From: Lawsonibacter asaccharolyticus
GTDB taxonomy: Bacteria > Bacillota > Clostridia > Oscillospirales > Oscillospiraceae
DNA: 64,000 nucleotides
Assembly (NCBI GenBank): GCA_003112755.1
Contig: BFBT01000002.1
Coordinates: forward strand, 124,001-188,000
Direction of reading: 5' to 3'
Under the pieces are notes generated by a model. The model was not told where the DNA came from. It saw only the letters and a program-made list of their open reading frames with translations, and did no database searches. How positions within the stretch are numbered: the first letter of the stretch is position 1; each line of letters opens with the position of its first letter. Shown here piece by piece: positions 1 to 64,000 of the stretch. Both the position numbers and the translations under genes were made by a program.

Positions 1-835
1 TCCTCTGCAGCTCAACCCGGTGCGGTCGAAAATAATATGCGGATAATAGCTTTCTAATATGCAAATAACATGTAAAAAATGGAATGGAGGGGAGAGTGGC
101 GGAAAGGATGTCTGGGTCGGAGACGGGGCAGCAGTAGACGGCTGGGCGGAAAAGTTTGATGGATTGGTTGGATGCTATGCGGAATGGTTAGTCGGCTGGG
201 TCGGTAGGAGGGTGCAGATGGTGGGCGTATGGGGCGGAGATAGGGCGGAAAAGTTAGACGAATGGGTCGGCAACTTTGCGGCATCCACCAGGAGCGGATC
301 CCAGGGAGCTCCTCCGTAGCATTGTCCCCGGCTTTATCATCCGCCTCGGTGCTCCCAAAGCAGGCTTCACCGTCGCCGGCGCTCCCAAGGATCAAAATAG
401 CCGTACTGGCACAGAAACATAGCCGGTTTTATACCCAATTTTCGTTGCCTCTCATGGTGCCTCCAGGGATGGCAAATGATTTTTCTGCTCAAGAATACAA
501 AGGTTGTTTACCGTCGCCGGCATCATAGCAAAAAAAACAGGAAAGAAGCCGCCCACAAATGAAATGGGGCGGCATTATCTTTTGTAGCGGAAATATGGAT
601 AGTGGCTGTGATTTGGGATGCAGATGGAGGCTGTGTGGATATTTATAGGGGGTGTGATGAAATGGGAAGTGTGGACGGTGGCTATGCTGAGATTGCACGG
701 TTTTTGACGATTGTACTGCGGTAACTGCATGGGTCCATAATGGAACTTGGCGGTGTTCAATGTGGTTTATGACCGGATGGGACAAGGTAGGTGATTATGG
801 GAAGAAGGAGTCGGGGCGTTCGGCAAAAGAAAGCC
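1..835. other. Gene-poor window start with G-rich degenerate repeats
   Basis: No open frame here has a ribosome site together with recognisable protein character. Positions 60-260 are strongly G-rich on the plus strand and contain imperfect repeats, such as GGCGGAAAAGTT at about 147 and 246 and CTGGGTCGG at about 112 and 197. The frames across it read as low-complexity W/G-rich or P-rich strings, which looks like a decayed minisatellite rather than a gene. A terminator lies at 548-583 and the right end of the tnpB unit begins near 836. Confidence 0.5.
548..583 (+). terminator. Rho-independent terminator
   Basis: GCCGCCC pairs with GGGCGGC across a short A-rich loop and is followed by ATTATCTTTT. 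The gene it would end is not identifiable in the window. Confidence 0.5.
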
Positions 836-1130
836 GTCAACTGCCCCGACCCATAAAGGGTACGGGGCTTGTTAAGGGCCCTAACCCTCCATAGTTTCCA
901 GGGCTTGTAGCTCATCGCATTTGGTCCTTGCGTCGCTCCCGAAGGAGTGCTCCCAAGCGCCGCTTTTACATGCGGTACCTGCGGTACAGCAGGCCTATGG
1001 CTACATCGCCGGGTGGTTGACAACACCCGTTTTTTGGTCCCGCCAGGATGTACCCGGCAGGAATATGTGTTTCTCGAACCGGCCTAGCCTTTTGGCTAGG
1101 CCAGTTTGGCTTCTCCGGGGCCACTCGCAT
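836..1130 (-). ncRNA. Candidate omega (reRNA) guide RNA of TnpB
   Basis: In characterised tnpB loci the guide scaffold overlaps the 3' end of tnpB and the IS right end. Here the 260 bases after the tnpB stop are non-coding and hairpin-rich: GGCCTAGCC/GGCTAGGCC near 1081-1103, a GGGTG/CACCC stem near 1012-1030, and the terminal CCCCGACCC stem. The guide would be copied from sequence left of about 836 on the minus strand. Assigned by position and structure only. Confidence 0.45.
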
Positions 1131-2373
1131 CTGCGGCAGCAGGAGCAGGCTTCGGCAGTACAAACTTAGGCTCTGGGTCGCCTGCTGCGTACATCCGTCC
1201 CAGATAATGGATGTTCATGGCGCCCGCCCGGTCGTCGTTGGTGCGGTAGCCGCAGGCGTCGCAGACATATTCATGGGTCTCGCGGTGGCGGTTTGATTTA
1301 AGGATGCGGCCACACCTGGGGCAGCGCTGGGAGGTGTACTTGGGCAAGACCTTCAGCACCTCGGCTCCGGCCAGCTGCGCCTTGTAGCTGAGGAATTGCT
1401 CGTACTGATAGAACGCCCAGGAGTGCAGTTCCCGGTTGCCCTTCGCGTCACGCTGGTTGCCCTCCGCGAAGCTGATGCCCGCCAGGTCCTCTACTACAAA
1501 GAGGGTGCCGGCGCCATATTCGGAGACGAGTGCCTTCGTGAGGCAATGATTAACATCCCTCATCCAGCGGTTCTCTCGTCCCGAAATGCGCTTCAGCGCC
1601 CGCTTTGCAGATTTGGTGCCCCTGGACTGCAGTTCGACCCGTACATCTGCAAAGGATTGCCGATTTTCCATGATCTCCCTGCCGGAGACAAAGGAGGTTT
1701 TGCCCTTTTCATCATAGCTGACAGAGAGGAACCTGATGCCGCGGTCGATGCCAACAATATGGGCATAGCTGTCCAGCTCAGCCAGGGTGGCGTCATCCAC
1801 TTCCCGGGTCGCCGGGATATGGAGGTACCACTCACCCAGGAGGCTCACCAGTTTGCCGGTACCGAAGGTCCAGCTGCCGTCGAAGAAGCCGGCAAAGCAC
1901 TCAGGCGCGTCATAGGACATGATGGCCCGCTTGCCCAGCGTATTCACGGAGATTTTGTTTCCCTTCTGGGCAAAGCTGTAGTCCCGGTTGCGCACCAGGT
2001 CGGCCTGCGGCCGGTGGAACTGCACCGGATGCTGGAGCCAGTTCAGGTCGCGGGTGATAGACTGCCGTTCGCCGTTTTCATCTTTGTAGCGGAACGGGCG
2101 CTGCCAAAGCTGCTCCCGCACAGCCTTGTAGCGGGCAACGACGGTCCGAAATACGGATGCAGCCAGCTGAGCCTTCAGCCCAAATTGGCTGCGGACAGTT
2201 TGGTACAGCGCCTTATGCAGCTTGAGCACGCTCAGGAAGCAGCCGTTGTCGAACGCATATTGGGCGACAAAGTTGCAGGCCTCCATATATGCTTTGGACA
2301 TGACCCCAAAGGCCAATACATCTTCTTCGCTGGGGCGAAGGTGCAGTTTCATGGTAATTGCGATGGTAGGCAT
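1096..2373 (-). CDS. tnpB: TnpB RNA-guided nuclease (IS605 OrfB)
   Basis: A 425-residue TnpB, full length for the family. The RuvC-like catalytic residues appear intact: D210 in GIDRGI, E295 in VVEDLAG and D381 in DDRAGAMNI. A four-cysteine zinc finger (C351, C354, C371, C374) lies before the last motif, and an N-terminal helix-turn-helix-like segment is typical. TnpB proteins use an omega RNA to cut DNA and retain the element at its donor site. The start is supported by AAAGGAGG at 2381-2388. Upstream, at 2406-2433, is the same AAT/GCATA promoter seen across this window, so the insertion is either wired into the element's transcription or comes from a host using the same promoter type. Confidence 0.92.
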   Translation of the reverse strand: MPTIAITMKLHLRPSEEDVLAFGVMSKAYMEACNFVAQYAFDNGCFLSVLKLHKALYQTVRSQFGLKAQLAASVFRTVVARYKAVREQLWQRPFRYKDENGERQSITRDLNWLQHPVQFHRPQADLVRNRDYSFAQKGNKISVNTLGKRAIMSYDAPECFAGFFDGSWTFGTGKLVSLLGEWYLHIPATREVDDATLAELDSYAHIVGIDRGIRFLSVSYDEKGKTSFVSGREIMENRQSFADVRVELQSRGTKSAKRALKRISGRENRWMRDVNHCLTKALVSEYGAGTLFVVEDLAGISFAEGNQRDAKGNRELHSWAFYQYEQFLSYKAQLAGAEVLKVLPKYTSQRCPRCGRILKSNRHRETHEYVCDACGYRTNDDRAGAMNIHYLGRMYAAGDPEPKFVLPKPAPAAADASGPGEAKLA

Positions 2374-2405
2374 AGGTTTCCCTCCTTTCTGTATGGGGAT
2401 GGGTT

Positions 2406-2433
2406 ATACTATGCACGCATCGCAGACCCTATT
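2406..2433 (-). promoter_or_regulatory. AAT/GCATA promoter for tnpB
   Basis: On the minus strand AAT (2433-2431) is followed after 16 nt by GCATAGTAT, about 35 nt upstream of the tnpB start. Its presence in an IS unit is notable. Confidence 0.6.
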
Positions 2434-2478
2434 GGCGAAAATACCATCCCCGATTCCTCGGAGGAGGTGATGTTAAAC

Positions 2479-2494
2479 CGCCCCTAAAGGGGCG
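2479..2494. repeat. IS left-end hairpin
   Basis: Perfect inverted repeat CGCCCC-TAAA-GGGGCG located 105 bases upstream of the tnpB start, in the position expected for a subterminal left-end hairpin. Confidence 0.55.
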
Positions 2495-2623
2495 TCGTTT
2501 CAGACCGAATTGTACCTTATGAAGTGCCGGCGCGTGAGGATGGGAGCTGGTACACCGGGTTGGCGGGTCTCGCTGTTTTGTACAACCGGGAAATATCCTG
2601 GCTGTTGTTGCAAACAGGCAGTT

Positions 2624-2658
2624 CTCACGGATCCTGCGTAGGCTCCGAAGGAGCCCGA
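2624..2658 (+). repeat. Intergenic repeat, truncated R arm
   Basis: CTCACGGATCCTGCGTAGG then GCTCCGAAGGAGC is the first third of an R arm. The TTTCTTCGTTAAAAAAGAC end is absent; the next recognisable feature is the terminator of the 2742-3446 gene. Confidence 0.6.
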
Positions 2659-2685
2659 CCTGGGGGAACTAGCCTGGGATGTAGG

Positions 2686-2732
2686 CAAAAAAAAGGAGCG
2701 GGACCGGGAGATATCCTCCTGGGCCCGCTTTT
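2686..2732 (-). terminator. Terminator of the 2742-3446 gene
   Basis: Read on the minus strand, GCGGGCCCAGGAGG pairs with CTCCCGGTCCCGC and runs into eight T residues. Confidence 0.8.
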
Positions 2733-2741
2733 GGCGCGGTA

Positions 2742-3446
2742 TTAGATTCTCTGTGCTCCTGCGATGGCGCCCTGATCAATGACGATGCGTCCATCGCTGA
2801 TACGGCTGCCGAAGTCACCGAACAATGTGCCGTCCCAGTCTGAGAGAACCATCTCATAGTCGCTGATTTCCTCCAGCCGGCCGGATACGATGCTCTGGCC
2901 ACCCCAGAGCCTCAGTTGCTCACCAATACGGATCTCGTCCTGATGCTTGGTGTTCAGGGGGACTAGGGCGGGGCGGAACCCGAGGCTCGCGTTTCGATAG
3001 CCGGACGAGCGGCTGCCCCAGTAGCGGGCCGAATTGTAGCCACGATACGCACGGTATGACCCTATTTTCCCTGGTTCTTGTACCCAAAAATAGGCGTCTT
3101 TCCAATGCCAGATGGAGTCATCCTCTCCGACGGCATCAAGAGCCGCATCCCACTCGTTAGGCTCGTCTTTTTCTGCTCCAACCTGAAGCAATCTCACTGT
3201 GAAGCGGAAGCCGCCGATGGATACTTCCTTGCCGAACACTAAGTCGTTGGCCTTCAGGTTGTCCCAGCTAATCTTGGTTAGGATACAGCGGTCGGCGATG
3301 AGCATGTTGTTCACCACCACCCAGCTGATCTCTTTGCCAGGAACAGCTTCGCCGATCCTGATGGCTTGGCCGGAGTTGTACACTATTTCTGTGTCTGCCG
3401 GGCAGTCGTCCAGATAGAGGCTGCCTAACTTAATGATATTTGCCAT
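2742..3446 (-). CDS. Lectin-fold-like family protein, isolated paralogue
   Basis: A 234-residue protein of no family I can name with certainty. It is clearly paralogous to the five genes at 42.5-46.7 kb: an N-terminal KLGSLYLDD start, PGKEISWVVVNNMLIADR near residue 40, ISWDNL and GKEVSIGGFRFTVRLL near 60-85, WHWKDAYFWVQEP near 115, an RGYNSARYWGSRSSG then SLGFRPALVPL block near 135-165, and a C-terminal ISDYEMVLS...DGRIVIDQ. The aromatic/Arg/Gly-rich segment ending in GFRPALxP resembles the C-type-lectin core of formylglycine-generating-enzyme-like and retroelement-diversified phage proteins; this is inference from pattern. It has its own promoter and terminator, so it is monocistronic, 39 kb from its relatives. 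Confidence 0.75.
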   Translation of the reverse strand: MANIIKLGSLYLDDCPADTEIVYNSGQAIRIGEAVPGKEISWVVVNNMLIADRCILTKISWDNLKANDLVFGKEVSIGGFRFTVRLLQVGAEKDEPNEWDAALDAVGEDDSIWHWKDAYFWVQEPGKIGSYRAYRGYNSARYWGSRSSGYRNASLGFRPALVPLNTKHQDEIRIGEQLRLWGGQSIVSGRLEEISDYEMVLSDWDGTLFGDFGSRISDGRIVIDQGAIAGAQRI

Positions 3447-3495
3447 ATATGTATTATCCCCTTCCTATGCTTGCTCCTAAATTGTTCCGTAATAC

Positions 3496-3524
3496 AGTTG
3501 TATGCAAAACTGCCGGAGTTCATT
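3496..3524 (-). promoter_or_regulatory. AAT/GCATA promoter of the 2742-3446 gene
   Basis: Minus-strand AATGAACTCC...GCATACAAC with the standard 16-nt gap; ACAATTTAGG follows 18 nt after the CATA, matching the CCAATTT-type element. Confidence 0.65.
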
Positions 3525-3634
3525 TGAAAGCTGAAATGAAAGGAGAAGTGCCCATTAGGAACATACTGCAGCCGCCTTCAGACTGGTAGGGGAGAGGGGT
3601 GTGCGAATCATTGGCACAGACTAGAAAGAGCAGT

Positions 3635-3731
3635 CCCACGGACCCAACATAAGGCTCCGAAACGGAGCCTGCCCGTGCCACAGCTCCTGGCAGAGGCAAT
3701 CTTCCTGCCGCATTTCTTTGTTAAAAAAGAC
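3635..3731 (+). repeat. Intergenic repeat, R arm
   Basis: CCACGGACCCAACATAAGG, hairpin GGCTCCGAAACGGAGCC, then CATTTCTTTGTTAAAAAAGAC at the right end. It lies upstream of the minus-strand promoter at 3.5 kb and left of a terminator-like hairpin. Confidence 0.75.
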
Positions 3732-3773
3732 TCTAACAACAACCCTCTTCCTAAACAACAAAGCGACGCTTCT

Positions 3774-3806
3774 GCCCCCTCAGTTGGAGGGGGCGATCTT
3801 TTTTGT
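3774..3806 (+). terminator. Terminator-like hairpin
   Basis: GCCCCCTCAGTTGGAGGGGGC followed by GATCTTTTTT. No coding gene ends immediately upstream, so it may end a short non-coding transcript crossing the R arm. Confidence 0.6.
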
Positions 3807-3822
3807 GCTTTTGAGGGAGGTG

Positions 3823-3904
3823 GCCTTTTCTGAAGAAGAAAAGCTGCAAGGCGTTTTTGTTTTGCCTTTAGCCCATAGCAAAGCCTCATATGGGCCGTAA
3901 ACTC
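3823..3904 (+). repeat. Intergenic repeat, degenerate F arm
   Basis: CCTTTTCTGAAGAAGAAAAG, a T-rich GTTTTGCC segment and CATATGGGCCGTAAACTC follow the F-arm order but the central GGCTCC hairpin is lost. Confidence 0.45.
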
Positions 3905-3921
3905 TCCTGTTTTGCGCAGCA

Positions 3922-3953
3922 AATATTGCAAACTCACACAACATGTTGTATCA
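3922..3953 (+). promoter_or_regulatory. Weak AAT/CATG promoter candidate
   Basis: AAT at 3922-3924 and ACATGTTGT at 3941-3949 keep the usual spacing but with CATG in place of CATA. It is the only candidate found upstream of the KilA-N gene, 240 bases away. Confidence 0.25.
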
Positions 3954-4014
3954 TGAATGGTAAACAGCTGTTCGTCCTAGCGGTCTTAGACTGCCAAGGC
4001 TAGTGCTAAGCGGC

Positions 4015-4115
4015 CTCATGGACCGCAAATAGGCTCCCAACGCAGCTTTCATCCAGAAAGTCACCACATGACCTTCTTCGAAAGTCACCACATGACCTTC
4101 TTCGAAGGTCACAGA
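4015..4115 (+). repeat. Degenerate R arm with 24-bp tandem duplication
   Basis: CCTCATGGACCGCAAATAGG begins like an R arm. Inside it a 24-bp unit (AAAGTCACCACATGACCTTC plus TTCG) occurs twice perfectly at 4057-4080 and 4081-4104. A single reverse-complement copy sits in the F arm at 10050-10077, so the unit is an optional insert of this repeat family. Confidence 0.6.
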
Positions 4116-4192
4116 GGGAGCTGGTTTCGGTGAAAGTCCTGGCAAACGGCGCTATCCCCCCAGTATCAATTCGCTATGGAGGCGTTTCCTGA

Positions 4193-5026
4193 ATGAATAA
4201 CAAATTGATTGTCCACGGAGCAGAAATTGCAGTTACAACCATAGATGACAAGGATTATATTTCCCTGACGGATATGCTCAAGGCGAAAGATGGGGACTTT
4301 TTCATTTCTGACTGGCTGCGAAACAGAAACACCGTCGAATTCCTTGGGATATGGGAACAAATCCACAACCCAGATTTTAATTATGGCGAATTCGCCGTAG
4401 TTAAAAGCCATGCCGGCCTGAATAGCTATAAGCTCAGCGTCAAAGAGTGGGTCGAAAAGACTCATGCGATTGGACTGCGGGCAAAGGCTGGAAGATATGG
4501 CGGCACATACGCCTACAAGGACATCGCCTTTGAGTTTGGCATGTGGATCAGCCCAGAGTTCAAAATCTATCTGATCAAAGAGTTTGAACGACTCAAGGCT
4601 GAGGAAATGAAACAGCTTGGTTGGGACATCAAGCGAAACCTAGCCAAGATCAACTACCGCATCCATACAGACGCCATCAAGGAGAACCTGATTCCGCCGG
4701 AGCTTTCCGCAAAGCAAGTCTCCATGGTGTATGCCAGTGAAGCCGATGTGTTGAACATGGCTCTGTTCGGCATGACTGCAAAGCAGTGGCGGGATAGCCA
4801 TCCGGATCTGAAAGGGAATATCCGTGACTACGCCAATGTCTCTCAGCTGGTCTGCCTGTCCAATCTGGAAAATCTGAATGCGGTGTTTATCGGAGAAGGG
4901 ATGTCTCAGGCCGAGCGCTTGGCAAAGCTCAACGCCATCGCCATCAGCCAGATGGAAATATTGACACAAGACCACCGTATCGAAGCTCTGGCATCCCATA
5001 CTGGAGAACTGTCTCCCCAAGATTAG
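4193..5026 (+). CDS. KilA-N domain protein
   Basis: 277 residues with an N-terminal KilA-N domain (about residues 5-120: YISLTDMLKAK near 22, FISDWLRNRNTVEFLGIWE near 37, W/F-rich FGMWISPEFKIYLIKEFERL near 110-130). KilA-N proteins are DNA-binding factors common in phages and large mobile elements. The rest is mostly helical and ends in a region with MSMVYASEADVLNMALFG-type sequence also typical of these proteins. A GGAGG at about 4179-4183 supports the start. It is followed at 67 nt by a small antitoxin-like gene. The DNA target and role are not readable from sequence. Confidence 0.85.
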   Translation: MNNKLIVHGAEIAVTTIDDKDYISLTDMLKAKDGDFFISDWLRNRNTVEFLGIWEQIHNPDFNYGEFAVVKSHAGLNSYKLSVKEWVEKTHAIGLRAKAGRYGGTYAYKDIAFEFGMWISPEFKIYLIKEFERLKAEEMKQLGWDIKRNLAKINYRIHTDAIKENLIPPELSAKQVSMVYASEADVLNMALFGMTAKQWRDSHPDLKGNIRDYANVSQLVCLSNLENLNAVFIGEGMSQAERLAKLNAIAISQMEILTQDHRIEALASHTGELSPQD

Positions 5027-5093
5027 TCTGTATCCGACCGGCTGCGCAAAGAATAAGAAGCAGCTTTCCATTTCGTGGAAGGATGGCGATGAT

Positions 5094-5246
5094 ATGGAAA
5101 ATGTCAGCATGAGTTCTGAACGGTCCCTCTGCGCCGACCTGCTGCGGGCGAAGCGGGACCGGGAGCAGGGGGTGGAGTGTGTCCCTGCTGACGAGGTGCT
5201 GGCCAGCATGGAGCGGGCTATCGAGGATGCGGCTGGAGATGCCTAA
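5094..5246 (+). CDS. Small putative antitoxin (RelB/Phd-like position)
   Basis: A 50-residue acidic protein beginning MENVSMSSERSLCADLL, overlapping the start of the following RelE/ParE-like frame by 8 bases (GATGCCTAA). Short size, predicted helices and overlap with a toxin-like frame fit a type II antitoxin, probably C-terminal. An AAGGATG-type ribosome site is weak. Family not assigned. Confidence 0.5.
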   Translation: MENVSMSSERSLCADLLRAKRDREQGVECVPADEVLASMERAIEDAAGDA

Positions 5247-5531
5247 GTACAGCGTCCAGTTTAACCCCAGGTTGCAGCGGCAACTTATATCCACGCAGCC
5301 TTCATCGCCAGGGTGAGTAAGCCGGCTGCCCGGCGGCTCCTGGAGGAATTTCGGGCACTGGTGAAACAGCTCGGGGCCAACCCCTATCTCTATCCGCCCT
5401 GCGACGACCCCAACCTCCCGCCGAACTTGTACCACAAGGCAAATATTGCTAAATGGTACAAGGTGATATATTATATAGAGGAAGAGCAGGTGTTTGTCGA
5501 GGCGGTTGTGGACTGTCGGAGCCAGGGCTGA
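5239..5531 (+). pseudogene. Frameshifted RelE/ParE-family toxin
   Basis: The frame from ATG 5239 starts MPKYSVQFNPRLQRQL, the usual ParE/RelE opening, but stops after 25 codons. The rest of the toxin lies in another frame: TYIHAAFIARVSKPAARRLL directly after the break near 5277-5285, then NPYLYPPCDDPNLPPNLYHK and KWYKVIYYIEEEQVFVEAVV, the conserved RelE-fold C-terminal strands, ending in VDCRSQG. A single indel around 5280 explains both halves. GTG 5313 could start a 72-residue remnant, but the first strand and helix would be missing. Likely an inactivated addiction toxin whose antitoxin persists. Confidence 0.75.
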
Positions 5532-5536
5532 GCTAC

Positions 5537-5634
5537 CTCACGGACCATACATAGGCCCCCGGAGGGGGCTGGATTCATTGAGTGCCTCCAGCAAAAAAAT
5601 AAACCCCTCGCCGCCTCTCCTCGCTAAAAAAGAC
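5537..5634 (+). repeat. Intergenic repeat, R arm
   Basis: CTCACGGACCATACATAGG, hairpin GCCCCCGGAGGGGGC (pairing kept, sequence changed), then CTCCTCGCTAAAAAAGAC; the AAT/GCATA promoter at 5656 follows 22 bases later. Confidence 0.8.
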
Positions 5635-5655
5635 CTGGCCCAAATTCATCCACAA

Positions 5656-5685
5656 AATATTATTTTGGGAAAGTGCATATAATAT
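5656..5685 (+). promoter_or_regulatory. AAT/GCATA promoter of the SLH/CAP gene
   Basis: AAT at 5656, GCATATAAT at 5675-5683; about 75 nt leader to the start at 5760 with AAGGAGG at about 5743. The -10 here also contains a perfect TATAAT. Confidence 0.7.
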
Positions 5686-5759
5686 TAGTGAAGAGGCAAG
5701 GGATCTAGTTCTCCACAAGAACGGAGAACCGAAATATTATTTAAGGAGGACCTTTCAAC

Positions 5760-7016
5760 ATGAAAGCAACGAACAACAAAAAGCGCATTTCCCTGTTGCT
5801 GGCAGCGGCCATGCTGATCAGCATCTTCGCTGGCATCTTCGCCACGACCAGCAAACCCACCTTTCCCGATGTCCCCACCTCCCACTGGGCCTACGCATCT
5901 GTAAATCGGGCCTCGGAAAATGGCTGGATCGCAGGCTACAGCAACGGGAAATTTGGTCCGGCGGACAATGTGACTTATGGTCAATTCGCTCTTATGCTGG
6001 GCCGGTCTGTTGACCCCTACCTGATCTCTGCGTACGGAGGGGATCCATCGATGGTTGAATGGTATGTACCCTGCATGGCGGTGATGAGGGGCGACAGTAG
6101 TTATTGCGTAGGAACCCCCATCATTGATTCCGATATCCATGAGATCGCCAATGAGCCGGTCAACCGGTATAATATGGCGCAGATCCTCTTCAATATCATG
6201 ACCATATATGATAAGGTCCCCAGCTATGATGCCGCCGCGGTACAGGCCGGCATTGCCGACTGGAAGAGCATCCCCGACAACTATAAGGATGCTCTGATGG
6301 CCGTGGTAAGTGCTGGCATCATCAGCGGTGTGGACGACAAGGGTACTTTCAATGGCAGCGCCCTGATGAACCGTGGTCAGGCTGCTGCGGTACTGTGCCG
6401 GATGTATGATGTATTTTCTGGAACAGGAACAACCACCCCTGCGACTCCTGATGAATCTGATACTCCCACCAGCACCGAGCTGGGACAGAAGCTGTCCAGT
6501 GGAGCCACTGCGGCGGCGGGGGTAGCTTCCGGTATTGGTAAAAAGGATGATTATCCCACTTATGGAAACTCTGATATTGTATCCAACAATGGGTATTACA
6601 CCGGAGCTACCAATGTGGATGTTGGAACGGCCCGATTGCAGTATAGCGCACTGGAGTATGTGAATGAGGCGAGGGTGGATGAGGGTCATGCGCCTCTGAG
6701 CTGGGTTCCCAGCGATGCAGCCGAGGAGCATACGCTTCAGCGGTGCTATGAGCTGGTGAGTGACTTTTCGCATGAGCGACAGAAAGGAAAATTTGCCGGA
6801 GAAGTAATCGCAAAGGGGCAAATTTCAATTTACAGTGCGGTGGAAGACTGGATGAATTCTTCCGGGCACAAGCAAACACTGATGGCGGATGATTACAAGT
6901 ATTTGTCTGCTGCAAAAGCGGGTAATTGTTGGATTATTTGTTTGTGGAGTGGTGATTTTGAATTGGTCGAACGGTGGTCTTCTAACAACTACGATTATTC
7001 GGCCTATAACAATTGA
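5760..7016 (+). CDS. Secreted SLH-CAP domain surface protein
   Basis: 418 residues. A basic N-terminus and hydrophobic stretch (about 8-28) form a signal peptide. An S-layer homology motif follows (FPDVPTSHWAYASVNRA, NGWIAGYSNGKFGP, YGQFALMLGRS; about 34-82); a second degenerate SLH unit lies near 170-215 (NYKDALMAVVSAGIISG, NRGQAAAVLCRMY). After a Thr/Pro linker a CAP/SCP-like domain occupies about 290-405 (ALEYVNEARVDEGHAPLSW, FSHERQ, GE, SSGHKQTLM, CWIICLWSGDFE). SLH repeats bind secondary cell-wall polymer, so the CAP domain is displayed on the cell surface. The canonical CAP active-site histidines are only partly recognisable. The 3' end is followed by a duplicated fragment of its own tail. 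Confidence 0.88.
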   Translation: MKATNNKKRISLLLAAAMLISIFAGIFATTSKPTFPDVPTSHWAYASVNRASENGWIAGYSNGKFGPADNVTYGQFALMLGRSVDPYLISAYGGDPSMVEWYVPCMAVMRGDSSYCVGTPIIDSDIHEIANEPVNRYNMAQILFNIMTIYDKVPSYDAAAVQAGIADWKSIPDNYKDALMAVVSAGIISGVDDKGTFNGSALMNRGQAAAVLCRMYDVFSGTGTTTPATPDESDTPTSTELGQKLSSGATAAAGVASGIGKKDDYPTYGNSDIVSNNGYYTGATNVDVGTARLQYSALEYVNEARVDEGHAPLSWVPSDAAEEHTLQRCYELVSDFSHERQKGKFAGEVIAKGQISIYSAVEDWMNSSGHKQTLMADDYKYLSAAKAGNCWIICLWSGDFELVERWSSNNYDYSAYNN

Positions 7017-7021
7017 GAAAG

Positions 7022-7116
7022 GAGGAACCTCCTATTGGGTTATCTGCTTGTGGAACGGTAACTTTGAGAGGGTTGAGAGATTTTCCGTCAATAATTACGA
7101 TGTCGGCTACCATTAA
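7022..7116 (+). pseudogene. Duplicated 3' end of the CAP gene
   Basis: Immediately after the CAP stop, codons reading GGTSYWVICLWNGNFERVER then FSVNNYDVGYH and a stop repeat the last 31 residues of the preceding gene (CWIICLWSGDFELVERWSSN...). Divergence of roughly a third shows the duplication is not recent, or that the spare tail came from a paralogue by recombination. No start or ribosome site precedes it. Confidence 0.75.
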
Positions 7117-7173
7117 GCAGAGAGCAAGACTACCTATGCTAACCACAATCTCACAGAGTTCCATACAACAAAC

Positions 7174-7210
7174 GATGCCCCCGAGGATTTCCTTGGGGGC
7201 ATCTTCTTTT
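7174..7210 (+). terminator. Terminator of the SLH/CAP unit
   Basis: GATGCCCCCGAGG pairs with CCTTGGGGGCATC and is followed by TTCTTTT. Confidence 0.85.
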
Positions 7211-7239
7211 CTGCTTGTTTCGCCATTTCCAGTGATTAG

Positions 7240-7602
7240 ATGAGGTTGTTTGTCATGAGGATCTTGCGGAAGCCGATGGCTGACTTCTCGGACGGCGTTC
7301 TTGCCCGTTTGGAAAGGTTGCTCTCTATTTTAGATGAGCACGCTGAAAAGCGGGTTGCCCGCGAGATTAGAAAGTTGGCTGCGGCCAACGAAATCCTCAG
7401 AGGAACGACGAAAGCACTGCCCAAGGACATCACAAAGATGTCCGAGAGCGGTGCTTCCATCGAACTGGCAGATTATGTGCGCGCTGTGATGGGACTCCAG
7501 CCTAACCATGGCGCTACTCTGCCAAAATTGCTCTTGGGAGTCTTCAAGGCTTGGTTGACGGCCAAGCTGAAGAAGATCTCCAAGAGTCCCGCCAGCTCCT
7601 AA
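7240..7602 (+). CDS. Truncated paralogue of small antisense-regulated family
   Basis: 120 residues related to the proteins at 9445-9795 and 19403-19843: KALPKDITKMSESGASIEL (about 60-78) aligns with the ETLSPAICEMAKNGVSINL block of the 19.4 kb protein and the KALHLTSKDVAKRSANIDP block of the 9.4 kb one. The N-terminal membrane segment of the relatives is missing. There is no ribosome site and no sense promoter; a terminator ends just 30 bases upstream. The 3' side, including stem-loop, antisense promoter and terminator, is conserved. Probably a 5'-truncated copy, perhaps not translated. Confidence 0.5.
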   Translation: MRLFVMRILRKPMADFSDGVLARLERLLSILDEHAEKRVAREIRKLAAANEILRGTTKALPKDITKMSESGASIELADYVRAVMGLQPNHGATLPKLLLGVFKAWLTAKLKKISKSPASS

Positions 7603-7615
7603 TTAAGGGGATGGC

Positions 7616-7632
7616 AGCCTAGCTAGTAGGCT
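7616..7632. ncRNA. Conserved stem-loop at antisense RNA 5' end
   Basis: AGCCTA-GCTAG-TAGGCT. The same stem at 9803-9822 is AGCCTGA/TCAGGCT and at 19346-19364 AGCCTG/CAGGCT, so pairing is kept by compensating changes. It begins about 10 nt after the GCATACTAT box of the minus-strand promoter, so it would form the 5' hairpin of the antisense transcript. Confidence 0.55.
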
Positions 7633-7638
7633 ATTTGC

Positions 7639-7666
7639 ATAGTATGCAAATGGGACAGAAATTATT
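7639..7666 (-). promoter_or_regulatory. Antisense AAT/GCATA promoter (7.2 kb gene)
   Basis: Minus-strand AAT (7666-7664) with GCATACTAT after 16 nt, firing back into the 3' end of 7240-7602. It lies in the palindrome TTTGCATAGTATGCAAA; only the minus direction carries the AAT box. Confidence 0.6.
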
Positions 7667-7758
7667 GGCGCTATTGTGCGCCCTCAAAGGTTCCTGCTTG
7701 GGAACCTGCATTAGTTCAGGAAAATATCATCTCGAAACTACCGAATAGCGTTTACAAG

Positions 7759-7791
7759 CAGCTTCCGATTTTCGGAGGCTGTTTCGTTTTA
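7759..7791 (+). terminator. Terminator
   Basis: CAGCTTCCGATTTTCGGAGGCTG then TTTCGTTTT, practically identical to the hairpin at 9916; both close units of the same gene family. Confidence 0.8.
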
Positions 7792-7839
7792 TGCAGGGAG
7801 ATTTTGGCTGTAGTTTTCCAGAGAAAACCTAGGTGTGGG

Positions 7840-7938
7840 GCCTTTTTTAACGAGGAAACATGGCACATGGATTTCTTTCTTGCCAGAAGCTATGCTGCGG
7901 GCCGGCTCCTTTCGGAGCCTATGCGGGGCCCATGAGAC
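7840..7938 (+). repeat. Intergenic repeat, F arm
   Basis: CCTTTTTTAACGAGGAAACA at the left, hairpin GGCTCCTTTCGGAGCC, then GGGGCCCATGAGAC. The 40 bases before it (TTTTCCAGAGAAAACCTAGG) are duplicated at about 9970. Confidence 0.85.
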
Positions 7939-7959
7939 CTGCCTGTTTGCCACACGGCT

Positions 7960-8006
7960 CACTTCGCTAGAGCCGCCACGCGGTTCGCTTCGCTAGAGCC
8001 GCAGCG
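7960..8006 (+). repeat. 22-bp tandem repeat in an F/R core
   Basis: CGGCTCACTTCGCTAGAGCC then CGGTTCGCTTCGCTAGAGCC, two adjacent copies between the F and R arms; each copy can itself pair GGCT with AGCC. Confidence 0.5.
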
Positions 8007-8071
8007 ATGGCGGAGATAGTTGTAGGTTTTCGAAGAAAACCTATGTGGGCCGTAGTAGAAAACAACGGAAC

Positions 8072-8170
8072 CTCACGGGCCTTACATAGGTTCCCGAAAG
8101 GGGACCGGCTGCGACGGGGCCCCCAGCAAACAAGAAAGACCCCGCCCCCATTTTCTCCGTTAATAAAGAA
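8072..8170 (+). repeat. Intergenic repeat, R arm
   Basis: CTCACGGGCCTTACATAGG, hairpin GTTCCCGAAAGGGGAC, then TTTTCTCCGTTAATAAAGAAC. Partner of the F arm at 7840; no promoter follows on the plus strand here. Confidence 0.75.
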
Positions 8171-8231
8171 CTAACCCTTCCCTCTCCCTCCAAAAAAAAC
8201 GAAAAAAAATCTAGCCCAACAGGATAATGCT

Positions 8232-8274
8232 ACACAAAGAGCCCCAAGGATAACATCCTCGGGGCTCTTTGTGT
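8232..8274. terminator. Bidirectional terminator ending the Rpn gene
   Basis: CACAAAGAGCCCC pairs with GGGGCTCTTTGTG; T-runs are present on both sides. Confidence 0.8.
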
Positions 8275-8286
8275 ATGCATGCTAGT

Positions 8287-9135
8287 TCAGCCACCAATTA
8301 TGCGGGTAATCTCTTCCTGCGAAATACCCGTGATGCGAGAGACATCCAAGATGCTGGCATTCGCAAGCATTTTCTTTAGCAGGTTTGCCATGCCCATCTG
8401 TTCTCCTTCCTCACGCCCCTCTTTGCGGCCTTCTTCCCGCTCCTCCCGGGCATGAGCGGCTAACTCCATCTCCCAGGCTTTCTCCTGACTGAATAACCTT
8501 GTCATGATGTCAACAACCTCCTTTTTCCGGCAGTCCAGGAATGGTACCAAGATACCTCGTTCCTGACAGATTTGGATGGTACTCATGAGCGCCTCATCTG
8601 TGCGTCCGTACAAAGAAACCTGTTCATTTGCCACCTGACAGAAATCCACATACTGAGATAGGATATCTCCAGGTTGGCCATCCCTAAGCACCCGCACCGC
8701 CAGGTCAGCAGATCCAGAACCCTCGTACATATCGCTTAGACGCAGGATATCGGGGGTTTCTTTTTCCCCGGTATATATCACATAAAGCTCCGGCCGAGGA
8801 ATAGATACTTTCTTCTCCCGATACAGGGAAAGCTGGTGTTCCTCGATATACTCGTTGTAGGTTTTTGCCAGATACATTAGCATACGCAGAGGGATGTTCG
8901 GGGAGAAGGTGCTTTGAGCTTCCACTAGCAAAATAAGTTTGTCCCGAACCTGAAACCCTAAATCATTGTACTGGCCAATAGCAAGGATGTTCTCCAATGT
9001 CACTAGCTTGAAGTCTTCGTCACGGATCTCGGTATCCTCCGGGTGCAGAGACAGGTATAGCTGCTTCGTATATTCGAGATCGCTGAAAAGAAAAGTAAAA
9101 ACGCTATCCTTGATGTCGCGCTTTGGCATCGGCAT
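8287..9135 (-). CDS. rpn: Rpn-family PD-(D/E)XK nuclease / putative transposase
   Basis: 282 residues from ATG 9135, chosen because the upstream ATG at 9144 abuts the AAAAGGGG ribosome site while this one is 9 nt away. N-terminal PD-(D/E)XK core: YNDLGFQV near 56, LILLVEAQST near 67 and the RMLMYLAKTYNEYI helix near 85, the signature of recombination-promoting nucleases. The C-terminal half has an acidic/basic coiled stretch (REEREEGRKEGREEGE) and a closing ISQEEITRIIG helix seen in many clostridial members. These are degenerate transposase-derived endonucleases that are often multicopy. Monocistronic with an ordinary sigma-A-like promoter (TATAAT at about 9162-9167) rather than the AAT/GCATA motif. 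Confidence 0.88.
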   Translation of the reverse strand: MPMPKRDIKDSVFTFLFSDLEYTKQLYLSLHPEDTEIRDEDFKLVTLENILAIGQYNDLGFQVRDKLILLVEAQSTFSPNIPLRMLMYLAKTYNEYIEEHQLSLYREKKVSIPRPELYVIYTGEKETPDILRLSDMYEGSGSADLAVRVLRDGQPGDILSQYVDFCQVANEQVSLYGRTDEALMSTIQICQERGILVPFLDCRKKEVVDIMTRLFSQEKAWEMELAAHAREEREEGRKEGREEGEQMGMANLLKKMLANASILDVSRITGISQEEITRIIGG

Positions 9136-9157
9136 ATCGATCATCCCCTTTTGTGCC

Positions 9158-9192
9158 CTATATTATAACATGGCCGGACCAGGGAGCGCAAT
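9158..9192 (-). promoter_or_regulatory. Sigma-A-type promoter of the Rpn gene
   Basis: Minus strand TTGCGC, 18-nt gap, TATAAT, ending about 25 nt before the start. One of few canonical promoters in the window. Confidence 0.55.
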
Positions 9193-9268
9193 AGGGGGAG
9201 TTGGCTGTTATAGGCAACTGCGGAGTTCCATTTGGGACTGTAGGGCAGGCCGGATTGGCAGCACGCAG

Positions 9269-9298
9269 AATGGAATAGCGGCAATTTGCATACGATGA
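9269..9298 (+). promoter_or_regulatory. AAT/GCATA promoter of the 9.4 kb small protein
   Basis: AATGGAATAGCGG...GCATACGAT; a CCCCAATTTTGG element starts 18 nt after the CATA. Nearly identical to the promoter of its paralogue at 20055-20082. Confidence 0.75.
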
Positions 9299-9444
9299 AA
9301 TCAGTCCCCAATTTTGGATGTTAAACGAACCTATAGGAGAAACGAACAACAAGGGGAAGTATCACCGGTCCCCTTTGCAGAGCAAATGGTCTATGTGGTG
9401 CGTCTGGCCGCCATCCCTTTCAACCACGAAAGGAGATGTGCTCC

Positions 9445-9795
9445 ATGATGATTTTCGAGCTCACAACCACTACTACCATGAACCTTCTGATCCTGATTGT
9501 CGCTATCACCGCGGTCATCATTGTACTCTTGTTTGTGTTCATCCGTGCCGCCCGGACATTCCGGCGCGACAGAATGGAGTGCAGGCAAGACGAACTCGAT
9601 AGAGTTCACAACCGCACGATTAGAGACATGAAGGCGCTGCACCTGACCTCAAAAGATGTGGCCAAGCGCAGCGCCAACATTGATCCGACGAAGGTGTTCT
9701 GTTCTGCCATGGGCGACCAAACCTATCAGGACGAACATATGTCGGATTTGCTCTTGGAGGGGCTGCAGAAGCTCCTCCACACCCCTAACAAGTAG
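9445..9795 (+). CDS. Small membrane protein of antisense-regulated family
   Basis: 116 residues. ATG 9445 is chosen because AGGAG at 9431-9435 overlaps the earlier in-frame ATG. One N-terminal membrane helix (NLLILIVAITAVIIVLLFVF) is followed by a basic R/E-rich stretch (RRDRMECRQDELDRV) and a soluble C-terminal part. It aligns with 19403-19843 over RxECRxxE and the later helix, and with 7240-7602. Its 148-nt leader shares a CCCCTTTTGCAGAGCAAATGG-like block with the 19.4 kb gene. A stem-loop and antisense promoter follow the stop. The size, membrane helix and antisense transcript recall type I toxin loci, but toxicity is not shown. Confidence 0.7.
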   Translation: MMIFELTTTTTMNLLILIVAITAVIIVLLFVFIRAARTFRRDRMECRQDELDRVHNRTIRDMKALHLTSKDVAKRSANIDPTKVFCSAMGDQTYQDEHMSDLLLEGLQKLLHTPNK

Positions 9796-9802
9796 GGATG
9801 CC

Positions 9803-9822
9803 AGCCTGACAAACCTCAGGCT
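9803..9822. ncRNA. Conserved stem-loop at antisense RNA 5' end
   Basis: AGCCTGA-CAAACC-TCAGGCT, a seven-pair stem starting 10 nt inside the antisense transcript predicted from the promoter at 9829-9856. Confidence 0.6.
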
Positions 9823-9828
9823 ATTTGC

Positions 9829-9856
9829 ATAGTATGCAAATAGGGCAAAAACTATT
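9829..9856 (-). promoter_or_regulatory. Antisense AAT/GCATA promoter (9.4 kb gene)
   Basis: Minus-strand AATAGTTTTTGCCC...GCATACTAT with exact spacing, 38 bases beyond the stop of 9445-9795 and pointing into it. Confidence 0.65.
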
Positions 9857-9915
9857 GGCACATAGCCAATGGGCAAATTGGATATCTAATTCGAGCGCAT
9901 TGCGCCATGTAAAAA

Positions 9916-9947
9916 CAGCTTCCGATTTTCGGAGGCTGTTTCGTTTT
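9916..9947 (+). terminator. Terminator of the 9.4 kb gene
   Basis: CAGCTTCCGATTTTCGGAGGCTG then TTTCGTTTT; lies beyond the antisense promoter, so sense transcripts would include the antisense start region. Confidence 0.85.
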
Positions 9948-9996
9948 ATGCGGGAAATTTCAGCTGTAATTTTCCAGGGAAAACCTAGGTGTGGGG

Positions 9997-10122
9997 CCTT
10001 TTTTAACGAAGAAACATGGCACATGGATTTCTTTTTTTTGCCAGAAGCTGTGACCTTTGAAGAAGGTCATGTGGTGGCTGCGGGCCGGCTCCTTTCGGAG
10101 CCTACGCAGGGGTCCGTGAGAC
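9997..10122 (+). repeat. Intergenic repeat, F arm with insert
   Basis: CCTTTTTTAACGAAGAAACA, then the 28-bp GTGACCTTTGAAGAAGGTCA insert at 10050-10077, hairpin GGCTCCTTTCGGAGCC and GGTCCGTGAGACC. Together with its left flank it duplicates 7744-7938. Confidence 0.85.
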
Positions 10123-10177
10123 CTGCCTGTTTACGAAAACGGCGGAGGCAGTCAATTGTTGTTCGAAACGGCGGAAC

Positions 10178-10272
10178 TGCACGGATCACACACAGGTTCC
10201 AGTGAGGGAACCGGCTGCGGTGGTATTTCCAGCAAGAAAGCCACTCCTTACACATCCTTCGCTAGAAAAGAT
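10178..10272 (+). repeat. Intergenic repeat, R arm
   Basis: CTGCACGGATCACACACAGG, hairpin GGTTCCAGTGAGGGAACC, then CCTTCGCTAGAAAAGATC. The gap to the F arm contains a stem formed by TTGTTGTTCG-type sequence. Confidence 0.75.
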
Positions 10273-10330
10273 CCTCGAACTTCAAAATTGTCTCGATGAG
10301 GCCAGTGAGCTACCCAGGATTTTCTGTGCC

Positions 10331-10360
10331 AATGAACCAAATCCACCTTGCATACAATAT
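10331..10360 (+). promoter_or_regulatory. AAT/GCATA promoter, distal, of adhesin 1
   Basis: AATGAACCAA...GCATACAAT, 98 nt upstream of a second copy; the adhesin therefore has tandem promoters. Confidence 0.6.
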
Positions 10361-10428
10361 AGATATAGCAAAGAGCTGTCCTACAGCCTATTGCGAAGCT
10401 CTGGAACCGATAGCGACCCTGTTTTGAA

Positions 10429-10458
10429 AATGAGTTTCAGAGTAACTGCATATAATAG
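10429..10458 (+). promoter_or_regulatory. AAT/GCATA promoter, proximal, of adhesin 1
   Basis: AATGAGTTTCAGAG...GCATATAAT. The AATGAGTTTCAGA block is shared with the promoter at 36803, so more than the two boxes is conserved. Confidence 0.7.
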
Positions 10459-10492
10459 TTGCAAATGGTCAAGGGAGGAGGTGGTGATAAAT

Positions 10493-10624
10493 ATGATTGG
10501 TTCCATGGAAATGCAGCATTTCCTCTCAAACGAGCCAAAAATCGACTGCGGCAACTGCAGAGCCGCAATCTCTAAAAGGAGGAATCCAAAACAATGCAGA
10601 AAGTTACGATCCCAAAGCGTCTGA
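10493..10624 (+). CDS. Possible leader peptide overlapping adhesin 1
   Basis: A 43-codon frame with a strong GGGAGGAGG site at about 10473-10481. It starts MIGSMEMQHFLSNEPKIDCG, contains a C-x2-C pair plus a third Cys and a basic end, and covers the adhesin's own ribosome site before stopping 31 bases inside it. This arrangement suggests translational coupling or attenuation. No homologue recognised. Confidence 0.4.
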   Translation: MIGSMEMQHFLSNEPKIDCGNCRAAISKRRNPKQCRKLRSQSV

Positions 10625-13600
10625 TGACGCTGTTTCTGGTATTTGTTATGGTACTGGGGCTTCTTCCGGTATCCAATCTGGTAGTTCCCGCGAATGCTGC
10701 CGATGCCAGATCTGGCCCAGATGATGTCGTTACCATTAACCGTGGGGAAACCGAGTTCTTCGATGATTATACTTCTCCTGTTTTGGGGAAAGTGATCCCG
10801 AGAAATCTGGTTTTTGAGGCCAATGGGCAACTCACTGGTGGATTTTGTGGTGACCACAGCAAGGAATACAGTCCCCATGTGAAGTACATTAACCCGACTC
10901 CAATCAGCGAAACAAAGTATGCATTTTGCATGCCGGTCCTTGCACAGTACGCTTGGAACTGGTTCTATTCGATGGAGTTGGATGAGCGATACCCTGGAAC
11001 ATCCGCAGCATATAAGGCACAGATCGCAAAGGAAGAACGCGGCAGCGAGAACAACTACTGGCCGCCAGCCAGCAGGGCTTTGGGTGGATCGGTTCCGCAG
11101 GCGGCCGTATGGCTGGCTGGAGCAGGCAAGATCAGCAATTTGACTGATCCGGCAAATCAGCGCATGCTTGCCGAGGAGCGCAACCGTACAGCAACTCTCT
11201 CGATCCACAAGGGTGTTCCGACCAGCCCTGTAGAAGATGTTATGGGCTGGATCCAGGGGGCTGTAGACAACTATGCGAAAGGTGTCTATGGTGATTGGGA
11301 TGTCTATGTCTATGAGCCGGACACCAACAAGAGTTATTATCAGCCCATGGTCATTATCATGCCTAATGATATTGTGCAGGATTACAATGGCTGGCTCAAG
11401 ATCAAGAAAACGGACATGAGCGGCAAAAACCTGAGTGGGGCCACCTTCGGAGTATATTCCGATTCTGGTTATGTAAACAGGCTGACATCGTTTCAGACAA
11501 CGGCCGATGAGTGGACATATGTAAATGTTAGTGAGTATATGACCTCATCTACCAAGACCTTCTATCTCAAGGAAACCTCCGCCCCCGACGGCTATGTCCC
11601 AAACGGCAAAGGCTACTCCGTGACCGTCAGCGCCACCAACAACGCCACCAAGGAGACCGCAGCGGCTGTCAACGGCGGCGCGGCCATCAAGAACGGCGAG
11701 GGTGGGGGACCGCCCTCCGGCGTGGTTAACAAGGTGGACCAAAACGGCAACGGCATCGGCCCTGCTACCTTCAACTTCAAGAAGCTGACCCCCAACGCCG
11801 TCGACATGGATATCGCCTGCGACGAAACCGGTTCGCTGGAACTCCAGTGGACGGACCCCACTGGTGAGAACTATATCGAACCTGGCGAGTACACGGTGAC
11901 TGAGAAGATCCCGCCTCCGGGATATGAGAAGGACAACACCGCCCAGAACCTCCGCCTCTGGCTAGAGGATAAGGACGGCGACGGCGTGGAAGAGCCCTAC
12001 TCCAGCGGTCCTATCACCTTCGTGAACGAACCCAAGCATTCAATCGTTATCCAGAAGGTGGATGAGAGCGGCAACGGCCTGCCCGGCGCCGTGTTCGACA
12101 TCTACCTGAACGGCGCCAAGATTGACAGTGCCACCACCGGCGGCGATGGTACCTTCACCTTCGCCGGCACCGATGGCAATGGGCTGGAGCCCGGTACTTA
12201 CGATTTTGTTGAAGTCCAGGCACCCAATGGCTATCTGATCCCGTATTGGGCCTGTCAGAGCATTACCATCAGACAGGGAGATAACGATGTACTCATCCAT
12301 ACTCTCACCTTCGTGAACTACACCTACCCCGAAATCGTGATCCAGAAGGTTGCTGCCGGCAACGACCAGCCTCTGGCCGGCGCTGTGTTCGAGGTCATGG
12401 TGGACGGAACCAATCTTGGCCGCTTTGGCCCCACTGGCCCCGACGGCACCATCATCATCAACCACGATGTCTACGGCGAGTTCCTCAAGAACGACAAACA
12501 GGACTCCTGGACTGTCCAGGTGCGTGAGGTCGAGGCCCCGGAGGGCTATCTGATCGATGATACCAACTGGCAGACCGCGGAGATCAGCCGTGGTACCAAG
12601 CTGGCCCCCTTCGTCTTTACCGACACCAAGTACCCCGAAATCGTCATCCGCAAGTCGGACCGCGAGACTGAGGAAATGCTCCCCGGCGCCACCTTTGATA
12701 TCAAGATCGACGCCGGCGCCAGCTTCAACCTCACCAAGCAGACGGACGAGAATGGCGAGATTTGGATCACCTATGACGACTATGCCGAGTTTATCGGCGA
12801 CATCGTCTGGGACCGCGGCTGGACGGTCACTGTCACTGAGACGGTGATGCCTGACAAGTACAACCGCGACCCGCAGCCAGAGTCTGATGGCGGAGCCGGG
12901 TTTACCGTAACCAAGCAGCTCCTGCCCGGCCAGTCACTGCTGGAGTTCGACTTCACGGATACCCACTACCGCGACCTGCTGGTCGTCAAGTCGGACGCCT
13001 CCAACTCCTGGCGGCTGGCAGATGCCAAGTTCAAGCTGGAGTCCATCAACCTGGACGATCCGGCCGCCGGCGGCACCATCAGCCGTGAGGGTACCACCGA
13101 CGCCAACGGCGAGCTGCTGTTCAAGGATCTGCCCAACGGCACCTACAAGCTGACAGAGCTCACCCCGCCCACCGGATACGATATGCCGGACCCCCATGAG
13201 TGGACGATCACCGTTACCTCTATGAGCGACCGGGTCATCCAAATCTCGGTGGAGAACGAGCCCCGTGAGGGCCTCACCATCACCAAGCATGACGCCATCA
13301 CCGGCAAGCCGCTGGCTGGAGTAGAATTCTCCATCCGGTACCTGGGCGATGGCAACGATTCCACCAATACCAGCAACGAGCCCCGCACCTATACCACTGA
13401 TGCCAACGGTATTATCCATCTGCCTGACGCAGTCCCCGGCTGGTACCAGATCATTGAGACGCGGGTCCCGGACGGCTACATCATTGACAGCGAACCCCGG
13501 CTGGTCCAGCTGGTGAACGCCCATGATACGGTCGTCGTGAACTTCCACAACTATCAGGACACCCAGCTGATCATCCTGAAAAAGGATAACCAGACTGGCC

Positions 13601-16600
13601 TGCCCCTGGCAGGCGCCCGCTTCATGGTGACCACTGCCGGCGGCAACTTCATCGCCGACCTGGTCACCGGGTCCACCGGCTACGCCACCCTCAATGGCCT
13701 GGAGCCTGGCTCCTATGTGGTCAAAGAGGTGGAGGCCCCGGACGGGCACATCATTGACTCTACGCCCCAGACCTTTGAGCTCCGCGTCGGACAGACAGAG
13801 CCTGTATTCCTGGTCTTCGGCAACGACGGCAAGACGACCCTGTACATCCGCAAGGAGGATGAGCAGACCCGCCTGCCTGTGGCCGGGGCCGTGTTCAAGC
13901 TGAGCCGTGTGAACGGCGAGGTCATCAAAGAGCGACTGGAGACGGGCCTGGACGGCCTGGCCAGCATCGGCGACCTGCTCCCCGGCGACTATGTGGTCGA
14001 GGAGATCGAGGCCCCGAAGGGATACCTGCTCAGCGAAAACCCCAAGCAGAATGTCTCCCTGAAGGCCGGCGAGGTTGCGACAGTCCTGTTCCGGAACAAT
14101 AAGCCGGGCGGCGTCGCCATCCTCAAGCAGGATGCCATGTCCGGACTGCCCCTGGAGGGTGCCAAGTTCACGGTCACACGCCTGGACGGTTCTCCTGTCG
14201 GCAAGGAGCCTTACTATGTGACCGGCAAGGATGGTTACATCCGGGTGCCGGGCCTGGAAGCCGGCTACTACTATGTCCAGGAGATCGAAGCCCCGGAGGG
14301 CTACCTGCTGGATAGCACCCGGCATCAGGTGCGGGTGGAGAACTTCGAGGTCACGCTGCTGCAGCTGAAGAACTACGAGAAGACCACCCTGGTGGTGGAG
14401 AAGGTGGACGCCCAGAGCAAGGTGCCGCTGGCCGGCGCTGAGTTTGGACTGTTTGCCATGGACGGCAAGCAGATCGGCGATCCCTTCATTACTGGCACCA
14501 ACGGAAAGGCCAACCTCACTGGCATCGAGCCTGGCTGGTACATCCTGAGGGAGCTCAAGGCCCCCATTGGCTATGTGCTCAACGAGGATGAGTTCAGGGT
14601 CGAGATCAAGGAGGGCCAGCCCACCACCATCACCGTACCCAACACCCCCGAGAGCGGCATTACAGTCCGCAAGGTGGACGCGACCACCAAGAACCCGCTG
14701 GCCGGCGCACAGTTTGAGCTGCGGGACCAGGACAATAAGCTGCTCGGTAACTATCAGACTGACCCCACCGGTTCGTTCGTTACCGTGAATGTGGGCCCCG
14801 GCACCTACTATCTCATCGAGACCAAGGCCCCGGACGGCTACACAATCGTCAATGAGCGCACTGAGGTCAAAGTGGCGGAGGGCGAGAAGCCTGTCGTCAT
14901 CATCGAAAACCACAAGGACAGCTCCATCCAAATCTTAAAGACTGACTCGGTCAGCGGCAAGTACCTGGAGGGCGCTGAGTTTGAAGTCAAGGAGCTGAAC
15001 ACCAACCGGGTGGTCGGCACCTACACCACAGATCGGGCTGGTATTGCCTTTACGGAGCCTCTGCCCGCTGGCAACTACATTGTCACCGAGATCAAGGCTC
15101 CCTGCGGCTATATCCTGGATGAGACCCACCACCATGTGGAGGTCAAGCCTGATACGCCCAGCATCCTGCGCGTCACCAATACAGCGCTCACCGGCATCAT
15201 GGTAACCAAGGTGTCTACGGTCGACGACGAGCCCCTGATGGGCGCCAAGTTTGAGATCCGGACTGCCGAGGGCCGTGTACTGGGCGAGGTCACCACCGAC
15301 ACCACTGGTACCGCCACCTATCCGATCGCAACCCCCGGAGTGTACTATGTCAAGGAAGTGGAGCAGCCGGACGGCTATCTGCTGGACGAGACTGTCCACC
15401 GTGTCGAAGTGGTGGAGGGCCAGCTGGCCACCCTGGTGGTGGAGAACGCGCCTATGGCTTCTCTGGTCATCTTCAAGGGTGACGCAGACACTGGCCGCGG
15501 CGTTGCTGGCGCTGTGTTTGAAGTCTACCATGCAGATGGAGCATTCATCGGACGCTACACCACCGACGCCCAGGGCGAGGCCCTGATCCGGCCCATCGAG
15601 CCTGGCCACTATATCGTGCGCGAGGTCGCGGCTCCGGATGGCTATGAACTGCCCAATGTGACGGAAAAGACGATCACAGTCAAAGCAGGTCAAATCAACC
15701 GGGTCACCTTCGAGGACCTGGCTTACGGGTCCCTGATCGTCCGGCTGGAGGATAAGGCGGACGGGCACCAGCTGCCAAACGGCCGGTTCCAGCTGATCGT
15801 AGCCAAGACTGGTGAGATGATCATGGAGGGCGTCACCGGCAACGATGGCACCATCATCTGGGGCAACCTGCCTGCCGGCGACTATATCGTCAAGCAGACC
15901 TACGCCCCGGATGGCTACACGATGACGGAGACAGAGATCCGTGCAACTGTGGTCTCCAACGAGACCCGCACGGTGGTCTTCCAGAATGTGACCTCCGGCA
16001 TCGTCATCGAAAAACTGGACCGGGTCACCTCCGCGCCGCTGCCCAACGCCCGGTTCCAGGTCACCCGGAACTCGGACAATATCGTGATCGGTGAATATGT
16101 CACCGATGAGGATGGCCTTGCCCTGGTGGGCGGCCTGACTCCTGGTATGTACACAGTGGAGGAGCTGGCAGCCCCCACAGGCTATGAGATGGATGCTCCC
16201 TCCCAGCTGGTCCATGTGAAAGACAGCGAGTTTGCCCACGCGACCTTTACCGATACCCCCTATGCCGGCATCACCGTCAACACGGTGGACCAGTCCAACC
16301 AGCCTCTGGCTGGCGTGGTCATTGAGATCTGGCGGCAGAACGGCGAGCTCATCAATACCTGGACCACCGACAACACGGGCATCGTCCAGACTGATAAGCT
16401 GACCTCCGGGTACTATGTGATCAAGGTCATCAAGAACCCGGATGGCTACACCCCCAATGTGACCGAGACGACCGTGCAGATCCAGAATGGCGTAGCGGTC
16501 AATGTCCGGCTGGTATTCAACGCCGGCGGCACCCTGAACATCTACGGCGTGGACGCCGCGGAGAAGGGCCTTGCCGGTATGCGAGTGGAAGTGACCACGA

Positions 16601-18195
16601 TCGATGGCACCAGGGTCGGGACCTACGCTACCGACACTGCGGGCATCATCCGTGTACCTGGCCTGGACGCCGGTTGGTATGTGGTGACAGTCACCAAGGC
16701 CCCAGATGGCTACACGCTCTCTGAGGTCAACCAGAGCCAGAATGTGGAGATCACCAGCGACGGCACCGCCCAGGTCCGGTTCCAGTTTGGAAAGACCTAC
16801 GGCGTCCAGATCCGGACCTCTGTAAGCCAGACGGGCGCCATGGTGCCCGGCGTGGAGTATAAGGTCACCAAGCTGGATGGCTCCGTCGTCGGTACCTACA
16901 CCTCCGACAAGGCAGGCCTGGTCTATGTGGACCTTGAGCCCGGCTGGTATGTCATCGAGCAGACCCGCCTGCCCAAGGGCTATGAGAACTACTCCCTGTG
17001 CGCCAAGCGCAATGTGGAGGTCAAGGCCGACCAGCCCACCATCGTGGACTTTGTCCTGACCCAGCTCTCCAGCATGCGTGTAAAGGTGGTCGATGGGACA
17101 TCCGGCGCTCCCATCTATGGGGTCAAGCTGACCCTCAAGGATAGCTCCGGCAAGATCGTCGACGAGTACACCACCAACAATGAGGGCTATGTCACCCTGC
17201 GGGGCGCCCTGGTGGATGGGACCTACACGCTGAACATGATCTCGGTACCCAATGGCTATACGGCGGATACTATCCCCAAGACCATTGAGGTGCTCAACGG
17301 GCAGACCGCCGAGGTCGTGTGGAAGCTCTACAACCAGGCGGGCCAGATCCAGGTGCATCTGACCTCCACCGCCTACAACGCGACTCTGGACCTGGCTGCC
17401 GGCAGCAACCTGCCGGGCGCCGTGTTCGAGATCTACGACCCGTTCAGTTATGCGGTGCTGGCTACCATTGAGACTGACTCCTATGGTGTCGCCGCTTCGC
17501 CCGGCCTGCCCATCGGACGCTACATCATCCGCGAGAAGTCGCCCGCTCCTTACTTTGGCCTGTCCGGCAAGGAGACTGAGGTGTACATCAAAATCAACAA
17601 TGATGTGGTCCGAGTCGAATATCAGGCCGCGCCCATGAACCTGAAGGTCACCCATACGGTGGCCGGCAACGCCAACGCCAGCGCCGGGGCCTTCTCCAAG
17701 TACCTGTTCAAGGCGGCCAACAATGACTCCGGCGACCGCCTGGATAACTTCTTCCTCAACATCACGATCCCCACGGACGCCGTCCGCGGCGGGACCCTGT
17801 TTACCGGCAAGTGGTCCTCTGATGTTGCCTACAACATCAGCTATAAGACCAACATGAACGACTACCGGCCCATGGCCACCGGCCTCAGCTCGGCCAGCTC
17901 TTACCAGTACGACCTGTCCTCCCTGGCTCTGGATGTCCAGAGTGGAGAATATGTCACCGATGTGCGGTTTGAGTTTGGCACCGTGCCTGCCGGCTTCAAA
18001 GTGACCAGCGCCCCTGTCTTCTACGGGTATGTGATGCCAACTGTGCCCAATGGGTACATCATTATGATGCGCTCTGAGTGCGGCGGCCAGTATAACGGCT
18101 ATTGGAAGACTGAGTCGGCCCTCTGCACAACCAATGTGGTGAACAGCAACGGCGGCGGAAAGCTGCCCAGCACTCTGCCCAAGACCGGGTACTAA
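10594..18195 (+). CDS. Giant thioester / Cna-B repeat adhesin ending in LPKTGY
   Basis: 2,533 residues. Signal peptide about 1-36. An N-terminal thioester-like domain follows: C85 in GGFCGDH and Q169 in the QAAVW signature are spaced as in adhesins that bond covalently to host ligands. About 22 SpaA/Cna-B prealbumin-like units follow (about 80 residues each; pattern KxDxxxxxPLxGAxF ... TdxxG ... LxPGxYxxxExxAPxGYxLd ... N), with Lys, Glu and Asn placed for intramolecular isopeptide bonds. A non-repetitive beta domain near 2340-2510 is shared with the adhesin at 30.4 kb. The chain ends TLPKTGY-stop: a sortase-type motif with no hydrophobic helix or basic tail. The start follows AAAAGGAGG at about 10574-10582. 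It is followed 86 bases downstream by the tandem SpoVG gene, probably in the same operon. Confidence 0.93.
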   Translation: MQKVTIPKRLMTLFLVFVMVLGLLPVSNLVVPANAADARSGPDDVVTINRGETEFFDDYTSPVLGKVIPRNLVFEANGQLTGGFCGDHSKEYSPHVKYINPTPISETKYAFCMPVLAQYAWNWFYSMELDERYPGTSAAYKAQIAKEERGSENNYWPPASRALGGSVPQAAVWLAGAGKISNLTDPANQRMLAEERNRTATLSIHKGVPTSPVEDVMGWIQGAVDNYAKGVYGDWDVYVYEPDTNKSYYQPMVIIMPNDIVQDYNGWLKIKKTDMSGKNLSGATFGVYSDSGYVNRLTSFQTTADEWTYVNVSEYMTSSTKTFYLKETSAPDGYVPNGKGYSVTVSATNNATKETAAAVNGGAAIKNGEGGGPPSGVVNKVDQNGNGIGPATFNFKKLTPNAVDMDIACDETGSLELQWTDPTGENYIEPGEYTVTEKIPPPGYEKDNTAQNLRLWLEDKDGDGVEEPYSSGPITFVNEPKHSIVIQKVDESGNGLPGAVFDIYLNGAKIDSATTGGDGTFTFAGTDGNGLEPGTYDFVEVQAPNGYLIPYWACQSITIRQGDNDVLIHTLTFVNYTYPEIVIQKVAAGNDQPLAGAVFEVMVDGTNLGRFGPTGPDGTIIINHDVYGEFLKNDKQDSWTVQVREVEAPEGYLIDDTNWQTAEISRGTKLAPFVFTDTKYPEIVIRKSDRETEEMLPGATFDIKIDAGASFNLTKQTDENGEIWITYDDYAEFIGDIVWDRGWTVTVTETVMPDKYNRDPQPESDGGAGFTVTKQLLPGQSLLEFDFTDTHYRDLLVVKSDASNSWRLADAKFKLESINLDDPAAGGTISREGTTDANGELLFKDLPNGTYKLTELTPPTGYDMPDPHEWTITVTSMSDRVIQISVENEPREGLTITKHDAITGKPLAGVEFSIRYLGDGNDSTNTSNEPRTYTTDANGIIHLPDAVPGWYQIIETRVPDGYIIDSEPRLVQLVNAHDTVVVNFHNYQDTQLIILKKDNQTGLPLAGARFMVTTAGGNFIADLVTGSTGYATLNGLEPGSYVVKEVEAPDGHIIDSTPQTFELRVGQTEPVFLVFGNDGKTTLYIRKEDEQTRLPVAGAVFKLSRVNGEVIKERLETGLDGLASIGDLLPGDYVVEEIEAPKGYLLSENPKQNVSLKAGEVATVLFRNNKPGGVAILKQDAMSGLPLEGAKFTVTRLDGSPVGKEPYYVTGKDGYIRVPGLEAGYYYVQEIEAPEGYLLDSTRHQVRVENFEVTLLQLKNYEKTTLVVEKVDAQSKVPLAGAEFGLFAMDGKQIGDPFITGTNGKANLTGIEPGWYILRELKAPIGYVLNEDEFRVEIKEGQPTTITVPNTPESGITVRKVDATTKNPLAGAQFELRDQDNKLLGNYQTDPTGSFVTVNVGPGTYYLIETKAPDGYTIVNERTEVKVAEGEKPVVIIENHKDSSIQILKTDSVSGKYLEGAEFEVKELNTNRVVGTYTTDRAGIAFTEPLPAGNYIVTEIKAPCGYILDETHHHVEVKPDTPSILRVTNTALTGIMVTKVSTVDDEPLMGAKFEIRTAEGRVLGEVTTDTTGTATYPIATPGVYYVKEVEQPDGYLLDETVHRVEVVEGQLATLVVENAPMASLVIFKGDADTGRGVAGAVFEVYHADGAFIGRYTTDAQGEALIRPIEPGHYIVREVAAPDGYELPNVTEKTITVKAGQINRVTFEDLAYGSLIVRLEDKADGHQLPNGRFQLIVAKTGEMIMEGVTGNDGTIIWGNLPAGDYIVKQTYAPDGYTMTETEIRATVVSNETRTVVFQNVTSGIVIEKLDRVTSAPLPNARFQVTRNSDNIVIGEYVTDEDGLALVGGLTPGMYTVEELAAPTGYEMDAPSQLVHVKDSEFAHATFTDTPYAGITVNTVDQSNQPLAGVVIEIWRQNGELINTWTTDNTGIVQTDKLTSGYYVIKVIKNPDGYTPNVTETTVQIQNGVAVNVRLVFNAGGTLNIYGVDAAEKGLAGMRVEVTTIDGTRVGTYATDTAGIIRVPGLDAGWYVVTVTKAPDGYTLSEVNQSQNVEITSDGTAQVRFQFGKTYGVQIRTSVSQTGAMVPGVEYKVTKLDGSVVGTYTSDKAGLVYVDLEPGWYVIEQTRLPKGYENYSLCAKRNVEVKADQPTIVDFVLTQLSSMRVKVVDGTSGAPIYGVKLTLKDSSGKIVDEYTTNNEGYVTLRGALVDGTYTLNMISVPNGYTADTIPKTIEVLNGQTAEVVWKLYNQAGQIQVHLTSTAYNATLDLAAGSNLPGAVFEIYDPFSYAVLATIETDSYGVAASPGLPIGRYIIREKSPAPYFGLSGKETEVYIKINNDVVRVEYQAAPMNLKVTHTVAGNANASAGAFSKYLFKAANNDSGDRLDNFFLNITIPTDAVRGGTLFTGKWSSDVAYNISYKTNMNDYRPMATGLSSASSYQYDLSSLALDVQSGEYVTDVRFEFGTVPAGFKVTSAPVFYGYVMPTVPNGYIIMMRSECGGQYNGYWKTESALCTTNVVNSNGGGKLPSTLPKTGY

Positions 18196-18281
18196 GCCCG
18201 GCCATCAAACAACCGGCCTGCCCGGGGCCTCTGAAAAGGGGCCCCGGCATAGGGCTGGACATGAAAAGGAGATAATGTCTT

Positions 18282-18911
18282 ATGAAAATCGTCGAGTGTC
18301 GCGTCATTCGCCCCAAGGACCGGCGTTCTGTGGTCCTGGCTGCCGCCGAGCTGCTGTTCGACAATGGTATCCGGGTCGTCAATATGCACCTGCTGAAGCC
18401 CCGGGATGGTGATGAGGGCAACCAGCTGCGGATGCCGGTCGTGCATACCAAAAGTGGGACTACCCTCAATCCCTTCAACCCCAGCAGCCCAGAGTTCCGG
18501 GCCGTCATGCACAAGGCCGTGGAGGAGACGCTGGCCGAGGCTGTGGAAGCCCAGGTCAACGACTACACCAAGACCTTTGAGACGGTGGAGGAGTTCCGGC
18601 TGCCTGTGTTCAGCCGGCTGAAGCTGCATAAGTTCCCTGACAACCATATTCCGGTGAAGGCCATGGTCTCCGTGACCGTTGATGGCGAGCTCCGGCTCAA
18701 CCGGATCGCTGTCATCAAGGCCATTGACCCGCCCGCCTATGTCGTCCAGCTGCCTACCTATACACTGCAGGGCGGCCGGCGGCCGGCCAGGTATTTCCGG
18801 TTTCAGGCGGCGCCATATGAGGCGCTGTACAAGCTGGTGACTGATGCATACTTTAAGGTGGCCGAGGTCGCGGCAGATGAGCCTGTGCAGGATACCGAGG
18901 AACCCGCTTAA
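18282..18911 (+). CDS. Tandem SpoVG-domain protein
   Basis: 209 residues containing two SpoVG-like units. The first (about 1-90) shows MKIVECRVIRPKDRRSVVLA, the LRMPVVHTKSG strand and the NPSSPEFRAVMHKAV helix; the second (about 110-195) shows KAMVSVTVDGELRLNRIAVI and a final AAPYEALYKLVTDAY helix. SpoVG proteins are about 90-residue DNA/RNA-binding global regulators of sporulation and surface factors; two copies in one chain are unusual. AAAGGAG precedes the start. Position directly after a giant adhesin suggests regulation of surface-protein genes; this is inference. Confidence 0.8.
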   Translation: MKIVECRVIRPKDRRSVVLAAAELLFDNGIRVVNMHLLKPRDGDEGNQLRMPVVHTKSGTTLNPFNPSSPEFRAVMHKAVEETLAEAVEAQVNDYTKTFETVEEFRLPVFSRLKLHKFPDNHIPVKAMVSVTVDGELRLNRIAVIKAIDPPAYVVQLPTYTLQGGRRPARYFRFQAAPYEALYKLVTDAYFKVAEVAADEPVQDTEEPA

Positions 18912-18923
18912 TTGAAGAACATT

Positions 18924-18967
18924 AGCCCCCAGGCTGGCTGTGATGGTCAGTCTGGGGGCTGTTTTTT
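18924..18967 (+). terminator. Terminator of the adhesin 1 operon
   Basis: AGCCCCCAG pairs with CTGGGGGCT around an internally pairing loop, followed by GTTTTTTG. Confidence 0.85.
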
Positions 18968-19116
18968 GTTTATGGGAGAGGTTGCCGCTCCATGGCAGAT
19001 GCGCGATGATAGGGGAGAGGGGGCGGGTTGTTCCGCGGACAGGGAGGTTTTGCCCTGCTGTTTGGGCGCCCGCCGCAGCCACACAACTTTCGTCCGAAAA
19101 TCACAAACAAGCAGGT

Positions 19117-19214
19117 CTCACGGACCATAGATAGGCTCCGAAAGGAGCCGGCCTGCAGCAAGGGTCCTCGGCAAGAGAGAAATCCATGCGCCACATTTCT
19201 TCGTTAGAAAAGAC
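19117..19214 (+). repeat. Intergenic repeat, R arm between convergent genes
   Basis: CTCACGGACCATAGATAGG, hairpin GGCTCCGAAAGGAGCC, CATTTCTTCGTTAGAAAAGAC. Nearest downstream motif is the plus-strand antisense promoter at 19312. Confidence 0.85.
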
Positions 19215-19231
19215 CTTCCTCCGGCCCCAGC

Positions 19232-19270
19232 AACAAAAAGAAACAGCTTCCAGGAACCCCGGAAGCTGTT
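19232..19270 (-). terminator. Terminator of the 19.4 kb small gene
   Basis: Minus strand AACAGCTTCC-GGGGTTCCT-GGAAGCTGTT then TCTTTTTG. Confidence 0.75.
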
Positions 19271-19311
19271 TATGACAAGCCATAAAGTTGGACGATATTG
19301 GGGCTTTCGCC

Positions 19312-19340
19312 AATAGAAATTCTCCAATTTGCATACTATG
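19312..19340 (+). promoter_or_regulatory. Antisense AAT/GCATA promoter (19.4 kb gene)
   Basis: AATAGAAATTCTCC...GCATACTAT on the plus strand, facing the 3' end of the minus-strand gene at 19403-19843; third member of the antisense set. Confidence 0.65.
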
Positions 19341-19345
19341 CAAAT

Positions 19346-19364
19346 AGCCTGCTGACAACAGGCT
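19346..19364. ncRNA. Conserved stem-loop at antisense RNA 5' end
   Basis: AGCCTG-CTGACAA-CAGGCT, covarying with the stems at 7616 and 9803. Confidence 0.6.
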
Positions 19365-19402
19365 GCCATCCTCCAAATTGCTCCAAATTGGTGGATGGGG
19401 AC

Positions 19403-19843
19403 TTAGAAGAGCTTTTCGAGCAGCGCCTTAGAGGCGATGTTCAGCAGTGCCCTCAACAGCGCGGCAAGCGCCATCTTGAGCAGTGCAAGGAGCATCTTCT
19501 TAATGGAATGCGACAGTTCTTTCCTCTGGTTGGATTGGGACTCCGTTGCAGAGCGAAAGAGAGCTGCCACATCAAGGTTGATGGAAACGCCGTTCTTGGC
19601 CATCTCGCAAATGGCTGGGGACAGCGTTTCTATCATATTTGCCATCATCTGGCAGGTGTTCAAAAACTCCTTCTTCCGGCACTCAGTCCTCCAACGCTTA
19701 ACAGCGTGCAGAAAACCAAGAATCATCCGGCCGATGGCCACAAACACCTGAGAGAAGATCAGCAATGCCTTCGCGGCAAACGCCAGCATGATAACCAGCG
19801 CAAGAATATTGGTTATAACTGCCACAATATTGTTGTCCAACAT
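19403..19843 (-). CDS. Small membrane protein of antisense-regulated family
   Basis: 146 residues; GAAGGAGG precedes the start. An N-terminal hydrophobic stretch of about 45 residues (ITNILALVIMLAFAAKALLI and on) gives one or two membrane helices, then a basic KRWRTECRKKEF segment, a middle ETLSPAICEMAKNGVSINL block and an amphipathic Leu/Ala-rich C-terminal helix (LLALLKMALAALLRALLNIA). Paralogue of 9445-9795 and 7240-7602. Promoter, leader block (CCCCTTTTGCAGAGCGAATGG-like), stem-loop and antisense promoter are all conserved with the 9.4 kb locus, so the whole locus, not just the protein, is the duplicated unit. Confidence 0.7.
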   Translation of the reverse strand: MLDNNIVAVITNILALVIMLAFAAKALLIFSQVFVAIGRMILGFLHAVKRWRTECRKKEFLNTCQMMANMIETLSPAICEMAKNGVSINLDVAALFRSATESQSNQRKELSHSIKKMLLALLKMALAALLRALLNIASKALLEKLF

Positions 19844-20054
19844 AGAAATCGTACCTCCTTCATGGTAGAAAGAGGACGGCAGCAGTCACAAGCCATTCGC
19901 TCTGCAAAAGGGGCTTGTTTGCACCCTGTTTGTTTTGCTTATATCCTTTTGCAGGATCCCGGAGGACCCTGCGTTTTTGTGTTTCTCCTTATCCTACTTG
20001 TTCCCCCTAAGATGTCCCTCATCGGTCTCTCATCCCAAATTGGAGGAATGATCA

Positions 20055-20082
20055 ATCGTATGCAAATTTCCGCCATTCCATT
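20055..20082 (-). promoter_or_regulatory. AAT/GCATA promoter of the 19.4 kb gene
   Basis: Minus-strand AATGGAATGGCGG...GCATACGAT with CTCCAATTTGGG 18 nt after the CATA. The leader to the start is about 210 nt. Confidence 0.75.
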
Positions 20083-20143
20083 CTGTATACCAAAAGCCCC
20101 CAAGTCGCGGAGCCTCTTTTTCTACTAATCGTCATCTAAAACG

Positions 20144-20171
20144 ATAGCATGCCAATTTGCCGGACTTCATT
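20144..20171 (-). promoter_or_regulatory. Second, diverged AAT/GCATG promoter
   Basis: Minus-strand AATGAAGTCCGG...GCATGCTAT with exact spacing, 89 nt upstream of the previous one and next to the F arm at 20221. Confidence 0.4.
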
Positions 20172-20220
20172 CGACGGCAAAGGAAACCAAACTTTCTTTT
20201 TGAGGAGAAGGGCAGGGGGA

Positions 20221-20312
20221 GTCTTTTTTAACGAAGAAAATTGCCGACAAGTCGTTTGCCCTTCCAACGCTCTTGTAGCACGCGCTCCCTCTGGGAGCTC
20301 GTGTATGGTTTT
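20221..20312 (+). repeat. Intergenic repeat, F arm
   Basis: GTCTTTTTTAACGAAGAAAA at the left, then a changed hairpin GCTCCCTCTGGGAGC; its left end faces the minus-strand promoters at 20144-20171. GCGAAACCGTTTCGCAGAG to its right recurs in the core at about 46960. Confidence 0.7.
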
Positions 20313-20464
20313 CAGAATCGCCTTTTTGCGAAACCGTTTCGCAGAGAAAGTGCTCCATTGTTATTTCAGGCGATGAGCTGTCTTCGCTGTTTGCGCAAAC
20401 GGGCAGATCTCACGAGCACTCTGATCCTCTCAAGAGACAGCGATTTGGTCTGTACGCATAGAGG

Positions 20465-20494
20465 AAGGCCCCTCCCAAAAATGAGAGGGGCCTT
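20465..20494 (+). terminator. Terminator-like hairpin
   Basis: AAGGCCCCTC-CCAAAAATGA-GAGGGGCCTT; the T-run after it is short. Could serve either strand. Confidence 0.5.
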
Positions 20495-20527
20495 TGCGTT
20501 AAATTAGTTCATCGATGGGCATCCTGC

Positions 20528-20653
20528 TCAGGGAAACTGAGCGATGTGCTTGATTTTCGCCAGCGCTTCCTGAAGCCGCTCAATCTTCCCGATTGGGTCA
20601 CACCAGTGCTGACTGCTCCCACCCCTTACGGAGCGGGCTTTCCCGCGGTCCAT
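20528..20653 (-). CDS. Small DRGKARSVRGGSSQ protein
   Basis: A 41-codon frame, MDRGKARSVRGGSSQHWCDP then IGKIERLQEALAKIKHIAQF, ending 41 bases after the DRG...SSQ block. In the same frame upstream the codons read HGKRDLVYK without a start, while AGAGGAG and two ATGs nearby are in other frames, so a 1-nt indel may have removed the original start at about 20680. The DRGKARSVRGGSSQ segment is encoded again, inverted and with synonymous changes, at 21025-21066, which argues for past coding selection. Function unknown. Confidence 0.5.
   Translation of the reverse strand: MDRGKARSVRGGSSQHWCDPIGKIERLQEALAKIKHIAQFP
20609..20650 (-). repeat. 42-bp inverted repeat, left copy
   Basis: Minus strand encodes DRGKARSVRGGSSQ; pairs with 21025-21066 with only a few, mostly synonymous, differences. 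Confidence 0.8.
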
Positions 20654-20693
20654 TTTGTAAACCAAATCCCTTTTTCCATGATTTCATCTCCTC

Positions 20694-20954
20694 TTAAAAA
20701 ATAACCTGATTGTAGAAACGCCGAGCCATCTCAAAAAGGACAGCGTCTTCAACCGTACGCAAGTACCCATCATGATTCTGAACATGGTCGGAAAACTCGC
20801 GCTCAAACTTCCTTAGTTTAGATGGGCCAGTGAGCAGTCCAGTGCGTCGAAAATCTGAGATTTCAAGAAACATCTCTCTCAGATCTTCATCAGAAAAGGC
20901 TTCGACTCGATTCCCTAACCAGTTATTCATCTGTTTAATAACCTTTTGTTCCAT
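20694..20954 (-). CDS. Small hypothetical protein between inverted repeats
   Basis: 86 residues from ATG 20954; GGAAGGA lies 9 nt upstream, whereas the TTG at 20963 touches it. Mostly helical and charged (MEQKVIKQMNNWLGNRVEAF at the start, SDHVQNHDGYLRTVEDAVLF near 60). No family recognised. TATAATATTAG about 25-35 nt upstream of the ribosome site is a canonical -10. The gene sits exactly between the two inverted copies of the DRGKARSVRGGSSQ coding segment. Confidence 0.6.
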   Translation of the reverse strand: MEQKVIKQMNNWLGNRVEAFSDEDLREMFLEISDFRRTGLLTGPSKLRKFEREFSDHVQNHDGYLRTVEDAVLFEMARRFYNQVIF

Positions 20955-21024
20955 AATGTTCAATCCTTCCTATCTTATACCCCTAATATTATAGTCTTAC
21001 CATACTTTTCTTTGTTAGAAAGGG

Positions 21025-21066
21025 GACCGCGGAAAAGCTCGCTCCGTAAGGGGTGGGAGCAGTCAG
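21025..21066 (+). repeat. 42-bp inverted repeat, right copy (gene remnant)
   Basis: Plus-strand codons GAC CGC GGA AAA GCT CGC TCC and on read DRGKARSVRGGSSQ, then run into the 3' end of the PARP gene. The bases before it, TTTTCTTTGTTAGAAAGG, resemble the end of an R arm. Confidence 0.75.
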
Positions 21067-21067
21067 A

Positions 21068-22258
21068 TCAGGCCTTTAGCTCGACCAGATACTTGATCGT
21101 CGTTTGATCCTCCCGATATACGATGACCTCATCGTTCCGCAGCGCCCGTCCCGCATGGGCGTGCAGGCAGCTGCAGCCGGGGGCCCGCTTCTGGAGTTTC
21201 TCATAATTCATGTCAGAGAGCCCGGCGTTGTCCGAAACATCGTAGGGCTTGCCGTACACGACCTCATACAGGGCCATAAATCCATAGTTGGAATGGCCGC
21301 CGGCCCAATAGGAGCCGCGCAGGGAGGTGTAGCCAACCGACTTCCGGGCCCTAGGTGCAAAGTACAGGCCGTAGCCAAACATCTTCCCGTTAATGACAGA
21401 GTTGGTGGGCCGCAGCACCAGACCGGTGCGCAGGATAGACCACCAGTTCTCCGTCCGGCTGCCATGCCAGAATAGTTTTTTGGCAATTCGTCCTTTGCCC
21501 TTACAGAAGGTCTTGAAGTTCTTCCGTGTAGCGGAATTTTCCACCCGCCAAGCCTTATAGAAGAGATTCTCACACTCTTTTCCCAGCTGCTTCTTGATGA
21601 CGGCAATGTCGGCATCTGTAGCCGGAGAGAACTCCAGTCCAAATGCCTCCAACACGGTCTTATTCTCATCGCCGACCTCCTTCAGCACGACTGTGTTGTC
21701 GGAGACCTGGCCGGCCATGACATCCAGCAACTGCTGCTCCCGGCTGATGATCTCGGGGAACTCCTCCGGCTTGACAGCTAGGTGATCCCGCACATTGCCC
21801 ATGCGCCGGGGGATGACTGTGAATAGTTCGATGAGCTGGTCATTGAAAGACCGGAGCGTCCATGTCCCGGTGGACAGGTTATTCAGGATCGTCTGGGCCT
21901 TGTTCACCATCGCCTGGGAGACCTTCTCGGAGCCGACCGTATAGTTCTGGCGCACTGTCTCGCGGGCCTGTTGGCGCAGATAGTCGATGAGGGCCGCGAT
22001 ACTCTTGTCCTCGATGGGCTTGTACTTCTCCTGAGTCTTGACTTCTGTGATGACCGCCAATTCCGTCATATCCTCATAGCCCTTCCTCAGCTTGCTATTG
22101 AGGGTGGAGTCCCATTTTGACATCGGATAGTTGATGGTGGTGGCGGTAGCGCCGATGCGGCCGTAGGTGGCATCAAAGGTGCCGTCGGGCTTCTCCCTCA
22201 TGTCATAGTACTTGTTGTTGTTTTGTCCTGTTACGCAGACAAGGTGCTTGTACTGCAT
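21068..22258 (-). CDS. WGR-domain poly(ADP-ribose) polymerase
   Basis: 396 residues from ATG 22258, chosen because GGGGG precedes it and the promoter at 22310-22337 lies inside the longer upstream frame. N-terminal WGR-like domain (about 1-70: KYYDMREKPDGTFDATYGRI then KWDSTLNSKLRKGYEDM, with YGR replacing WGR). A helical regulatory-like region spans about 85-210. The catalytic domain has the full PARP triad: H265 in FWHGSR, Y299 in GYGLYFAP and E377 in RNDEVIVY, followed by TTIKYLVEL as in PARP1. Such enzymes polymerise ADP-ribose from NAD+, with WGR sensing DNA ends. Bacterial PARPs are uncommon; location beside a toxin pair suggests a defence or stress role (inference). Confidence 0.9.
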   Translation of the reverse strand: MQYKHLVCVTGQNNNKYYDMREKPDGTFDATYGRIGATATTINYPMSKWDSTLNSKLRKGYEDMTELAVITEVKTQEKYKPIEDKSIAALIDYLRQQARETVRQNYTVGSEKVSQAMVNKAQTILNNLSTGTWTLRSFNDQLIELFTVIPRRMGNVRDHLAVKPEEFPEIISREQQLLDVMAGQVSDNTVVLKEVGDENKTVLEAFGLEFSPATDADIAVIKKQLGKECENLFYKAWRVENSATRKNFKTFCKGKGRIAKKLFWHGSRTENWWSILRTGLVLRPTNSVINGKMFGYGLYFAPRARKSVGYTSLRGSYWAGGHSNYGFMALYEVVYGKPYDVSDNAGLSDMNYEKLQKRAPGCSCLHAHAGRALRNDEVIVYREDQTTIKYLVELKA

Positions 22259-22309
22259 ATAGTTTCCCCCTTTTGGTTCGTATTGCATCCAGATTGTGGT
22301 GCTGTCTGG

Positions 22310-22337
22310 ATAGTATGCGAACCTGGAGGAAATGATT
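22310..22337 (-). promoter_or_regulatory. AAT/GCATA promoter of the PARP gene
   Basis: Minus-strand AATCATTTCC...GCATACTAT; ACAATCTGG follows 20 nt after the CATA. Fixes the PARP start downstream at 22258. Confidence 0.7.
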
Positions 22338-22340
22338 TTG

Positions 22341-22380
22341 GGCAAAAGAAACAGCCGCCTCCTTGGTGGGGAAGCGGCTG
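22341..22380 (-). terminator. Terminator of the zeta-toxin operon
   Basis: Minus strand CAGCCGCTTCCCCACC pairs with GGAGGCGGCTG, then TTTCTTTTG. Confidence 0.8.
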
Positions 22381-22395
22381 CTTGGTAGTTGAGCA

Positions 22396-23115
22396 TCAGC
22401 CTACAAAGTTCAGAATCTCCGAATTGGACCAATGCTGGTTTTCAAATATCTGCCTGCCGGCATCCGAAACCTCATAAATGAGCTCCGGTGCATCTCCGCT
22501 GTTGTCCACAACACGGAGCAGGTCTGCGATTTCTGCAAGGGCCGGCAGATTTGCCAGCGACCGTTGGTAGCGACTGCGGATCTTCTCCTCGGGCACATCA
22601 TGTCCGCCGGCTGCGGCCCGGGCTCGAACGCGGGAGACATTGATCTCTGGGTCGCGGGTGAGCACGAACAGCGCGGCAATTTGGTACCCGGCGACCTTTG
22701 CCTGCTGCAGCAGGTTCAGATAGCGGGCAGTGGAAAGTACCGTCTCGAAGGAGAAATCGGTCCGTTTCCAGAGAGACAGGAGACGGACCTTCTCCACCAT
22801 CTGAGCGGCCTCCAGGTCGCGGCATCCGAGCATGTGTTTCATGTCGTCGGCGTTGCTGTACAACCCTGGTATGGGCAGCCCTGCACTGATGGTGCTTTTG
22901 CCGGAGCCATTGGGGCCGGCCACGACCATCAGTTGAGGAGGCTCGCAGTGGGGAGGGTCGATCTCAGGAGTTTCTGTTCCGTCCATGAACCGCCGTTTCA
23001 GCATTCCGGTCTCCGAATCGAAGTACACGGCGCTGAACGGCGGGACATAGTCCCTCCGAGCTGCGACAGCATTCTCGCAGAGCCAAACGAACTGTCTTCG
23101 GGTAAGGCAAAACAT
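22396..23115 (-). CDS. Zeta-toxin family kinase
   Basis: 239 residues. P-loop GPNGSGKST at 67-75, a NADDMKHML segment near 90 and FSFETVLST near 120 match the zeta/PezT fold (substrate-binding Asp and the SFETxxS motif), then FVLTRDPEINVSRVRARAAAGGHD-type sequence and EKIRSRYQRSLANL as in zeta toxins that phosphorylate UDP-N-acetylglucosamine. The residue after the P-loop region and the R-x-x-R arginines appear intact. It is second in a two-gene operon, 12 bases after an ImmA-like gene; no epsilon-type antitoxin is visible, so that gene is the likely partner. Confidence 0.85.
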   Translation of the reverse strand: MFCLTRRQFVWLCENAVAARRDYVPPFSAVYFDSETGMLKRRFMDGTETPEIDPPHCEPPQLMVVAGPNGSGKSTISAGLPIPGLYSNADDMKHMLGCRDLEAAQMVEKVRLLSLWKRTDFSFETVLSTARYLNLLQQAKVAGYQIAALFVLTRDPEINVSRVRARAAAGGHDVPEEKIRSRYQRSLANLPALAEIADLLRVVDNSGDAPELIYEVSDAGRQIFENQHWSNSEILNFVG

Positions 23116-23127
23116 ACTGCACTCTCC

Positions 23128-23559
23128 TCAGTTATCCAGGCCCAGCTCCTGGACCCTGGCGCAGACCTCATTCAGAGGTACATCGAATCGGACACCCAAC
23201 GCCGAGAGACGCAGGGCCTTGCCCAGGAATGCCAGTCTTTCGTACTCTGCCTGGAAGAGTTTCGCAGGCAGGAGCATGCGGCGGGCGGCAGTAGACAGAT
23301 CATCGTCCCGGCATTCAGTCATCAGACAGCTGGCGCGATCCTTCAGCTCCAGGCAGACGGCCAGGATGGAGGCGATGGCCACCCGCTTCTGCTCCTCTGG
23401 GAGCCATTTATGCAGGATGATGTGGTAGCCGTCATCCATGTCGGCACCGGCACCGGTGATCGGATACTCCAAGTTACGCTCGGTGATGGTGATTCCACAC
23501 TGGGCACAGAAACCGCGGATGTCGATAGCGACGGTGGTCTTAACATTATTCTTTTCCAT
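23128..23559 (-). CDS. ImmA/IrrE-fold protein lacking the HExxH motif
   Basis: 143 residues. The order of segments follows ImmA/IrrE peptidases: YHIILHKWLPEEQKRVAIAS (about 45-64), then LLPAKLFQAEYERL and a C-terminal LSALGVRFDVPLNEVCARVQ ending ELGL. Where HELGH would sit, the sequence reads IASILAVCLEL (about 62-72), so the zinc site is gone. Gene order (this gene first, zeta toxin second, short gap, own promoter) is that of an antitoxin. AAGGAG precedes the ATG. Role as non-catalytic antitoxin is inference. Confidence 0.6.
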   Translation of the reverse strand: MEKNNVKTTVAIDIRGFCAQCGITITERNLEYPITGAGADMDDGYHIILHKWLPEEQKRVAIASILAVCLELKDRASCLMTECRDDDLSTAARRMLLPAKLFQAEYERLAFLGKALRLSALGVRFDVPLNEVCARVQELGLDN

Positions 23560-23614
23560 GGTTTTGTCTTCTCCTTATAATATATGTATTTCTCCTGAAT
23601 TGGAGGCTATAGCT

Positions 23615-23642
23615 GTTATATGCAGACTTGCTGGAGGCAATT
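23615..23642 (-). promoter_or_regulatory. AAT/GCATA promoter of the zeta operon
   Basis: Minus-strand AATTGCCTCC...GCATATAAC; CTCCAATTCAGG follows 18-19 nt after the CATA. Confidence 0.7.
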
Positions 23643-23686
23643 CTGAAATGGAAGCTCTTTTGTTGTGGTTTTAAGGGCAGAAATCG

Positions 23687-23785
23687 GTCTTTTCTAACGA
23701 AGAAATGTGGCGGAGGATTTTTTTCTCGCCATTGAGCCTTGCCACAGTCGGTCCCCTCGCGGGAACCTATGTCGAGTCCGTGAGG
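23687..23785 (+). repeat. Intergenic repeat, F arm
   Basis: GGTCTTTTCTAACGAAGAAA, hairpin GGTCCCCTCGCGGGAACC, then GAGTCCGTGAGG. Its left end faces the zeta promoter; the gap is shared with a divergent plus-strand promoter. Confidence 0.8.
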
Positions 23786-23854
23786 TTCCTTGTTGTGAAC
23801 AGCAGGGGAGATGGCCGCTATTTCTGGAAGCCGGTGCAAGAACTCCATTGCCAG

Positions 23855-23884
23855 AATTGTTTTTGCAAGTCTGGCATATCATCG
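23855..23884 (+). promoter_or_regulatory. AAT/GCATA promoter of 23936-24262
   Basis: AATTGTTTTTGC...GCATATCAT, 52 nt before the start; AAAAAGGAG is the ribosome site. Confidence 0.65.
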
Positions 23885-23935
23885 TACAGCTTCTCGCTAG
23901 AGGGGACTAAACAAAACAAAAAGGAGTTGCCAACT

Positions 23936-24262
23936 ATGGAACGAATCACTCTCAAGCCCCGCTGGGTGTACGACATTGAGTTTTCCGGTATGGAGGACTG
24001 CCGCCGCATCCTCATTACCGACCTCGACGATGAGACCATCACCGGCCTTGCTGCTGACGGCGAGTTCGTCACTTTGGCCAAGGATGCCATTGAGGACATC
24101 CGGTTGGCTAAGCTGGATCGTGCCGAAGCGCAGATTTGGCGCGCCATCACTGTTCTGGTGGAGGATCATCAGGCTGCACAGCGCCGGCTGGATGAGGAAA
24201 CCCGCTACATGGGCCGCCTCGAATCCGCCATCACCACACTGCTGGAGGGCTTGACCGACTGA
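23936..24262 (+). CDS. Hypothetical protein
   Basis: 108 residues, start set by AAGGAG and the promoter. An N-terminal beta-rich half (MERITLKPRWVYDIEFSGME, then RRILITDLDDETITGL) resembles a small SH3/Lsm-like fold, followed by a helical half (QIWRAITVLVEDHQAAQRRL). No family assigned. Monocistronic, divergent from the zeta operon. Confidence 0.6.
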   Translation: MERITLKPRWVYDIEFSGMEDCRRILITDLDDETITGLAADGEFVTLAKDAIEDIRLAKLDRAEAQIWRAITVLVEDHQAAQRRLDEETRYMGRLESAITTLLEGLTD

Positions 24263-24274
24263 CCCAGCACCCCA

Positions 24275-24304
24275 AAGACGCCCGTTCCCGGGCGTCTTTC
24301 TTTT
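24275..24304 (+). terminator. Terminator
   Basis: AGACGCCCG-TTCC-CGGGCGTCT then TTCTTTT. Confidence 0.85.
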
Positions 24305-24309
24305 GCCAA

Positions 24310-24340
24310 AATATAAATCATAGGAAGTGCATATAATATA
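24310..24340 (+). promoter_or_regulatory. AAT/GCATA promoter of the MqsA-like operon
   Basis: AATATAAATC...GCATATAATATA; the AGTGCATATAATAT core is the same as at 5673. Confidence 0.7.
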
Positions 24341-24363
24341 TGTAGAAGCTCAAGGAGGACAAC

Positions 24364-24393
24364 ATGCTGGATTTTCGGGAAGGAGGAAATTGA
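24364..24393 (+). CDS. Possible 9-residue leader peptide
   Basis: AAGGAGG then ATG CTG GAT TTT CGG GAA and a stop overlapping the spacer before the next start. The mini-frame contains the GGGAAGGAGG ribosome site of the following gene, a translational-coupling layout. Confidence 0.3.
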   Translation: MLDFREGGN

Positions 24394-24396
24394 TCG

Positions 24397-24762
24397 ATGT
24401 TCTGTGATTATTGTGGCCGAGATACGCCTTGCGCCTCCGTGCTACGGGACCGGGCCGTGACTATCCACGGCGTACGCATCCCAATTCAGTACAAAACGCA
24501 CATCTGCGGCTGCTGCGGAGAAGAGATATTCGATGAAGCCGTCGAAACCAAAATCATGCAGATTGCCCAGGAGCAGTACCGAAAAAAGAAGAGTATGCTC
24601 CCGGCAGAGCGATTACGCAAGTACATGAAGGAGAATGGGCTGTCCCCGGAGGAGATGGCTCAGAAAGCCGAGTGCGCGGTCGGCGAGATTATCGCTGCCA
24701 GCACCGGCCGTCTGCTGGATACCAACACTGACGCCAAAATCAAAAAGGCCGTGGGGCAGTGA
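24397..24762 (+). CDS. MqsA/YgiT-type zinc-finger HTH antitoxin
   Basis: 121 residues. An N-terminal zinc site (C3, C6, C37, C40 in CDYC and CGCC) matches YgiT-type domains, and a C-terminal helix-turn-helix follows (LRKYMKENGLSPEEMAQKAE near 70-90). Proteins of this build are type II antitoxins (MqsA) or stand-alone regulators. No mqsR-like toxin is adjacent; the next gene is a lipoprotein, so it is an orphan or acts on another locus. Confidence 0.75.
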   Translation: MFCDYCGRDTPCASVLRDRAVTIHGVRIPIQYKTHICGCCGEEIFDEAVETKIMQIAQEQYRKKKSMLPAERLRKYMKENGLSPEEMAQKAECAVGEIIAASTGRLLDTNTDAKIKKAVGQ

Positions 24763-24790
24763 TGTCCCATCAAAGGAGGATTTCTGTATC

Positions 24791-25351
24791 ATGTTCAAAA
24801 CTATTTCGTTCGGCAAGCGTATTGCCATCGTCGTCGCTATGTTCATGGCTCTCTGCCTATGTATGACCGGCTGCAACTCTCAAGGTGAAGACCCGGCCCA
24901 TGGCAGTCAGAAGCCGGCTGTGTCTATCCCGCCCGCCGATATTACGGATGCGGCCGAAGATTTCACCAAGGAGCTGGAGCCTTTGAAGTATAAGGACGGT
25001 GAGCAGGTCGAGTCGCCTTTCTACCGTGTGATCAGCGAGAATAATGAGCTGTTCTATGAGGTCCAGCCCAAGGGTGAAGACAAGCCAATGCGGCTGCCTA
25101 TCGATTCGGTCATCTATATCGTTGGCTCTCCTGAGGAATGCAAGGTGGAGAAGGTCAGCTTCGACTACACGCCTGACGGTGGGGAGACCGAGACCATCGA
25201 GCAGTACCGGATCTATGCTACCAGCAACACTGGCGGCGTGCTGGATGAGGATGGCAAACCTGTTGTAGGCGATGAAGATCCCGTCGGTGAGGGTGTTGAG
25301 GATGTTTCCGCCCAGGGCGAGGTTCGTCCGACAGCCGACTCTGAAGACTAA
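24791..25351 (+). CDS. Lipoprotein
   Basis: 186 residues from ATG 24791 after AAAGGAGG. Basic N-terminus, hydrophobic helix and a lipobox LCMTGC with Cys at about residue 27 indicate a membrane-anchored lipoprotein. The mature part is acidic with a folded middle (about 50-135) and a low-complexity acidic tail. Function not recognised. Same operon as the MqsA-like gene. Confidence 0.7.
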   Translation: MFKTISFGKRIAIVVAMFMALCLCMTGCNSQGEDPAHGSQKPAVSIPPADITDAAEDFTKELEPLKYKDGEQVESPFYRVISENNELFYEVQPKGEDKPMRLPIDSVIYIVGSPEECKVEKVSFDYTPDGGETETIEQYRIYATSNTGGVLDEDGKPVVGDEDPVGEGVEDVSAQGEVRPTADSED

Positions 25352-25365
25352 ATATTAGTTCCATG

Positions 25366-25403
25366 GCGCCCCCGTTCTGCAGCAACGGGGGCGCTGTTTT
25401 TTT
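25366..25403 (+). terminator. Terminator of the MqsA/lipoprotein operon
   Basis: GCGCCCCCGTT pairs with AACGGGGGCGC, followed by TGTTTTTTT. Confidence 0.9.
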
Positions 25404-25420
25404 GCTGTTTGTGCAAAGGG

Positions 25421-25502
25421 AGTCCTTTTCTAACGAAGAGATGGCATACCCGACTTTAGCCGTGTAGGGTTAGCGTAGCGCCCTATGTGGGGGTAGCTCA
25501 TG
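25421..25502 (+). repeat. Intergenic repeat, F arm
   Basis: AGTCCTTTTCTAACGAAGAG; the central hairpin is replaced by a TAGGGTTAGCGTAGCGCCCTA stem. Confidence 0.6.
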
Positions 25503-25537
25503 ACAACAGTGAAGTCCGTATCGAGACCCCAAGCTGT

Positions 25538-25614
25538 CTCACGGACCATGTGCGACGAATTCCTGCCAAGGGCAAACCCCCAATTGCCCGCCCATTTTCT
25601 TTGTTAAAAAAGAC
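25538..25614 (+). repeat. Intergenic repeat, R arm
   Basis: CTCACGGACCATGTGCGACG without the GGCTCC hairpin, then TTTTCTTTGTTAAAAAAGAC; same short variant as at 35664. Confidence 0.7.
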
Positions 25615-25745
25615 CCGCTTCAAATTGCTTTCCTCTAAAAGACCTAAACAACCATAAACTTCCCGCAACCAACGATGCCATAGTGCCCACGGAACTCAGA
25701 TTTGCTAAACTAAGCCGTATCCAAACCGAATATTGGAAATCCGCA

Positions 25746-25775
25746 AATCATTTTCAAACATTGTGCATACTATTT
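25746..25775 (+). promoter_or_regulatory. AAT/GCATA promoter of the SLH repeat protein
   Basis: AATCATTTTC...GCATACTAT; about 85 nt leader; AAAAGGAGG at about 25849. Confidence 0.7.
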
Positions 25776-25864
25776 CAATGCGGCAGGGCTAATGACAGTG
25801 ATGCCCTCAACCGAGGTTCCAAAATCAGATATCTGAACTAAAAACTCAAAAGGAGGAAAAAGCG

Positions 25865-28800
25865 ATGAAGAAGAATGTTTCCCGCATCGGGGCTCTTGCC
25901 CTGGCCGCTGTTATGGCTATCCCCATGGCTGTTCCTGGCTTTGCGGCGAGCAACAATACCCACTGGGTCACCGCTACCCTGGACGGCTCTCAGGTCTTCC
26001 GTGAGTCATATCCAGCCGGCGGACAGATCAGTGAGATCGACCTGGTGGATGACCTGGGCGTCGGCGTTGACATCTCGGTGTCGGTGAACGGCAATGTCGT
26101 TTCTACCACCCGTCCTGTAAATGCCACCGGCACGCTGACCAACGGCACCGTCTACCGGCTGGCCGAGGACAGCGACCGCTCCTTGAAGCTGTCCACTACC
26201 AACAACAAGCTGGCGGACGACCTTGACATTGCCATTACACGGACGGCCCGCTCCTACCAGGTGACGGCCAACTCTGGTCCCCAAGGCTTCAAGGACAATA
26301 TGGGCTCTGACCAGACGCCCACCTGTGACATCTCTGGTACGGGTACCGGGACTGTAAACGGCAATACGGCATGGAGCAGCATCTTTACTCCAAAGTCCGG
26401 TCAGGTGATCAAGGCATTCAATATTCGTACTGCTGCGGGCAGTCAGAACATTATCACGGCCGAGAACAAGACGGTGCAGGTGGGCAGCACCCAGGTGACC
26501 ATCAGCAAGAGTGGCGATGCCTATACGGTGAAGACCAATAACATTGCTGACAACCTGTATGTGACGGCCCTGACTGCGGACCGCTCCAGCCAGTATCAGC
26601 TGTCTGTCGTAACTGTCGGCGATGTGACGACTGATGTAGTTTCCAAGCTGCTGACGGCCGGCGAGACCCAGAAGGTGGTTCTGACTCCCGGAACTGGTGT
26701 CATCGACACGATCGTCATTGAGGATGGTGGCAAGTCCGGTACCCTGACAACTGGCGGCACTTCCGTTTCTGTCAACGGTCATACCTATGCAGTCTCCTGG
26801 GCATCCAACGGCAAGGCCACAGTCTCTGTGCCTGGAATTTCTGCCAATGTGACCATCACGGCCACCAGTCGCAGCGATAAAGCTGGGTTGACCATCAACG
26901 CCTCCTCCGATGTGGAGTGCAATCTGGCCAACCAGACTTATCCAAAGATTGGCGATCCGGTCACTGTTCGCCTGGCCGGCAAGGAATTCACGGAGATCAC
27001 CTCTGTGACAATCAGCTCGGCCACTGACAGGGTGACCCTCACCGGAAAAGAATACCGCTTTACCCTGGACGGCCGTGCCTACCGTGTTGACTCGCTGTCC
27101 AATGGCAGCAAGGTCCTGTACTTCGACTCTTTCCCTGGTAACATCACCATTGATGTGGACAGCAAGGAGACCCGGCATGTCATCACCCTGCAGCATGACG
27201 GCGACTCTGACTTTGAGGGTAGCCGCGATGAGATCATCGTCTATGACGGCGACTCTGAAACGATTACCTTCAAGGCCCTGGATTCCAGCGAGGACATTGA
27301 GCGTCTGGTCTTCACTGTGAACGGCAAGAAGATCACCGCAGACTATGATGATGACTATGTAGTCATCGACGGCACCCGCCAGTACCTCAACTGGATGAAT
27401 GGCAAGGTGGAGGTGGAGTTGCGGGACATCCAGAGTTCCATGACTATCAAGTCTTTTACCACCGACTACGATGAGGACTACCGGATCACGGTGGACCATG
27501 ATGGCGGCGCTACGACCACTAACGACTATGTGTATGTGAACCATGGACAGAGCCGCACCATTACCTTCAAGGAGCGGAGCGGCTATACCATCGAGGCGAT
27601 CCGTGTGACCGTGGATGGCGAGACTTATGAGGCTGAGCGCGGCGACAGCTATCTGACTGTGGATGGCCGACGCTGCTCTCTGAGCTGGGGTTCTTCTCAG
27701 TCCAGCATTACCCTGAACAATATCCGGGATGATATGGAAGTCTACTGCGAGACTGACTATGATGGCTCCCGGAGTGACTATCGCATCGATGTGGATCATG
27801 ACGGCGGCGCTACCACCAACAACAGCTATGTGTACGCCGACCGGGGCGATAACAAGACCATCACCTTCACTGAGAAGAGCGGCTATACGATCGAGGCGAT
27901 CCGCGTGACCGTAGATGGTAAGACCTATGAGGCTGAGCGCGGCGACAGCTATCTGACCGTGGACGGCCGGCGCTGCTCTCTGAGCTGGGGATCCTCCAAG
28001 TCCAGCATCACTCTGAACAATATTCGGGATGATATGAAGGTCTACTGCGATACCGATTATGCTGGCACTAGCAATCCTACCTGGGGCGATTACACGGTAA
28101 CGCTGGAGAATGACCGTGGTTCCTACTACCTGGGCTACGGCGAGATTGGTGTCGACAGCGGCGACGATCAGGAGGTCTCCTTCTATGCTGAGGATGGTAA
28201 TCGGCTCCAGCGCCTGGAGATCGTTTACAAGGGGACGACCTATAAGGCCAATTACGGTGCCTCCAGCGTGACCATCAATGGCCAGCGTTGCTCCGTGGAT
28301 TGGGACGGCCGCGACTCGGTGTCCATCGACCTGCGGAACATCAAGGGCAATATGACCGTAAGGGCTGTGTCTGACCGGACTACCGATTCCAAGACTATCA
28401 CCCGGGATGCCGGGACTGGCGCCAATATTGACCTGAGCACCAGCAGCGCTTCCGTGGATGTGGGCCGGGCTGTGACCGTTACTGTGCGGCCTGACTCCGG
28501 CTATACCATCGACACGGTGACCTTCAGCTTTGACAGTCGCAGCGAGCGGGCTGTTCTGAACCGTTTCGACACTGCCTTCACGCTGGGCGGCGTGACCTAC
28601 ACGACCACCCGTGGGAATGATGGTTCTCTGAGCGTCCGGTTCGACAGTGTGCCTGCCAACATGACTGTAAAGGCTACGGCCGTGCAGGGGACTGTTGTGA
28701 CACCTCCTGTGGTGAGCGGTACGACCCATGAGGCCTATATTGCCGGCATTGGCAACGGCCTGTTTGCTCCCAACCGCACTGTTACTCGGGGCGAGGCCCT

Positions 28801-29365
28801 GGTCATGCTCCTGCGGGCCACGCAGAGTCTGAATGCTGACAGCATGACTGGCATGGTCCAGCATCCGTTCATCGATGTTGGGCCGACCTCCTGGCTCTAT
28901 AATTATGTGACAGTTGCCTACAATCGCGGCTACCTGTTCTATCTGAATGGAACTACGCCCACCAACTTCAACCCCAATGCCCCCATCTCCCGCGCTCAGT
29001 TCGTTGAGCTGGCCTGCCGCGTCTTCGGCATCAGCAATAACGGGCCTGTGAACACTCAATATAATGATGTGCTTCCCGGCTACTGGGGCGCCAGCTACAT
29101 CACCCAGGCTACTGCCGCCGGCTGGATCAACGGCTATGGCGACGGCCGGTTCGGCCCTGATGATACCCTGACTCGCGCTCAGCTGGTTACTATCATCAAC
29201 CGGGCTACTGGGCGGCGCGCCGATCCAGGCTTCCTGAACGCGAATATTGGGCGGCTCAATACCTTCAGCGATGTTGGCCCCAGCTACTGGGCCTACTATG
29301 ACATCCTGGAGGCCGCCAATACCCATACCTTTAGTAGCCAGGGTGGCCGCGAGGTTTGGGGTTGA
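25865..29365 (+). CDS. Large SLH-anchored surface protein with tandem repeats
   Basis: 1,166 residues. Signal peptide about 1-28 ending FAA. A beta-rich region follows with four consecutive units of about 98 residues near 440-830 (pattern VTVDGxTYEA, DSYLTVDGRRCSLSW, SITLNNIRDDM). The middle two units (about 27475-27775 and 27776-28070) are almost identical even in DNA, so they arose by recent duplication or are kept alike by conversion. Three SLH motifs occupy the last 210 residues (IAGIGNGLFAPNRTVTRGEA, FIDVGPTSWLYNYV, WINGYGDGRFGPDDTLTRAQ). It would attach to secondary wall polymer. Monocistronic with its own terminator. Confidence 0.9.
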   Translation: MKKNVSRIGALALAAVMAIPMAVPGFAASNNTHWVTATLDGSQVFRESYPAGGQISEIDLVDDLGVGVDISVSVNGNVVSTTRPVNATGTLTNGTVYRLAEDSDRSLKLSTTNNKLADDLDIAITRTARSYQVTANSGPQGFKDNMGSDQTPTCDISGTGTGTVNGNTAWSSIFTPKSGQVIKAFNIRTAAGSQNIITAENKTVQVGSTQVTISKSGDAYTVKTNNIADNLYVTALTADRSSQYQLSVVTVGDVTTDVVSKLLTAGETQKVVLTPGTGVIDTIVIEDGGKSGTLTTGGTSVSVNGHTYAVSWASNGKATVSVPGISANVTITATSRSDKAGLTINASSDVECNLANQTYPKIGDPVTVRLAGKEFTEITSVTISSATDRVTLTGKEYRFTLDGRAYRVDSLSNGSKVLYFDSFPGNITIDVDSKETRHVITLQHDGDSDFEGSRDEIIVYDGDSETITFKALDSSEDIERLVFTVNGKKITADYDDDYVVIDGTRQYLNWMNGKVEVELRDIQSSMTIKSFTTDYDEDYRITVDHDGGATTTNDYVYVNHGQSRTITFKERSGYTIEAIRVTVDGETYEAERGDSYLTVDGRRCSLSWGSSQSSITLNNIRDDMEVYCETDYDGSRSDYRIDVDHDGGATTNNSYVYADRGDNKTITFTEKSGYTIEAIRVTVDGKTYEAERGDSYLTVDGRRCSLSWGSSKSSITLNNIRDDMKVYCDTDYAGTSNPTWGDYTVTLENDRGSYYLGYGEIGVDSGDDQEVSFYAEDGNRLQRLEIVYKGTTYKANYGASSVTINGQRCSVDWDGRDSVSIDLRNIKGNMTVRAVSDRTTDSKTITRDAGTGANIDLSTSSASVDVGRAVTVTVRPDSGYTIDTVTFSFDSRSERAVLNRFDTAFTLGGVTYTTTRGNDGSLSVRFDSVPANMTVKATAVQGTVVTPPVVSGTTHEAYIAGIGNGLFAPNRTVTRGEALVMLLRATQSLNADSMTGMVQHPFIDVGPTSWLYNYVTVAYNRGYLFYLNGTTPTNFNPNAPISRAQFVELACRVFGISNNGPVNTQYNDVLPGYWGASYITQATAAGWINGYGDGRFGPDDTLTRAQLVTIINRATGRRADPGFLNANIGRLNTFSDVGPSYWAYYDILEAANTHTFSSQGGREVWG

Positions 29366-29385
29366 TCAATAGTTTTCTCTATGAC

Positions 29386-29420
29386 GGGGCCTGGGCATCT
29401 TGCCTGGGCCCCTTTTCTTT
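29386..29420 (+). terminator. Terminator of the SLH gene
   Basis: GGGGCCTGGGC pairs with GCCTGGGCCCC, then TTTTCTTTT. Confidence 0.85.
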
Positions 29421-29446
29421 TGTTGTTGGGTAGGGGAGAGGGGGAG

Positions 29447-29540
29447 GCTTCCTTAAAAAAGAAATGTGGCGGGAGGACTTTTTTTTTGCCGAGGGCATCA
29501 CTGCACCGGCTCCTGATGGAGCCGATGTATGGTCCGTGAG
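29447..29540 (+). repeat. Intergenic repeat, F arm
   Basis: CTTCCTTAAAAAAGAAATGTG, hairpin CGGCTCCTGATGGAGCCG, then ATGTATGGTCCGTGAGG. No R partner before the promoter at 29728. Confidence 0.75.
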
Positions 29541-29727
29541 GTTTCATCGTGCCCACTTTTCGTTTTGCACTGCAAGGATCTGCCCTATATGGGAAAAAAG
29601 CGGGTCATGGCAAACACCATGGCTTTGGTTGGACTCTTTTCGATTTTGTTGGGTGCAGCTTGGTTGGAAATGTTGAGCTCTCAGAAGAGGGCCCCCTCAT
29701 AGCCGGAACTACTTCCAAAATTGCGCC

Positions 29728-29757
29728 AATAGCTTTTGGAGAGCGTGCATACTATAC
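29728..29757 (+). promoter_or_regulatory. AAT/GCATA promoter of the adhesin 2 operon
   Basis: AATAGCTTTTGGAG...GCATACTAT; the AATAGCTTyyGG block is shared with the secretion-operon promoter at 47239. Confidence 0.7.
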
Positions 29758-29765
29758 TTCCAGCA

Positions 29766-30035
29766 ATGAGGACCTCTGCTCTTTTGTGGCGTCATGCGGG
29801 TGCCAGTTCGGCTGGCAGGGGAGCCCTGATTGCGAATACGCCTATCCCGTGTTCCGCACGGGACATGGAAGGCGAGCCTGCTATGCGTGGTTGCCAGACC
29901 CGAGGACTGTCAGCCAGAATGTGCCTCGTCACCACATACTGGACAGATGCAGAATATTGGAGAAGGCAAACCAACCCTGGGTGCAACGACCTATGGGTAG
30001 TACATGGACGGCTCAGAAAGGAGGTCTTTAATTGA
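29766..30035 (+). CDS. Doubtful 89-codon frame in a long leader
   Basis: An open frame starts almost at the predicted transcript 5' end, without a ribosome site, and its TGA overlaps the TTG of the next gene. It encodes a Cys/Trp/Arg-rich sequence (for example LVTTYWTDAEYWRRQTNPGC). Either a leaderless gene coupled to the Spo0A-like one or a 270-nt structured leader; I cannot separate these. Confidence 0.25.
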   Translation: MRTSALLWRHAGASSAGRGALIANTPIPCSARDMEGEPAMRGCQTRGLSARMCLVTTYWTDAEYWRRQTNPGCNDLWVVHGRLRKEVFN

Positions 30036-30364
30036 GCACGGTATCGAATCGGGCCATCAACGATTACCTGTCTGAGGTAGGTATCTACCATTCCAGCAGG
30101 GCTTATGAATTTCTGCTGATTGGTATTAGAGCCATACTGGACGGTGCGGTGGATCGTTACCGCGCGGGCGCGATCTACGACTATGTGGCCAATCAGGCTG
30201 GCGTAAAGTCTGACCAGGTCGACCGGGCTATCCGCCAGGCGATCCGCAAGACGGCCAGCCCTATCTCCAATAAGGAGTTCCTGATCCGGGCAGCCGATGA
30301 GCTGAAATTTACGGCAGATGCCAATGCCTTCCTCTTCGCTGGGCCGTCCGAATCCAGCGGGTAA
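30032..30364 (+). CDS. Spo0A C-terminal-domain-like DNA-binding protein
   Basis: 110 residues, TTG start after AAAGGAGG. The body matches the effector domain of Spo0A: an NDYLSEVGIYHSSRAYEFLL segment (about 10-29), the loop to IYDYVANQAGVKSDQVDRAI (about 48-68) corresponding to the recognition helix region, then RQAIRKT. There is no receiver domain, so it is not phosphorelay-controlled in the usual way. It immediately precedes giant adhesin 2 in one operon, making it a candidate regulator of the surface genes; binding to 0A-box-like sites is untested. Confidence 0.75.
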   Translation: MSTVSNRAINDYLSEVGIYHSSRAYEFLLIGIRAILDGAVDRYRAGAIYDYVANQAGVKSDQVDRAIRQAIRKTASPISNKEFLIRAADELKFTADANAFLFAGPSESSG

Positions 30365-30443
30365 GGGCCCGCGCAATAAAATTACCTATCAAAATCCAGC
30401 CGGATTTAACTCCGGCAACACACAAGGAGGTTCAAACAAAACC

Positions 30444-33400
30444 ATGAAGAAGCTGTTTTCCAAATGGCTCTCTGGCATGCTCGCCCTCGTTATGGTCATC
30501 GGTCTCCTCCCTGCCGCGGGCTTCGCCGCCAGTGGTAATAACTCCGGATCCGGCGACCGTCCCGGAGATAATGGGACTACCTCCATCACCGTGTTTGTTC
30601 GTGATTCCTCTGATAACACCAAGGTTCTACCTGAGGCTGGCGTCAAGCTGGAGAGGGTGACTTCTGGACGGTATCATGATTTTGGAATCAAGTATACTGA
30701 CAAAACTGGCTCTGTGACATGGGACAATCTTGAGTCCGGCCTTTACCGGATTACCCAGACTTCTACGGTCAACGGTTACAAGATGAACACTGTCATGCAG
30801 CAGCGTTGGTTCGGCACCGGTGAGGGCAACCATGCTGTGGACATTCTCAACTACCCCCAGGTAACTCTGACTGTACTTCGCTTTGCCAACGGCGATCCCG
30901 TTGAGGGTGCCCAGTTCGAGGTGCGGAATACAGACAATGGGGTCGTTTACCAGGGTGCTACAAACAAGAGCGGCGCCATTCTCTTCGGCGCAATTCCTCC
31001 TGGCGACTACACCGTTCACAATACCAGCAACCCCGTCAATGTTGACCCGGTCATCGCTGGTATGAACCCCCAGAAGATCCATATCTCCCAAGAGCAGCAA
31101 GGCGATGTCCAGCTAATGTTTGAGAGCTCCGCAAAGCCTTCTCTGATCATCCAGTATCTGGAGACTGAGTCTGGCAAGCCGGTGAAGGGTGGCCAGTTCA
31201 CACTGACCCGTACCACCAGCCCCTCTGAGACCTGGACTGAGATTTTCACGGATGATTCTGGAATTGCCGTGGTTCCTAATCTGGAAGCTGGCAGTTATGT
31301 GCTAACTCAGACAAAAGTACCTGACGGCTACATCGGCGAGCTGAAGAGCACCTCTTTCACGGTAAACACCGAGGACGATAGTGCTGTGATGCGTACTTTC
31401 TATGCCGACAAGCCTGGTTCCGCCACCTTTACGATTTTGGACTCACAGACGGGCAAGCCTATTCCTGGTGTGGAGGTTACCCTCTATTCTCAAGGCAACC
31501 AGGTCGCCGCCGGTCCTCAGACTACCGATAACCAGGGCCGAGTGACCTTTGGTCCTCTGCCTACCGGTAACTATGCCGCCGTTATCACTGGTGTGCCTGA
31601 CAACTATACCATGGATTTGACCCAGATGCCCATTTTCATCGAGGCCAACAAGACCATTGACCGGAGCTTTACGGCTACTGTCAAGGCCAGCCTGACCATT
31701 TATGCTCAGGATGAGCAGGGCAACCCATTGTCTGGCTGCCACTTTGAGATCCGGCATCAGAATGGGCAGAAGGTCGGTGAGGTTGTGACTACTGCCACTG
31801 GCAGCGGCATGATTGGCAATCTGGATCCTGGCTACTATGTAGTCGAACAGACCAGCGCTCCTGCTGGTTATGTGATCACGGATGTGGCCAAAACATTCCG
31901 GGCTGTGGCTGGCCAGATGGAGGAACTTACCTTTATCAACCGCAGCAAACCCTACATCATCGTCACCGGTACCATCACTGGCACCAGCATGCCGGTTCCT
32001 GGCGCTACCTACCAGCTGATGGACGCTACCAACACCCAAGTTCTTCAGACCAAGAATGCCGGCGCTGATGGAACTGTGATCTTCGATAACTTGGTTCCTG
32101 GTTCCTATGTGGTTCAGTGTACTGGCGTACCTGATGGCTATACACTGGCTACCGGTGCTCAATCTGTATCTGTCTCTGCCGTCAAGGCTGGTGTTGCTAA
32201 CTTTGTATTTGACCGGCACAGCTCCATTATCGTAAAAGCGATTAGCTCTGAAGGGCAGCCCCTGGAGGGCGCTCAGTTCCAGGTCCGCAGCGAGAATGGA
32301 CAGGTGCGCGAACAGGTCACCACTGACCTGACCGGTACTGCTGTCGTTGGTCCTCTGACCCCCGGCAAGTACATCATTGAGCAGCTGTACGCCCCTTGTG
32401 GCTATGTGGCTAACACTGCGTTCCAGACGATCACCGTTGAGAACAACAAGACTTCCATCGCTACATTCACCCAGACCAAAAAGTCGGTCCTGACCATCTA
32501 TGCGACTGACAGTAAGGCCATGGGCCTGATGGGCGTCCAGTTTGCTGTCTATGATGGCAAGACCGGAAAGGAAGTCGCTCAGGTAACCACTGACACAGCC
32601 GGTGTCGCAACCGTGACTGACATGAAGCCTGGCGTCTACATGGTGAAAGAGCTGGCTGCCCCGGAGGGTTATCTGCTCACCACTTCCTACCAGGTGCCTA
32701 TTGTGATGTGCCGCGATGAAGCCGCCTATGTGCGCTTTGCCCATGCTACCAAGGATTATTTGCTGATCGAGACCATTGACGCCGAGACCCGGCAGCCGAT
32801 CCCTGGCGCCCAGTACAATGTCACCAAGATGGACGGCGACCTGGTGGGCGAGTATTCCGCCAATGACCATGGTGTGGTCGAGGTTGGCCCTCTGGCCCCC
32901 GGATTCTATGTGGTCAAGCAGATCATCGCTCCTGCCGGCTATTCCATCTGCACTGAGACTCAGACAATCGAGGTTATCTCTGGTCGCGTGCTCAACGCCC
33001 GGTTTGCCAACTACAAGCTGGAGGGCATCGTCATCGAGTCTGTTGACCAGACCACCCATAAGGGTCTGCCCAATACCACCTTCGAGATCTACAACGAGGA
33101 CAACATCCAAGTGTTCCATGGTGTGACCGACGCATCCGGTCAGCTCTCCACCGGAGAGCTGCCTGCCGGCCGTTACATCATCCGCCAGATGTCTGCTCCT
33201 GACGGCTACACCGCCGTTGAGACCATGAAGACGATCACTCTAGGCAGCAAGCCTGTAACGGTCGTGTTCGAGCAGAAGGCCCATACCAGTCTGGTCATTG
33301 AACTGGTGGATGATGCCACAGGCGCTCCTCTGTCTGGTGCCCGCTTCCGTGTCGAGTCCATCGATGGTTCCTATACCACTACTGTGGTGACGGGCTCTGA

Positions 33401-35549
33401 TGGCACCGTGATTATCGGCGGTTTGGCTGCCGGTAGGTACATGGTGGCTCAGGAGACTGCCCCCGATGGCTACCTGCTGGACGCCAGCTACCAGTGGGCT
33501 GAAATCAACCAGAATGCTACCACTAACCTGCGGTTTACCAACAAGGCCATCTCTGGTTTGGTCATCCGGGCCCTGGATCGCAACACCCAGGCTCCTCTGG
33601 CCGGCGCTACCTTCGAGATCTCCGAGGCTAATGGCAAGCTGCTGCAGACGGTCACCACCGATAAGACGGGCATCGTGACCATCACAAACCTGAAGCCTGG
33701 TAAGTACCTGGTCCGCGAGACCAATGGTCCTGACGGCTATCAGATGGACACTGTCTCTCAGAATGTGACTATCACCAACTATGAGAACAGCACCCTTACC
33801 TTCTACCATGTGGTCAATGCCAATCTGACCCTGCGGGCCATCGATGCCAAGGCTGGCAATCCTGTTGCTGGGGTCACCTTCCAGGTTCGGACCACTGGCG
33901 GCAAGTATGTAGGCGAGTATGTGACTGGCTCCAACGGTCTGGTCCAGATTGCCGCCGCTGCTCCCGACAAGTACACGGTGAGCATCGTGGATGTTCCTGA
34001 GGGCTACCTAATCGACCGCACTGCCCGTGAGGTGACTGTGCCTGTCAATCAGGAGGTCCTGGAGACCTTCGTGCTCGACCAGGAGTCTGGCGCCACCATT
34101 CGGGTCATTGAGTCTCAGACTGGCCTGGGCGTGGATGATGTGACTCTTCGTATTTCCACAATCGATGGTACTCTGATCGGCAACTATACCACCGACCGTC
34201 AGGGCTACATCTTCGTTGACCTGAAGCCTGGTGAGTATATGTACTACATCACCTATGGTCCTGAGGGCTATGTGATGGATCCTCAGCCACACCGCTTCAC
34301 CGTGAATGCCAATGTGGAGACGGTCATCGAGCTGGACATCGAAAAGGAGTCCCATGTTCGGATCCAGGTCATCGATGCTGCATCTGGCAAGGGCATCTAC
34401 AATGTCAAGATCGAGATCTCTGACCAGTACAGCAACTACATTGGCACCTACACCACCAATGACGAAGGATACATCTATCTGGATCAGGTCCTGAAGTCTG
34501 GCCGGTATAAGGCCACCATGCTGGAGGTCCCTGCCGGTTATGTGAAGGATACGGTGCCCAAGACCATCGAGATCTCCCTCAAGGAGACCACCGATGTAAA
34601 GTGGAAGATTGGCGGCCAGCAGGGTCAGGTGACCATCACCACTCTGTCTGATTCCGACAATGTCCTGATGGGCATCCGCAAGGGTTCCCGCCTGCAGGGC
34701 GCCGTGTACCAGATCACCGATATGTCTGGTCGCGTGGTTGCCACCCTCTATGGCGACAGCTACGGCGAGGCTCACTCCGGCGCTCTGGGCATCGGTACCT
34801 ACTATGTGCAGCAGATCCAGGCCCCCGCAGGCTACATGGTCAACAGCCAGCGCGTGACCGTCAATGTGACGAATAAGAACGATGATGTGAAGATCACCGT
34901 CTACAACAAGTCTGGCAACTTCAAGACTACTGTGACCGCACACGGCCCCCGAACTGTGGCTCCCAACAATCAGGCCAAGTTCTACTACACCAATGTGAGC
35001 AACGCTTCCAGCGTCACGGTGCAGAACTTCTTCCTGAACATCAAGGTACCCACTGACGGCGCCCGCGCCGGCACCTTCTATACAGGTACCTGGTCTGGTA
35101 CCGCTACCACCTTCCGGGTGGAGTATCGGACCAATATGTCCGACTACCGGGTGTTGGCTGCCAACCTGAACAGTAAGTCCTCCTACAGCTATGACATGAG
35201 CTCCATCGCCCTGGGCCTGGCCTCTGGCGAGTATGTGACCGACATCCGCATGGTCTTCGACCGTGCCGTCGCCGGCATGAAGGAGTCTATGGCTCCTGTG
35301 CTCTATGTTTCCGTCCTGCCCAATGTGGTGAACGGCTATCAGCTCATCAACCGGGCTGAGAGTGGCTGCCAGGGTGAGGCTTCCAGCTCTGTGAGCTCTG
35401 GCAACAGCTGGTCTGCCAACACTGGCATGAATGGCATCGCCGGCGGCTGGACCAGCGCGACTGCTCAGTCTACCACTGTGGTAACTGGCGGTTCCGTTCA
35501 GTATCCCTATTATCCGCTGCCCAACACTCTGCCTAAGACTGGTTATTGA
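30444..35549 (+). CDS. Giant Cna-B repeat adhesin 2 ending in LPKTGY
   Basis: 1,701 residues from ATG 30444 after AAGGAGG; the longer upstream frame overlaps the Spo0A-like gene and lacks a start signal. Signal peptide about 1-29. No thioester domain. About 16 SpaA/Cna-B units (PLxGAxF, TDxxG, LxPGxY, APxGY landmarks) follow, then the same non-repetitive C-terminal beta domain as adhesin 1 (NFFLNIKVPTDGARAGTFYT, SGEYVTDIRMVFDRAVAGMK) and a Ser/Asn-rich linker ending LPNTLPKTGY-stop. As in adhesin 1, no membrane helix or basic tail follows the LPKTG. The DNA is more T-rich at wobble positions than adhesin 1, suggesting different histories. Confidence 0.93.
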   Translation: MKKLFSKWLSGMLALVMVIGLLPAAGFAASGNNSGSGDRPGDNGTTSITVFVRDSSDNTKVLPEAGVKLERVTSGRYHDFGIKYTDKTGSVTWDNLESGLYRITQTSTVNGYKMNTVMQQRWFGTGEGNHAVDILNYPQVTLTVLRFANGDPVEGAQFEVRNTDNGVVYQGATNKSGAILFGAIPPGDYTVHNTSNPVNVDPVIAGMNPQKIHISQEQQGDVQLMFESSAKPSLIIQYLETESGKPVKGGQFTLTRTTSPSETWTEIFTDDSGIAVVPNLEAGSYVLTQTKVPDGYIGELKSTSFTVNTEDDSAVMRTFYADKPGSATFTILDSQTGKPIPGVEVTLYSQGNQVAAGPQTTDNQGRVTFGPLPTGNYAAVITGVPDNYTMDLTQMPIFIEANKTIDRSFTATVKASLTIYAQDEQGNPLSGCHFEIRHQNGQKVGEVVTTATGSGMIGNLDPGYYVVEQTSAPAGYVITDVAKTFRAVAGQMEELTFINRSKPYIIVTGTITGTSMPVPGATYQLMDATNTQVLQTKNAGADGTVIFDNLVPGSYVVQCTGVPDGYTLATGAQSVSVSAVKAGVANFVFDRHSSIIVKAISSEGQPLEGAQFQVRSENGQVREQVTTDLTGTAVVGPLTPGKYIIEQLYAPCGYVANTAFQTITVENNKTSIATFTQTKKSVLTIYATDSKAMGLMGVQFAVYDGKTGKEVAQVTTDTAGVATVTDMKPGVYMVKELAAPEGYLLTTSYQVPIVMCRDEAAYVRFAHATKDYLLIETIDAETRQPIPGAQYNVTKMDGDLVGEYSANDHGVVEVGPLAPGFYVVKQIIAPAGYSICTETQTIEVISGRVLNARFANYKLEGIVIESVDQTTHKGLPNTTFEIYNEDNIQVFHGVTDASGQLSTGELPAGRYIIRQMSAPDGYTAVETMKTITLGSKPVTVVFEQKAHTSLVIELVDDATGAPLSGARFRVESIDGSYTTTVVTGSDGTVIIGGLAAGRYMVAQETAPDGYLLDASYQWAEINQNATTNLRFTNKAISGLVIRALDRNTQAPLAGATFEISEANGKLLQTVTTDKTGIVTITNLKPGKYLVRETNGPDGYQMDTVSQNVTITNYENSTLTFYHVVNANLTLRAIDAKAGNPVAGVTFQVRTTGGKYVGEYVTGSNGLVQIAAAAPDKYTVSIVDVPEGYLIDRTAREVTVPVNQEVLETFVLDQESGATIRVIESQTGLGVDDVTLRISTIDGTLIGNYTTDRQGYIFVDLKPGEYMYYITYGPEGYVMDPQPHRFTVNANVETVIELDIEKESHVRIQVIDAASGKGIYNVKIEISDQYSNYIGTYTTNDEGYIYLDQVLKSGRYKATMLEVPAGYVKDTVPKTIEISLKETTDVKWKIGGQQGQVTITTLSDSDNVLMGIRKGSRLQGAVYQITDMSGRVVATLYGDSYGEAHSGALGIGTYYVQQIQAPAGYMVNSQRVTVNVTNKNDDVKITVYNKSGNFKTTVTAHGPRTVAPNNQAKFYYTNVSNASSVTVQNFFLNIKVPTDGARAGTFYTGTWSGTATTFRVEYRTNMSDYRVLAANLNSKSSYSYDMSSIALGLASGEYVTDIRMVFDRAVAGMKESMAPVLYVSVLPNVVNGYQLINRAESGCQGEASSSVSSGNSWSANTGMNGIAGGWTSATAQSTTVVTGGSVQYPYYPLPNTLPKTGY

Positions 35550-35570
35550 TACCAAGGTAGGGTAAACATG

Positions 35571-35610
35571 GAACCCCCTCCGGGAACTCTCCTGGAGGGG
35601 GTTCTTTTTC
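35571..35610 (+). terminator. Terminator of the adhesin 2 operon
   Basis: GAACCCCCTCC pairs with GGAGGGGGTTC, then TTTTTC. Confidence 0.9.
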
Positions 35611-35663
35611 TAATTCTATTGAGGAAAAAATTAAGCGACGCTGTAGGATAGGAGATGGGTGCC

Positions 35664-35742
35664 CTCACGGACCATGTGCGATGAAGAACAGCCAATGGGC
35701 AGTGAGCAAAAGGGCTACTTGTATTTCTTCGTTAGAAAAGAC
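35664..35742 (+). repeat. Intergenic repeat, R arm (short variant)
   Basis: CTCACGGACCATGTGCGATG, no GGCTCC hairpin, TATTTCTTCGTTAGAAAAGAC. Confidence 0.75.
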
Positions 35743-35801
35743 TCTCCTCTGGGCCTAGCAGAAGCCAATGCAGCCATCAAAAATCGACCTCACCACAGGA
35801 G

Positions 35802-35831
35802 AATAGAATTTGAGCGTTGTGCATACTATCA
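35802..35831 (+). promoter_or_regulatory. AAT/GCATA promoter of the pilin genes
   Basis: AATAGAATTTGAGC...GCATACTAT; AGAAAGGAG follows at about 35846. Confidence 0.7.
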
Positions 35832-35884
35832 GCATATCAAATAAGAAAGGAGAGGGGGCAGTAGGAAGCCCCCGAGCAACAACC

Positions 35885-36358
35885 ATGAAAGTCAAGCAGC
35901 GTTTCTCATCGCTCCTGTTGGCAGCCATCCTTTGCATTTGCTCCCTCGCCGTGCCCGCATTTGCGGCCGGAAATACCGGCTATGGCACAGCCGTTTTTGG
36001 CGGGAACACCCAGACTGAGAACATTCAGCCTGGTTCTGACCAGACACCCAGCAGTAACTCTGGCAGCTCCTTTGAGGATGCCTTTGGCGTCAAAGACCCG
36101 AATGTTACAACCGATGATGTGAATAACTGGGTGGACCGCAAGGGCAGCGAACTCATTTCGATCATCACCCGGGGCGTTCGCATCGTCTCTGTGATTGGCT
36201 TCTTCATCAGCCTGCTCCTGATCATCATCGGTGCCGTCGGCAACAAGCGGACCATGGTGGGTGGCCTGATTGGTCTCATTATTGCCTGCGTTTGCTTCAC
36301 CGCCGCTACGATGGGCCCGCAGATCATGAACGCTGTTCAGAGCTGGCTCATGCACTAA
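35885..36358 (+). CDS. VirB2/TrbC-like pilin subunit
   Basis: 157 residues from the in-frame ATG at 35885. Signal peptide about 1-24 (FSSLLLAAILCICSLAVPAF), a Ser/Asn-rich linker, then two membrane helices separated by a short KRT loop (VSVIGFFISLLLIIIGAVGN and GGLIGLIIACVCFTAATMGP). Two closely spaced helices after a cleavable signal are the hallmark of VirB2-type pilins and their Gram-positive counterparts. It lies 11 kb from the main secretion operon, with a second small membrane gene. Confidence 0.65.
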   Translation: MKVKQRFSSLLLAAILCICSLAVPAFAAGNTGYGTAVFGGNTQTENIQPGSDQTPSSNSGSSFEDAFGVKDPNVTTDDVNNWVDRKGSELISIITRGVRIVSVIGFFISLLLIIIGAVGNKRTMVGGLIGLIIACVCFTAATMGPQIMNAVQSWLMH

Positions 36359-36378
36359 TTGGAGAGGAGGGTTAAGAT

Positions 36379-36750
36379 ATGGATGCCAGGACCCTCCTCA
36401 TCATATTCATCGTTGTAGTCGCAATTTGTCTGGCCGTATCAATCCTCCTTCGCCTAACTCGCATTGCTCTGGTTTTGGCCGGTCTCTTTATACTGGTCCC
36501 GATCCTCTGCACGATCATGTGGGGCGATGGAACTGACTTTGTGTCCAAGTTTGCCAGCATCTTTGCTCCTGAGATCGAGCAGGGTATCAACGATGGATAT
36601 GGTCAGTATCGAGACCAGAATGCCAAGGATCCAATTGTAGACATCGACCAGTTGGATAAGTACTTCCAGGATGCCCAGCAAGCCGTCAAGGACCAATTCA
36701 GCAAGCCTGTGTTCCCGACCCCGGAGGAGACTCCAACACCGACTCCCTGA
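36379..36750 (+). CDS. Small membrane protein, secretion-associated
   Basis: 123 residues. Two N-terminal helices (LLIIFIVVVAICLAVSILLR and IALVLAGLFILVPILCTIMW) precede an acidic soluble tail ending in TPEETPTPTP. It starts 20 bases after the pilin-like gene with GGAGAGGAGG, in one operon. Family not assigned; context suggests a secretion-channel accessory. Confidence 0.6.
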   Translation: MDARTLLIIFIVVVAICLAVSILLRLTRIALVLAGLFILVPILCTIMWGDGTDFVSKFASIFAPEIEQGINDGYGQYRDQNAKDPIVDIDQLDKYFQDAQQAVKDQFSKPVFPTPEETPTPTP

Positions 36751-36760
36751 CAACCAAAAC

Positions 36761-36797
36761 AGGGCGCTTGCCACATGGTGGGCGTCCTTCTTTTTGT
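36761..36797 (+). terminator. Weak terminator
   Basis: GGGCGC-TTGCCACATGGTG-GGCGTCC, then TTCTTTTTG; imperfect stem. Confidence 0.45.
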
Positions 36798-36802
36798 GCA
36801 AA

Positions 36803-36832
36803 AATGAGTTTCAGACAAATTGCATAAAATAG
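36803..36832 (+). promoter_or_regulatory. AAT/GCATA promoter of the Cys-rich operon
   Basis: AATGAGTTTCAGAC...GCATAAAAT with GCCAATTGGGG 20-21 nt after the CATA. Confidence 0.7.
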
Positions 36833-36884
36833 CGGTATGCAAGCCAATTGGGGATGCAAAATTAAAAATTAGGAGGATACAAAC

Positions 36885-37043
36885 ATGTTGGAGAAAACTC
36901 TGTATGACAATGCCATCGCCGCCACCAAGGCTGTCTGTAGAGCGCAGGTGGCCGCTGGGACCTGCGAGCCTGACCAATGCGAGTTCTGTCCCGCCCAGCA
37001 GTTCCTGGACATGCTGGATGAGATGGACGGTAGCAACAACTAA
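36885..37043 (+). CDS. Small Cys-rich protein
   Basis: 52 residues after TTAGGAGG: MLEKTLYDNAIAATKAVCRA, then a CEPDQCEFC-type cluster giving four cysteines spaced 7, 5 and 3. Likely a metal site; no family recognised. Same operon as the next gene, whose two clusters are also Cys-rich. Confidence 0.55.
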   Translation: MLEKTLYDNAIAATKAVCRAQVAAGTCEPDQCEFCPAQQFLDMLDEMDGSNN

Positions 37044-37115
37044 TGTCCTTGTCTGCCAAGGCCTGGAGCATCTTCGCCCCAGGCCTGGCCCATAAAAATC
37101 AAGGAGGAACCAGAA

Positions 37116-37913
37116 ATGGCGAAAAGCAAGAAGAAACGCAAGAGTCACAAGGGGCCGCCTAAGCCCTTCCGCCGGCGCTGGGCAGAAATTGAAGAACTGC
37201 TTGGGTCGGAGCACATGAAAGAGGTGCGGGAGATCTTCTGCGAGGCAGACTGCCCATTTTTTGGCGAATGTAAGGGATATGAACTGACCAAGTTCTGTCA
37301 GCTGAAGGCATGGGGACGCTATGACCGACTGTTCGAGCGGTCTATCCGGCACAATGTCTGCAAGGAGAAAAAGATCGAGTTCCGAACTGCTGACGATATC
37401 CTGCTTCGGAGATGGGACGACGAGGATGCAGATGGTGGCTATCAGGCAGTTGTCATCCGAAAGGAATTCCTCGACCGAGTCCGCACTTCGGACGGATTTG
37501 GGTGCAATTTTGCTCTGCATATCCTGGCCCAGGCCATGCTCAGAGCCATTAAAGCCATCTTCGGGGAAACGAGATTTATGTTCATCCTGGCGGAAGACCC
37601 CAATGGCCTCTGGCGGCTTGCACTGGTAAAGGATCCGTCCGACACATCCACGGATTCGGAGTTTCGTGCGATTAAGGATTTTGCAACCCTCACCGGCGAT
37701 GAGGTAAGGGCCCTGTTGGAGGAAGCCGGCACCTGCTATGAGGACCTCACAGACCCCTTCTATGGCAACAAGAAGGCCCTCACAAACGACGACCGGAAGG
37801 ATAATTTCTGCCGTAATGACTGTATGTTCTCCAGTGTATGCGAAGGCTGGCGCCATGCCAATGTCTGTATGCTGAAGGAGAGCGGCGACTATCCGGAGTT
37901 CCTGGATAATTGA
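37116..37913 (+). CDS. Protein with duplicated C-x3-C-x5-C-x8-C clusters
   Basis: 265 residues, AAGGAGG before the ATG. A basic N-terminus (KSKKKRKSHKGPPKPFRRRW) could bind nucleic acid. Two four-cysteine clusters with identical spacing bracket the protein: FCEADCPFFGECKGYELTKF then C at about 42-61, and FCRNDCMFSSVCEGWRHANV then C at about 234-253. The spacing suits a zinc or iron-sulfur site. Between them is a mixed alpha/beta region with no recognised fold. Function unknown; the twin clusters are the main handle. Confidence 0.65.
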   Translation: MAKSKKKRKSHKGPPKPFRRRWAEIEELLGSEHMKEVREIFCEADCPFFGECKGYELTKFCQLKAWGRYDRLFERSIRHNVCKEKKIEFRTADDILLRRWDDEDADGGYQAVVIRKEFLDRVRTSDGFGCNFALHILAQAMLRAIKAIFGETRFMFILAEDPNGLWRLALVKDPSDTSTDSEFRAIKDFATLTGDEVRALLEEAGTCYEDLTDPFYGNKKALTNDDRKDNFCRNDCMFSSVCEGWRHANVCMLKESGDYPEFLDN

Positions 37914-37915
37914 AC

Positions 37916-37960
37916 GACGCCCCGCCTTTTCCCGAACAGGGAAGGGTGGGGCGTCCTTTT
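37916..37960 (+). terminator. Terminator of the Cys-rich operon
   Basis: GACGCCCCGCC pairs with GGTGGGGCGTC around a second internal stem, then CTTTT. Confidence 0.85.
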
Positions 37961-37979
37961 GTAGGCTTGGGTGTTTGAT

Positions 37980-38080
37980 GTCTTTTTTAACGAAGAAAAG
38001 CGGCCGGGTTCGTTCTGTTTGCCGGAGGCTGCGGCTGCGGGCCGGCTCCGTTTCGGAGCCTATTTTGGGTCCATGAGACC
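37980..38080 (+). repeat. Intergenic repeat, F arm
   Basis: GTCTTTTTTAACGAAGAAAA, hairpin GGCTCCGTTTCGGAGCC, then GGGTCCATGAGACC. No R partner before the promoter at 38169. Confidence 0.85.
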
Positions 38081-38168
38081 TGCCCGTCCGTTGATGCGGG
38101 GCGGCAAATCGTTGCTAAAAACAATTTACTGCTCCGCCGTTTTCGGCAACAGCAAACCTGTTCTCTGG

Positions 38169-38198
38169 AATTGTCTGCGGCAAACCTGCATAAAACAA
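38169..38198 (+). promoter_or_regulatory. AAT/GCATA promoter of 38248 operon
   Basis: AATTGTCTGCGGC...GCATAAAAC; CCCAATGCTGG follows 17 nt after the CATA. Confidence 0.65.
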
Positions 38199-38247
38199 CT
38201 CAGAACCCAATGCTGGAGAAATATATTTTAATAGGAGGAAAATAACC

Positions 38248-38595
38248 ATGGGAAAATACTTATTCGGGGCTGCAGGTCCGGCAGCTCCCTACGGAACCGC
38301 CAGTTTGCTGGAGGTCTTACCCTTCGAGCAGGGTGCTCCTGGGCGCTATGGGGTCGTCCACTTTAGGGACAAGAATCCTTGTGTCCTGGCTTGCCGGACG
38401 AACATTCGGAGCCGGGAGCTGGCGGATGAACTGGGCGAATGGTATTTGCCGGACATGAACATCTCGTACATCGAACAGGGGAACAGCGACTGGCTCGTCT
38501 GTTTCCGGGCCGGAAGCATCATTGCCGCGGCTTACATGCGGCTGACCGCGGAGGAGATGCAGAAGCTGCTGGAGAAAGCTGGGATGGCGGTATGA
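38248..38595 (+). CDS. Hypothetical protein
   Basis: 115 residues after AGGAGG. Mixed alpha/beta with GRYGVVHFRDKNPCVLACRT near 32-51 and a C-terminal helix (LTAEEMQKLLEKAG). No family recognised. Its stop overlaps the start of the ART-like gene (ATGA), indicating coupled translation. Confidence 0.6.
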   Translation: MGKYLFGAAGPAAPYGTASLLEVLPFEQGAPGRYGVVHFRDKNPCVLACRTNIRSRELADELGEWYLPDMNISYIEQGNSDWLVCFRAGSIIAAAYMRLTAEEMQKLLEKAGMAV

Positions 38596-38924
38596 AACTG
38601 TACCATGTTAGCTATGACCCGATCTGGTTTTTTAACCCCCGGGTGCCGAAGAGCCGGCTACCGATGGAGGATGCCGAGACACCCCGTATCTGCTTGTCCG
38701 ATCGCATTGAGCGGTGTGTAAACGCCAAGCCGTGCCAAGCTCAGGCATTGTACCTGGCCAAGGAGTACGGGCTGCGGGTACCGCTGTATGTATATGAGTT
38801 CGATACCGACGACATCCCGCCAGATCTGTTGGTTGGGCCGGACGAGCTAGTGGGGCAGTACGGCGTCATCGACGCTAAACTGAATCACGAGTATTGGCTG
38901 CTGAGTGGTGATGTTCCCTACTAG
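38592..38924 (+). CDS. ADP-ribosyltransferase-fold-like protein, ends at in-frame amber
   Basis: 110 residues. It begins MKLYHVSYDPIWFFNPRVPK and continues ETPRICLSDRIERCVNA and LYVYEFDTDDIPPD, a layout I associate with small ART/RES-like proteins of clostridial mobile elements (strand, H of YHVS, then CLS strand). Assignment is by pattern only. The frame ends GDVPY-TAG at 38922-38924 but continues open in the same frame for 79 more codons, so this may be the N-terminal part of a 191-residue protein. Confidence 0.5.
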   Translation: MKLYHVSYDPIWFFNPRVPKSRLPMEDAETPRICLSDRIERCVNAKPCQAQALYLAKEYGLRVPLYVYEFDTDDIPPDLLVGPDELVGQYGVIDAKLNHEYWLLSGDVPY

Positions 38925-39164
38925 GAGATTTACTACGAGGTGATTGGAGGCGTCTTTCTGCCGCCTGATGAGGGCGTTGGAGATGATTTTCCTTCGGCAC
39001 TGAGTCTGCGATTGGTTGAGGAGGAGTCGTCTGAGGCAGCCTGGTTGGCGTGGGCCGTCTGTGAGCTGAATAAGCCGAGCAAGGATGGCAAATACATAAC
39101 ATCCGACTGTGTTATCGCCAACTGTGTGGAAGATATCATAGATCTTCTGAAGTCGCATACCTAA
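38925..39164 (+). pseudogene. In-frame continuation after amber stop
   Basis: Directly after the TAG, in phase, codons read EIYYEVIGGVFLPPDEGVGD and on to IIDLLKSHT-stop. The sequence joins naturally to the preceding protein (VPY-x-EIYYEVIGG). A GTG at 38940 could start a separate 74-residue protein, with AGGAG 12 nt upstream. TAG ends other genes in this window, so genetic-code change is unlikely; a nonsense mutation, readthrough or reinitiation fit. Confidence 0.5.
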
Positions 39165-39219
39165 AGACCATCAGATAGCTCCCGGACTTTAGTTCGGTGA
39201 GAAAATCAGATGACCCAAT

Positions 39220-39258
39220 CCCGCCTTTTCAATTTTGAAAGGGCGGGGTGCTGTTTTT
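39220..39258 (+). terminator. Terminator
   Basis: CCCGCCTTTTCAA pairs with TTGAAAGGGCGGG, then TGCTGTTTTT. Confidence 0.85.
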
Positions 39259-39276
39259 GCAGTTTTTTTTGCTATT

Positions 39277-39375
39277 TCACGGACCAAAGAAAGGCTCCCG
39301 GAAGGGAGCCGGATGTGGCGCGAGGACACAGCAGGAAAGGAAGAACTCCTCGTGATATTTCGTCGTTAAAAAAGA
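39277..39375 (+). repeat. Intergenic repeat, R arm
   Basis: TTCACGGACCAAAGAAAGG, hairpin GGCTCCCGGAAGGGAGCC, TATTTCGTCGTTAAAAAAGAC; promoter box begins 20 bases later. Confidence 0.85.
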
Positions 39376-39394
39376 CTGGTCTCCATCCATGCAA

Positions 39395-39424
39395 AATCAA
39401 TCACGGTCTATTTGCATACTATCA
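39395..39424 (+). promoter_or_regulatory. AAT/GCATA promoter of the 3D-protein operon
   Basis: AATCAATCACGG...GCATACTAT, 53 nt from the start; TTATCCACTTTAGG follows. Confidence 0.7.
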
Positions 39425-39476
39425 AATCAGTTATCCACTTTAGGAGATAAAAATATACACGAAGGAGAATCCATAC

Positions 39477-40130
39477 ATGGAGACAAAAATTATTACTGTG
39501 AGTCTAAAGAGTAAGGAGATTCAAGAAGCAACTGCACCGAGGTCCCGCAAGTCCCATCGCCGGGAAGTCGTCCATCTGCGCATGGTGGCCTGTTTGGTTG
39601 CTGCCGTGGCGGCTGTCAGCACGATTGCTCTTGCCGCCAGCGGAACCGCAACCGAGGTTCGCCCCGCTGCGAAGGATGAGACCACTACTGAGAAACTCGC
39701 TATTGTCGAGCCAATCAGTGAGATTCATTTCTCGCAAAAGACGCTGCGAATCATCACTGAGGCTGAGGCTGAAGTGCTTCCGCTTGAGACTGCTGAGCAG
39801 ACTCCGGAGCCTGAGTGGGAGACTATTGAAGTCACTGCCTACTGCTCCTGCGCCAAATGCTGTGGCGAGTGGGCCAGCAAGCGTCCTAATGACATCGTCT
39901 ATACGGCCAGCGGAGCTGAAGCTGTAGAGGGCGTGACCGTGGCTGCAGACAAGAGTAAGTACCCCTTCGGTACTGTGCTCTACATCGAAGGCCTGGGCGA
40001 GCGTATCGTTCAGGATGTCGGTGGCGCCATCAAGGGCAACCGCGTGGATGTTTACTTCAACAACCATGAGGACGCTCTTGCATTTGGCCGGCAGACGCTC
40101 AATGCGTATGTCGTTTCACCGAGCGAGTAA
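39477..40130 (+). CDS. Membrane-anchored 3D-domain (RlpA/MltA-fold) protein
   Basis: 217 residues. Cytoplasmic basic N-terminus to about 38, a membrane helix (LRMVACLVAAVAAVSTIALA), an acidic linker, then a 3D domain at about 120-212: VTAYCSCAKCCG, YTASG, TVAADKSKYPFGTVLYIEGL, ERIVQDVGGAIKGNRVDVYF. The three conserved aspartates (in VAAD, QDVG and VDVY) are present, placing it with cell-wall-binding or lytic-transglycosylase-like 3D proteins such as YuiC/YabE. Conjugative elements often encode wall-remodelling proteins; that role is inference. Confidence 0.85.
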   Translation: METKIITVSLKSKEIQEATAPRSRKSHRREVVHLRMVACLVAAVAAVSTIALAASGTATEVRPAAKDETTTEKLAIVEPISEIHFSQKTLRIITEAEAEVLPLETAEQTPEPEWETIEVTAYCSCAKCCGEWASKRPNDIVYTASGAEAVEGVTVAADKSKYPFGTVLYIEGLGERIVQDVGGAIKGNRVDVYFNNHEDALAFGRQTLNAYVVSPSE

Positions 40131-40197
40131 TTAAGTCACCTTCCCGGCTATAAATAACCGAGGTTCCTTGTGGTACTGACTGAAAGGAGATACTACT

Positions 40198-40461
40198 GTG
40201 GAGGAGAAATTATTCTTGGTCGATGACCGGCACTACCTGCATGTACAGGAATGCGATGAAGGTGGGTATGATTACACCTTCTACGACAAGGAGTCCTATG
40301 CAGCGGTTGACGGTGGCCGTATGGACGAGCCGGAGGAGTGGGGGATCACCACCATTCTTCAGGCTGCCGAGGCGATCTGCTATGATCACGGGCTCACTCC
40401 CGAGATGATCGTGGCGGCGCCGCTGGACATGGTCGAACCTTTGCAGGATGCACAGGGTTAA
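40198..40461 (+). CDS. Hypothetical acidic protein
   Basis: 87 residues, GTG start after GAAAGGAG. Pattern YDYTFYDKESYAAVDGGRMD near 21-40 then a helical C-terminus resembles small proteins common on clostridial conjugative elements, but no family name is certain. Operon with the 3D gene upstream and three small genes downstream. Confidence 0.6.
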   Translation: MEEKLFLVDDRHYLHVQECDEGGYDYTFYDKESYAAVDGGRMDEPEEWGITTILQAAEAICYDHGLTPEMIVAAPLDMVEPLQDAQG

Positions 40462-40476
40462 GAAAGGAGAATAGAT

Positions 40477-40701
40477 ATGGAATTCAGTTTGGATATGAAC
40501 ATTAAGCTGGGAGAGAAGAACCACAAGCATGTGGCGATCGTCTCCATCCGCGAGCCCGAGAGTGGCGAATATGCCGAGTTTTACGGCACAGTTAGCCCTG
40601 GTGGGTCGATGGGTCCCGAGCTCACTCAGTTTGTACTGCGCGAGATTGAGTCCTGGATCAGCCTGAAGCAGGACGAGCAGGAGGAGGCCGAGGCAAAATG
40701 A
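40477..40701 (+). CDS. Hypothetical small protein
   Basis: 74 residues after GAAAGGAG. Beta strands (HKHVAIVSIREPESGEYAEF) then an amphipathic acidic helix. Its last four bases overlap the next gene (ATGA). Unknown function. Confidence 0.55.
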   Translation: MEFSLDMNIKLGEKNHKHVAIVSIREPESGEYAEFYGTVSPGGSMGPELTQFVLREIESWISLKQDEQEEAEAK

Positions 40702-41114
40702 GATATGCTGCGAAGCTGCTCATTCCCAGCCGGCGCCTGGCCGTCATCAACGGCTACCTGAACGCCGAGCAGGAAGATGAGTTCCAGGGAGAGGACAACA
40801 CCATCATCCACACGGTTTTGTTCCCCGATGGCAAATTCATGGATATCAAGTGCTGCGGCTGTCAGGACGAGTCCTCTTGGACCGAAGCTGTGCTGTTTGC
40901 GAAAGCGAATGGTGGCGGTTTCAGCCAAGTGGCCTACACGGAACCCGACGAGTCCTATCTGGGCGAGTGGGAGCTGGAGGACGAAGGTAACAGCTATTTC
41001 GTGGAGGTCGTCGATGGCGGTGACATCGAAAACCTGGAGCTTGCAATCATCTCTCCCGAAGGAGTCATTTCCCGGGACTGGCAGGCTGAAGGCTGGAGCA
41101 TAGACAAGAATTAG
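40698..41114 (+). CDS. Hypothetical protein
   Basis: 138 residues overlapping the preceding gene by 4 bases. A CCGC cysteine group near 52 (DIKCCGCQDESSWTEAVLFA), TEPDESYLGEWELED and EGNSYFVEVVDGGDIENLEL strands suggest an acidic beta protein. No family recognised. Confidence 0.6.
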   Translation: MRYAAKLLIPSRRLAVINGYLNAEQEDEFQGEDNTIIHTVLFPDGKFMDIKCCGCQDESSWTEAVLFAKANGGGFSQVAYTEPDESYLGEWELEDEGNSYFVEVVDGGDIENLELAIISPEGVISRDWQAEGWSIDKN

Positions 41115-41126
41115 GGAGGACTCGAC

Positions 41127-41318
41127 ATGAAGAAAATTAAGGGAACTCTTGTCTTCGAGCTGGCGGTCGGCCAATGTGCCGCCATCGTCGAAGAAAACAA
41201 CCCCAACCAGGTGCTCCGCACCTCCAAGGTCGTAACAATCTGCAGCATCTCTGCGGATTGCAAGACCCTCGTGTTCCGCACGGAACATGGGTCTGAGTAT
41301 GAACTTTTGGTCATCTGA
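41127..41318 (+). CDS. Hypothetical small protein
   Basis: 63 residues after GGGAGGA. All-beta pattern (GTLVFELAVGQCAAIVEENN, SKVVTICSISADCKTLVFRT) with two Cys. Last gene of the 39.4-41.3 kb operon. Confidence 0.55.
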   Translation: MKKIKGTLVFELAVGQCAAIVEENNPNQVLRTSKVVTICSISADCKTLVFRTEHGSEYELLVI

Positions 41319-41362
41319 GCGCAAAGAAAGAGCCCCCCTCCGGGGCTCTTTCTTTGCGCTCA
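41317..41362. terminator. Long bidirectional terminator between convergent genes
   Basis: GAGCGCAAAGAAAGAGCCCC pairs perfectly with GGGGCTCTTTCTTTGCGCTC, a 20-bp stem; it includes the stop of the minus-strand gene. Confidence 0.9.
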
Positions 41363-41803
41363 GACTGTTTGGTTATAATTCAAAACAATGTAGCCCGCAT
41401 TATGCTCGCTTCGGGGAGAGATGTCAGCCACAGCGCTGATATGTCCCCAAGGGAAGATGTAGCGATTTTCGCCCTTCGGTTGTTCTGTCGGCCGGCCCAG
41501 TCGGACAAACAGCCAACGAGCACATACGACAAAGCGAAACTGTTGCCGCTCGCATTGATCCGCCATGGATGCAGGATATTCGATGCATGGCCGGAGGATG
41601 AGCCGCAGTAAATGGCCGGCAAGGAAACTGAATTCAGGGAGGAAATCGGTGCCATCCACAGAGACGGGACTGGTTGCACAAAAATAGTCGCAGGATGAGG
41701 CCCGCACCGGCAAACCGGAGGTGAGGAGTTCATCCATGGTCGTCTGCGGAGAAAACGGGAAATCGTCCAAGGAAAGAATGCCATGGGGAAGGTCTAATAC
41801 CAT
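41360..41803 (-). CDS. Hypothetical protein
   Basis: 147 residues from ATG 41803; the ATG at 41815 touches the AAAGGAG. It begins MVLDLPHGILSLDDFPFSPQ and has an aromatic C-terminal third. No family recognised; monocistronic with its own promoter, convergent with the 3D operon. Composition fits a soluble cytosolic protein. Confidence 0.6.
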   Translation of the reverse strand: MVLDLPHGILSLDDFPFSPQTTMDELLTSGLPVRASSCDYFCATSPVSVDGTDFLPEFSFLAGHLLRLILRPCIEYPASMADQCERQQFRFVVCARWLFVRLGRPTEQPKGENRYIFPWGHISAVADISPRSEHNAGYIVLNYNQTV

Positions 41804-41842
41804 ATTGGGAAGCATCTCCTTTTGTTTTGTTGGATTATTTCC

Positions 41843-41870
41843 ATCCTATGCACAGATGCTGGTTCCAATT
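41843..41870 (-). promoter_or_regulatory. AAT/GCATA promoter of 41360-41803
   Basis: Minus-strand AATTGGAACCAGC...GCATAGGAT, about 40 nt before the start. Confidence 0.65.
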
Positions 41871-41900
41871 CTGCCAGATGGAAGTTCGGCATGGGAGCGG

Positions 41901-41985
41901 GATTCTTTTTCAGCGGAGAAATATGGCGGAGAATTTCTCTTTTGCCAGATTGCGGCACAACCTTGTCCATTGCCCGCGAGGTTGT
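41901..41985 (+). repeat. Intergenic repeat, F arm (diverged)
   Basis: ATTCTTTTTCAGCGGAGAAA, ATGGCGGAGAATTTCTCTTT, then a decayed right part. Faces the minus promoter 30 bases away. Confidence 0.6.
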
Positions 41986-42082
41986 AGTGTAGTGCTGATG
42001 TACGAGCTAATCGTTGCTGCCAACATTTTGCTGTACAAATGCCTGTGGCAGGTAGGGGCCGTGCAGTGGCACTGGCGGAGTC

Positions 42083-42136
42083 CTCACGGACCATTGAAAG
42101 AAAACCAGGCCACATTTCTCCGCCCAAAAAAAGACT
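42083..42136 (+). repeat. Intergenic repeat, R arm (short variant)
   Basis: CTCACGGACCATTGAAAG, no GGCTCC hairpin, CATTTCTCCGCCCAAAAAAAG; faces the plus promoter at 42185. F and R here separate divergent promoters. Confidence 0.65.
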
Positions 42137-42184
42137 CTGGCTCTCCTCGGCTACACATCCACAGAATGAGTCGTGTTTGCTGGG

Positions 42185-42214
42185 AATAGCTTTAAGAATG
42201 CAAGCATATCATGA
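42185..42214 (+). promoter_or_regulatory. AAT/GCATA promoter of 42246-42437
   Basis: AATAGCTTTAAG...GCATATCAT, then AAAGGAGG at 42229. Confidence 0.6.
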
Positions 42215-42245
42215 AATCAAACAACGCTAAAGGAGGAATCGAACC

Positions 42246-42437
42246 ATGAGGAAGGTAGTGGATCTCTGCAAGCAATCCAAGAAGGCCCAGAAGGCCTTCT
42301 ACGCTGCACAACGAGGCAGCTGGAACGGGGTCAACCCTGTTTCCCGTGTTGTCCCAAACGGCAAGGCGTACTCCAGGGCAAAAGCAAAGGCCGATGCCCG
42401 GCGGGACGCCTGCCGTCCTTTTTTTTGCCCTAAATAG
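42246..42437 (+). CDS. Small basic protein
   Basis: 63 residues after AAAGGAGG. KKAQKAFYAAQRGSWNGVNP then VSRVVPNGKAYSRAKAKADA resembles short basic phage/plasmid proteins of unknown role. The last dozen codons overlap a hairpin plus eight T residues, so the transcript may terminate within the gene, or the true stop was lost. Confidence 0.5.
   Translation: MRKVVDLCKQSKKAQKAFYAAQRGSWNGVNPVSRVVPNGKAYSRAKAKADARRDACRPFFCPK
42403..42426 (+). terminator. Terminator overlapping a gene end
   Basis: GGACG-CCTGC-CGTCC then TTTTTTTT inside the last codons of 42246-42437. Confidence 0.65.
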
Positions 42438-42462
42438 CTCCTACTCTGCCTGCATAGGATAT
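42433..42462 (+). promoter_or_regulatory. AAT/GCATA promoter of the lectin-like array, first operon
   Basis: AATAGCTCCTACTC...GCATAGGAT; CACAATTTGGGG 18-20 nt after the CATA; AAAGGAGG at about 42493. Confidence 0.75.
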
Positions 42463-42510
42463 ACCAGACGCACAATTTGGGGAGGCAAACCAAAGGAGGT
42501 ATTAAAATAT

Positions 42511-43200
42511 ATGGGGAGCTATACCATCGAGCGATTTGGCAGCGTCCATCCACGAGTCCAACCTAACTGTGGCCTGGGTAACACGATCTCTGGTCATGAG
42601 CTGGAGTGGATCTCTGTGAATGGTCTTTTGGTGGCAAGCCGGCCGATTAAGTTCAATATCTCCTGGGACAGGCTCAACAAAGAGGGGCTGGTCTATGGAA
42701 AGGAGATCGTCATCGACGGCAAGCCCTATATCTGCCGGCTGGTGAAAAACTACCCAGGGGCGAATGGTGATTGGGAATGGCACGACATCCTGTCCATGAC
42801 ATCCTCCGATGATGACCTGTGGCATTGGAAACGGTGCTGGTCATGGTCGCAGGATAGAGGGAAAGACCCGAGTACTGACGACCACTGCGGCGTGTTTGGA
42901 TACAGCTGCGCACACGGCGAAGGTTGGATATTGCCATCTACCAGATCACAGCAGATTGGCTGGCGGCCAGCCCTGGATCGCCCTAGTATGGAGCTTTGCC
43001 GGGCCAACATTGGCAAGATGATTTCATTCGGCTGCGACGGCATGGTCTACAAGGGCGAATTAGCCGATTTTAGTGACTACGACCTGCTCGTCGATTTCAT
43101 CAATCCGATGCCGGTTCTGGAGTTGGGACATGCTGTGCAGACCGATGATCTCAGCTTTGTCTTCGACCGTGCCCAGCTGGACTTCATCCACGAACTCTAA
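42511..43200 (+). CDS. Lectin-fold-like family protein, array copy 1
   Basis: 229 residues from ATG 42511 (the longer frame crosses the upstream terminator and promoter). Family landmarks: FGSVHPRVQP, ISGHELEWISVNGLLVASRP (about 25-44), ISWDRLNKEGLVYGKEIVID (about 50-69), WHWKRCWSWSQD, QQIGWRPALDRP, FSDYDLLVDF and a final FDRAQLDFIHEL. Compared with the others the middle is His/Cys-rich (DDHCGVFGYSCAHGEGW), so the putative ligand-facing segment differs most. First of three genes in an operon. Confidence 0.75.
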   Translation: MGSYTIERFGSVHPRVQPNCGLGNTISGHELEWISVNGLLVASRPIKFNISWDRLNKEGLVYGKEIVIDGKPYICRLVKNYPGANGDWEWHDILSMTSSDDDLWHWKRCWSWSQDRGKDPSTDDHCGVFGYSCAHGEGWILPSTRSQQIGWRPALDRPSMELCRANIGKMISFGCDGMVYKGELADFSDYDLLVDFINPMPVLELGHAVQTDDLSFVFDRAQLDFIHEL

Positions 43201-43228
43201 AGAGTAAAATAGGAGGTATTGCAAAACA

Positions 43229-43957
43229 ATGGAGAAGAAACAATTTGGCTCACTGTATATCAATAAGCGGCCGGTCGTCCCGGCAGGACGGCAATTTGAC
43301 CGCTATCGGGAAACCCCGGTACTTGAGCTTGGCGGCACCAAGCCTGGAAAAGAAATCGAATGGCTGACAGTCGGACATCTGCTCATCGCAACTCGCGTCC
43401 TGATACATTCGATCTCCTGGGAAGACCTGGACCAGCGGGGGCTGATCTCCGGCCAGGAGGCTGTCATTGACAGCAAACGGTACAAGGTGCGAACCCCATC
43501 CGTTAAGGAATGGGATGAGGCTGCGGCCATGTGTGTTGGGCACATTCAGGATCTCTGGTACTTCCAGGATGGATGGTCCTGGTGTATTGAGGAATCCACT
43601 CTCGACAACCGGCTGCGGTATCTCTGCAGCGGCAACAATACGCACAGTCCAATGACCTGTTCCGCGAAAACCCGGTCAAAGCCGTTTGGCTGGCGCCCGG
43701 TACTGGAGCCAATTTCGGCTGGACCCAACGATATCCAGGCAATGTTCGGTTCAATGGTCACCGTGGCGCACAACGGCTCTGTGGTGGTTGGAATGCTTAC
43801 CGGCATTTCCGACTATGACCTGGTCCTCCGCCGGGCTCAGTTTGACAGGAAGGGCCCGGATAGCGATGATTTTGCTAAAAGAATCAAGGATGGGACTATC
43901 GTTGTGAACCGGGACCTTGTGGACTATATCTCGCAGACCCAGGATTCTGAGAGTTGA
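43229..43957 (+). CDS. Lectin-fold-like family protein, array copy 2
   Basis: 242 residues after AGGAGG. FGSLYINKRPVVPAGR start, PGKEIEWLTVGHLLIATRVL (about 40-59), ISWEDLDQRGLISGQEAVID, a DLWYFQDGWSWCIEES core, RYLCSGNNTHSPMTCSAKTR variable stretch (about 130-150), FGWRPVLEPI, ISDYDLVLRR and DGTIVVNRDLVDYISQ. All family motifs intact. Its 3' end is 18 bases upstream of the next gene's start. Confidence 0.75.
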   Translation: MEKKQFGSLYINKRPVVPAGRQFDRYRETPVLELGGTKPGKEIEWLTVGHLLIATRVLIHSISWEDLDQRGLISGQEAVIDSKRYKVRTPSVKEWDEAAAMCVGHIQDLWYFQDGWSWCIEESTLDNRLRYLCSGNNTHSPMTCSAKTRSKPFGWRPVLEPISAGPNDIQAMFGSMVTVAHNGSVVVGMLTGISDYDLVLRRAQFDRKGPDSDDFAKRIKDGTIVVNRDLVDYISQTQDSES

Positions 43958-43974
43958 TCCAAGGGGGTGTTACT

Positions 43975-44727
43975 ATGAGGGAATTATTTTTGGGTACTGT
44001 TCAGGTGAATAGGCAGACCCGGCAGCCCGGAGACATGGCTGGCAACGGCCCTATCCGATTGGCAGACTCAACACACAAATTCGCAGAGCTGATCTGCTGG
44101 CTCTGGCACGATGGAAAACTGGTAGCTGACCGCAATATTCTCAAGGATGTCAGCTTCAGCCGCCTGGATGAGGCAAACCTCTGCTGGGGCGCCGATGTGA
44201 CCATAGACGGAATGCTGTTCCAAGCCCGGTTACTTCGTGGCGAGCGGTTCGGCGAATTTATAAGCGATGAGTTCACCGAGTTCTGGAATACCTACGGAAG
44301 TAAGATGATTACTGAAGAGCAGCTTTCGCTAAGCTGGACTCTGACGGCCGTGAGCGATGAGCGAATGGCTCTTTTCAGGGGCGGTAATTCCTGTGGGACT
44401 GACATGCCGATGGGCTTGTCTTTGAGGGACCGCAGCAAAGGCATAGGCTATCGACCGGTTCTAATCCCGCAGGGACTCAACCCGAAACGGGCGCATACGG
44501 CCCTTGGGAAGAAGGTCATCCTGTATGGCCCTGATGGAATTGTCATCGGCAACCTGAAGACCGTCGGCGACTATGAATTGGAGCTGGTTGTTCCTGAAGA
44601 TACCCGGTTCGAAGATAGTGGCTTCGATGGTTTCGCCTGTGATATCGGTGACCGCCATGTGGTCGTCGACCGGGGGCAGGTGCAATGCATCCAGCTTCTC
44701 CAGAACAGGCCGGAAATTAAGCCTTGA
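43975..44727 (+). CDS. Lectin-fold-like family protein, array copy 3
   Basis: 250 residues from ATG 43975, set by AAGGGGG. LFLGTVQVNRQTRQPGD start; CWLWHDGKLVADRNILKDVS replaces the usual EIxW/LLIA block; then GADVTIDGMLFQARLL, an extra acidic stretch, FRGGNSCGTDMPMGLSLRDR (variable segment), GIGYRPVLIPQ, VGDYELELV and DRHVVVDRGQVQCIQLL. The most diverged member at its N-terminus. Last gene before a terminator. Confidence 0.7.
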   Translation: MRELFLGTVQVNRQTRQPGDMAGNGPIRLADSTHKFAELICWLWHDGKLVADRNILKDVSFSRLDEANLCWGADVTIDGMLFQARLLRGERFGEFISDEFTEFWNTYGSKMITEEQLSLSWTLTAVSDERMALFRGGNSCGTDMPMGLSLRDRSKGIGYRPVLIPQGLNPKRAHTALGKKVILYGPDGIVIGNLKTVGDYELELVVPEDTRFEDSGFDGFACDIGDRHVVVDRGQVQCIQLLQNRPEIKP

Positions 44728-44732
44728 AAAAT

Positions 44733-44768
44733 CGGGTCTGCGCAGTCGCGCAGGCCCGGTTCTTTTTG
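44733..44768 (+). terminator. Terminator of the first array operon
   Basis: CGGGTCTGCGC pairs with GCGCAGGCCCG, then GTTCTTTTTG. Confidence 0.85.
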
Positions 44769-44773
44769 TCCAG

Positions 44774-44803
44774 AATGGAGCTGGCTTAGCCTGCATATAA
44801 CAG
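44774..44803 (+). promoter_or_regulatory. AAT/GCATA promoter of the second array operon
   Basis: AATGGAGCTGGC...GCATATAAC; GCAATCTTGG 19-21 nt after the CATA. It starts 6 bases after the terminator T-run with no F/R arm between. Confidence 0.7.
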
Positions 44804-44849
44804 ACCAGATTCGCAATCTTGGAGATACGAAACGAAGGAGGAAAATATA

Positions 44850-45527
44850 ATGGAGATCAAGAAATTCGGCAGTCTGATCATCCGCAGCAAGCCAGTCCTG
44901 CCGGGCCGGATGTACTACCGCTATAAGGACCATCCGACCATAACGCTGGGGGCCAGTACTCCCGGCAATGAGATTGAATGGCTGGAGCACGATGGACTGT
45001 TGATCGCAACCAGGAATATCCTAACAGGTGTTTCCTGGGATGACCTGAACCGCAATAAGCTGATTCTCGGCAAAAGGGTTGAGATTGATGGCAAGCGGTA
45101 TTGGGTCCGTACTATGAAGAATGGTCCCAATCATACCCCAGACGACGAGTGGGGCCATTTTCTGGATGCCTGTCCGGATGAACACCTGCTGTGGGACATC
45201 TCCTGCGGCTACAGCTGGTGCATAAATGCAGTCGATCCACTCAAGCCTGACATGAAGGACCTGCGTGGAGGCAGCGCGGCAAGAGGCAGGTCTCAGTATT
45301 CCAACAATTCGTCCCTGGTGTCCTTTGGCTGGCGGCCGGTACTGGAACCCATAAGCCCAATTCCGCCCGACATCGATACTCTGATCGGCGTTGATGTGGT
45401 GGTGAAGAGCCAGGGCTCGACCATTCATGGAAAGCTGGAATCGGTCAGCGCCTACGACCTGACGCTCCGCAACGCCAAAATTAAGTCGTTTGGAGGCAAT
45501 TTTAAGGAGTCTGCAAAGGAGGAATAA
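44850..45527 (+). CDS. Lectin-fold-like family protein, array copy 4
   Basis: 225 residues after GAAGGAGG. FGSLIIRSKPVLPGRMYYRY, PGNEIEWLEHDGLLIATRNI (about 37-56), VSWDDLNRNKLILGKRVEID, YSWCINAVDP core, LRGGSAARGRSQYSNNSSLV variable segment (about 140-159), FGWRPVLEPI, VSAYDLTLRNAK. It is shorter at the C-terminus than copies 2 and 3, lacking the DGxIVVDR strand. Close in sequence to copy 2. Two bases separate it from the GNAT fusion. Confidence 0.75.
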   Translation: MEIKKFGSLIIRSKPVLPGRMYYRYKDHPTITLGASTPGNEIEWLEHDGLLIATRNILTGVSWDDLNRNKLILGKRVEIDGKRYWVRTMKNGPNHTPDDEWGHFLDACPDEHLLWDISCGYSWCINAVDPLKPDMKDLRGGSAARGRSQYSNNSSLVSFGWRPVLEPISPIPPDIDTLIGVDVVVKSQGSTIHGKLESVSAYDLTLRNAKIKSFGGNFKESAKEE

Positions 45528-45529
45528 TT

Positions 45530-46711
45530 ATGACCGAAAAGCCGCTCCAGGCAAAGATCAGGTACACCAGGGCCCTGGGCACGCCCTATGTCCGCGGCAA
45601 ACCCGTGGAGGTAGGAAAGAACCTCAGCCGCTATAAGGCCGATGCGCCTATTACAATCGGCGATACAGTGCCTGGGCAGGAGATATATTGGTTTGAGGTG
45701 GGCAACCTTCTGATCGCCTTCGAGCCAGTTTTGTACGCTACCCATTATGGAACCATGAAGGAGCTTGAGCTCGTTCATGGCCGGCAGATCACCATCGACG
45801 GCAAAGTCTATACCTGCCGGTTGATCCAGGCTCTGCAAAAGGACGGGCCTAACGGCGAGCTGCGCATGTCGGATGAGATGGAGGAATTCGAGAGAGTTGC
45901 CAACGGCTGGAGTGTTTTCTCCAGACAGTGTTTTTTGGCCCAGGAGGGGAACTTCAACCGGATTCTCATGTCCGCTGCACCTGCAAACCTTGCCATGGGC
46001 TATGCCTGGTACCCGGTATTGGAACCGCTGGCGCAGAAGCCCGAGGCGCTGGTTGGCAAAGAGGTTGCCCTGGATGCCGGCCAATATGGTACCATTTCCG
46101 GGGTTTTGGAAGATGTCGGCGACTACGATTTGCTCATTGGAGGCATCTCGTCTGTTCTGATAGATCCCTCCTGTATGTGCCAAGTTTCTGGAGAAAAGGT
46201 TATCGTCTCGTGCGATGCCGTTTCTTCGTTGCAGGGAGCAACTGATTTGGATTATTCGGTCCGGCTGCTCACCGCTGCAGACGAGTACATCATCCATGAC
46301 CTTAGTGCCAGGATACAGAATGAGTACCTTGGTGGAATCCTTTCGATGGAGGGATTTCCCTATGGGCTGTTCGCAAAAAACGAGCTGGTAGGATATTGCA
46401 TGATATGCCCCGCGCATGGATCCCTGGGACTGTCTAAGGAAGAAGCCTGGCGGGTCCGCCCAGATGATGGGCTCCTGATCGACGATTTCTTCATCCAGCC
46501 AGAGCACTCCGTCAAGGGGCGGATGGAGCAGCTTCTGAAAGCCAGCATTGCAAAGGTTACAAAGGAAAAAGGCTGGGAAGGAACTAAAGACCCTCATTGG
46601 GTATTCTTCCTGCCAGCCAATGCTGAGGAGCCTGCCCTTTTTGAAATACTGGGTTTCTCCGAGCTCTGCGGAAAAAAGGGACTCCCGGTTATGGGTTTGG
46701 AGATTATCTGA
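45530..46711 (+). CDS. Lectin-fold-like domain fused to GNAT acetyltransferase
   Basis: 393 residues, GGAGGAAT before the ATG. Residues 1-225 are the array family (RALGTPYVRGKPVEVGKNLS, PGQEIYWFEVGNLLIAFEPV, GRQITIDGKVYTCRLIQAL, YAWYPVLEPL, VGDYDLLIGG). Residues about 243-393 form a GNAT-type N-acetyltransferase: VRLLTAADEYIIHDLSARIQ start, GLFAKNELVGYCMICPA (beta 3/4), LLIDDFFIQPEHSVKGRMEQ (motif A with the acetyl-CoA loop region), ALFEILGFSEL (motif B). The only copy with an enzyme domain, and last in its operon; it could modify what the lectin-like part binds (inference). Confidence 0.75.
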   Translation: MTEKPLQAKIRYTRALGTPYVRGKPVEVGKNLSRYKADAPITIGDTVPGQEIYWFEVGNLLIAFEPVLYATHYGTMKELELVHGRQITIDGKVYTCRLIQALQKDGPNGELRMSDEMEEFERVANGWSVFSRQCFLAQEGNFNRILMSAAPANLAMGYAWYPVLEPLAQKPEALVGKEVALDAGQYGTISGVLEDVGDYDLLIGGISSVLIDPSCMCQVSGEKVIVSCDAVSSLQGATDLDYSVRLLTAADEYIIHDLSARIQNEYLGGILSMEGFPYGLFAKNELVGYCMICPAHGSLGLSKEEAWRVRPDDGLLIDDFFIQPEHSVKGRMEQLLKASIAKVTKEKGWEGTKDPHWVFFLPANAEEPALFEILGFSELCGKKGLPVMGLEII

Positions 46712-46730
46712 TTGTTGCCAAAGACGAAAT

Positions 46731-46770
46731 CTGGGGTCCAGGCTTTTGCAGCCTGGGCCCCGGATTTTTT
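46731..46770 (+). terminator. Terminator of the array
   Basis: CTGGGGTCCAGGC pairs with GCCTGGGCCCCGG, then ATTTTTTG, running straight into an F arm. Confidence 0.9.
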
Positions 46771-46870
46771 GTCTTTTTTAACGAAGAAAAGCGGCTATGG
46801 ATTTTTACCTTTGCCGGAAGCGATTGCTGGGGCCAGCTCCCATTCGGGAGCCTATGTCGGGTCCGTGAGA
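46771..46870 (+). repeat. Intergenic repeat, F arm
   Basis: GTCTTTTTTAACGAAGAAAA, hairpin AGCTCCCATTCGGGAGC, then GGGTCCGTGAGAC; pairs along its length with the R arm at 47081. Confidence 0.9.
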
Positions 46871-47080
46871 CAGCGAAATTTGCGCACAAAACGAAACAGC
46901 CTCCATGATGCAAAGCAGGAGGAACTTCATTCTGCCGGAGCAGTTCGCGCGAAACCGTTTCGCAGGGCTAATTGTTTTAGACCACACAACCTTTCTTCGA
47001 AAGGCTGCAACAATGAGCACACTTGTCTGTTGTTCGCAACGCCACGCCAAAAAAAAGATGCCCGGAAGGGGAGAGGCACA
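46871..47080. repeat. Core between paired F and R arms
   Basis: 210 non-coding bases. Contains GCGAAACCGTTTCGCAG, shared with about 20330, and a TTTCTTCGAAAG palindrome. The whole F-core-R unit could form a 400-nt cruciform or RNA hairpin. Confidence 0.5.
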
Positions 47081-47179
47081 CTCGCGGGCCCGGCATAGGT
47101 TCCTGATAGGGAACCGGCTCGTAGCCATGCCCCAAAGCAAAAGACAAATCTCCTGCCGCTTTTCTTCGTTAAAAAAGAT
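47081..47179 (+). repeat. Intergenic repeat, R arm
   Basis: CTCGCGGGCCCGGCATAGG, hairpin GGTTCCTGATAGGGAACC, CTTTTCTTCGTTAAAAAAGA; followed after 60 bases by the secretion-operon promoter. Confidence 0.85.
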
Positions 47180-47238
47180 GTTAAACCACTACAGGTGCCC
47201 AACAAAAGACAGCGCAAACCAGCATCCTAATCCCTGGC

Positions 47239-47268
47239 AATAGCTTCCGGTGCGTTTGCATAGTATTT
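47239..47268 (+). promoter_or_regulatory. AAT/GCATA promoter of the secretion operon
   Basis: AATAGCTTCCGGTG...GCATAGTAT; leader about 95 nt to AAGGAGG and the ATG at 47365. Confidence 0.7.
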
Positions 47269-47364
47269 AGAAGTGTAAGACCACAGCCCTATAACCGGTC
47301 TTAATCATCCCTTAAACAGCCCCCGGTCATATGGGACGAAACCTGAAGGAGGTGTCACTCACAC

Positions 47365-47733
47365 ATGGCGAGAGTATATCGTATCGCCAACGACATGGCC
47401 GAAAAAGAAAAGGCGGTAGGAGGCCTTTTGACTTTTGGTCAAGCTGGTTGGATCGCCGCCGGCCTTATCGTAGGAGCAGGTGTATTTGTCGGCATGGCTA
47501 AAATCATGCCGCCTGTCCTGGCTCTCATGATTGGGCTTATCCCTGCAGCTGCAATTGGTCTGCCCTTTGCCTTTTACAACAAGGGCGGGCTTACCTTGGT
47601 CCAGTATCTGATCTGGAGGTTCAAGTTCCAGAAGAAGAGCAAGCACCTGGTCAACACCCTGACCTACCGTATGGACCGAGCCAGCGACTATGAGCGGGAG
47701 CAGAAGGCCAAGGAGAGCGAGAACATTTTCTAA
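47365..47733 (+). CDS. PrgI/VirB3-family secretion membrane protein
   Basis: 122 residues. Two membrane helices (GWIAAGLIVGAGVFVGMAKI and ALMIGLIPAAAIGLPFAFYN, about 28-72) after a short cytosolic start (FGQAGW) and before a basic tail (RFKFQKKSKHLV...). This layout and its place directly before VirB4 match PrgI, the Gram-positive counterpart of VirB3. First gene of the secretion operon. Confidence 0.8.
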   Translation: MARVYRIANDMAEKEKAVGGLLTFGQAGWIAAGLIVGAGVFVGMAKIMPPVLALMIGLIPAAAIGLPFAFYNKGGLTLVQYLIWRFKFQKKSKHLVNTLTYRMDRASDYEREQKAKESENIF

Positions 47734-47754
47734 ACGAGGAGGTAAGAAGTAACT

Positions 47755-48702
47755 ATGCCTGTACTGATCATTCTGATCATGCTGGTGATCGTCGGAGCCA
47801 TCGGAGCTGGCCTTTTCCTGATGGTCAAGAAATTGGATCCGATGCAGAAGGACAAATCCGAAAACAGCGACCTTGAGATTGCCCAGGATTTCCTGCCCTT
47901 TGACGACATCCGCAATAACATGATCGTAATGCCCAACCACAGCTACCGGGCCGTCATTGAGTGCTCGGCCCTGAACTATGACCTGAAGACGGAAGGCGAG
48001 CGCGATCAAATCGAGATGTCCTTCCAGCAATTCATCAACTCTTTGAGTTTCCCAATTTCGATTTTCCTGCAGACCAAGGAGATTGACAACACCCACCGGG
48101 TAGAGTCCTTGCGGACTGAGATCTCCAAGACACTGGTGGAGTTCCCGGGCATGAAGAATTACGCCGACCATTTTATGGCTGACATGGAAAACCTGAATGT
48201 CCGCATCGGCAACAACCAGCAGAAGAAGCGCTATATTGTTGTTCCCTACGACGACGCTATCGGCTTGGACGGCCTGACGGACGGCGAAAAAGCTGCCTAT
48301 GCCAACAAAGAGCTGCTGAACCGGTGCAATGCTGTCCGCAGCGGCCTGGACGCTGTAGGCATCATCACCCGCACCCTGAGCACTGCCGAGCTCATTGAGC
48401 TCGTGTACAGCTGCTATAACCGTGAAGGCTTCAGCTATGCTGAGGCTATTGCCAGCAACGATGCGTTTGCTCTGTTCGTGGATGGCGTTGAGGATAAGTT
48501 CCGCGACCTGCCTCGCGTTGGTATGCTGGACCTAATCCTAGGTGAAGCCATCAACAAGCTCCGCGCCGGCAATGTGGACAGCGAGAAGAATGGCCAGGGT
48601 GCCATGCAGGAGATGCTTCTCCTCCAGAAGGAAGCCCAGCGGCGCATGGAGCAGATCCGGATGAAATATGCCGGGTACTTTACTGATGGAGGTGACCTGT
48701 AA
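47755..48702 (+). CDS. VirB4 N-terminal-domain-like membrane-anchored subunit
   Basis: 315 residues. One N-terminal helix (LIILIMLVIVGAIGAGLFLM) then a soluble region like the N-terminal domain of VirB4/TraC proteins: DFLPFDDIRNNMIVMPNHSY near 42-61, a central FPISIFLQTKE strand, and an EGFSYAEAIASNDAFALFVD segment. It has no P-loop and lies directly upstream of the VirB4-like ATPase, overlapping it by a base, so the VirB4 function is probably split into two chains. Named by position and similarity, not by a certain family. Confidence 0.65.
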   Translation: MPVLIILIMLVIVGAIGAGLFLMVKKLDPMQKDKSENSDLEIAQDFLPFDDIRNNMIVMPNHSYRAVIECSALNYDLKTEGERDQIEMSFQQFINSLSFPISIFLQTKEIDNTHRVESLRTEISKTLVEFPGMKNYADHFMADMENLNVRIGNNQQKKRYIVVPYDDAIGLDGLTDGEKAAYANKELLNRCNAVRSGLDAVGIITRTLSTAELIELVYSCYNREGFSYAEAIASNDAFALFVDGVEDKFRDLPRVGMLDLILGEAINKLRAGNVDSEKNGQGAMQEMLLLQKEAQRRMEQIRMKYAGYFTDGGDL

Positions 48703-50678
48703 TGGCTTTTGGAAGGAACAAGAAAGAGAAAAAGTCCAAGAAGAAGGACAAGGCTGCTGGGGTTGCTCAGGAGCCTGAGCTGATCATCGGTGAGGTGCAG
48801 ACGCCTAAGACGGTCGGCGCTACTATGCTGGAGAAGGGCGTGCCGACCCTGAAAGATATGATGGCTCCACCCAGCTTTGATAGGACTGAGTTCGACCATC
48901 TGGGCATCGGCGACCGTGTCATGCGCAGCTTTCTGCTATCTGGTTTCCCTAAGCACATCATGGTTGGCTGGGCCGATAAGCTCTACAACTATGATGGTGA
49001 CCTGGATATGACCATCCACATCAACCCTATGGATGAGCGTGAGGCCATCGATGAGCTGACCGATAAGATCACGCAGTATGAGGCCCAGCTGGATGTGGAG
49101 TCTGAGAAAGGTCAAACCCGAAATATGACCCGTCTGGGCAACCAGATCACCGAGCTGGTCCGCGAGCGTGAGAAGATCGAGCAGAACTACATCTCCATGT
49201 TCCAGGTCCAGATGATCTGTAATCTGTATGGTAAAACGGTAGACCAGCTGGACAAGGAGACTCAGATGCTGGACAACACGCTGCGGGGCAAAAAGATCAA
49301 GCTGATGCCTCTGCACCTGCGACAGGACCAGGGCTACAAGTCTGGTATGCCGTTCGGCAAGACCTGGCTGCCCAAGAACTTCCGCAACTTCTCCTCTGAG
49401 GGTCTTACGGCCTGTTTCCCATTCTACAATGCTGAGATCTCTCATCCATCCGGCACTCTGCTTGGTGTCAATCTACAGACGCAGACGCCCATCTATGTGG
49501 ACTTCTTTGACCGGCGTATCCTGGAAAACGGCAATACCACTGTGCTGGGCCGGGCTGGTTCCGGTAAGACCTTCCTGGTGTCGCTGCTGACGATGCGCTC
49601 TGCCCTCCAGGGTGTACGGACAGTCATCATCGACCCTGAAGGCGAGTACAGCACTATCACGGAGGCCCTGGGTGGTAAGGTCATCAAGATCGCCCCTGGC
49701 TCTACCACCATCCCCAATCCATTCGATTTGGAGGATGAGGAAGTTCTGGATGAAGATGGGCAGGCCACCGGTCAGCGTATCGTCAATATCAAGGAAAAAG
49801 TGGCCGACCTGCTGAACCTAATCGGCGTGATGACCGGCGAGCTTACCCAGGAGCAGCGCTCCCTGGTCTCCTTTGCCTTGGCCAGCATCTATGAGGAGTT
49901 TGGCTTCACAGAGGATTATACCTCCTTGTATGACAATGATGTGGTAATGAATGATCGCGGCGAGTTTGTCCACCATGGCCATAAGCGGCCCATGCCTACC
50001 TTCTCTGACTTCCATCGGAAGCTGGAGGAGATTGCCCAGACGCCTGGCAATGAGACGCTTGTTTCAGTTGCAAATGCCCTGCGCATGTTCAAGCGGGACG
50101 GTGTGTACGGCCTGTTCGACCAGCCAACCTCTGAGGATATGACCAACTACACGGATGCTCCGGTCATCTGCTTTGATATCAAGCAGCTGGAGGAAAATGT
50201 ACTTCGGCCGATTGGCATGTACAATGCCTTGTCTTGGGCCTGGGAAAAATTCGCCAAAAAGAATCCTAAGCTCCGCAAGCGTATCGTCTGCGACGAGGCG
50301 TGGATGCTGACCAACCCCAATATGCCTGGTTTCCAGTTTACGGCACAATTCCTTGAGACCTGCTCCCGCCGGTCCCGTAAGCGGAACTGCTGCCTGCTGG
50401 TGGCTTCCCAGAACTTCAAGGAATTCGTGAGCTGTCCCCAGGGCGAGGCTGTTCTCTCCAACGCAGTGGTTAACATCTTCCTGAAGCAGAGCTCTACAGA
50501 CCTGGACGCTGTCCAGGAAAAGTTCAAGCTCTCTAACGGCGAGCGGGCCTACCTGACCTCGCCGGCCCGCGGCCATTTCCTGCTCAAGATGAACTCGGAG
50601 GCAACCATTGGGTACGCATTCCCCATGGACATCGAAAAGTACCTCATTGAAAAGCGGACGATTGCAGGACGCAAGTAA
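48702..50678 (+). CDS. virB4: VirB4/TraC-type secretion ATPase
   Basis: 658 residues. Walker A LGRAGSGKTFLV at about 283-294 and Walker B RIVCDEAWML at about 526-535, with the DPEGEY motif near 310 and the arginine-rich CSRRSRKRNC stretch near 560, all standard for VirB4. An N-terminal Lys-rich segment (KKEKKSKKKDKAAG) is unusual. It powers pilus biogenesis and substrate transfer at the inner face of the membrane. The start overlaps the previous stop (TAATG). Confidence 0.93.
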   Translation: MAFGRNKKEKKSKKKDKAAGVAQEPELIIGEVQTPKTVGATMLEKGVPTLKDMMAPPSFDRTEFDHLGIGDRVMRSFLLSGFPKHIMVGWADKLYNYDGDLDMTIHINPMDEREAIDELTDKITQYEAQLDVESEKGQTRNMTRLGNQITELVREREKIEQNYISMFQVQMICNLYGKTVDQLDKETQMLDNTLRGKKIKLMPLHLRQDQGYKSGMPFGKTWLPKNFRNFSSEGLTACFPFYNAEISHPSGTLLGVNLQTQTPIYVDFFDRRILENGNTTVLGRAGSGKTFLVSLLTMRSALQGVRTVIIDPEGEYSTITEALGGKVIKIAPGSTTIPNPFDLEDEEVLDEDGQATGQRIVNIKEKVADLLNLIGVMTGELTQEQRSLVSFALASIYEEFGFTEDYTSLYDNDVVMNDRGEFVHHGHKRPMPTFSDFHRKLEEIAQTPGNETLVSVANALRMFKRDGVYGLFDQPTSEDMTNYTDAPVICFDIKQLEENVLRPIGMYNALSWAWEKFAKKNPKLRKRIVCDEAWMLTNPNMPGFQFTAQFLETCSRRSRKRNCCLLVASQNFKEFVSCPQGEAVLSNAVVNIFLKQSSTDLDAVQEKFKLSNGERAYLTSPARGHFLLKMNSEATIGYAFPMDIEKYLIEKRTIAGRK

Positions 50679-50747
50679 CATCAGACTCTGGCCAGCCACG
50701 GGGCATATGCTTCTGGGCGTGGCCCAAGAAAGGAGTTGAAAAGATTC

Positions 50748-53700
50748 ATGTCTCAAACGATTACGAGCCTGCCGCGCCGGATCTGGGCGTTCCTGATGGC
50801 CATGGTCATTATGCTCATCGTTCTGGTCAGCGGCTTCGTATCGCCGGCCTGGGCGCCTATTCTGCCTGTCCAGCGGTCCTATATCCAGACGGCTGTTGAT
50901 ACCTCTGCCTGGGAAATTGTGGCTGCCGTCGTATCTCATGGTGTTAGTACCAACGGACACCCGATGGAAGCAAAGCGTATTGGAAAAGACTTGATGGAAA
51001 CACTCATCAAAACAAAGACCCCTTCTGACAGCAATATCACCAGCTTTCTGACAGGCGGAGTATTCGAGAAGCAGGGTGACAATTCAGTCAATAACCTGCC
51101 CCTGAGTTTCCCTGGTGCTATCAGTTTTTCTGGCTGGCAGAACGAGTCCAGACAGGCCGATATTGACCGCGCCCAACTGATTCGGAACTCCCTGATCTAC
51201 GATTTGAATGCGGCTTTCAAATTTGTTTATGGTGATCAGTATGGCATGTATGAGCCGGAGGGGGATACCCTGGATGATCAGGTAAAACAATATGCGACCG
51301 ATCTGGGCAACTTTTTCAGTGGCATCAAGGCCGGAGGACAGTGGACCAGGAATGTAAATGGGCAGACTATAAGTTGTTCAGTAGTAACTACCCAGGAACC
51401 AAAAAATCCTGTGGATAAGAACTTCCACAGCAACGCTGGTACTGATTATTACATTTCTATTGAACGAACGATTGGCAGCCAAACAGAGACTCGGACTTTC
51501 CAGTACCGGATGCTGAAAGGCTATGGCGTTGATGGGTCTGGTCTCGGGAAGGCAAACGGCGACACTCTGGTTGGAGCCAATGATTACTACATCCACTGGG
51601 GTACTCTTGCTGTAGAGGCATTTGCCAACTATGTCGCAGACGATGAACTGCGCGTGACGGCGTCCAATGTTAACGACGGCACCCCCGGCATTATTGAACA
51701 GGCATTTGCCGAAGCTGTTGCCGGCATCGTAGACTGGATTGCCAACGCACTCGGTCTTTGGAACTTCGATGAATTGATTTTCAACGGCGGCGTTCGCGGA
51801 TCCTCCTCCTATGTAGGCGGCGTGTTTCCGTCCAGTTGGCAATCTGTGATTTGGACATTCTTTTTTGTGGCTGAAATCGCAGCGGTCATCATGCTGCTCT
51901 ACGCCATCATCTTCAATGTGGGCAAAAAGGCCATGTCTACCATGGACCCGGTTGCCCGGGCCAGTGCCATCGAGCAGATCAAATACCTGTTCCTGGTAGC
52001 ATTCCTTCTGGCTGTCATCCCCTATGTGATCCCCATTTTGATTGATACCTGCGCACAGCTGACCGGCATCTTCCATGATGTGCTGGGCGGTAAAACGGCT
52101 CAGGAGAGGTTTCAGAAACTGGCAGCCAACTCTGGCGCCGGCCTTGGCGCTATCCTTTCCTATGCTGTATATCTGGGCGCAGTGATCTACTTCAATGTTT
52201 TCTATGTATTCCGCGCTCTGTCCTTGGCTCTGATGATCGTGCTGATGCCGATCTTCATCGCCATGATGGCTATTAGCGAGAATAAGCGCCGGCAGACGCT
52301 TGACTTTTTCAGAGAGTTCTGCGCGAACCTGTTCATCCAGCCGTTACAGGCGTTGATGCTCAGCTTCATTCTGTTGGTGCCTGACTCAGGCCGTAATATC
52401 GACTCGATTGTGATGGCCTATGTGATGATCCCTTTAACGAACCTGCTGCGTCAGATGTTTTTCGGTAATTCTGGCGGCATGGCTGACCAGGTCGGTCAGA
52501 AAGGCCAGCGTGCTGGCCGTGGTCTGATGATGCTTGGTGCCGGCCTCACTGCTGGAGCTATCGGCGGTGGCATCAGAGCTCTTGCCGGCGGTAAGGGTAG
52601 CGATGGTAAGGCTGATAGCAAAGAGGGTGGAGACGGCAAGGATGGCGGAGGTGGCGGCGACGGCGCTACCGGAGTGACCACGAAACCCAGCCTCTCGCAG
52701 AAGATCAAAAACTCGGATGCAGGCAGGTGGGCTGCACAGAAGACTGAACCTGTTAGGAACCTCGCCAAATCCGCCAAGGATTTTGTGGGTGGATTGGCTC
52801 CGGTACAGGGCGTCCGTAGTGCAGCCAGCAAGCTCGCTAACTCCACCGGGGGTAAGCTCCTGGGTTCAGGTGTGAAAGCCTTGGGAGGCGGCTCCAAAGT
52901 TGCTGCAGGTCTTGGCCTTGGCGCAGTCGCTGGTGCGATTGGCGTAGTCGACCGTCACTTCACCGGCGGAGCTTTTTCCAAGCCTTTGGAGCAGCTCGCT
53001 GGTAAGACTATTGGCAGTGGGAAATCCCAGGTTAAAGGTGCCGGCTCTGATGCAGAAGATGCGATCTTCAAGGACTCCCGTACTGACGATGGCGGCGGAG
53101 AGTCTGCTCTCAGCCCCGAAACGGCTGCCTACAAGTCGTCTTTAGAGAACCGCGGCGACTACAAAGAAGGATACAATGTTTACGCTAAGGGCCTTGCTGA
53201 GCGCTCTTATAACAGCAAGACTGGAGCCAGTACCTACACGCTCGATAGAGACAGTCAGAGAGCTGCTGGTGTCAGCGTCGGCAAGCCCAGCATTGGGAGT
53301 GCTGGACAGAAACAGTCCGCTGTTAAATACGACATGAGCAAGATGAGTCAGGGTGACCAGACCCGCCTTCGCGAGATGCGGAATACATGGGAGAATGGCT
53401 CCGAAGAAGAGCGTGCTGCCATGCGGGCTATGGGTATTACAGGGTTTGAGGCTACGACCAAGATGGTGAACGGCGAGCAGGTTATGACTGGCGCCAATAT
53501 CACCTATGACAGCGATAAGGCCCGGGACAACCTCGGAATTTCTACGAGGGGCGGCTACTCCGTGACTGCACAGGGCGACCAGGCTCCTGCTCTGGTCCCT
53601 GACATGCCTTCGATGCTGAACTCGCCCAAAGCTGCTGCAGCCCTGGGTGCGTCTAAGATGGAGTCGATGGGCTTCCAGACCAGCACAGATGCCAATACTG

Positions 53701-54779
53701 GCGCTGTTACGATGACTGCCCCAGCTGCCAAGTTCCAGAATACGCCGATGCCTGAATCGATGGCCACTCAAGTTGCCTCAGCCAAAGTCGGCAAAGACGG
53801 CACCATGTCTATTACGATGTCCCAAGCTGATATGGCCAGCACCTTTGGCCCTGTTGCTGCCAGCAGCAACACCATGGGGTCTCGCGCCATGGCAGCTGGC
53901 ATCTCGCCTGAGACTTCTATGGGCACTCCCACGACCCAGTCGACGATGCCTACGATGGTGGCTCCCGCCGTTCATACAGGTACGGCAAGTTTGGGCAATC
54001 AGGGACTGAGTGTCACACCCAGTGCAGATGGACAGACTTACATGATCAGTGGCGCCGATGTGCAGGCGTTCCAGAAGGTGCAGGTGCCTGCCGGCATGGC
54101 CTCGCATTTCACCGCTCCGCAAGTTGCTGAGGATGGCTCGGCGTCGGTCACTGTCCCAGCTGCTGACTTCGCCAATGCCTATACGGCCACGGGAAATGGT
54201 GCTTCTCAGGGCAGTATCCCTGTTGCTACACCCGCTGCGCATAACCTAGCTGGTCAGATCAACGCACAGCCTGATGTTCAGGCTGTGGCTGTTGGTGATG
54301 TCGTCAATGTGCGGGCTGGCAGCCTCGAAACTTTCCAGGGTATGCAGGCTGCTCAGCCGGTGGTTGAGCACGCCGCTTGGAATGCGACAGTGACGCCCAA
54401 TGGCGCTGTCAATGTCCAGATTCCGGCTGATATCCATGCTCAGGCAATGAACGCAGCCATGCCTACAGTTCAGGTTGGAACCGTTTTGGATCCCGCGACT
54501 ATTCCCACGGCTGACCCAGTCAAGATCCAGCCTGTCAGGTTGGAGAGTACGATGCCTGTGCCTCCTCCGCCTGCCGCAGCTCCGGCTGAACAACCGACTC
54601 CGACTCTCTCTTCGCTTGGACAGGGCGGAGAGCAGCTGCTCAATGGTGGCGGTGGTGGTCATCCTCCGGCTGAGACTCCTACCCCGGAGCGTATCGATGG
54701 GGACGGGTTCCACAAGGAGCCGGAATACAATGGCCCGGCCCGTGGCAAGTCTGACCTGGAAAACAGGCTTCCAAACTAA
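50748..54779 (+). CDS. VirB6/TrbL-like polytopic channel protein with long tail
   Basis: 1,343 residues from ATG 50748 (AAAGGAG at 50729-50735). A first helix (AFLMAMVIMLIVLVSGFVSP), a 300-residue extracytoplasmic part, then a cluster of membrane helices at about 365-570 (FVAEIAAVIMLLYAIIFNVG, YLFLVAFLLAVIPYVIPILI, ALSLALMIVLMPIFIAMMAI, LTNLLRQMFFG), as in VirB6/TrbL. The C-terminal 700 residues are hydrophilic, Gly/Ala/Thr-rich and partly repetitive (repeated AxxVAxDGxxSVTVPAADFA-like units). Long tails occur in Gram-positive VirB6 proteins. Last gene of the operon. Confidence 0.8.
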   Translation: MSQTITSLPRRIWAFLMAMVIMLIVLVSGFVSPAWAPILPVQRSYIQTAVDTSAWEIVAAVVSHGVSTNGHPMEAKRIGKDLMETLIKTKTPSDSNITSFLTGGVFEKQGDNSVNNLPLSFPGAISFSGWQNESRQADIDRAQLIRNSLIYDLNAAFKFVYGDQYGMYEPEGDTLDDQVKQYATDLGNFFSGIKAGGQWTRNVNGQTISCSVVTTQEPKNPVDKNFHSNAGTDYYISIERTIGSQTETRTFQYRMLKGYGVDGSGLGKANGDTLVGANDYYIHWGTLAVEAFANYVADDELRVTASNVNDGTPGIIEQAFAEAVAGIVDWIANALGLWNFDELIFNGGVRGSSSYVGGVFPSSWQSVIWTFFFVAEIAAVIMLLYAIIFNVGKKAMSTMDPVARASAIEQIKYLFLVAFLLAVIPYVIPILIDTCAQLTGIFHDVLGGKTAQERFQKLAANSGAGLGAILSYAVYLGAVIYFNVFYVFRALSLALMIVLMPIFIAMMAISENKRRQTLDFFREFCANLFIQPLQALMLSFILLVPDSGRNIDSIVMAYVMIPLTNLLRQMFFGNSGGMADQVGQKGQRAGRGLMMLGAGLTAGAIGGGIRALAGGKGSDGKADSKEGGDGKDGGGGGDGATGVTTKPSLSQKIKNSDAGRWAAQKTEPVRNLAKSAKDFVGGLAPVQGVRSAASKLANSTGGKLLGSGVKALGGGSKVAAGLGLGAVAGAIGVVDRHFTGGAFSKPLEQLAGKTIGSGKSQVKGAGSDAEDAIFKDSRTDDGGGESALSPETAAYKSSLENRGDYKEGYNVYAKGLAERSYNSKTGASTYTLDRDSQRAAGVSVGKPSIGSAGQKQSAVKYDMSKMSQGDQTRLREMRNTWENGSEEERAAMRAMGITGFEATTKMVNGEQVMTGANITYDSDKARDNLGISTRGGYSVTAQGDQAPALVPDMPSMLNSPKAAAALGASKMESMGFQTSTDANTGAVTMTAPAAKFQNTPMPESMATQVASAKVGKDGTMSITMSQADMASTFGPVAASSNTMGSRAMAAGISPETSMGTPTTQSTMPTMVAPAVHTGTASLGNQGLSVTPSADGQTYMISGADVQAFQKVQVPAGMASHFTAPQVAEDGSASVTVPAADFANAYTATGNGASQGSIPVATPAAHNLAGQINAQPDVQAVAVGDVVNVRAGSLETFQGMQAAQPVVEHAAWNATVTPNGAVNVQIPADIHAQAMNAAMPTVQVGTVLDPATIPTADPVKIQPVRLESTMPVPPPPAAAPAEQPTPTLSSLGQGGEQLLNGGGGGHPPAETPTPERIDGDGFHKEPEYNGPARGKSDLENRLPN

Positions 54780-54796
54780 CGCATCTACCCATAGCA

Positions 54797-54830
54797 AAAG
54801 CCCCCGTCCGATGGACGGGGGCTTTCTTTG
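54797..54830. terminator. Bidirectional terminator
   Basis: AAAGCCCCCGTCC pairs with GGACGGGGGCTTT, T-rich on the plus side; separates convergent secretion and helicase genes. Confidence 0.9.
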
Positions 54831-54835
54831 TCTAT

Positions 54836-57382
54836 TCAGGATACCAGGGCGACCAGTGTCTGCTGCTTCTTATTATAAGTAATCAACAGCTTCTCCTTTG
54901 CCCGGGTCACTGCCACATAGAGAAGTCGGTGCTCTTCCTCATTGGCAGGCTTGAACTTCTTGAGGGACAGGAGGACGACAGGCCACTCAAGACCCTTGGC
55001 GGAGTGGACAGTGATCAGATTGACGGCGTCTGCGTCCTCGTGGGCGGTAGATTTGGTCTCCTTGATCTTATACTCCTTGTACTTCACACAGTACCGGAAA
55101 ATTTCACCGGCCGTGTGGAAGCCCTTAGTCATGATATCCTCGGCGAATGCCTTGGCAATGTAATCCTCGCAGGCATCCTGGATCATCCCCGTAAACAGGG
55201 CAATCCGCTCTGCCTCGCTGCCAAGTTCATCATATTTCTTACCCAGCTCCTCAGCGTCCTTCTTCAGGGCGTCCGCATCGAATGGGTCGCCGCCCAAGCT
55301 CTTGCGGTACAAGGCTAGACTCAGCGTATCCTCGTGGTTGAGCAGGAAGGAAGCCAGCCCAATGATGGCCTTCACATATGGGGCGTCCCCGATGACCTCT
55401 GGAACCCGGAGAATGGTGGGAATACCGGCATCTTCCATTTCCTTCTGGACTGCGATCAGTTCAGACTTGGTACGGCAGAGAACTGCGATGTCACGCGGCT
55501 TTACGCCGTCCCGAAGCAGCTTTTTGGTCTGCTTCACATACAGCTCCCGCTCGGCATCCGCCTTCTCGATGTCCATGAGGACAGGGGCGATGCCCTCCTC
55601 CTTACGGTGGGCCTTGATGACCTTTGCGATCCGGGCCTCGCGGCTGAGGATGCGGTTGGCCATCTCGATGATGGGCGACTGACTGCGGAAGTTGTCCTCC
55701 AGCGGAATGTCTACCATGCCAGGGAAATAGTCGCTGAATTTGATCAGATTCTCAGGCGTGGCATCGCGGAAACCATAGATGGCCTGCAGCTCGTCACCGA
55801 CTACCACGATACTCTCCAGCTCCTTGGCGGCCTTGGCCATCTCCAGGATGAGGGAAATCTGGTTGCCGTTACTGTCTTGGAATTCGTCCACCACAATGTG
55901 GTGGTAGGGGAGGTCCTCGAACACGCCGAACGCCTTTAGCTTGAGGATGAGCCGCAGCTGATCCTCATAGTCAATCTTATTCAGCTCTACCAACTTGGCA
56001 TTATACGCTTCATAAATAGCCAGCAGTTCCTTGGCCCGCGGTTTCATGTCCATGGTCACCATCTTCTCCACCTGATCGACCGTTTCCACATGGTTGGCCT
56101 TCAGTGAATCGATGATGCGCCCAATCTGGACAACGGCGCCACAGGCGTTGGGCAGGTCCAGGAAGGGGTTGCGGTAGTCGATGGGCAGTGTGCGGTGGGA
56201 ATCCAGCAAATTCACAATGATATCCTTCTTCAGGATCTCATCCACCAGCTGCGGCGCCTCCGTGAACCCCAGCTTTGCATAGTGGGTATCCAGGAGCTCC
56301 TGCCCGAAGCTGTTGAAGGTCCGGACGACGATCTTATCGGTCTCAATGTTCAGGTCCTTCAGGGTGCTGCCGCATGCGTAGCGGTGCAGGCGGGACTTCA
56401 TCTCCCCACACGCCTTGTCGGTGAAGGTGATCATCAGGATCTGCTCGGGCTTGCACCCCTCCTCAATGAGGCGCAGGGTGCGCAGGGTGACGATGGTCGT
56501 CTTGCCGGAACCGGCAACCGCATTGACCCGGCATTCACCCGATTCAAACTCGACAAACCGGCGTTGGCTGGGCGTCATATGGATGCTGTCCAGCGGTTTT
56601 TCCTCCACGGTGGGCTTTTCCTCCAGGCTTCGCTTGACGAACTCCGTGTGGCAGAGGTCCTTATAGATGCAGTCATAGCACTCACGCTCATCGTCAGTGC
56701 AGAGGGCCACATCCGGCTTCTGACCGGACAGCTCCTTCGCTAACGCCGTCTCCTCACCAATGGTGAAGTGGTGGTTGATGATGTTGGAGCCCAGCCGGCT
56801 CTCGAAGGTCGACTCCAGGCTGCGGGAAGTGTCCAGGGACGACTTCAGGTAGTAGAAGCTGCCGAACACTGGCTTGCCGGTAATACCCAGCTTGGCCGCC
56901 TCAGCCTCGCCAGTCCGCTGCAGAGCCAGCAGATCAGGGTTCTTCTCCACCGGCGTCTTGCGGGAACGATAGCTCATCTCCGGCTGCTTATAGAGATACC
57001 GGATGCACTCCAGAGCTGTGCCGCGGTCAATGAGCCGATGGGCAGAAACACTGTGGTCGTCGCCCATGACCTTGACCTTGTTCACGAAGTTCTCGGCCAG
57101 GATCTTGTTCTTCTGCCGGCGCTCAAACTCCAGATATCTCCAGAGCAGGACCTCCATGCGCTCCCGCTCCGCCTCAGCCTCAAATGGCAGCAGACGGTCG
57201 GCCTTGGCGTCGAAGGCGTCACGAATACGCTTCCGGAGCGCTGCCTCTCCAGTGGAGAAAGGAGAGCTCAGAAGGACATCCTTTACAATACCGCGCAGAA
57301 TGCCGGCCTTGATGATACCAGAGTCGACGGCCGTACGCAAATAGGCCTTGCGAGGGCAGCTACGAATATCCGAGATAGACAT
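54836..57382 (-). CDS. UvrD/Rep-type helicase with Fe-S cluster N-terminal domain
   Basis: 848 residues from ATG 57382 after AGGAGG; the promoter at 57440-57467 lies inside the longer frame. Residues 1-245 carry C9 (in RSCPRKAYLR) and a CYDCIYKDLC trio near 233-242, the four-cysteine Fe-S arrangement of AddB/Cas4-type nucleases; the PD-(D/E)XK residues between are not clear to me, so activity is uncertain. Superfamily 1A helicase motifs follow: VAGSGKTT near 291 (I), VVDEFQDSN near 510 (II), GDELQAIYGFRDA (III), LEDNFRS (IV), TVHSAKGLEW (V), LLYVAVTRAKEKL (VI). Likely a DNA end-processing helicase or helicase-nuclease. Monocistronic. Confidence 0.88.
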   Translation of the reverse strand: MSISDIRSCPRKAYLRTAVDSGIIKAGILRGIVKDVLLSSPFSTGEAALRKRIRDAFDAKADRLLPFEAEAERERMEVLLWRYLEFERRQKNKILAENFVNKVKVMGDDHSVSAHRLIDRGTALECIRYLYKQPEMSYRSRKTPVEKNPDLLALQRTGEAEAAKLGITGKPVFGSFYYLKSSLDTSRSLESTFESRLGSNIINHHFTIGEETALAKELSGQKPDVALCTDDERECYDCIYKDLCHTEFVKRSLEEKPTVEEKPLDSIHMTPSQRRFVEFESGECRVNAVAGSGKTTIVTLRTLRLIEEGCKPEQILMITFTDKACGEMKSRLHRYACGSTLKDLNIETDKIVVRTFNSFGQELLDTHYAKLGFTEAPQLVDEILKKDIIVNLLDSHRTLPIDYRNPFLDLPNACGAVVQIGRIIDSLKANHVETVDQVEKMVTMDMKPRAKELLAIYEAYNAKLVELNKIDYEDQLRLILKLKAFGVFEDLPYHHIVVDEFQDSNGNQISLILEMAKAAKELESIVVVGDELQAIYGFRDATPENLIKFSDYFPGMVDIPLEDNFRSQSPIIEMANRILSREARIAKVIKAHRKEEGIAPVLMDIEKADAERELYVKQTKKLLRDGVKPRDIAVLCRTKSELIAVQKEMEDAGIPTILRVPEVIGDAPYVKAIIGLASFLLNHEDTLSLALYRKSLGGDPFDADALKKDAEELGKKYDELGSEAERIALFTGMIQDACEDYIAKAFAEDIMTKGFHTAGEIFRYCVKYKEYKIKETKSTAHEDADAVNLITVHSAKGLEWPVVLLSLKKFKPANEEEHRLLYVAVTRAKEKLLITYNKKQQTLVALVS

Positions 57383-57439
57383 AAGTTCATTTCCTCCTTT
57401 AGTCTTATATATGTCTCCATAAATTGGGGTGCTGATCAA

Positions 57440-57467
57440 ATAGTATGCCAAACGCATAAAAGTCATT
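57440..57467 (-). promoter_or_regulatory. AAT/GCATA promoter of the helicase gene
   Basis: Minus-strand AATGACTTTTATGC...GCATACTAT; ACCCCAATTT 18-20 nt after the CATA. Confidence 0.75.
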
Positions 57468-57538
57468 CTGACAGGGGGCGAGTAGCAGCCTTGCAGGGGA
57501 GTGGGACCTAGTTGTTTGCATTACGGGTCGTTAGAAGG

Positions 57539-57619
57539 ATCTTTTTTACAGGAGAAACCTCCCGGTGATTTTTTTTCGCTTACCCACCAGCCTGGCAACC
57601 TCGCACATGGTCCGTGAGG
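57539..57619 (+). repeat. Intergenic repeat, F arm
   Basis: ATCTTTTTTACAGGAGAAACC, then ACATGGTCCGTGAGG without the GGCTCC hairpin; faces the helicase promoter. Confidence 0.65.
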
Positions 57620-57624
57620 CTTGC

Positions 57625-57800
57625 TGGCTAAAATTGTTGTACGCAACGGCGGAGTAGTTCGCCGTTTACAACAACAGAGAGGCGTGATAGTCGGCCAGAG
57701 CGGGGCAAGCGGAGACCCCGGCGGAATCTCTCCTGCGGCTCTGCCTACGAAAACCTGTCCAACAGGTATGTAGGGCAGAAACTATGTGGTAAAAAAGACT
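57625..57800 (+). repeat. Core and decayed R arm
   Basis: TTGTTGTACGCAACGGCGGA can pair with CCGCCGTTTACAACAA-like sequence around 57655, forming the tip of the F/R hairpin. Only the final GTAAAAAAGACT of the R arm is recognisable, 20 bases before the next promoter. Confidence 0.45.
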
Positions 57801-57820
57801 GTTACTTCGCCTCCCTTGGG

Positions 57821-57850
57821 AATGAATCCTGTGCAGTCTGCATAATACAT
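57821..57850 (+). promoter_or_regulatory. AAT/GCATA promoter of 57886-58272
   Basis: AATGAATCCTGTGC...GCATAATAC; AAAGGAG at about 57874. Confidence 0.6.
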
Positions 57851-57885
57851 AGGCACGAGCGTCCACAAGAAAGGAAAGGAGTTAT

Positions 57886-58272
57886 ATGATGGGCAAACAA
57901 TATGTAAACGAGCTAAACAAGGCTATCTACAACTCACCCGTCCTGGCCCGATCGGAGATTTTGTCATCTCGCAAGGAGACCCTGTTCGATACCATCGAGG
58001 GATGCTTCGTCCGGGCTGGATTGCTGGATACGCTGGCCCGGGAGATGGAACTGCAGATCCTCAAGGGCGACTTCTCCGCCATGCAGCTGCCGCCCTACCA
58101 GGAGCCGGCGCATCGCCCGCTGATGCCCGGAGCTCGGCGGAAGGAGGAAGAACGGCGTGCCCGCTACAAGTGGGCCCAGGATCGACTACTGGCTGCCCAG
58201 CAGATGTGCCAGCAGCGGTGGGAGGACGGCTGGTCCATGGCCGAGATCCTCATGATGGAACGGGCTATCTAA
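57886..58272 (+). CDS. Hypothetical protein, paralogue pair member 1
   Basis: 128 residues after AAAGGAG. Helical; shares with 58480-58863 the plan EIL/IKxxRxDTLxDxIE near 24-40, ILKGDFSAMQLPPY near 60-73, RARYKWAQDRLLAAQQMCQQ near 90-110 and RWEDGWSMAEILMM at the end. No known family. Two separate units, each with promoter and R arm, show the regulatory flank was duplicated too. Confidence 0.6.
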   Translation: MMGKQYVNELNKAIYNSPVLARSEILSSRKETLFDTIEGCFVRAGLLDTLAREMELQILKGDFSAMQLPPYQEPAHRPLMPGARRKEEERRARYKWAQDRLLAAQQMCQQRWEDGWSMAEILMMERAI

Positions 58273-58282
58273 GAGCGGCAGC

Positions 58283-58379
58283 CTCACGGACTATGCATAG
58301 GCTCCGAAAGGAGCCGGCTCCGACAAGTGCTCAAGGCAAAAAAAAAGACCCCCTGCCTGTTTTCTTCACTAGAAAAGAT
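58283..58379 (+). repeat. Intergenic repeat, R arm
   Basis: CTCACGGACTATGCATAGG, hairpin GGCTCCGAAAGGAGCC, TTTTCTTCACTAGAAAAGATC; the next promoter box starts 21 bases later. Confidence 0.85.
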
Positions 58380-58399
58380 CCGGCACCTTCAGTAGCAAA

Positions 58400-58429
58400 A
58401 ATGAGGGTCCTGAAATCTGCATAGGATAG
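58400..58429 (+). promoter_or_regulatory. AAT/GCATA promoter of the NUDIX operon
   Basis: AATGAGGGTCCTG...GCATAGGAT; TCCAATCC 18 nt after the CATA. Confidence 0.7.
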
Positions 58430-58479
58430 GGCAGGAATCCAATCCAAGGAGATTGCGCAATTAAAAGGAGGAGTTATTC

Positions 58480-58863
58480 ATGTGTAGGGAGTATATCGAA
58501 CAGCTCAACCACCTCATCAGCATTGCGCCTCATCTGGCATATGCGGAGATCAAAACCTGCAGGCGGGACACGCTCATTGATGAGATCGAAAGCTCCATCC
58601 GTCTGGCAGGGCTTCCGGACTACCGCGCTCGGGACATCGCCATCGGGGTCATCAAGGGCGACCTGATGGCATTACGGCTGCCGCCTTTTGTACCAAAGTC
58701 AAGGTTCCCGTTCACGCCGGCGGCCTTTCGGGCTGAGCACGACCGGCGTCTCCGGTATGACCGTGCCAGAAACCAGATGATGCGGACGCAGGACTGGTGT
58801 CAGCGCCGGTGGAACGAAGGGTGGTCGCTGGCCGAAATCATGATGCAGTCTAAGGCTATGTGA
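58480..58863 (+). CDS. Hypothetical protein, paralogue pair member 2
   Basis: 127 residues after AAAAGGAGG. Aligns end to end with 57886-58272 (EIKTCRRDTLIDEIESSIRL, VIKGDLMALRLPPF, RARNQMMRTQDWCQRRWNEG, WSLAEIMMQ). The conserved LPPF/Y and C-terminal WxxAEIMM are the best family markers. It is cotranscribed with the NUDIX gene 16 bases downstream. Function unknown. Confidence 0.6.
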   Translation: MCREYIEQLNHLISIAPHLAYAEIKTCRRDTLIDEIESSIRLAGLPDYRARDIAIGVIKGDLMALRLPPFVPKSRFPFTPAAFRAEHDRRLRYDRARNQMMRTQDWCQRRWNEGWSLAEIMMQSKAM

Positions 58864-58879
58864 TGGGAGGGAAGAACAA

Positions 58880-59449
58880 ATGGCAAAGCTCAAAAATATC
58901 AAGCTGGTCTCACTCGGGAAGTACCTCTCCAAGTACGAACTCTCCTATGAGACCAGGGACGGAGGAGAAAAACAATATGAAATGGTTAGCAACAACCGGG
59001 AGCTGACGGTCGGCGCCATCGGACAGGGCCAGACAGGCATTGTCCTGCTGGTCTTCGATGCGGCCCGCGAGCACATGCTCCTGGGTATCGAGTTCCGGAT
59101 GGGCGTAAACTGCCATGTGGTCAATAACATCTCCGGGTTCATCGATACTGGTGAGACTCCGGAGCAGGCAGCCGCCCGGGAGCTGAAGGAGGAAACGGGG
59201 CTGGAACTTACCAAGTTCATGGATGTCCTGCCCTTTGCCTTCAGTTGTGCCCCGGTAACCGATATGACCACGGCGCTCATCGTTTGCGAAGCTGCTGGGA
59301 CCATCGCTCCAAGCGACAATCCTAACGAGGAGATCAGCCCAGTCTGGTTCAGCAAAGAACAGCTGCGGGCGATGCTCAAGGACCCATGCGTCCGGTTTGC
59401 CGGCCGTACTCAGGCGCTCGCGTATATGTGGTGCTTCCAGAACAGCTAA
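58880..59449 (+). CDS. NUDIX hydrolase (ADP-ribose pyrophosphatase-like)
   Basis: 189 residues. A complete NUDIX box, GFIDTGETPEQAAARELKEE then TGL at about 97-119 (G-x5-E-x7-R-E-L-x-E-E-x-G-L), within the usual alpha/beta/alpha fold; GGAGGGA precedes the ATG. Length and N-terminal region (ETRDGGEKQYEMVSNNREL) resemble the ADP-ribose/nucleotide-sugar branch. If it hydrolyses ADP-ribose it could recycle products of the PARP encoded 36 kb away; that link is speculative. Confidence 0.88.
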   Translation: MAKLKNIKLVSLGKYLSKYELSYETRDGGEKQYEMVSNNRELTVGAIGQGQTGIVLLVFDAAREHMLLGIEFRMGVNCHVVNNISGFIDTGETPEQAAARELKEETGLELTKFMDVLPFAFSCAPVTDMTTALIVCEAAGTIAPSDNPNEEISPVWFSKEQLRAMLKDPCVRFAGRTQALAYMWCFQNS

Positions 59450-59460
59450 TGCTGTCAAAA

Positions 59461-59495
59461 GACAGGCCTGCCGCATGGCAGACCTGTCTTTCTTT
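59461..59495 (+). terminator. Terminator of the NUDIX operon
   Basis: GACAGGCCTGCC pairs with GGCAGACCTGTC, then TTTCTTT. Confidence 0.8.
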
Positions 59496-59501
59496 GCCCG
59501 A

Positions 59502-59531
59502 AATACGAACGAGGCCACTTGCATAGAATAG
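59502..59531 (+). promoter_or_regulatory. AAT/GCATA promoter of the Dam operon
   Basis: AATACGAACGAGG...GCATAGAAT with a perfect TCCAATTTGGGG 18-19 nt after the CATA; the clearest example of the two-part arrangement. Confidence 0.8.
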
Positions 59532-59592
59532 TTTTAGATTCCAATTTGGGGTCGGAATACATAGGAAAGATTTCTGGAAGGAGGTATATCTG

Positions 59593-60591
59593 TTGGAGGA
59601 AACACTGACCTGCCAATGGTGCGGGGCAACTGGGAGTCTGGACGATTTTGAGCTGGATGAACACAACGGTGAGGGCTTCTGGTGTCCTGACTGTGATGGG
59701 TTCACCTACTACGATAAGACCAGGAACCACCTGCGCCGTATCCTGCTCATTCTGGAGCAGAAGGATGGCGGCAAGGCTGATCCAGTCCCCAAAACACCAC
59801 TGAAGAAGCGGCTGTCGCCACTGCGGTATCCGGGTGGCAAGTCTAAGCTCATCGACTATCTGGCGGCCCAGTTCCGCAAGGAGTCGCTGAAAACCTTTGT
59901 GGAGGTTTTTGCTGGCGGCGCCTCTGTGGGCCTGTCGCTGCTGGACGCAGGACTTACCGAGCATCTGGTGATCAACGACACGGACCCGGGCATATATGCC
60001 TTTTGGGTTTCGGTCGTTTATCACCCTGAAAAGCTGCTCAAGCGGCTGTCTGGGCCCGACCCTAACCGGGCTGAGTTCCGAAGCTGTCAGCAGATCCTGG
60101 ATTCCCCCAAGGGCTGGTCCCAGGACGATCTGGCGTGGGCCACGCTGGTGTGCAACCGGCTTGGCTACTCCGGAATTACCAAGGCCTGTGCGATGGGTGG
60201 CAAGACTGGCACCCCAGAGCAGCTGCTCTCTCGCTGGAACGCGAATATACTTCAACGGCGGATCCGGCACATTCATGCACTGGCCAGTCAAATTGAGGTC
60301 AGCTGCGTGGACGCCGTCGACCTGCTGGAGAACAGCGCCTACTGGGATGAGCAGTCTACCTGTTTCATCGACCCGCCCTATGTGGTGAAAGGAAAAGACC
60401 TTTACCGTCGTTGGTACGAGGAAGATGACCACGAGCAGCTTGCCATGATCATCCAGATGCTGTATCAGGGGATGCCGGGAGCCGATATTGTCATCACCTA
60501 CGATGACTGTCCGCTTATCCGGGACATCTATCCGTATGCAGATGTGACCGTCGTACCAAGAAATTATTCGATCCGGCAGCGCGCCGGATGA
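59593..60591 (+). CDS. Zinc-ribbon-fused Dam-type adenine methyltransferase
   Basis: 332 residues, TTG start after GAAGGAGG. Residues 1-40 form a zinc ribbon (CQWC near 7-10, CPDC near 31-34). The class-alpha N6-adenine methylase follows: RYPGGKSKL near 77, FVEVFAGGASVGLSLL (SAM-binding motif I) near 100, a D12-type NDTDPGIYAFW, and catalytic DPPY in FIDPPYV near 260. Such enzymes usually methylate GATC or a similar site. An added zinc ribbon is uncommon and may guide DNA binding. First gene of a five-gene operon. Confidence 0.88.
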   Translation: MEETLTCQWCGATGSLDDFELDEHNGEGFWCPDCDGFTYYDKTRNHLRRILLILEQKDGGKADPVPKTPLKKRLSPLRYPGGKSKLIDYLAAQFRKESLKTFVEVFAGGASVGLSLLDAGLTEHLVINDTDPGIYAFWVSVVYHPEKLLKRLSGPDPNRAEFRSCQQILDSPKGWSQDDLAWATLVCNRLGYSGITKACAMGGKTGTPEQLLSRWNANILQRRIRHIHALASQIEVSCVDAVDLLENSAYWDEQSTCFIDPPYVVKGKDLYRRWYEEDDHEQLAMIIQMLYQGMPGADIVITYDDCPLIRDIYPYADVTVVPRNYSIRQRAG

Positions 60592-60605
60592 GAGGAGAAT
60601 CTACT

Positions 60606-61013
60606 ATGTCGGAGAAAAGAAAACGCTACCGCTATATCCTGGCTGGGAGCGTCCTTCCGGACGAGCCCGTATCCCACTTCCGCCTGGTGGCGGCAACCAA
60701 CCTCAAGTTCACATCGGCCCACGGGATGATCCGAATCACCATTCCTGATGACATGAAACTCTCCAAGCTGTCCTGCGACGCCTACTCCACCACCGACGAC
60801 CCGCGTCCCCTGCGCAGACTGGAGGCCACGCCTCTGGTAAAGGTGGACGGCGTCTGGAGGACATTCGAAAGCCTGTGGCCGAAGTATCCGCCCGGCGAGT
60901 GGTACACGGAGCTGCGGAAACAGGGTCTGTACCCGACCTTGTCTGATCGCGGTTACCTGAGGGAAAAGCAGTATCGGGAGTACATCGAAAAGAAAAGAGG
61001 AGAAATAACATGA
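60606..61013 (+). CDS. Hypothetical protein
   Basis: 135 residues from ATG 60606, set by AGAGGAG. Beta-rich N-terminal half (RYRYILAGSVLPDEPVSHFR, MIRITIPDDMKL) and basic helical end (REKQYREYIEKKRGE). No family recognised. Overlaps the next gene by 4 bases, so translation is coupled. Confidence 0.6.
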   Translation: MSEKRKRYRYILAGSVLPDEPVSHFRLVAATNLKFTSAHGMIRITIPDDMKLSKLSCDAYSTTDDPRPLRRLEATPLVKVDGVWRTFESLWPKYPPGEWYTELRKQGLYPTLSDRGYLREKQYREYIEKKRGEIT

Positions 61014-61231
61014 AAAATATCGTTTGCGTTTCGGCCATCGCCAATTTGGCAGCCCACTGCATAATCGCCGTTTATGACAACGGCAGCGGCAAGAAACTGG
61101 TCTCCGGCGCCCCTGGCAAGATCCAAAGCTGCCAGTATGCCGACGCCAAGGTCGAATGTATCACCATCGGCCCGGGGAGGATCGATCTGTGGCTGCCCCA
61201 CGATGAGGTACAGAAATTTCAGAAGGACTAA
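61010..61231 (+). CDS. Hypothetical small protein
   Basis: 73 residues, GAGGAG before the ATG. Beta-rich with CIIAVYDNGSGKKLVSGAPG near 17-36. No family recognised; third gene of the Dam operon. Confidence 0.55.
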   Translation: MKNIVCVSAIANLAAHCIIAVYDNGSGKKLVSGAPGKIQSCQYADAKVECITIGPGRIDLWLPHDEVQKFQKD

Positions 61232-61244
61232 GGAGGAATTTGTC

Positions 61245-61469
61245 GTGAGAAGAAATTCCGTCGAGCACCTGCCCCTGACTTTGCGGGAGCAGGAGGCTGA
61301 GTTGGAGGCCGTAGCTAACGCCAGACCTCTAATGCGATTACCTAAGCCGGTCACCGCCCGCAAGGTTGTCCGCAATATCCGCGTCGAGAAGATGGCGCTG
61401 ACGGCCCGGGAGCGGGAGGCGGAGGCTGAGATTGAGAAGCGTGAGCTAGGTGTTATCCTGCCTCTATGA
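61245..61469 (+). CDS. Hypothetical small charged protein
   Basis: 74 residues, GTG start after AAGGAGG. Two similar segments, LTLREQEAELEAVA and LTAREREAEAEIEK, flank a PKPVTARKVVRN centre: an internal duplication of an amphipathic helix. Unknown function. Confidence 0.5.
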   Translation: MRRNSVEHLPLTLREQEAELEAVANARPLMRLPKPVTARKVVRNIRVEKMALTAREREAEAEIEKRELGVILPL

Positions 61470-61522
61470 AAAACTGAGAATAACATCTATCAGATTAGAA
61501 AACAAACCAGGAGGGGGAAAAT

Positions 61523-61846
61523 ATGAAAAATTTGCATCTTACTGTTTTTGTTACCAGCATTGGCGATACCAGCATTCGGGTTCCTGACCACTTGACCCTG
61601 GAGGAGGCTCTCCAGTACGCTATGGAGCATCTGGATGAGGTGCCTATGCCCAGTAATTTGGATCCGGCCCATGAGTCGATGACACTAGATGAAGAGAACT
61701 GCGATTTCGAGGACGAGCCCGGCGATGACGAGTCCCCCAAGCCTTGGCAGACCTGTGAGAAACATGGTTACTGCACAGTGCTGGGTAAGTACTCCAACCC
61801 AACAGTTTTTGATTGCGACAAATACTGTGGCGACCGACCCCGATAA
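61523..61846 (+). CDS. Hypothetical acidic protein
   Basis: 107 residues after AGGAGGGGG. An N-terminal strand-helix unit (LTVFVTSIGDTSIRVPDHLT then EEALQYAMEHL) like small DpnD/PcfM-type domains, an acidic middle and four Cys near the end (CEKHGYC, CDKYC), possibly metal-binding. End of the Dam operon. Confidence 0.5.
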   Translation: MKNLHLTVFVTSIGDTSIRVPDHLTLEEALQYAMEHLDEVPMPSNLDPAHESMTLDEENCDFEDEPGDDESPKPWQTCEKHGYCTVLGKYSNPTVFDCDKYCGDRPR

Positions 61847-61867
61847 GACACAAATGCCGTAGATAAA

Positions 61868-61893
61868 AGGCCCCGTCCATCTGGACGGGGCCT
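61868..61893 (+). terminator. Terminator hairpin with poor T-run
   Basis: GGCCCCGTCC-ATCT-GGACGGGGCC; no T tract follows, so termination may be partial. Confidence 0.5.
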
Positions 61894-61926
61894 GCCTAAA
61901 AGGAGATATAAAATGTCAAAGTCCTT

Positions 61927-61957
61927 GATATTTTTTCACCGACTATGGTATAGTATA
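61927..61957 (+). promoter_or_regulatory. Sigma-A-type promoter of 61998-62309
   Basis: TTGATA, about 18 nt, TATAGT; a canonical promoter in contrast with most of the window. Confidence 0.6.
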
Positions 61958-61997
61958 GCATAAAAGTCATAGCTAAAATCAAGGAGGTGCGTTGAGC

Positions 61998-62309
61998 ATG
62001 GAGGAAATTGAGGCGTTAGTAGCGGCAGGCGGGGCAGTTTGTGAACTATGCAAGGGCCAGATGCTGAAAGCTGATGGTTGCACCTGGCCAGGAATCTATT
62101 GTAAAGGCAAGTATTATAAGCGTATCCGGTATGGTGACGAACGCCGACACTGGAGGGATGAACGCTGTCACGACTGTGGAGCAAAGCGGGGTCAGTATCA
62201 TCATGCAAACTGCGATGTAGAGCAATGCCCGGTATGTGGCGGCCAACTGATTAGCTGTGGATGTGATGCTGAATATACTAACGATCCCGAACCGGCACAG
62301 GATAAATGA
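61998..62309 (+). CDS. Cys/His-rich zinc-binding protein
   Basis: 103 residues from ATG 61998, 10 nt after AAGGAGG. Paired metal motifs: CELC (about 15-18), CHDCGAKRGQYHHANCD (about 58-74) and CPVCGGQLISCGC (about 78-90). The HDCGAKRGQYHH..CD..CPxCGGQ sequence recurs, to my knowledge, in clostridial mobile elements without assigned function. Probably a multi-zinc scaffold or regulator. Confidence 0.65.
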   Translation: MEEIEALVAAGGAVCELCKGQMLKADGCTWPGIYCKGKYYKRIRYGDERRHWRDERCHDCGAKRGQYHHANCDVEQCPVCGGQLISCGCDAEYTNDPEPAQDK

Positions 62310-62441
62310 GAACAGTGCTTCCGTTTTATCTTCTTCTTTGCTTATGTGACTCAATTCCGATGCAGAAAAATACTTACAACAAGCTCCCCAGGAGGTAATC
62401 CTTCTGAGGAGTTTGATTATATGCCAAACTAGATGACTAAG

Positions 62442-62480
62442 ACGCCCCTACTTTCATTCATTGAAGGCAGGGGTGTTTTG
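62442..62480 (+). terminator. Terminator
   Basis: CGCCCCTACTTTCA pairs with TGAAGGCAGGGGTG, then TTTTG. Confidence 0.75.
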
Positions 62481-62514
62481 CTGAGACAAAGGCTCCTTGC
62501 AATAGTTAGCCCTA

Positions 62515-62548
62515 AAAAAGCCGGCGGGACATTATCCCGTCGGCTTCT
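62515..62548 (-). terminator. Terminator of recJ
   Basis: Minus strand GCCGACGGGATAA pairs with TTATCCCGCCGGC-like sequence, then TTTTTTAG. Confidence 0.8.
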
Positions 62549-62553
62549 TATCG

Positions 62554-64000
62554 TTATTCTGCGATAAATTGCACAGTAGTATTTCCCCGGAAAACATTCA
62601 GCCCCGGATACCCTACAAACTTCTTCGGGGGTGCCTTGCGGGCCTTGGCCTCGTCACCCTTATTCCATTGGATGACCTGCAGGCCCGACTCATCCTGGTA
62701 GCGGACATGCTGTTCCTCAGTGCCCATGTACCGGACTCCGGTGATATTGTCGGCAATCAGCCCAAACAGAGGCTGACGGAACCCCTCACCAAACGGTTCA
62801 AGGATACCCAAGTGCCGAACCATATCCTCTGTATAGTCCTGGGCGCCCAGTACGGCATCAATAGGAATTGCGACCTCAAAGCCTTTGTCTCCAGCGGCCT
62901 CCAGGGCCAGCTTGGTGAGCTTCTCCTTGAACTTATCCAGGTCGGCCGCCCGCACTGTCAGGCCAGCTGCCTTCGCATGACCGCCATAGGAAATCAGGTA
63001 CTCAGCGCACTGATCCAGGGCCTCCTTCAGCATGAACCCCTCAGGGCTGCGTGCGGAGCCCTTCCAGTTGCCGTCCTTGTCCTTTGCGAGAACCACAGCC
63101 GGCAGGGAAAATTCCTCCTTCAGTTGCCCAGCCACGATGCCAACGATACCCTCCTGCAGGGACTCATGGTTGAACACGATAGCCCCTACAGGCGCTTTGC
63201 CGACCAGCTCCTTGGCCAGTTCAGTCTCCCTGCGCGTCTCTTCCTTTCTGGCTTCATTGATGTCGTCCAGAGCAATAATGCCGGCCCTCAAGTCATCGGC
63301 ATTGGTTTCCATAAACAGATCAATGAGCTTGGATGCGTCGCCGCCCATGCGGGACACGGCGTTGATCATAGGTGCGATCCGGAAGGCTACCGTCATGGCA
63401 TCAATGGACTCCTTTTCCAGGACCTCCAGGCACATCTGGAAGAAAGGCCGGGCACCCGAGTTGATGCGCTTCAGACCCTCCTGCACGATTGCCCGATTGT
63501 CCCCGATCAGGGGCACCACATCGGCAATCGTGCCCAGGGCAACGATGTCCAGCAGGTCCATGACCGGCTCTACATTGCGGCCAAGGCCAATATACAGCTC
63601 TAGCATCAGCTTCCACACAACGCCGGCGCCGCAGCAATTCTTATCCTGCCTAGCCGACTCATCCACCCGCTTGTGGTCGATGACAGCGTCCGCGTCAGGC
63701 AGCTTGGCGCCCGGCTCATGGTGGTCGGTAATGATGACCTTCAGTCCCAGCTCCTTGGCCCGGGACACGCCCTCAATGCCGGCAATACCATTGTCGACAG
63801 TGAGCAGTACCTTGGTGTCCGGGAACTTGGCCACGATTTCATCCACACCGGCCGCGTTGATGCCAAACCCGCCGGTGATGCGGTCGTTGCAGTAATGGTT
63901 GACTGGCACGCCCAGCTGGGACAGAGCCGACAGAGCAGTAACGCCCGCTGTAACGCCGTCCACATCGTAGTCGTGGTAGATGGTCACCATTTCCTTGTTG
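62554..64000 (-). CDS. recJ: RecJ-type single-strand exonuclease, 5' end outside window
   Basis: At least 481 residues; the gene enters from the right edge, where NKE precedes MVTIYHDYDVDGVTAG without a start. DHH-family motifs: DYDVDGVT (I), LLTVDNGIAG (II), ITDHHEPG (III), a CGAGVVWKL segment and the DHHA1-like RSPEGFMLKEAL and SYGGHAKAAGLTV (GGH motif). RecJ degrades single-stranded DNA 5' to 3' in repair. With the Fe-S/UvrD helicase and Dam gene it makes a DNA-processing set. A missing N-terminal part of about 70 residues is expected beyond 64000. Confidence 0.9.
   Translation of the reverse strand, partial: NKEMVTIYHDYDVDGVTAGVTALSALSQLGVPVNHYCNDRITGGFGINAAGVDEIVAKFPDTKVLLTVDNGIAGIEGVSRAKELGLKVIITDHHEPGAKLPDADAVIDHKRVDESARQDKNCCGAGVVWKLMLELYIGLGRNVEPVMDLLDIVALGTIADVVPLIGDNRAIVQEGLKRINSGARPFFQMCLEVLEKESIDAMTVAFRIAPMINAVSRMGGDASKLIDLFMETNADDLRAGIIALDDINEARKEETRRETELAKELVGKAPVGAIVFNHESLQEGIVGIVAGQLKEEFSLPAVVLAKDKDGNWKGSARSPEGFMLKEALDQCAEYLISYGGHAKAAGLTVRAADLDKFKEKLTKLALEAAGDKGFEVAIPIDAVLGAQDYTEDMVRHLGILEPFGEGFRQPLFGLIADNITGVRYMGTEEQHVRYQDESGLQVIQWNKGDEAKARKAPPKKFVGYPGLNVFRGNTTVQFIAE

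Follow-up and report, generated by a model that had tools for sequence, protein, structure and literature searches.

Plasmid-Encoded Sigma Factors and the C2 Megaplasmid

Mobile elements may bring their own sigma factor and promoter class, SPO1 gp28 being a phage example. Judged by likeness of function, the closest known system to the plasmid discussed here is SigN (ZpdN) of the B. subtilis plasmid pBS32. SigN is described as a plasmid-encoded sigma factor that is transcribed by sigma-A and whose regulon appears to be predominantly restricted to the plasmid (PMC6751061). In the same account LexA represses it, DNA damage induces it, it switches on its own promoter and cell death follows, and plasmid-encoded sigma factors are called rare (PMC6751061). 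Promoters have also been mapped on pMP7017, a conjugative megaplasmid of Bifidobacterium breve, where a 34-bp motif is reported to recur upstream of several plasmid genes (PMC10832533).

The window analyzed here (the whole 64,000-nucleotide stretch) sits on contig C2 of Lawsonibacter asaccharolyticus, a circular 402,310-bp conjugative-type megaplasmid. The genome totals 4.28 Mb, including a 3.5-Mb chromosome, and the host bacterium has spore-forming genes. C2 carries T4SS, gyrase and SLH genes and four genes of the sigma-70 family, and in a scan of 44 of the roughly 420 called C2 proteins no phage structural genes were noticed. All gene positions are those of our own gene caller.

As with the phage sigma factors, C2 is a mobile element with its own sigma candidate and promoter class, but it is a plasmid with T4SS genes and not a phage with a temporal program. 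Like pBS32 as described, it has a plasmid-borne sigma-70 family gene (four, in this case), and the candidate discussed below, g201, shares with SigN a sigma-A promoter and a plasmid-confined target motif, both by sequence. The scale is larger than for SigN: in place of a limited inducible regulon, the C2 motif also precedes genes for transfer and DNA maintenance. C2 resembles pMP7017 in its recurrent upstream motif, but the highly transcribed pMP7017 promoters are reported to fit the host consensus TTGACA-N17-TATAAT (PMC10832533).

A Motif Nearly Confined to One Replicon

A preliminary description had given 30 positions of a bipartite motif in the window, of which 29 match AAT-N16-GCATA exactly and one, at 20171 on the minus strand, has GCATG, as had been claimed. 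It put chance occurrence at about two per 64 kb; dinucleotide shuffling gives 1.60 ± 1.26 (largest 5, 100 shuffles) against the 29 seen. Over the whole genome the strict form, AAT-N16-GCATAnnAT, has 162 matches, 159 on C2 and only 3 on the chromosome. By motif, the target sites are thus essentially plasmid-confined, and the motif is not in general use in the host, which by the preliminary description would have made it a host trait. The 159 strict C2 sites become 147 once the overlap of the C2 ends is counted singly; these belong to 180 unique sites of the loose form, AAT-N16-GCATA.

An unbiased dyad search of C2 upstream regions returned AAT-16-GCAT as the strongest signal, in 126 of 298 regions versus 6.3 expected. 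The same dyad lies on the opposite strand of 23 of these 298 regions, in 3 of 101 chromosomal regions and in none of 179 regions sampled from C3 to C7. A scoring matrix trained on C2 sites gave 204 C2 sites above a score of 12 (253 per Mb-strand), and 5 (7.5 per Mb-strand) when 665,282 positions of the other sampled contigs were scored. With this C2-built matrix, a site lies within 350 nt of 64 of the 100 C2 genes that lead a directon, and of 1 of 127 such genes on the other sampled contigs. The claim that the motif drives almost the whole element was thus worded somewhat strongly.

Anatomy of the Probable Promoters and Likeness to Sporulation Promoters

From their placement and base composition, the AAT-N16-GCATA sites are very likely promoters. 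On C2, 159 of the 180 loose sites are intergenic (21% would be expected to be so) and 146 of these face a gene on the same strand (146:13). The remaining 21 are intragenic, so the motif is not as common inside genes as upstream of them, an outcome that would have spoken against the preliminary description had it been the reverse. These gene-facing positions, together with the replicon specificity, bear out the idea of one element-specific promoter class. Across the 180 sites, in which CATA is fixed by the search, A is found at -8 in 93% and T at -7, the T of the -10 box, in 85%, followed by a start signal seven bases beyond the box (purine at +1 in 82%, pyrimidine at -1 in 66%). The G preceding CATA is almost invariant (147 of 149), and the base after AAT in the 147 strict sites is A in 75, G in 44, T in 18 and C in 10. 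The C2 promoter would then consist of a -35 element [AG][AG]AAT[AG], a -10 element TGCATAnnAT and a start at a purine seven bases on. The motif is not uniform. There are at least two promoter subclasses, because an AAATxT -35 element goes with a TATA center of the -10 (34 of 35 sites; among sites with another -35, 23 of 131; Fisher p = 6e-19). TTGACA/TATAAT had been described as mostly absent, and indeed a sigma-A score of 10.5 is reached by none of 130 motif-bearing C2 upstream regions versus 9 of 101 chromosomal ones.

Rewritten as (A)AT[A/G]-N16-CATAnnAT, the motif has the sporulation sigma-E layout plus an almost invariant G before CATA. The published sigma-E layout is ATA-N16-CATA, its ATA -35 is set by glutamine Q217, and sigma-E and sigma-K have -10 boxes in common, such as CATATTAT and CATATAAT (PMC3789822). 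The likeness of CATAnnAT to sigma-E and sigma-K boxes, pointed out earlier, is upheld by the conservation at -8 and -7. The mismatch of the AAT -35 element with sigma-E, stated alongside, is not, since a one-base shift yields the sigma-E layout for the half of the sites with A after AAT. Only 50% of C2 sites have this strict ATA, and 30% have G. Unlike the sporulation promoters as published, the C2 motif has the nearly invariant G and AAT[A/G] at -35, and its 180 sites have almost no counterparts on the chromosome.

Sites in the Window

A distance of 35 to 300 nt from site to gene start had been proposed. For 24 of the 30 sites, a called start on the same strand lies 26 to 294 nt past the predicted start point; three of the others are intragenic and three precede RNAs. 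On the plus strand, the site at 5656..5683 (AAT..GCATATAAT, AATAT/TATAAT type) would start transcription at 5690, before an SLH/CAP-domain gene (5760-7016), and 9269..9296 has a predicted start at 9303 before a gene at 9448. Two putative promoters, at 10331..10358 (GTGCCAAT type, start 10365) and 10429..10456 (start 10463), lie upstream of a 2533-aa ORF at 10594. Further on are 24310..24337 (AAAATATAAA/TATAAT type, start 24344, gene at 24397), 25746..25773 (start 25780, SLH gene 25865-29365), 29728..29755 (GCGCCAAT type, start 29762) and 35802..35829 (start 35836, gene at 35885), the last overlapping the end of a small called ORF. Predicted promoters at 36803..36830 (start 36837), 38169..38196 (GCATAAAAC, start 38203), 39395..39422 (start 39429), 42185..42212 (start 42219), 42433..42460 (start 42467) and 44774..44801 (GCATATAAC, start 44808) face genes at 36885, 38248, 39477, 42246, 42511 and 44850, respectively. 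The site at 47239..47266 (start 47273) would serve a gene run with a VirB4-like ATPase (48702-50678). It is followed by 57821..57848 (GCATAATAC, start 57855, gene at 57889), 58400..58427 (start 58434, gene at 58480) and 59502..59529 (start 59536), which precedes a D12-class adenine methylase gene (59593-60591).

On the minus strand, 2406..2433 (predicted start 2399) faces an OrfB/Cas12f-like (TnpB-type) gene (1096-2373). Other predicted promoters are 3497..3524 (GCATACAAC, start 3490, gene 2742-3446), 20055..20082 (start 20048, gene 19403-19843), 23615..23642 (again GCATATAAC, start 23608, gene 23128-23559) and 41843..41870 (start 41836, gene 41360-41803). The GCATG variant, at 20144..20171, has a matrix score of 14.7.

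Three sites fall within the 5' portion of called genes: 23855..23882 on the plus strand (predicted start 23889, gene 23732-24262), and on the minus strand 22310..22337 (start 22303, PARP-domain gene 21068-22345) and 57440..57467 (start 57433, UvrD-like helicase gene 54836-57466). Each has an in-frame ATG at +46 to +52, preceded by a ribosome-binding site. These starts were therefore probably called too far upstream, the likelier ones being at 23936, 22258 and 57382. Three more sites, with no ORF close behind and structured RNAs downstream, are the putative promoters of those RNAs, and each has a palindrome over the -10: 19312..19339 on the plus strand (predicted start 19346; 19 bp), and 7639..7666 (19 bp) and 9829..9856 (23 bp) on the minus strand.

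The Candidate Reader g201

A dedicated sigma factor, or a host sigma of unusual preference, had been suggested as a possible cause of the motif, and the former is now the likely one. The best candidate is g201, a 249-aa sigma-E/K-like protein encoded at C2:214403-215152, outside the window. It passes the sigma-70 superfamily cut-off (71.4 versus 42.9 bits). Its best type-specific matches are SigE (64.8 bits) and SigK (64.0 bits), far below the equivalog cut-offs (64.8 and 64.1 versus 339 and 348.6 bits for SigE; 64.0 and 55.2 versus 252 and 298.65 bits for SigK). Similarity to the sporulation factors is seen in regions 2.4 and 4.2. Region 2.4 of g201, TYAFACGRNEVKMYLRK, aligns with TYASRCIENEILMYLRK of SigE, and region 4.2, SQSEVSK, has the same Q as SigE (SQSYIS), at a position occupied by R in the host SigK. 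This Q, which we infer to be sigma-E Q217, is invariant across 16 aligned members of the g201 family, a discrete group of 23 proteins.

The four C2 sigma genes differ in what lies upstream. The best matrix scores within 700 nt are 35.3 for g238, 29.9 for g312 (with the motif at -612 and a small called ORF in between) and 22.6 for g329, and -7.9 for g201, which alone has no motif and a host-type promoter. That promoter, TAGACA-N18-TATAAT at C2:214198-214227, is recognized by sequence only. With a sigma-A score of 10.5 it ranks in the top 7 of the 298 C2 upstream regions, a level that shuffled regions reach in 1.3 of 298 and that six further C2 genes match with sigma-A-like promoters of their own. 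Host sigma-A would transcribe g201 from this canonical promoter, and host core RNA polymerase with a plasmid-encoded sigma, most likely g201, would then read the motif. The g201 sigma would activate the majority of plasmid transcription units, T4SS, gyrase and the gene runs with the other three sigma genes among them. Unlike the self-activating SigN, g201 without a motif would have no positive feedback. We consider g201 the most likely reader, with this order of host sigma-A, plasmid sigma and plasmid, at slightly better than even confidence.

Other Explanations

It is unlikely, though to be taken seriously, that another C2 sigma reads the motif or that two share it, one serving the AAATxT/TATAAT subclass and the other the rest. 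The candidates are g329 (C2:345076-345687, 203 aa) and the RpoD-like g312 (C2:331405-332583, 392 aa, with a region like 1.1). The tight coupling of the two subclasses fits such sharing, and g329 is related to g201 (25% identity), keeps SQ in its 4.2 helix and has a similar family of its own, of 12 proteins. However, region 2.4 of g329 is, by our reading, less SigE/K-like, and g312 retains the host RpoD stretches RQAIT and RERVRQIE, whose residues we take to predict TTGACA/TATAAT. The remaining factor, g238, shares 55% identity with an ECF factor of the host, and ECF promoters look different from the C2 motif. The motif upstream of g238, g312 and g329 counts in favor of this reading, but their own transcription then appears to depend on the motif, and the cascade must have another starter. 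Alternatively, host sigma-A could read the -10 (TAnnAT) with the aid of a plasmid activator at -35, as in phage sigma appropriation. T-12, A-11 and T-7, the bases that sigma-A needs most, are kept in most C2 sites, and in 57 of 166 GCATAnnA[TC] sites the two middle bases are TA, which makes TATAA[TC]. Yet the sigma-A extended box, with TG at -15/-14, differs from the GCA that C2 sites have at -15 to -13, a -35 element of 3 to 6 bases is small for an activator site, the spacing is fixed, and other sampled contigs of the same cell have sigma-A-like promoters without the motif, which makes this account very improbable.

Host sigma-E (or sigma-K) might instead read the motif, so that the plasmid would be expressed mainly in the sporulating mother cell. 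The spacing and -10 are those of sigma-E as published, and the host carries SigK-like and SigG genes plus spoIVA. Upstream of host spoIVA, however, what we read as a typical sigma-E-like promoter (GTCATATT, CATACACT) has C instead of G before CATA, in this one gene. By our count, G stands there in 5 of 17 chromosomal ATA-N16-CATAnnAT places versus 83 of 83 on C2. With the strict motif almost absent from the chromosome, and with T4SS, gyrase and SLH being odd genes for a mother cell, we regard reading by host sigma-E as very improbable. That the motif is a repeated binding site (operator, partition or packaging) and not a promoter would agree with its high repetition and near-confinement to one replicon. 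Against it stand the orientation to genes, the start-site signature at +1, ordinary spacing from the ribosome-binding sites and the absence of good sigma-A promoters from regions that carry the motif, which leave it extremely improbable.

Possible Plasmid Autonomy and the Search for Relatives

C2 seems to run its own genes largely on its own switch. Tentatively, and with a little less than even confidence, we propose that a large conjugative-type plasmid took a sigma factor of the sigma-E/K lineage from sporulation as the main sigma of the whole replicon. Most promoters would have been recoded to a private AAT[A/G]...TGCATAnnAT, with the sigma gene among the few keeping a host-readable promoter. 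The plasmid would be transcriptionally orthogonal and largely silent in a new host until the sigma is made, and a small sigma cascade may serve the two subclasses. If this is true, a near replicon-wide private promoter code would explain how the expression of a 400-kb plasmid is kept apart from that of its host, expression after conjugation would depend on one gene, and the pair would offer an orthogonal sigma and promoter for hosts of the L. asaccharolyticus kind. The motif also provides a simple signature in the DNA by which related elements could be sought in metagenomes.

No second element with the motif was found through the g201 family in genome or viral contigs, or among 400 family and 391 class genomes. 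Six Bacillales conjugative megaplasmids with a related VirB4 (54-58% identical) are not enriched in the motif (141 matches versus 123 for the reversed pattern), and the pooled upstream regions of four show sigma-A type dyads, unlike C2. As on C2, five of the six have a sigma-70 gene annotated near conjugation genes, and two show gyrase/topoisomerase genes in the stretches read. The six include pSC2 of Paenibacillus polymyxa and plasmids of Brevibacillus halotolerans (414 kb) and Aneurinibacillus (722 kb). Sigma factors like g201, at 25-30% identity, occur in 13 records from other plasmids and 24 from phages, one phage match reaching 42% over a third of the length. The g201 family member P0018 and a VirB4 relative, P0038 (85%), are probably on one contig, as they come from one source and the same 94,504-base longest contig is listed for both.

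A promoter motif spread over one replicon

The motif proposed in the preliminary description, from an alignment made by eye, consists of AAT, 16 nucleotides, and GCATA (the loose motif) or GCATAnnAT (the strict motif). Its 30 listed sites are all present in the window, 29 as AAT-N16-GCATA and one with GCATG, and these 29 loose matches compare with 1.60 ± 1.26 in the shuffled window (maximum 5 in 100 shuffles). At 24 of the 30 sites a called gene start lies 26 to 294 nt downstream of the predicted start point; three sites fall inside called 5′ ends, each with an in-frame ATG at +46 to +52, and another three lie upstream of structured RNAs.

The host genome is 4.28 Mb in 7 contigs, and the window corresponds to positions 124001-188000 of C2, a contig of 431,489 bp. 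As the initial bases of C2 are repeated at 402,311, the contig represents a circular molecule of about 402,310 bp, roughly 29 kb having been read twice. The strict motif occurs 162 times in the genome, with 159 matches on C2, three on the 3.5-Mb chromosome, and none on the remaining contigs, C3 to C7. With the overlap counted once, C2 holds 180 loose and 147 strict sites. An unbiased motif search ranked AAT-16-GCAT first, with 126 of 298 C2 upstream regions against 6.3 expected; the opposite strand gave 23 of 298, sampled chromosomal regions 3 of 101, and sampled C3 to C7 regions 0 of 179. A weight matrix, itself derived from the motif sites, exceeds 12 bits at 204 places on C2 compared with 5 per 665,282 scored positions of other sampled contigs. 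A site is found within 350 nt upstream of 64/100 directon-leading C2 genes, as against 1/127 on the other sampled contigs, and of 100/290 remaining C2 genes. The motif is almost certainly a real promoter class, distributed over nearly the whole replicon.

The placement fits a promoter. Intergenic DNA makes up 21% of C2, yet 159 of the 180 sites are intergenic, and 146 of these face a gene on the same strand (60 of 159 when orientation is flipped). In the sequence logo the -10 element ends in AT, and the base seven positions on is a purine in 82%, with T or C just before it in 66%. With this purine as +1, AAT covers -34 to -32 and TGCATAnnAT covers -16 to -7. The reported scarcity of TTGACA/TATAAT also held up, as none of the 130 motif-bearing C2 regions contains a good sigma-A promoter (score 10.5). 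That score is reached by 9 of 101 chromosomal regions, by 10 of 179 from other contigs, by 7 of 168 C2 regions that lack the motif, and by 1.3 of 298 shuffled regions.

The megaplasmid and its host

From its gene content we call C2 a conjugative-type megaplasmid. It encodes a VirB4-like ATPase (window 48702-50678, plus strand), a VirD4/TraG-like coupling protein, a gyrase A/B pair (C2:320292-324530), one RecG-like and two RecD2-like helicases, an NAD ligase, an FtsH-like protease, a flotillin, and 21 tRNA genes, 18 of them clustered outside the window at C2:88117-96406. Another plasmid protein (window 21068-22345, minus strand) contains a poly(ADP-ribose) polymerase catalytic domain. Also outside the window, the 15 kb at C2:282448-297321 are free of matrix matches above 12 and carry a RecG-like helicase, a DUF2325 protein, and a transposase-type HTH gene; this stretch looks like acquired cargo.

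The SigK-like gene, SigG gene, and spoIVA of the host point to a spore-forming ancestry. The match to host spoIIID falls into two parts separated by 13.4 kb (chromosome C1:2135818-2135955 and 2149339-2149452), each below the family cut-off, and the sigK reading frame stops early, after SRSYV. Both genes seem to be interrupted by intervening elements.

Resemblance to sigma-E promoters

In C. difficile and B. subtilis, -10 boxes including CATATTAT and CATATAAT are common to sigma-E and sigma-K, the -35 is ATA for sigma-E and AC for sigma-K, and one sigma-E promoter is given as ATA-N16-CATATATA (PMC3789822). When shifted one base to the right, AATA-N15-GCATA becomes ATA-N16-CATA. The base preceding CATA on C2 is G at 147 of 149 AAT-N17-CATAnnAT sites and at all 83 ATA-N16-CATAnnAT sites, whereas it is G in 5 of 17 chromosomal ATA-N16-CATAnnAT sites and, by our reading, C in the sigma-E-like promoter upstream of host spoIVA (GTCATATT...CATACACT). 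The plasmid promoters are therefore sigma-E-like but unlike the host's own sigma-E promoter. Sigma-54 and ECF promoters were considered as models and dropped, as was sigma-G, whose -35 fits but whose spacing of 17-18 does not.

Candidate sigma factors

A dedicated sigma factor had been suggested, and C2 does encode sigma-70 proteins, with four genes. The product of g238 shares 55% identity with a host ECF factor. That of g312 (C2:331405-332583, outside the window) is RpoD-like, with 38.5% identity to the host protein along most of the sequence; the alignment takes in the region 1.1 part and shows changes around regions 2.4-3.0. The other two, g329 and g201 (C2:214403-215152, outside the window, 249 aa), are divergent. 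g201 passes the sigma-70 superfamily cut-off, and its best specific types are SigE and SigK, whose own cut-offs lie well above its scores. In region 2.4, TYAFACGRNEVKMYLRK of g201 matches TYASRCIENEILMYLRK of SigE, and its 4.2 helix retains what is probably the equivalent of Q217, the glutamine linked in sigma-E to the ATA -35.

The motif lies close upstream of g238 (35.3 bits) and g329 (22.6 bits), and at -612 of g312 (29.9 bits) with a small called ORF in between. It is absent within 700 nt upstream of g201 (best matrix score -7.9), where TAGACA-N18-TATAAT is present instead (C2:214198-214227), about 170 nt ahead of the start codon and, as we read it, after a terminator-like repeat. Six other C2 upstream regions have a sigma-A score at least as high, belonging to a DNA methylase gene and five genes lacking a Pfam match. 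Since g201 has a sigma-A-type promoter and no motif while the others have the motif, the simplest model is one in which sigma-A would transcribe g201, whose product would in turn direct transcription of the plasmid; we infer this order from promoter placement.

A plasmid-borne sigma-E/K-like factor is the most likely reader of the motif class, a reading that we hold somewhat more readily than not. Counting against it, sigmas 25-30% identical to g201 also occur outside C2, the family distribution of g329 is similar to that of g201, and related Bacillales megaplasmids make no use of the motif. The promoters themselves fall into subclasses. An AAATxT -35 is paired with a TATAAT-type -10 at 34/35 sites, compared with 23/131 sites lacking that -35 (Fisher p = 6e-19). 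By our reading, promoters of this kind stand upstream of the gyrase genes, both RecD2 genes, tRNA genes, and g238, and the other kind is used by the type IV secretion run in the window and by g329. The two subclasses may reflect two sigmas.

Distribution beyond the host

Scans of 60 relatives, 400 family genomes, and 391 class genomes, many of them drafts that may lack plasmids, used three slightly different patterns, and no genome was enriched to near the host's own 162, 132, and 65 matches, respectively. Next highest among the relatives was G048, with 20 matches on many contigs against 1 for the reversed pattern, and one match with the stricter pattern of the class scan; the family scan gave 8, 6, and 8 in genomes G337, G531, and G636. 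A looser pattern showed a 1.5- to 6-fold excess over the reversed control in six such genomes, on many contigs where places were listed. We read this excess as composition because the reversed pattern contains CpG, which makes it a weak control; shuffles of the window are the better one. Patterns of 20 and 18 fixed bases hit 4 and 18 stretches among genome and viral contigs, one match each, surrounded only by scattered weak matrix hits, mostly in AT-rich DNA. No g201 family member was found in the genome and viral contigs, and among the matches listed from 295 genomes of the order its nearest relatives are at most 36% identical.

Several Bacillales megaplasmids encode a VirB4 54-58% identical to that of the window, two of them also with gyrase and RuvC-type genes nearby, and together with C2 they may form a wider plasmid family. 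That the motif is common to these relatives was rejected, since six megaplasmid records together hold 141 matches to the motif and 123 to its reversed pattern. Megablast of window 30000-54800 against plasmids gave no match, and the literature search listings showed no published account of motif or plasmid. Among known systems SigN of pBS32 comes closest (PMC6751061); the C2 case is larger in scale and extends to plasmid backbone genes.

Leaders and structured RNAs

After the start point, a leader CCAA[TC]-N1-5-GG is found at 42 of the 132 sites outside the AAATxT/TATAAT subclass and in 1.3% of random C2 stretches; a looser pattern finds 59. Spanning about +5 to +18 (for example after 38203, 42467, and 59536), it takes the form CC(C)AAT followed by GGAGA, usually 2-4 nt further on. 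It may be an RNA hairpin or an operator, and its varying gap points to a signal in the RNA. A third promoter group, GCGCCAAT, frequently has no nearby ORF downstream. Similar structured RNAs follow five motif promoters, four of them belonging to this group, and start at window 7632 (minus), 9822 (minus), and 19346 (plus) and at C2:260132 and 10292 (both minus). These RNAs share a hairpin AGCCUG..CAGGCU followed by CCAUCC..GGAUGG, and those in the window have no Rfam match. At four of the five promoters, one with a mismatch, a 19-23-bp palindrome around ATTTGCATACTATGCAAAT lies over the -10, resembling an operator.
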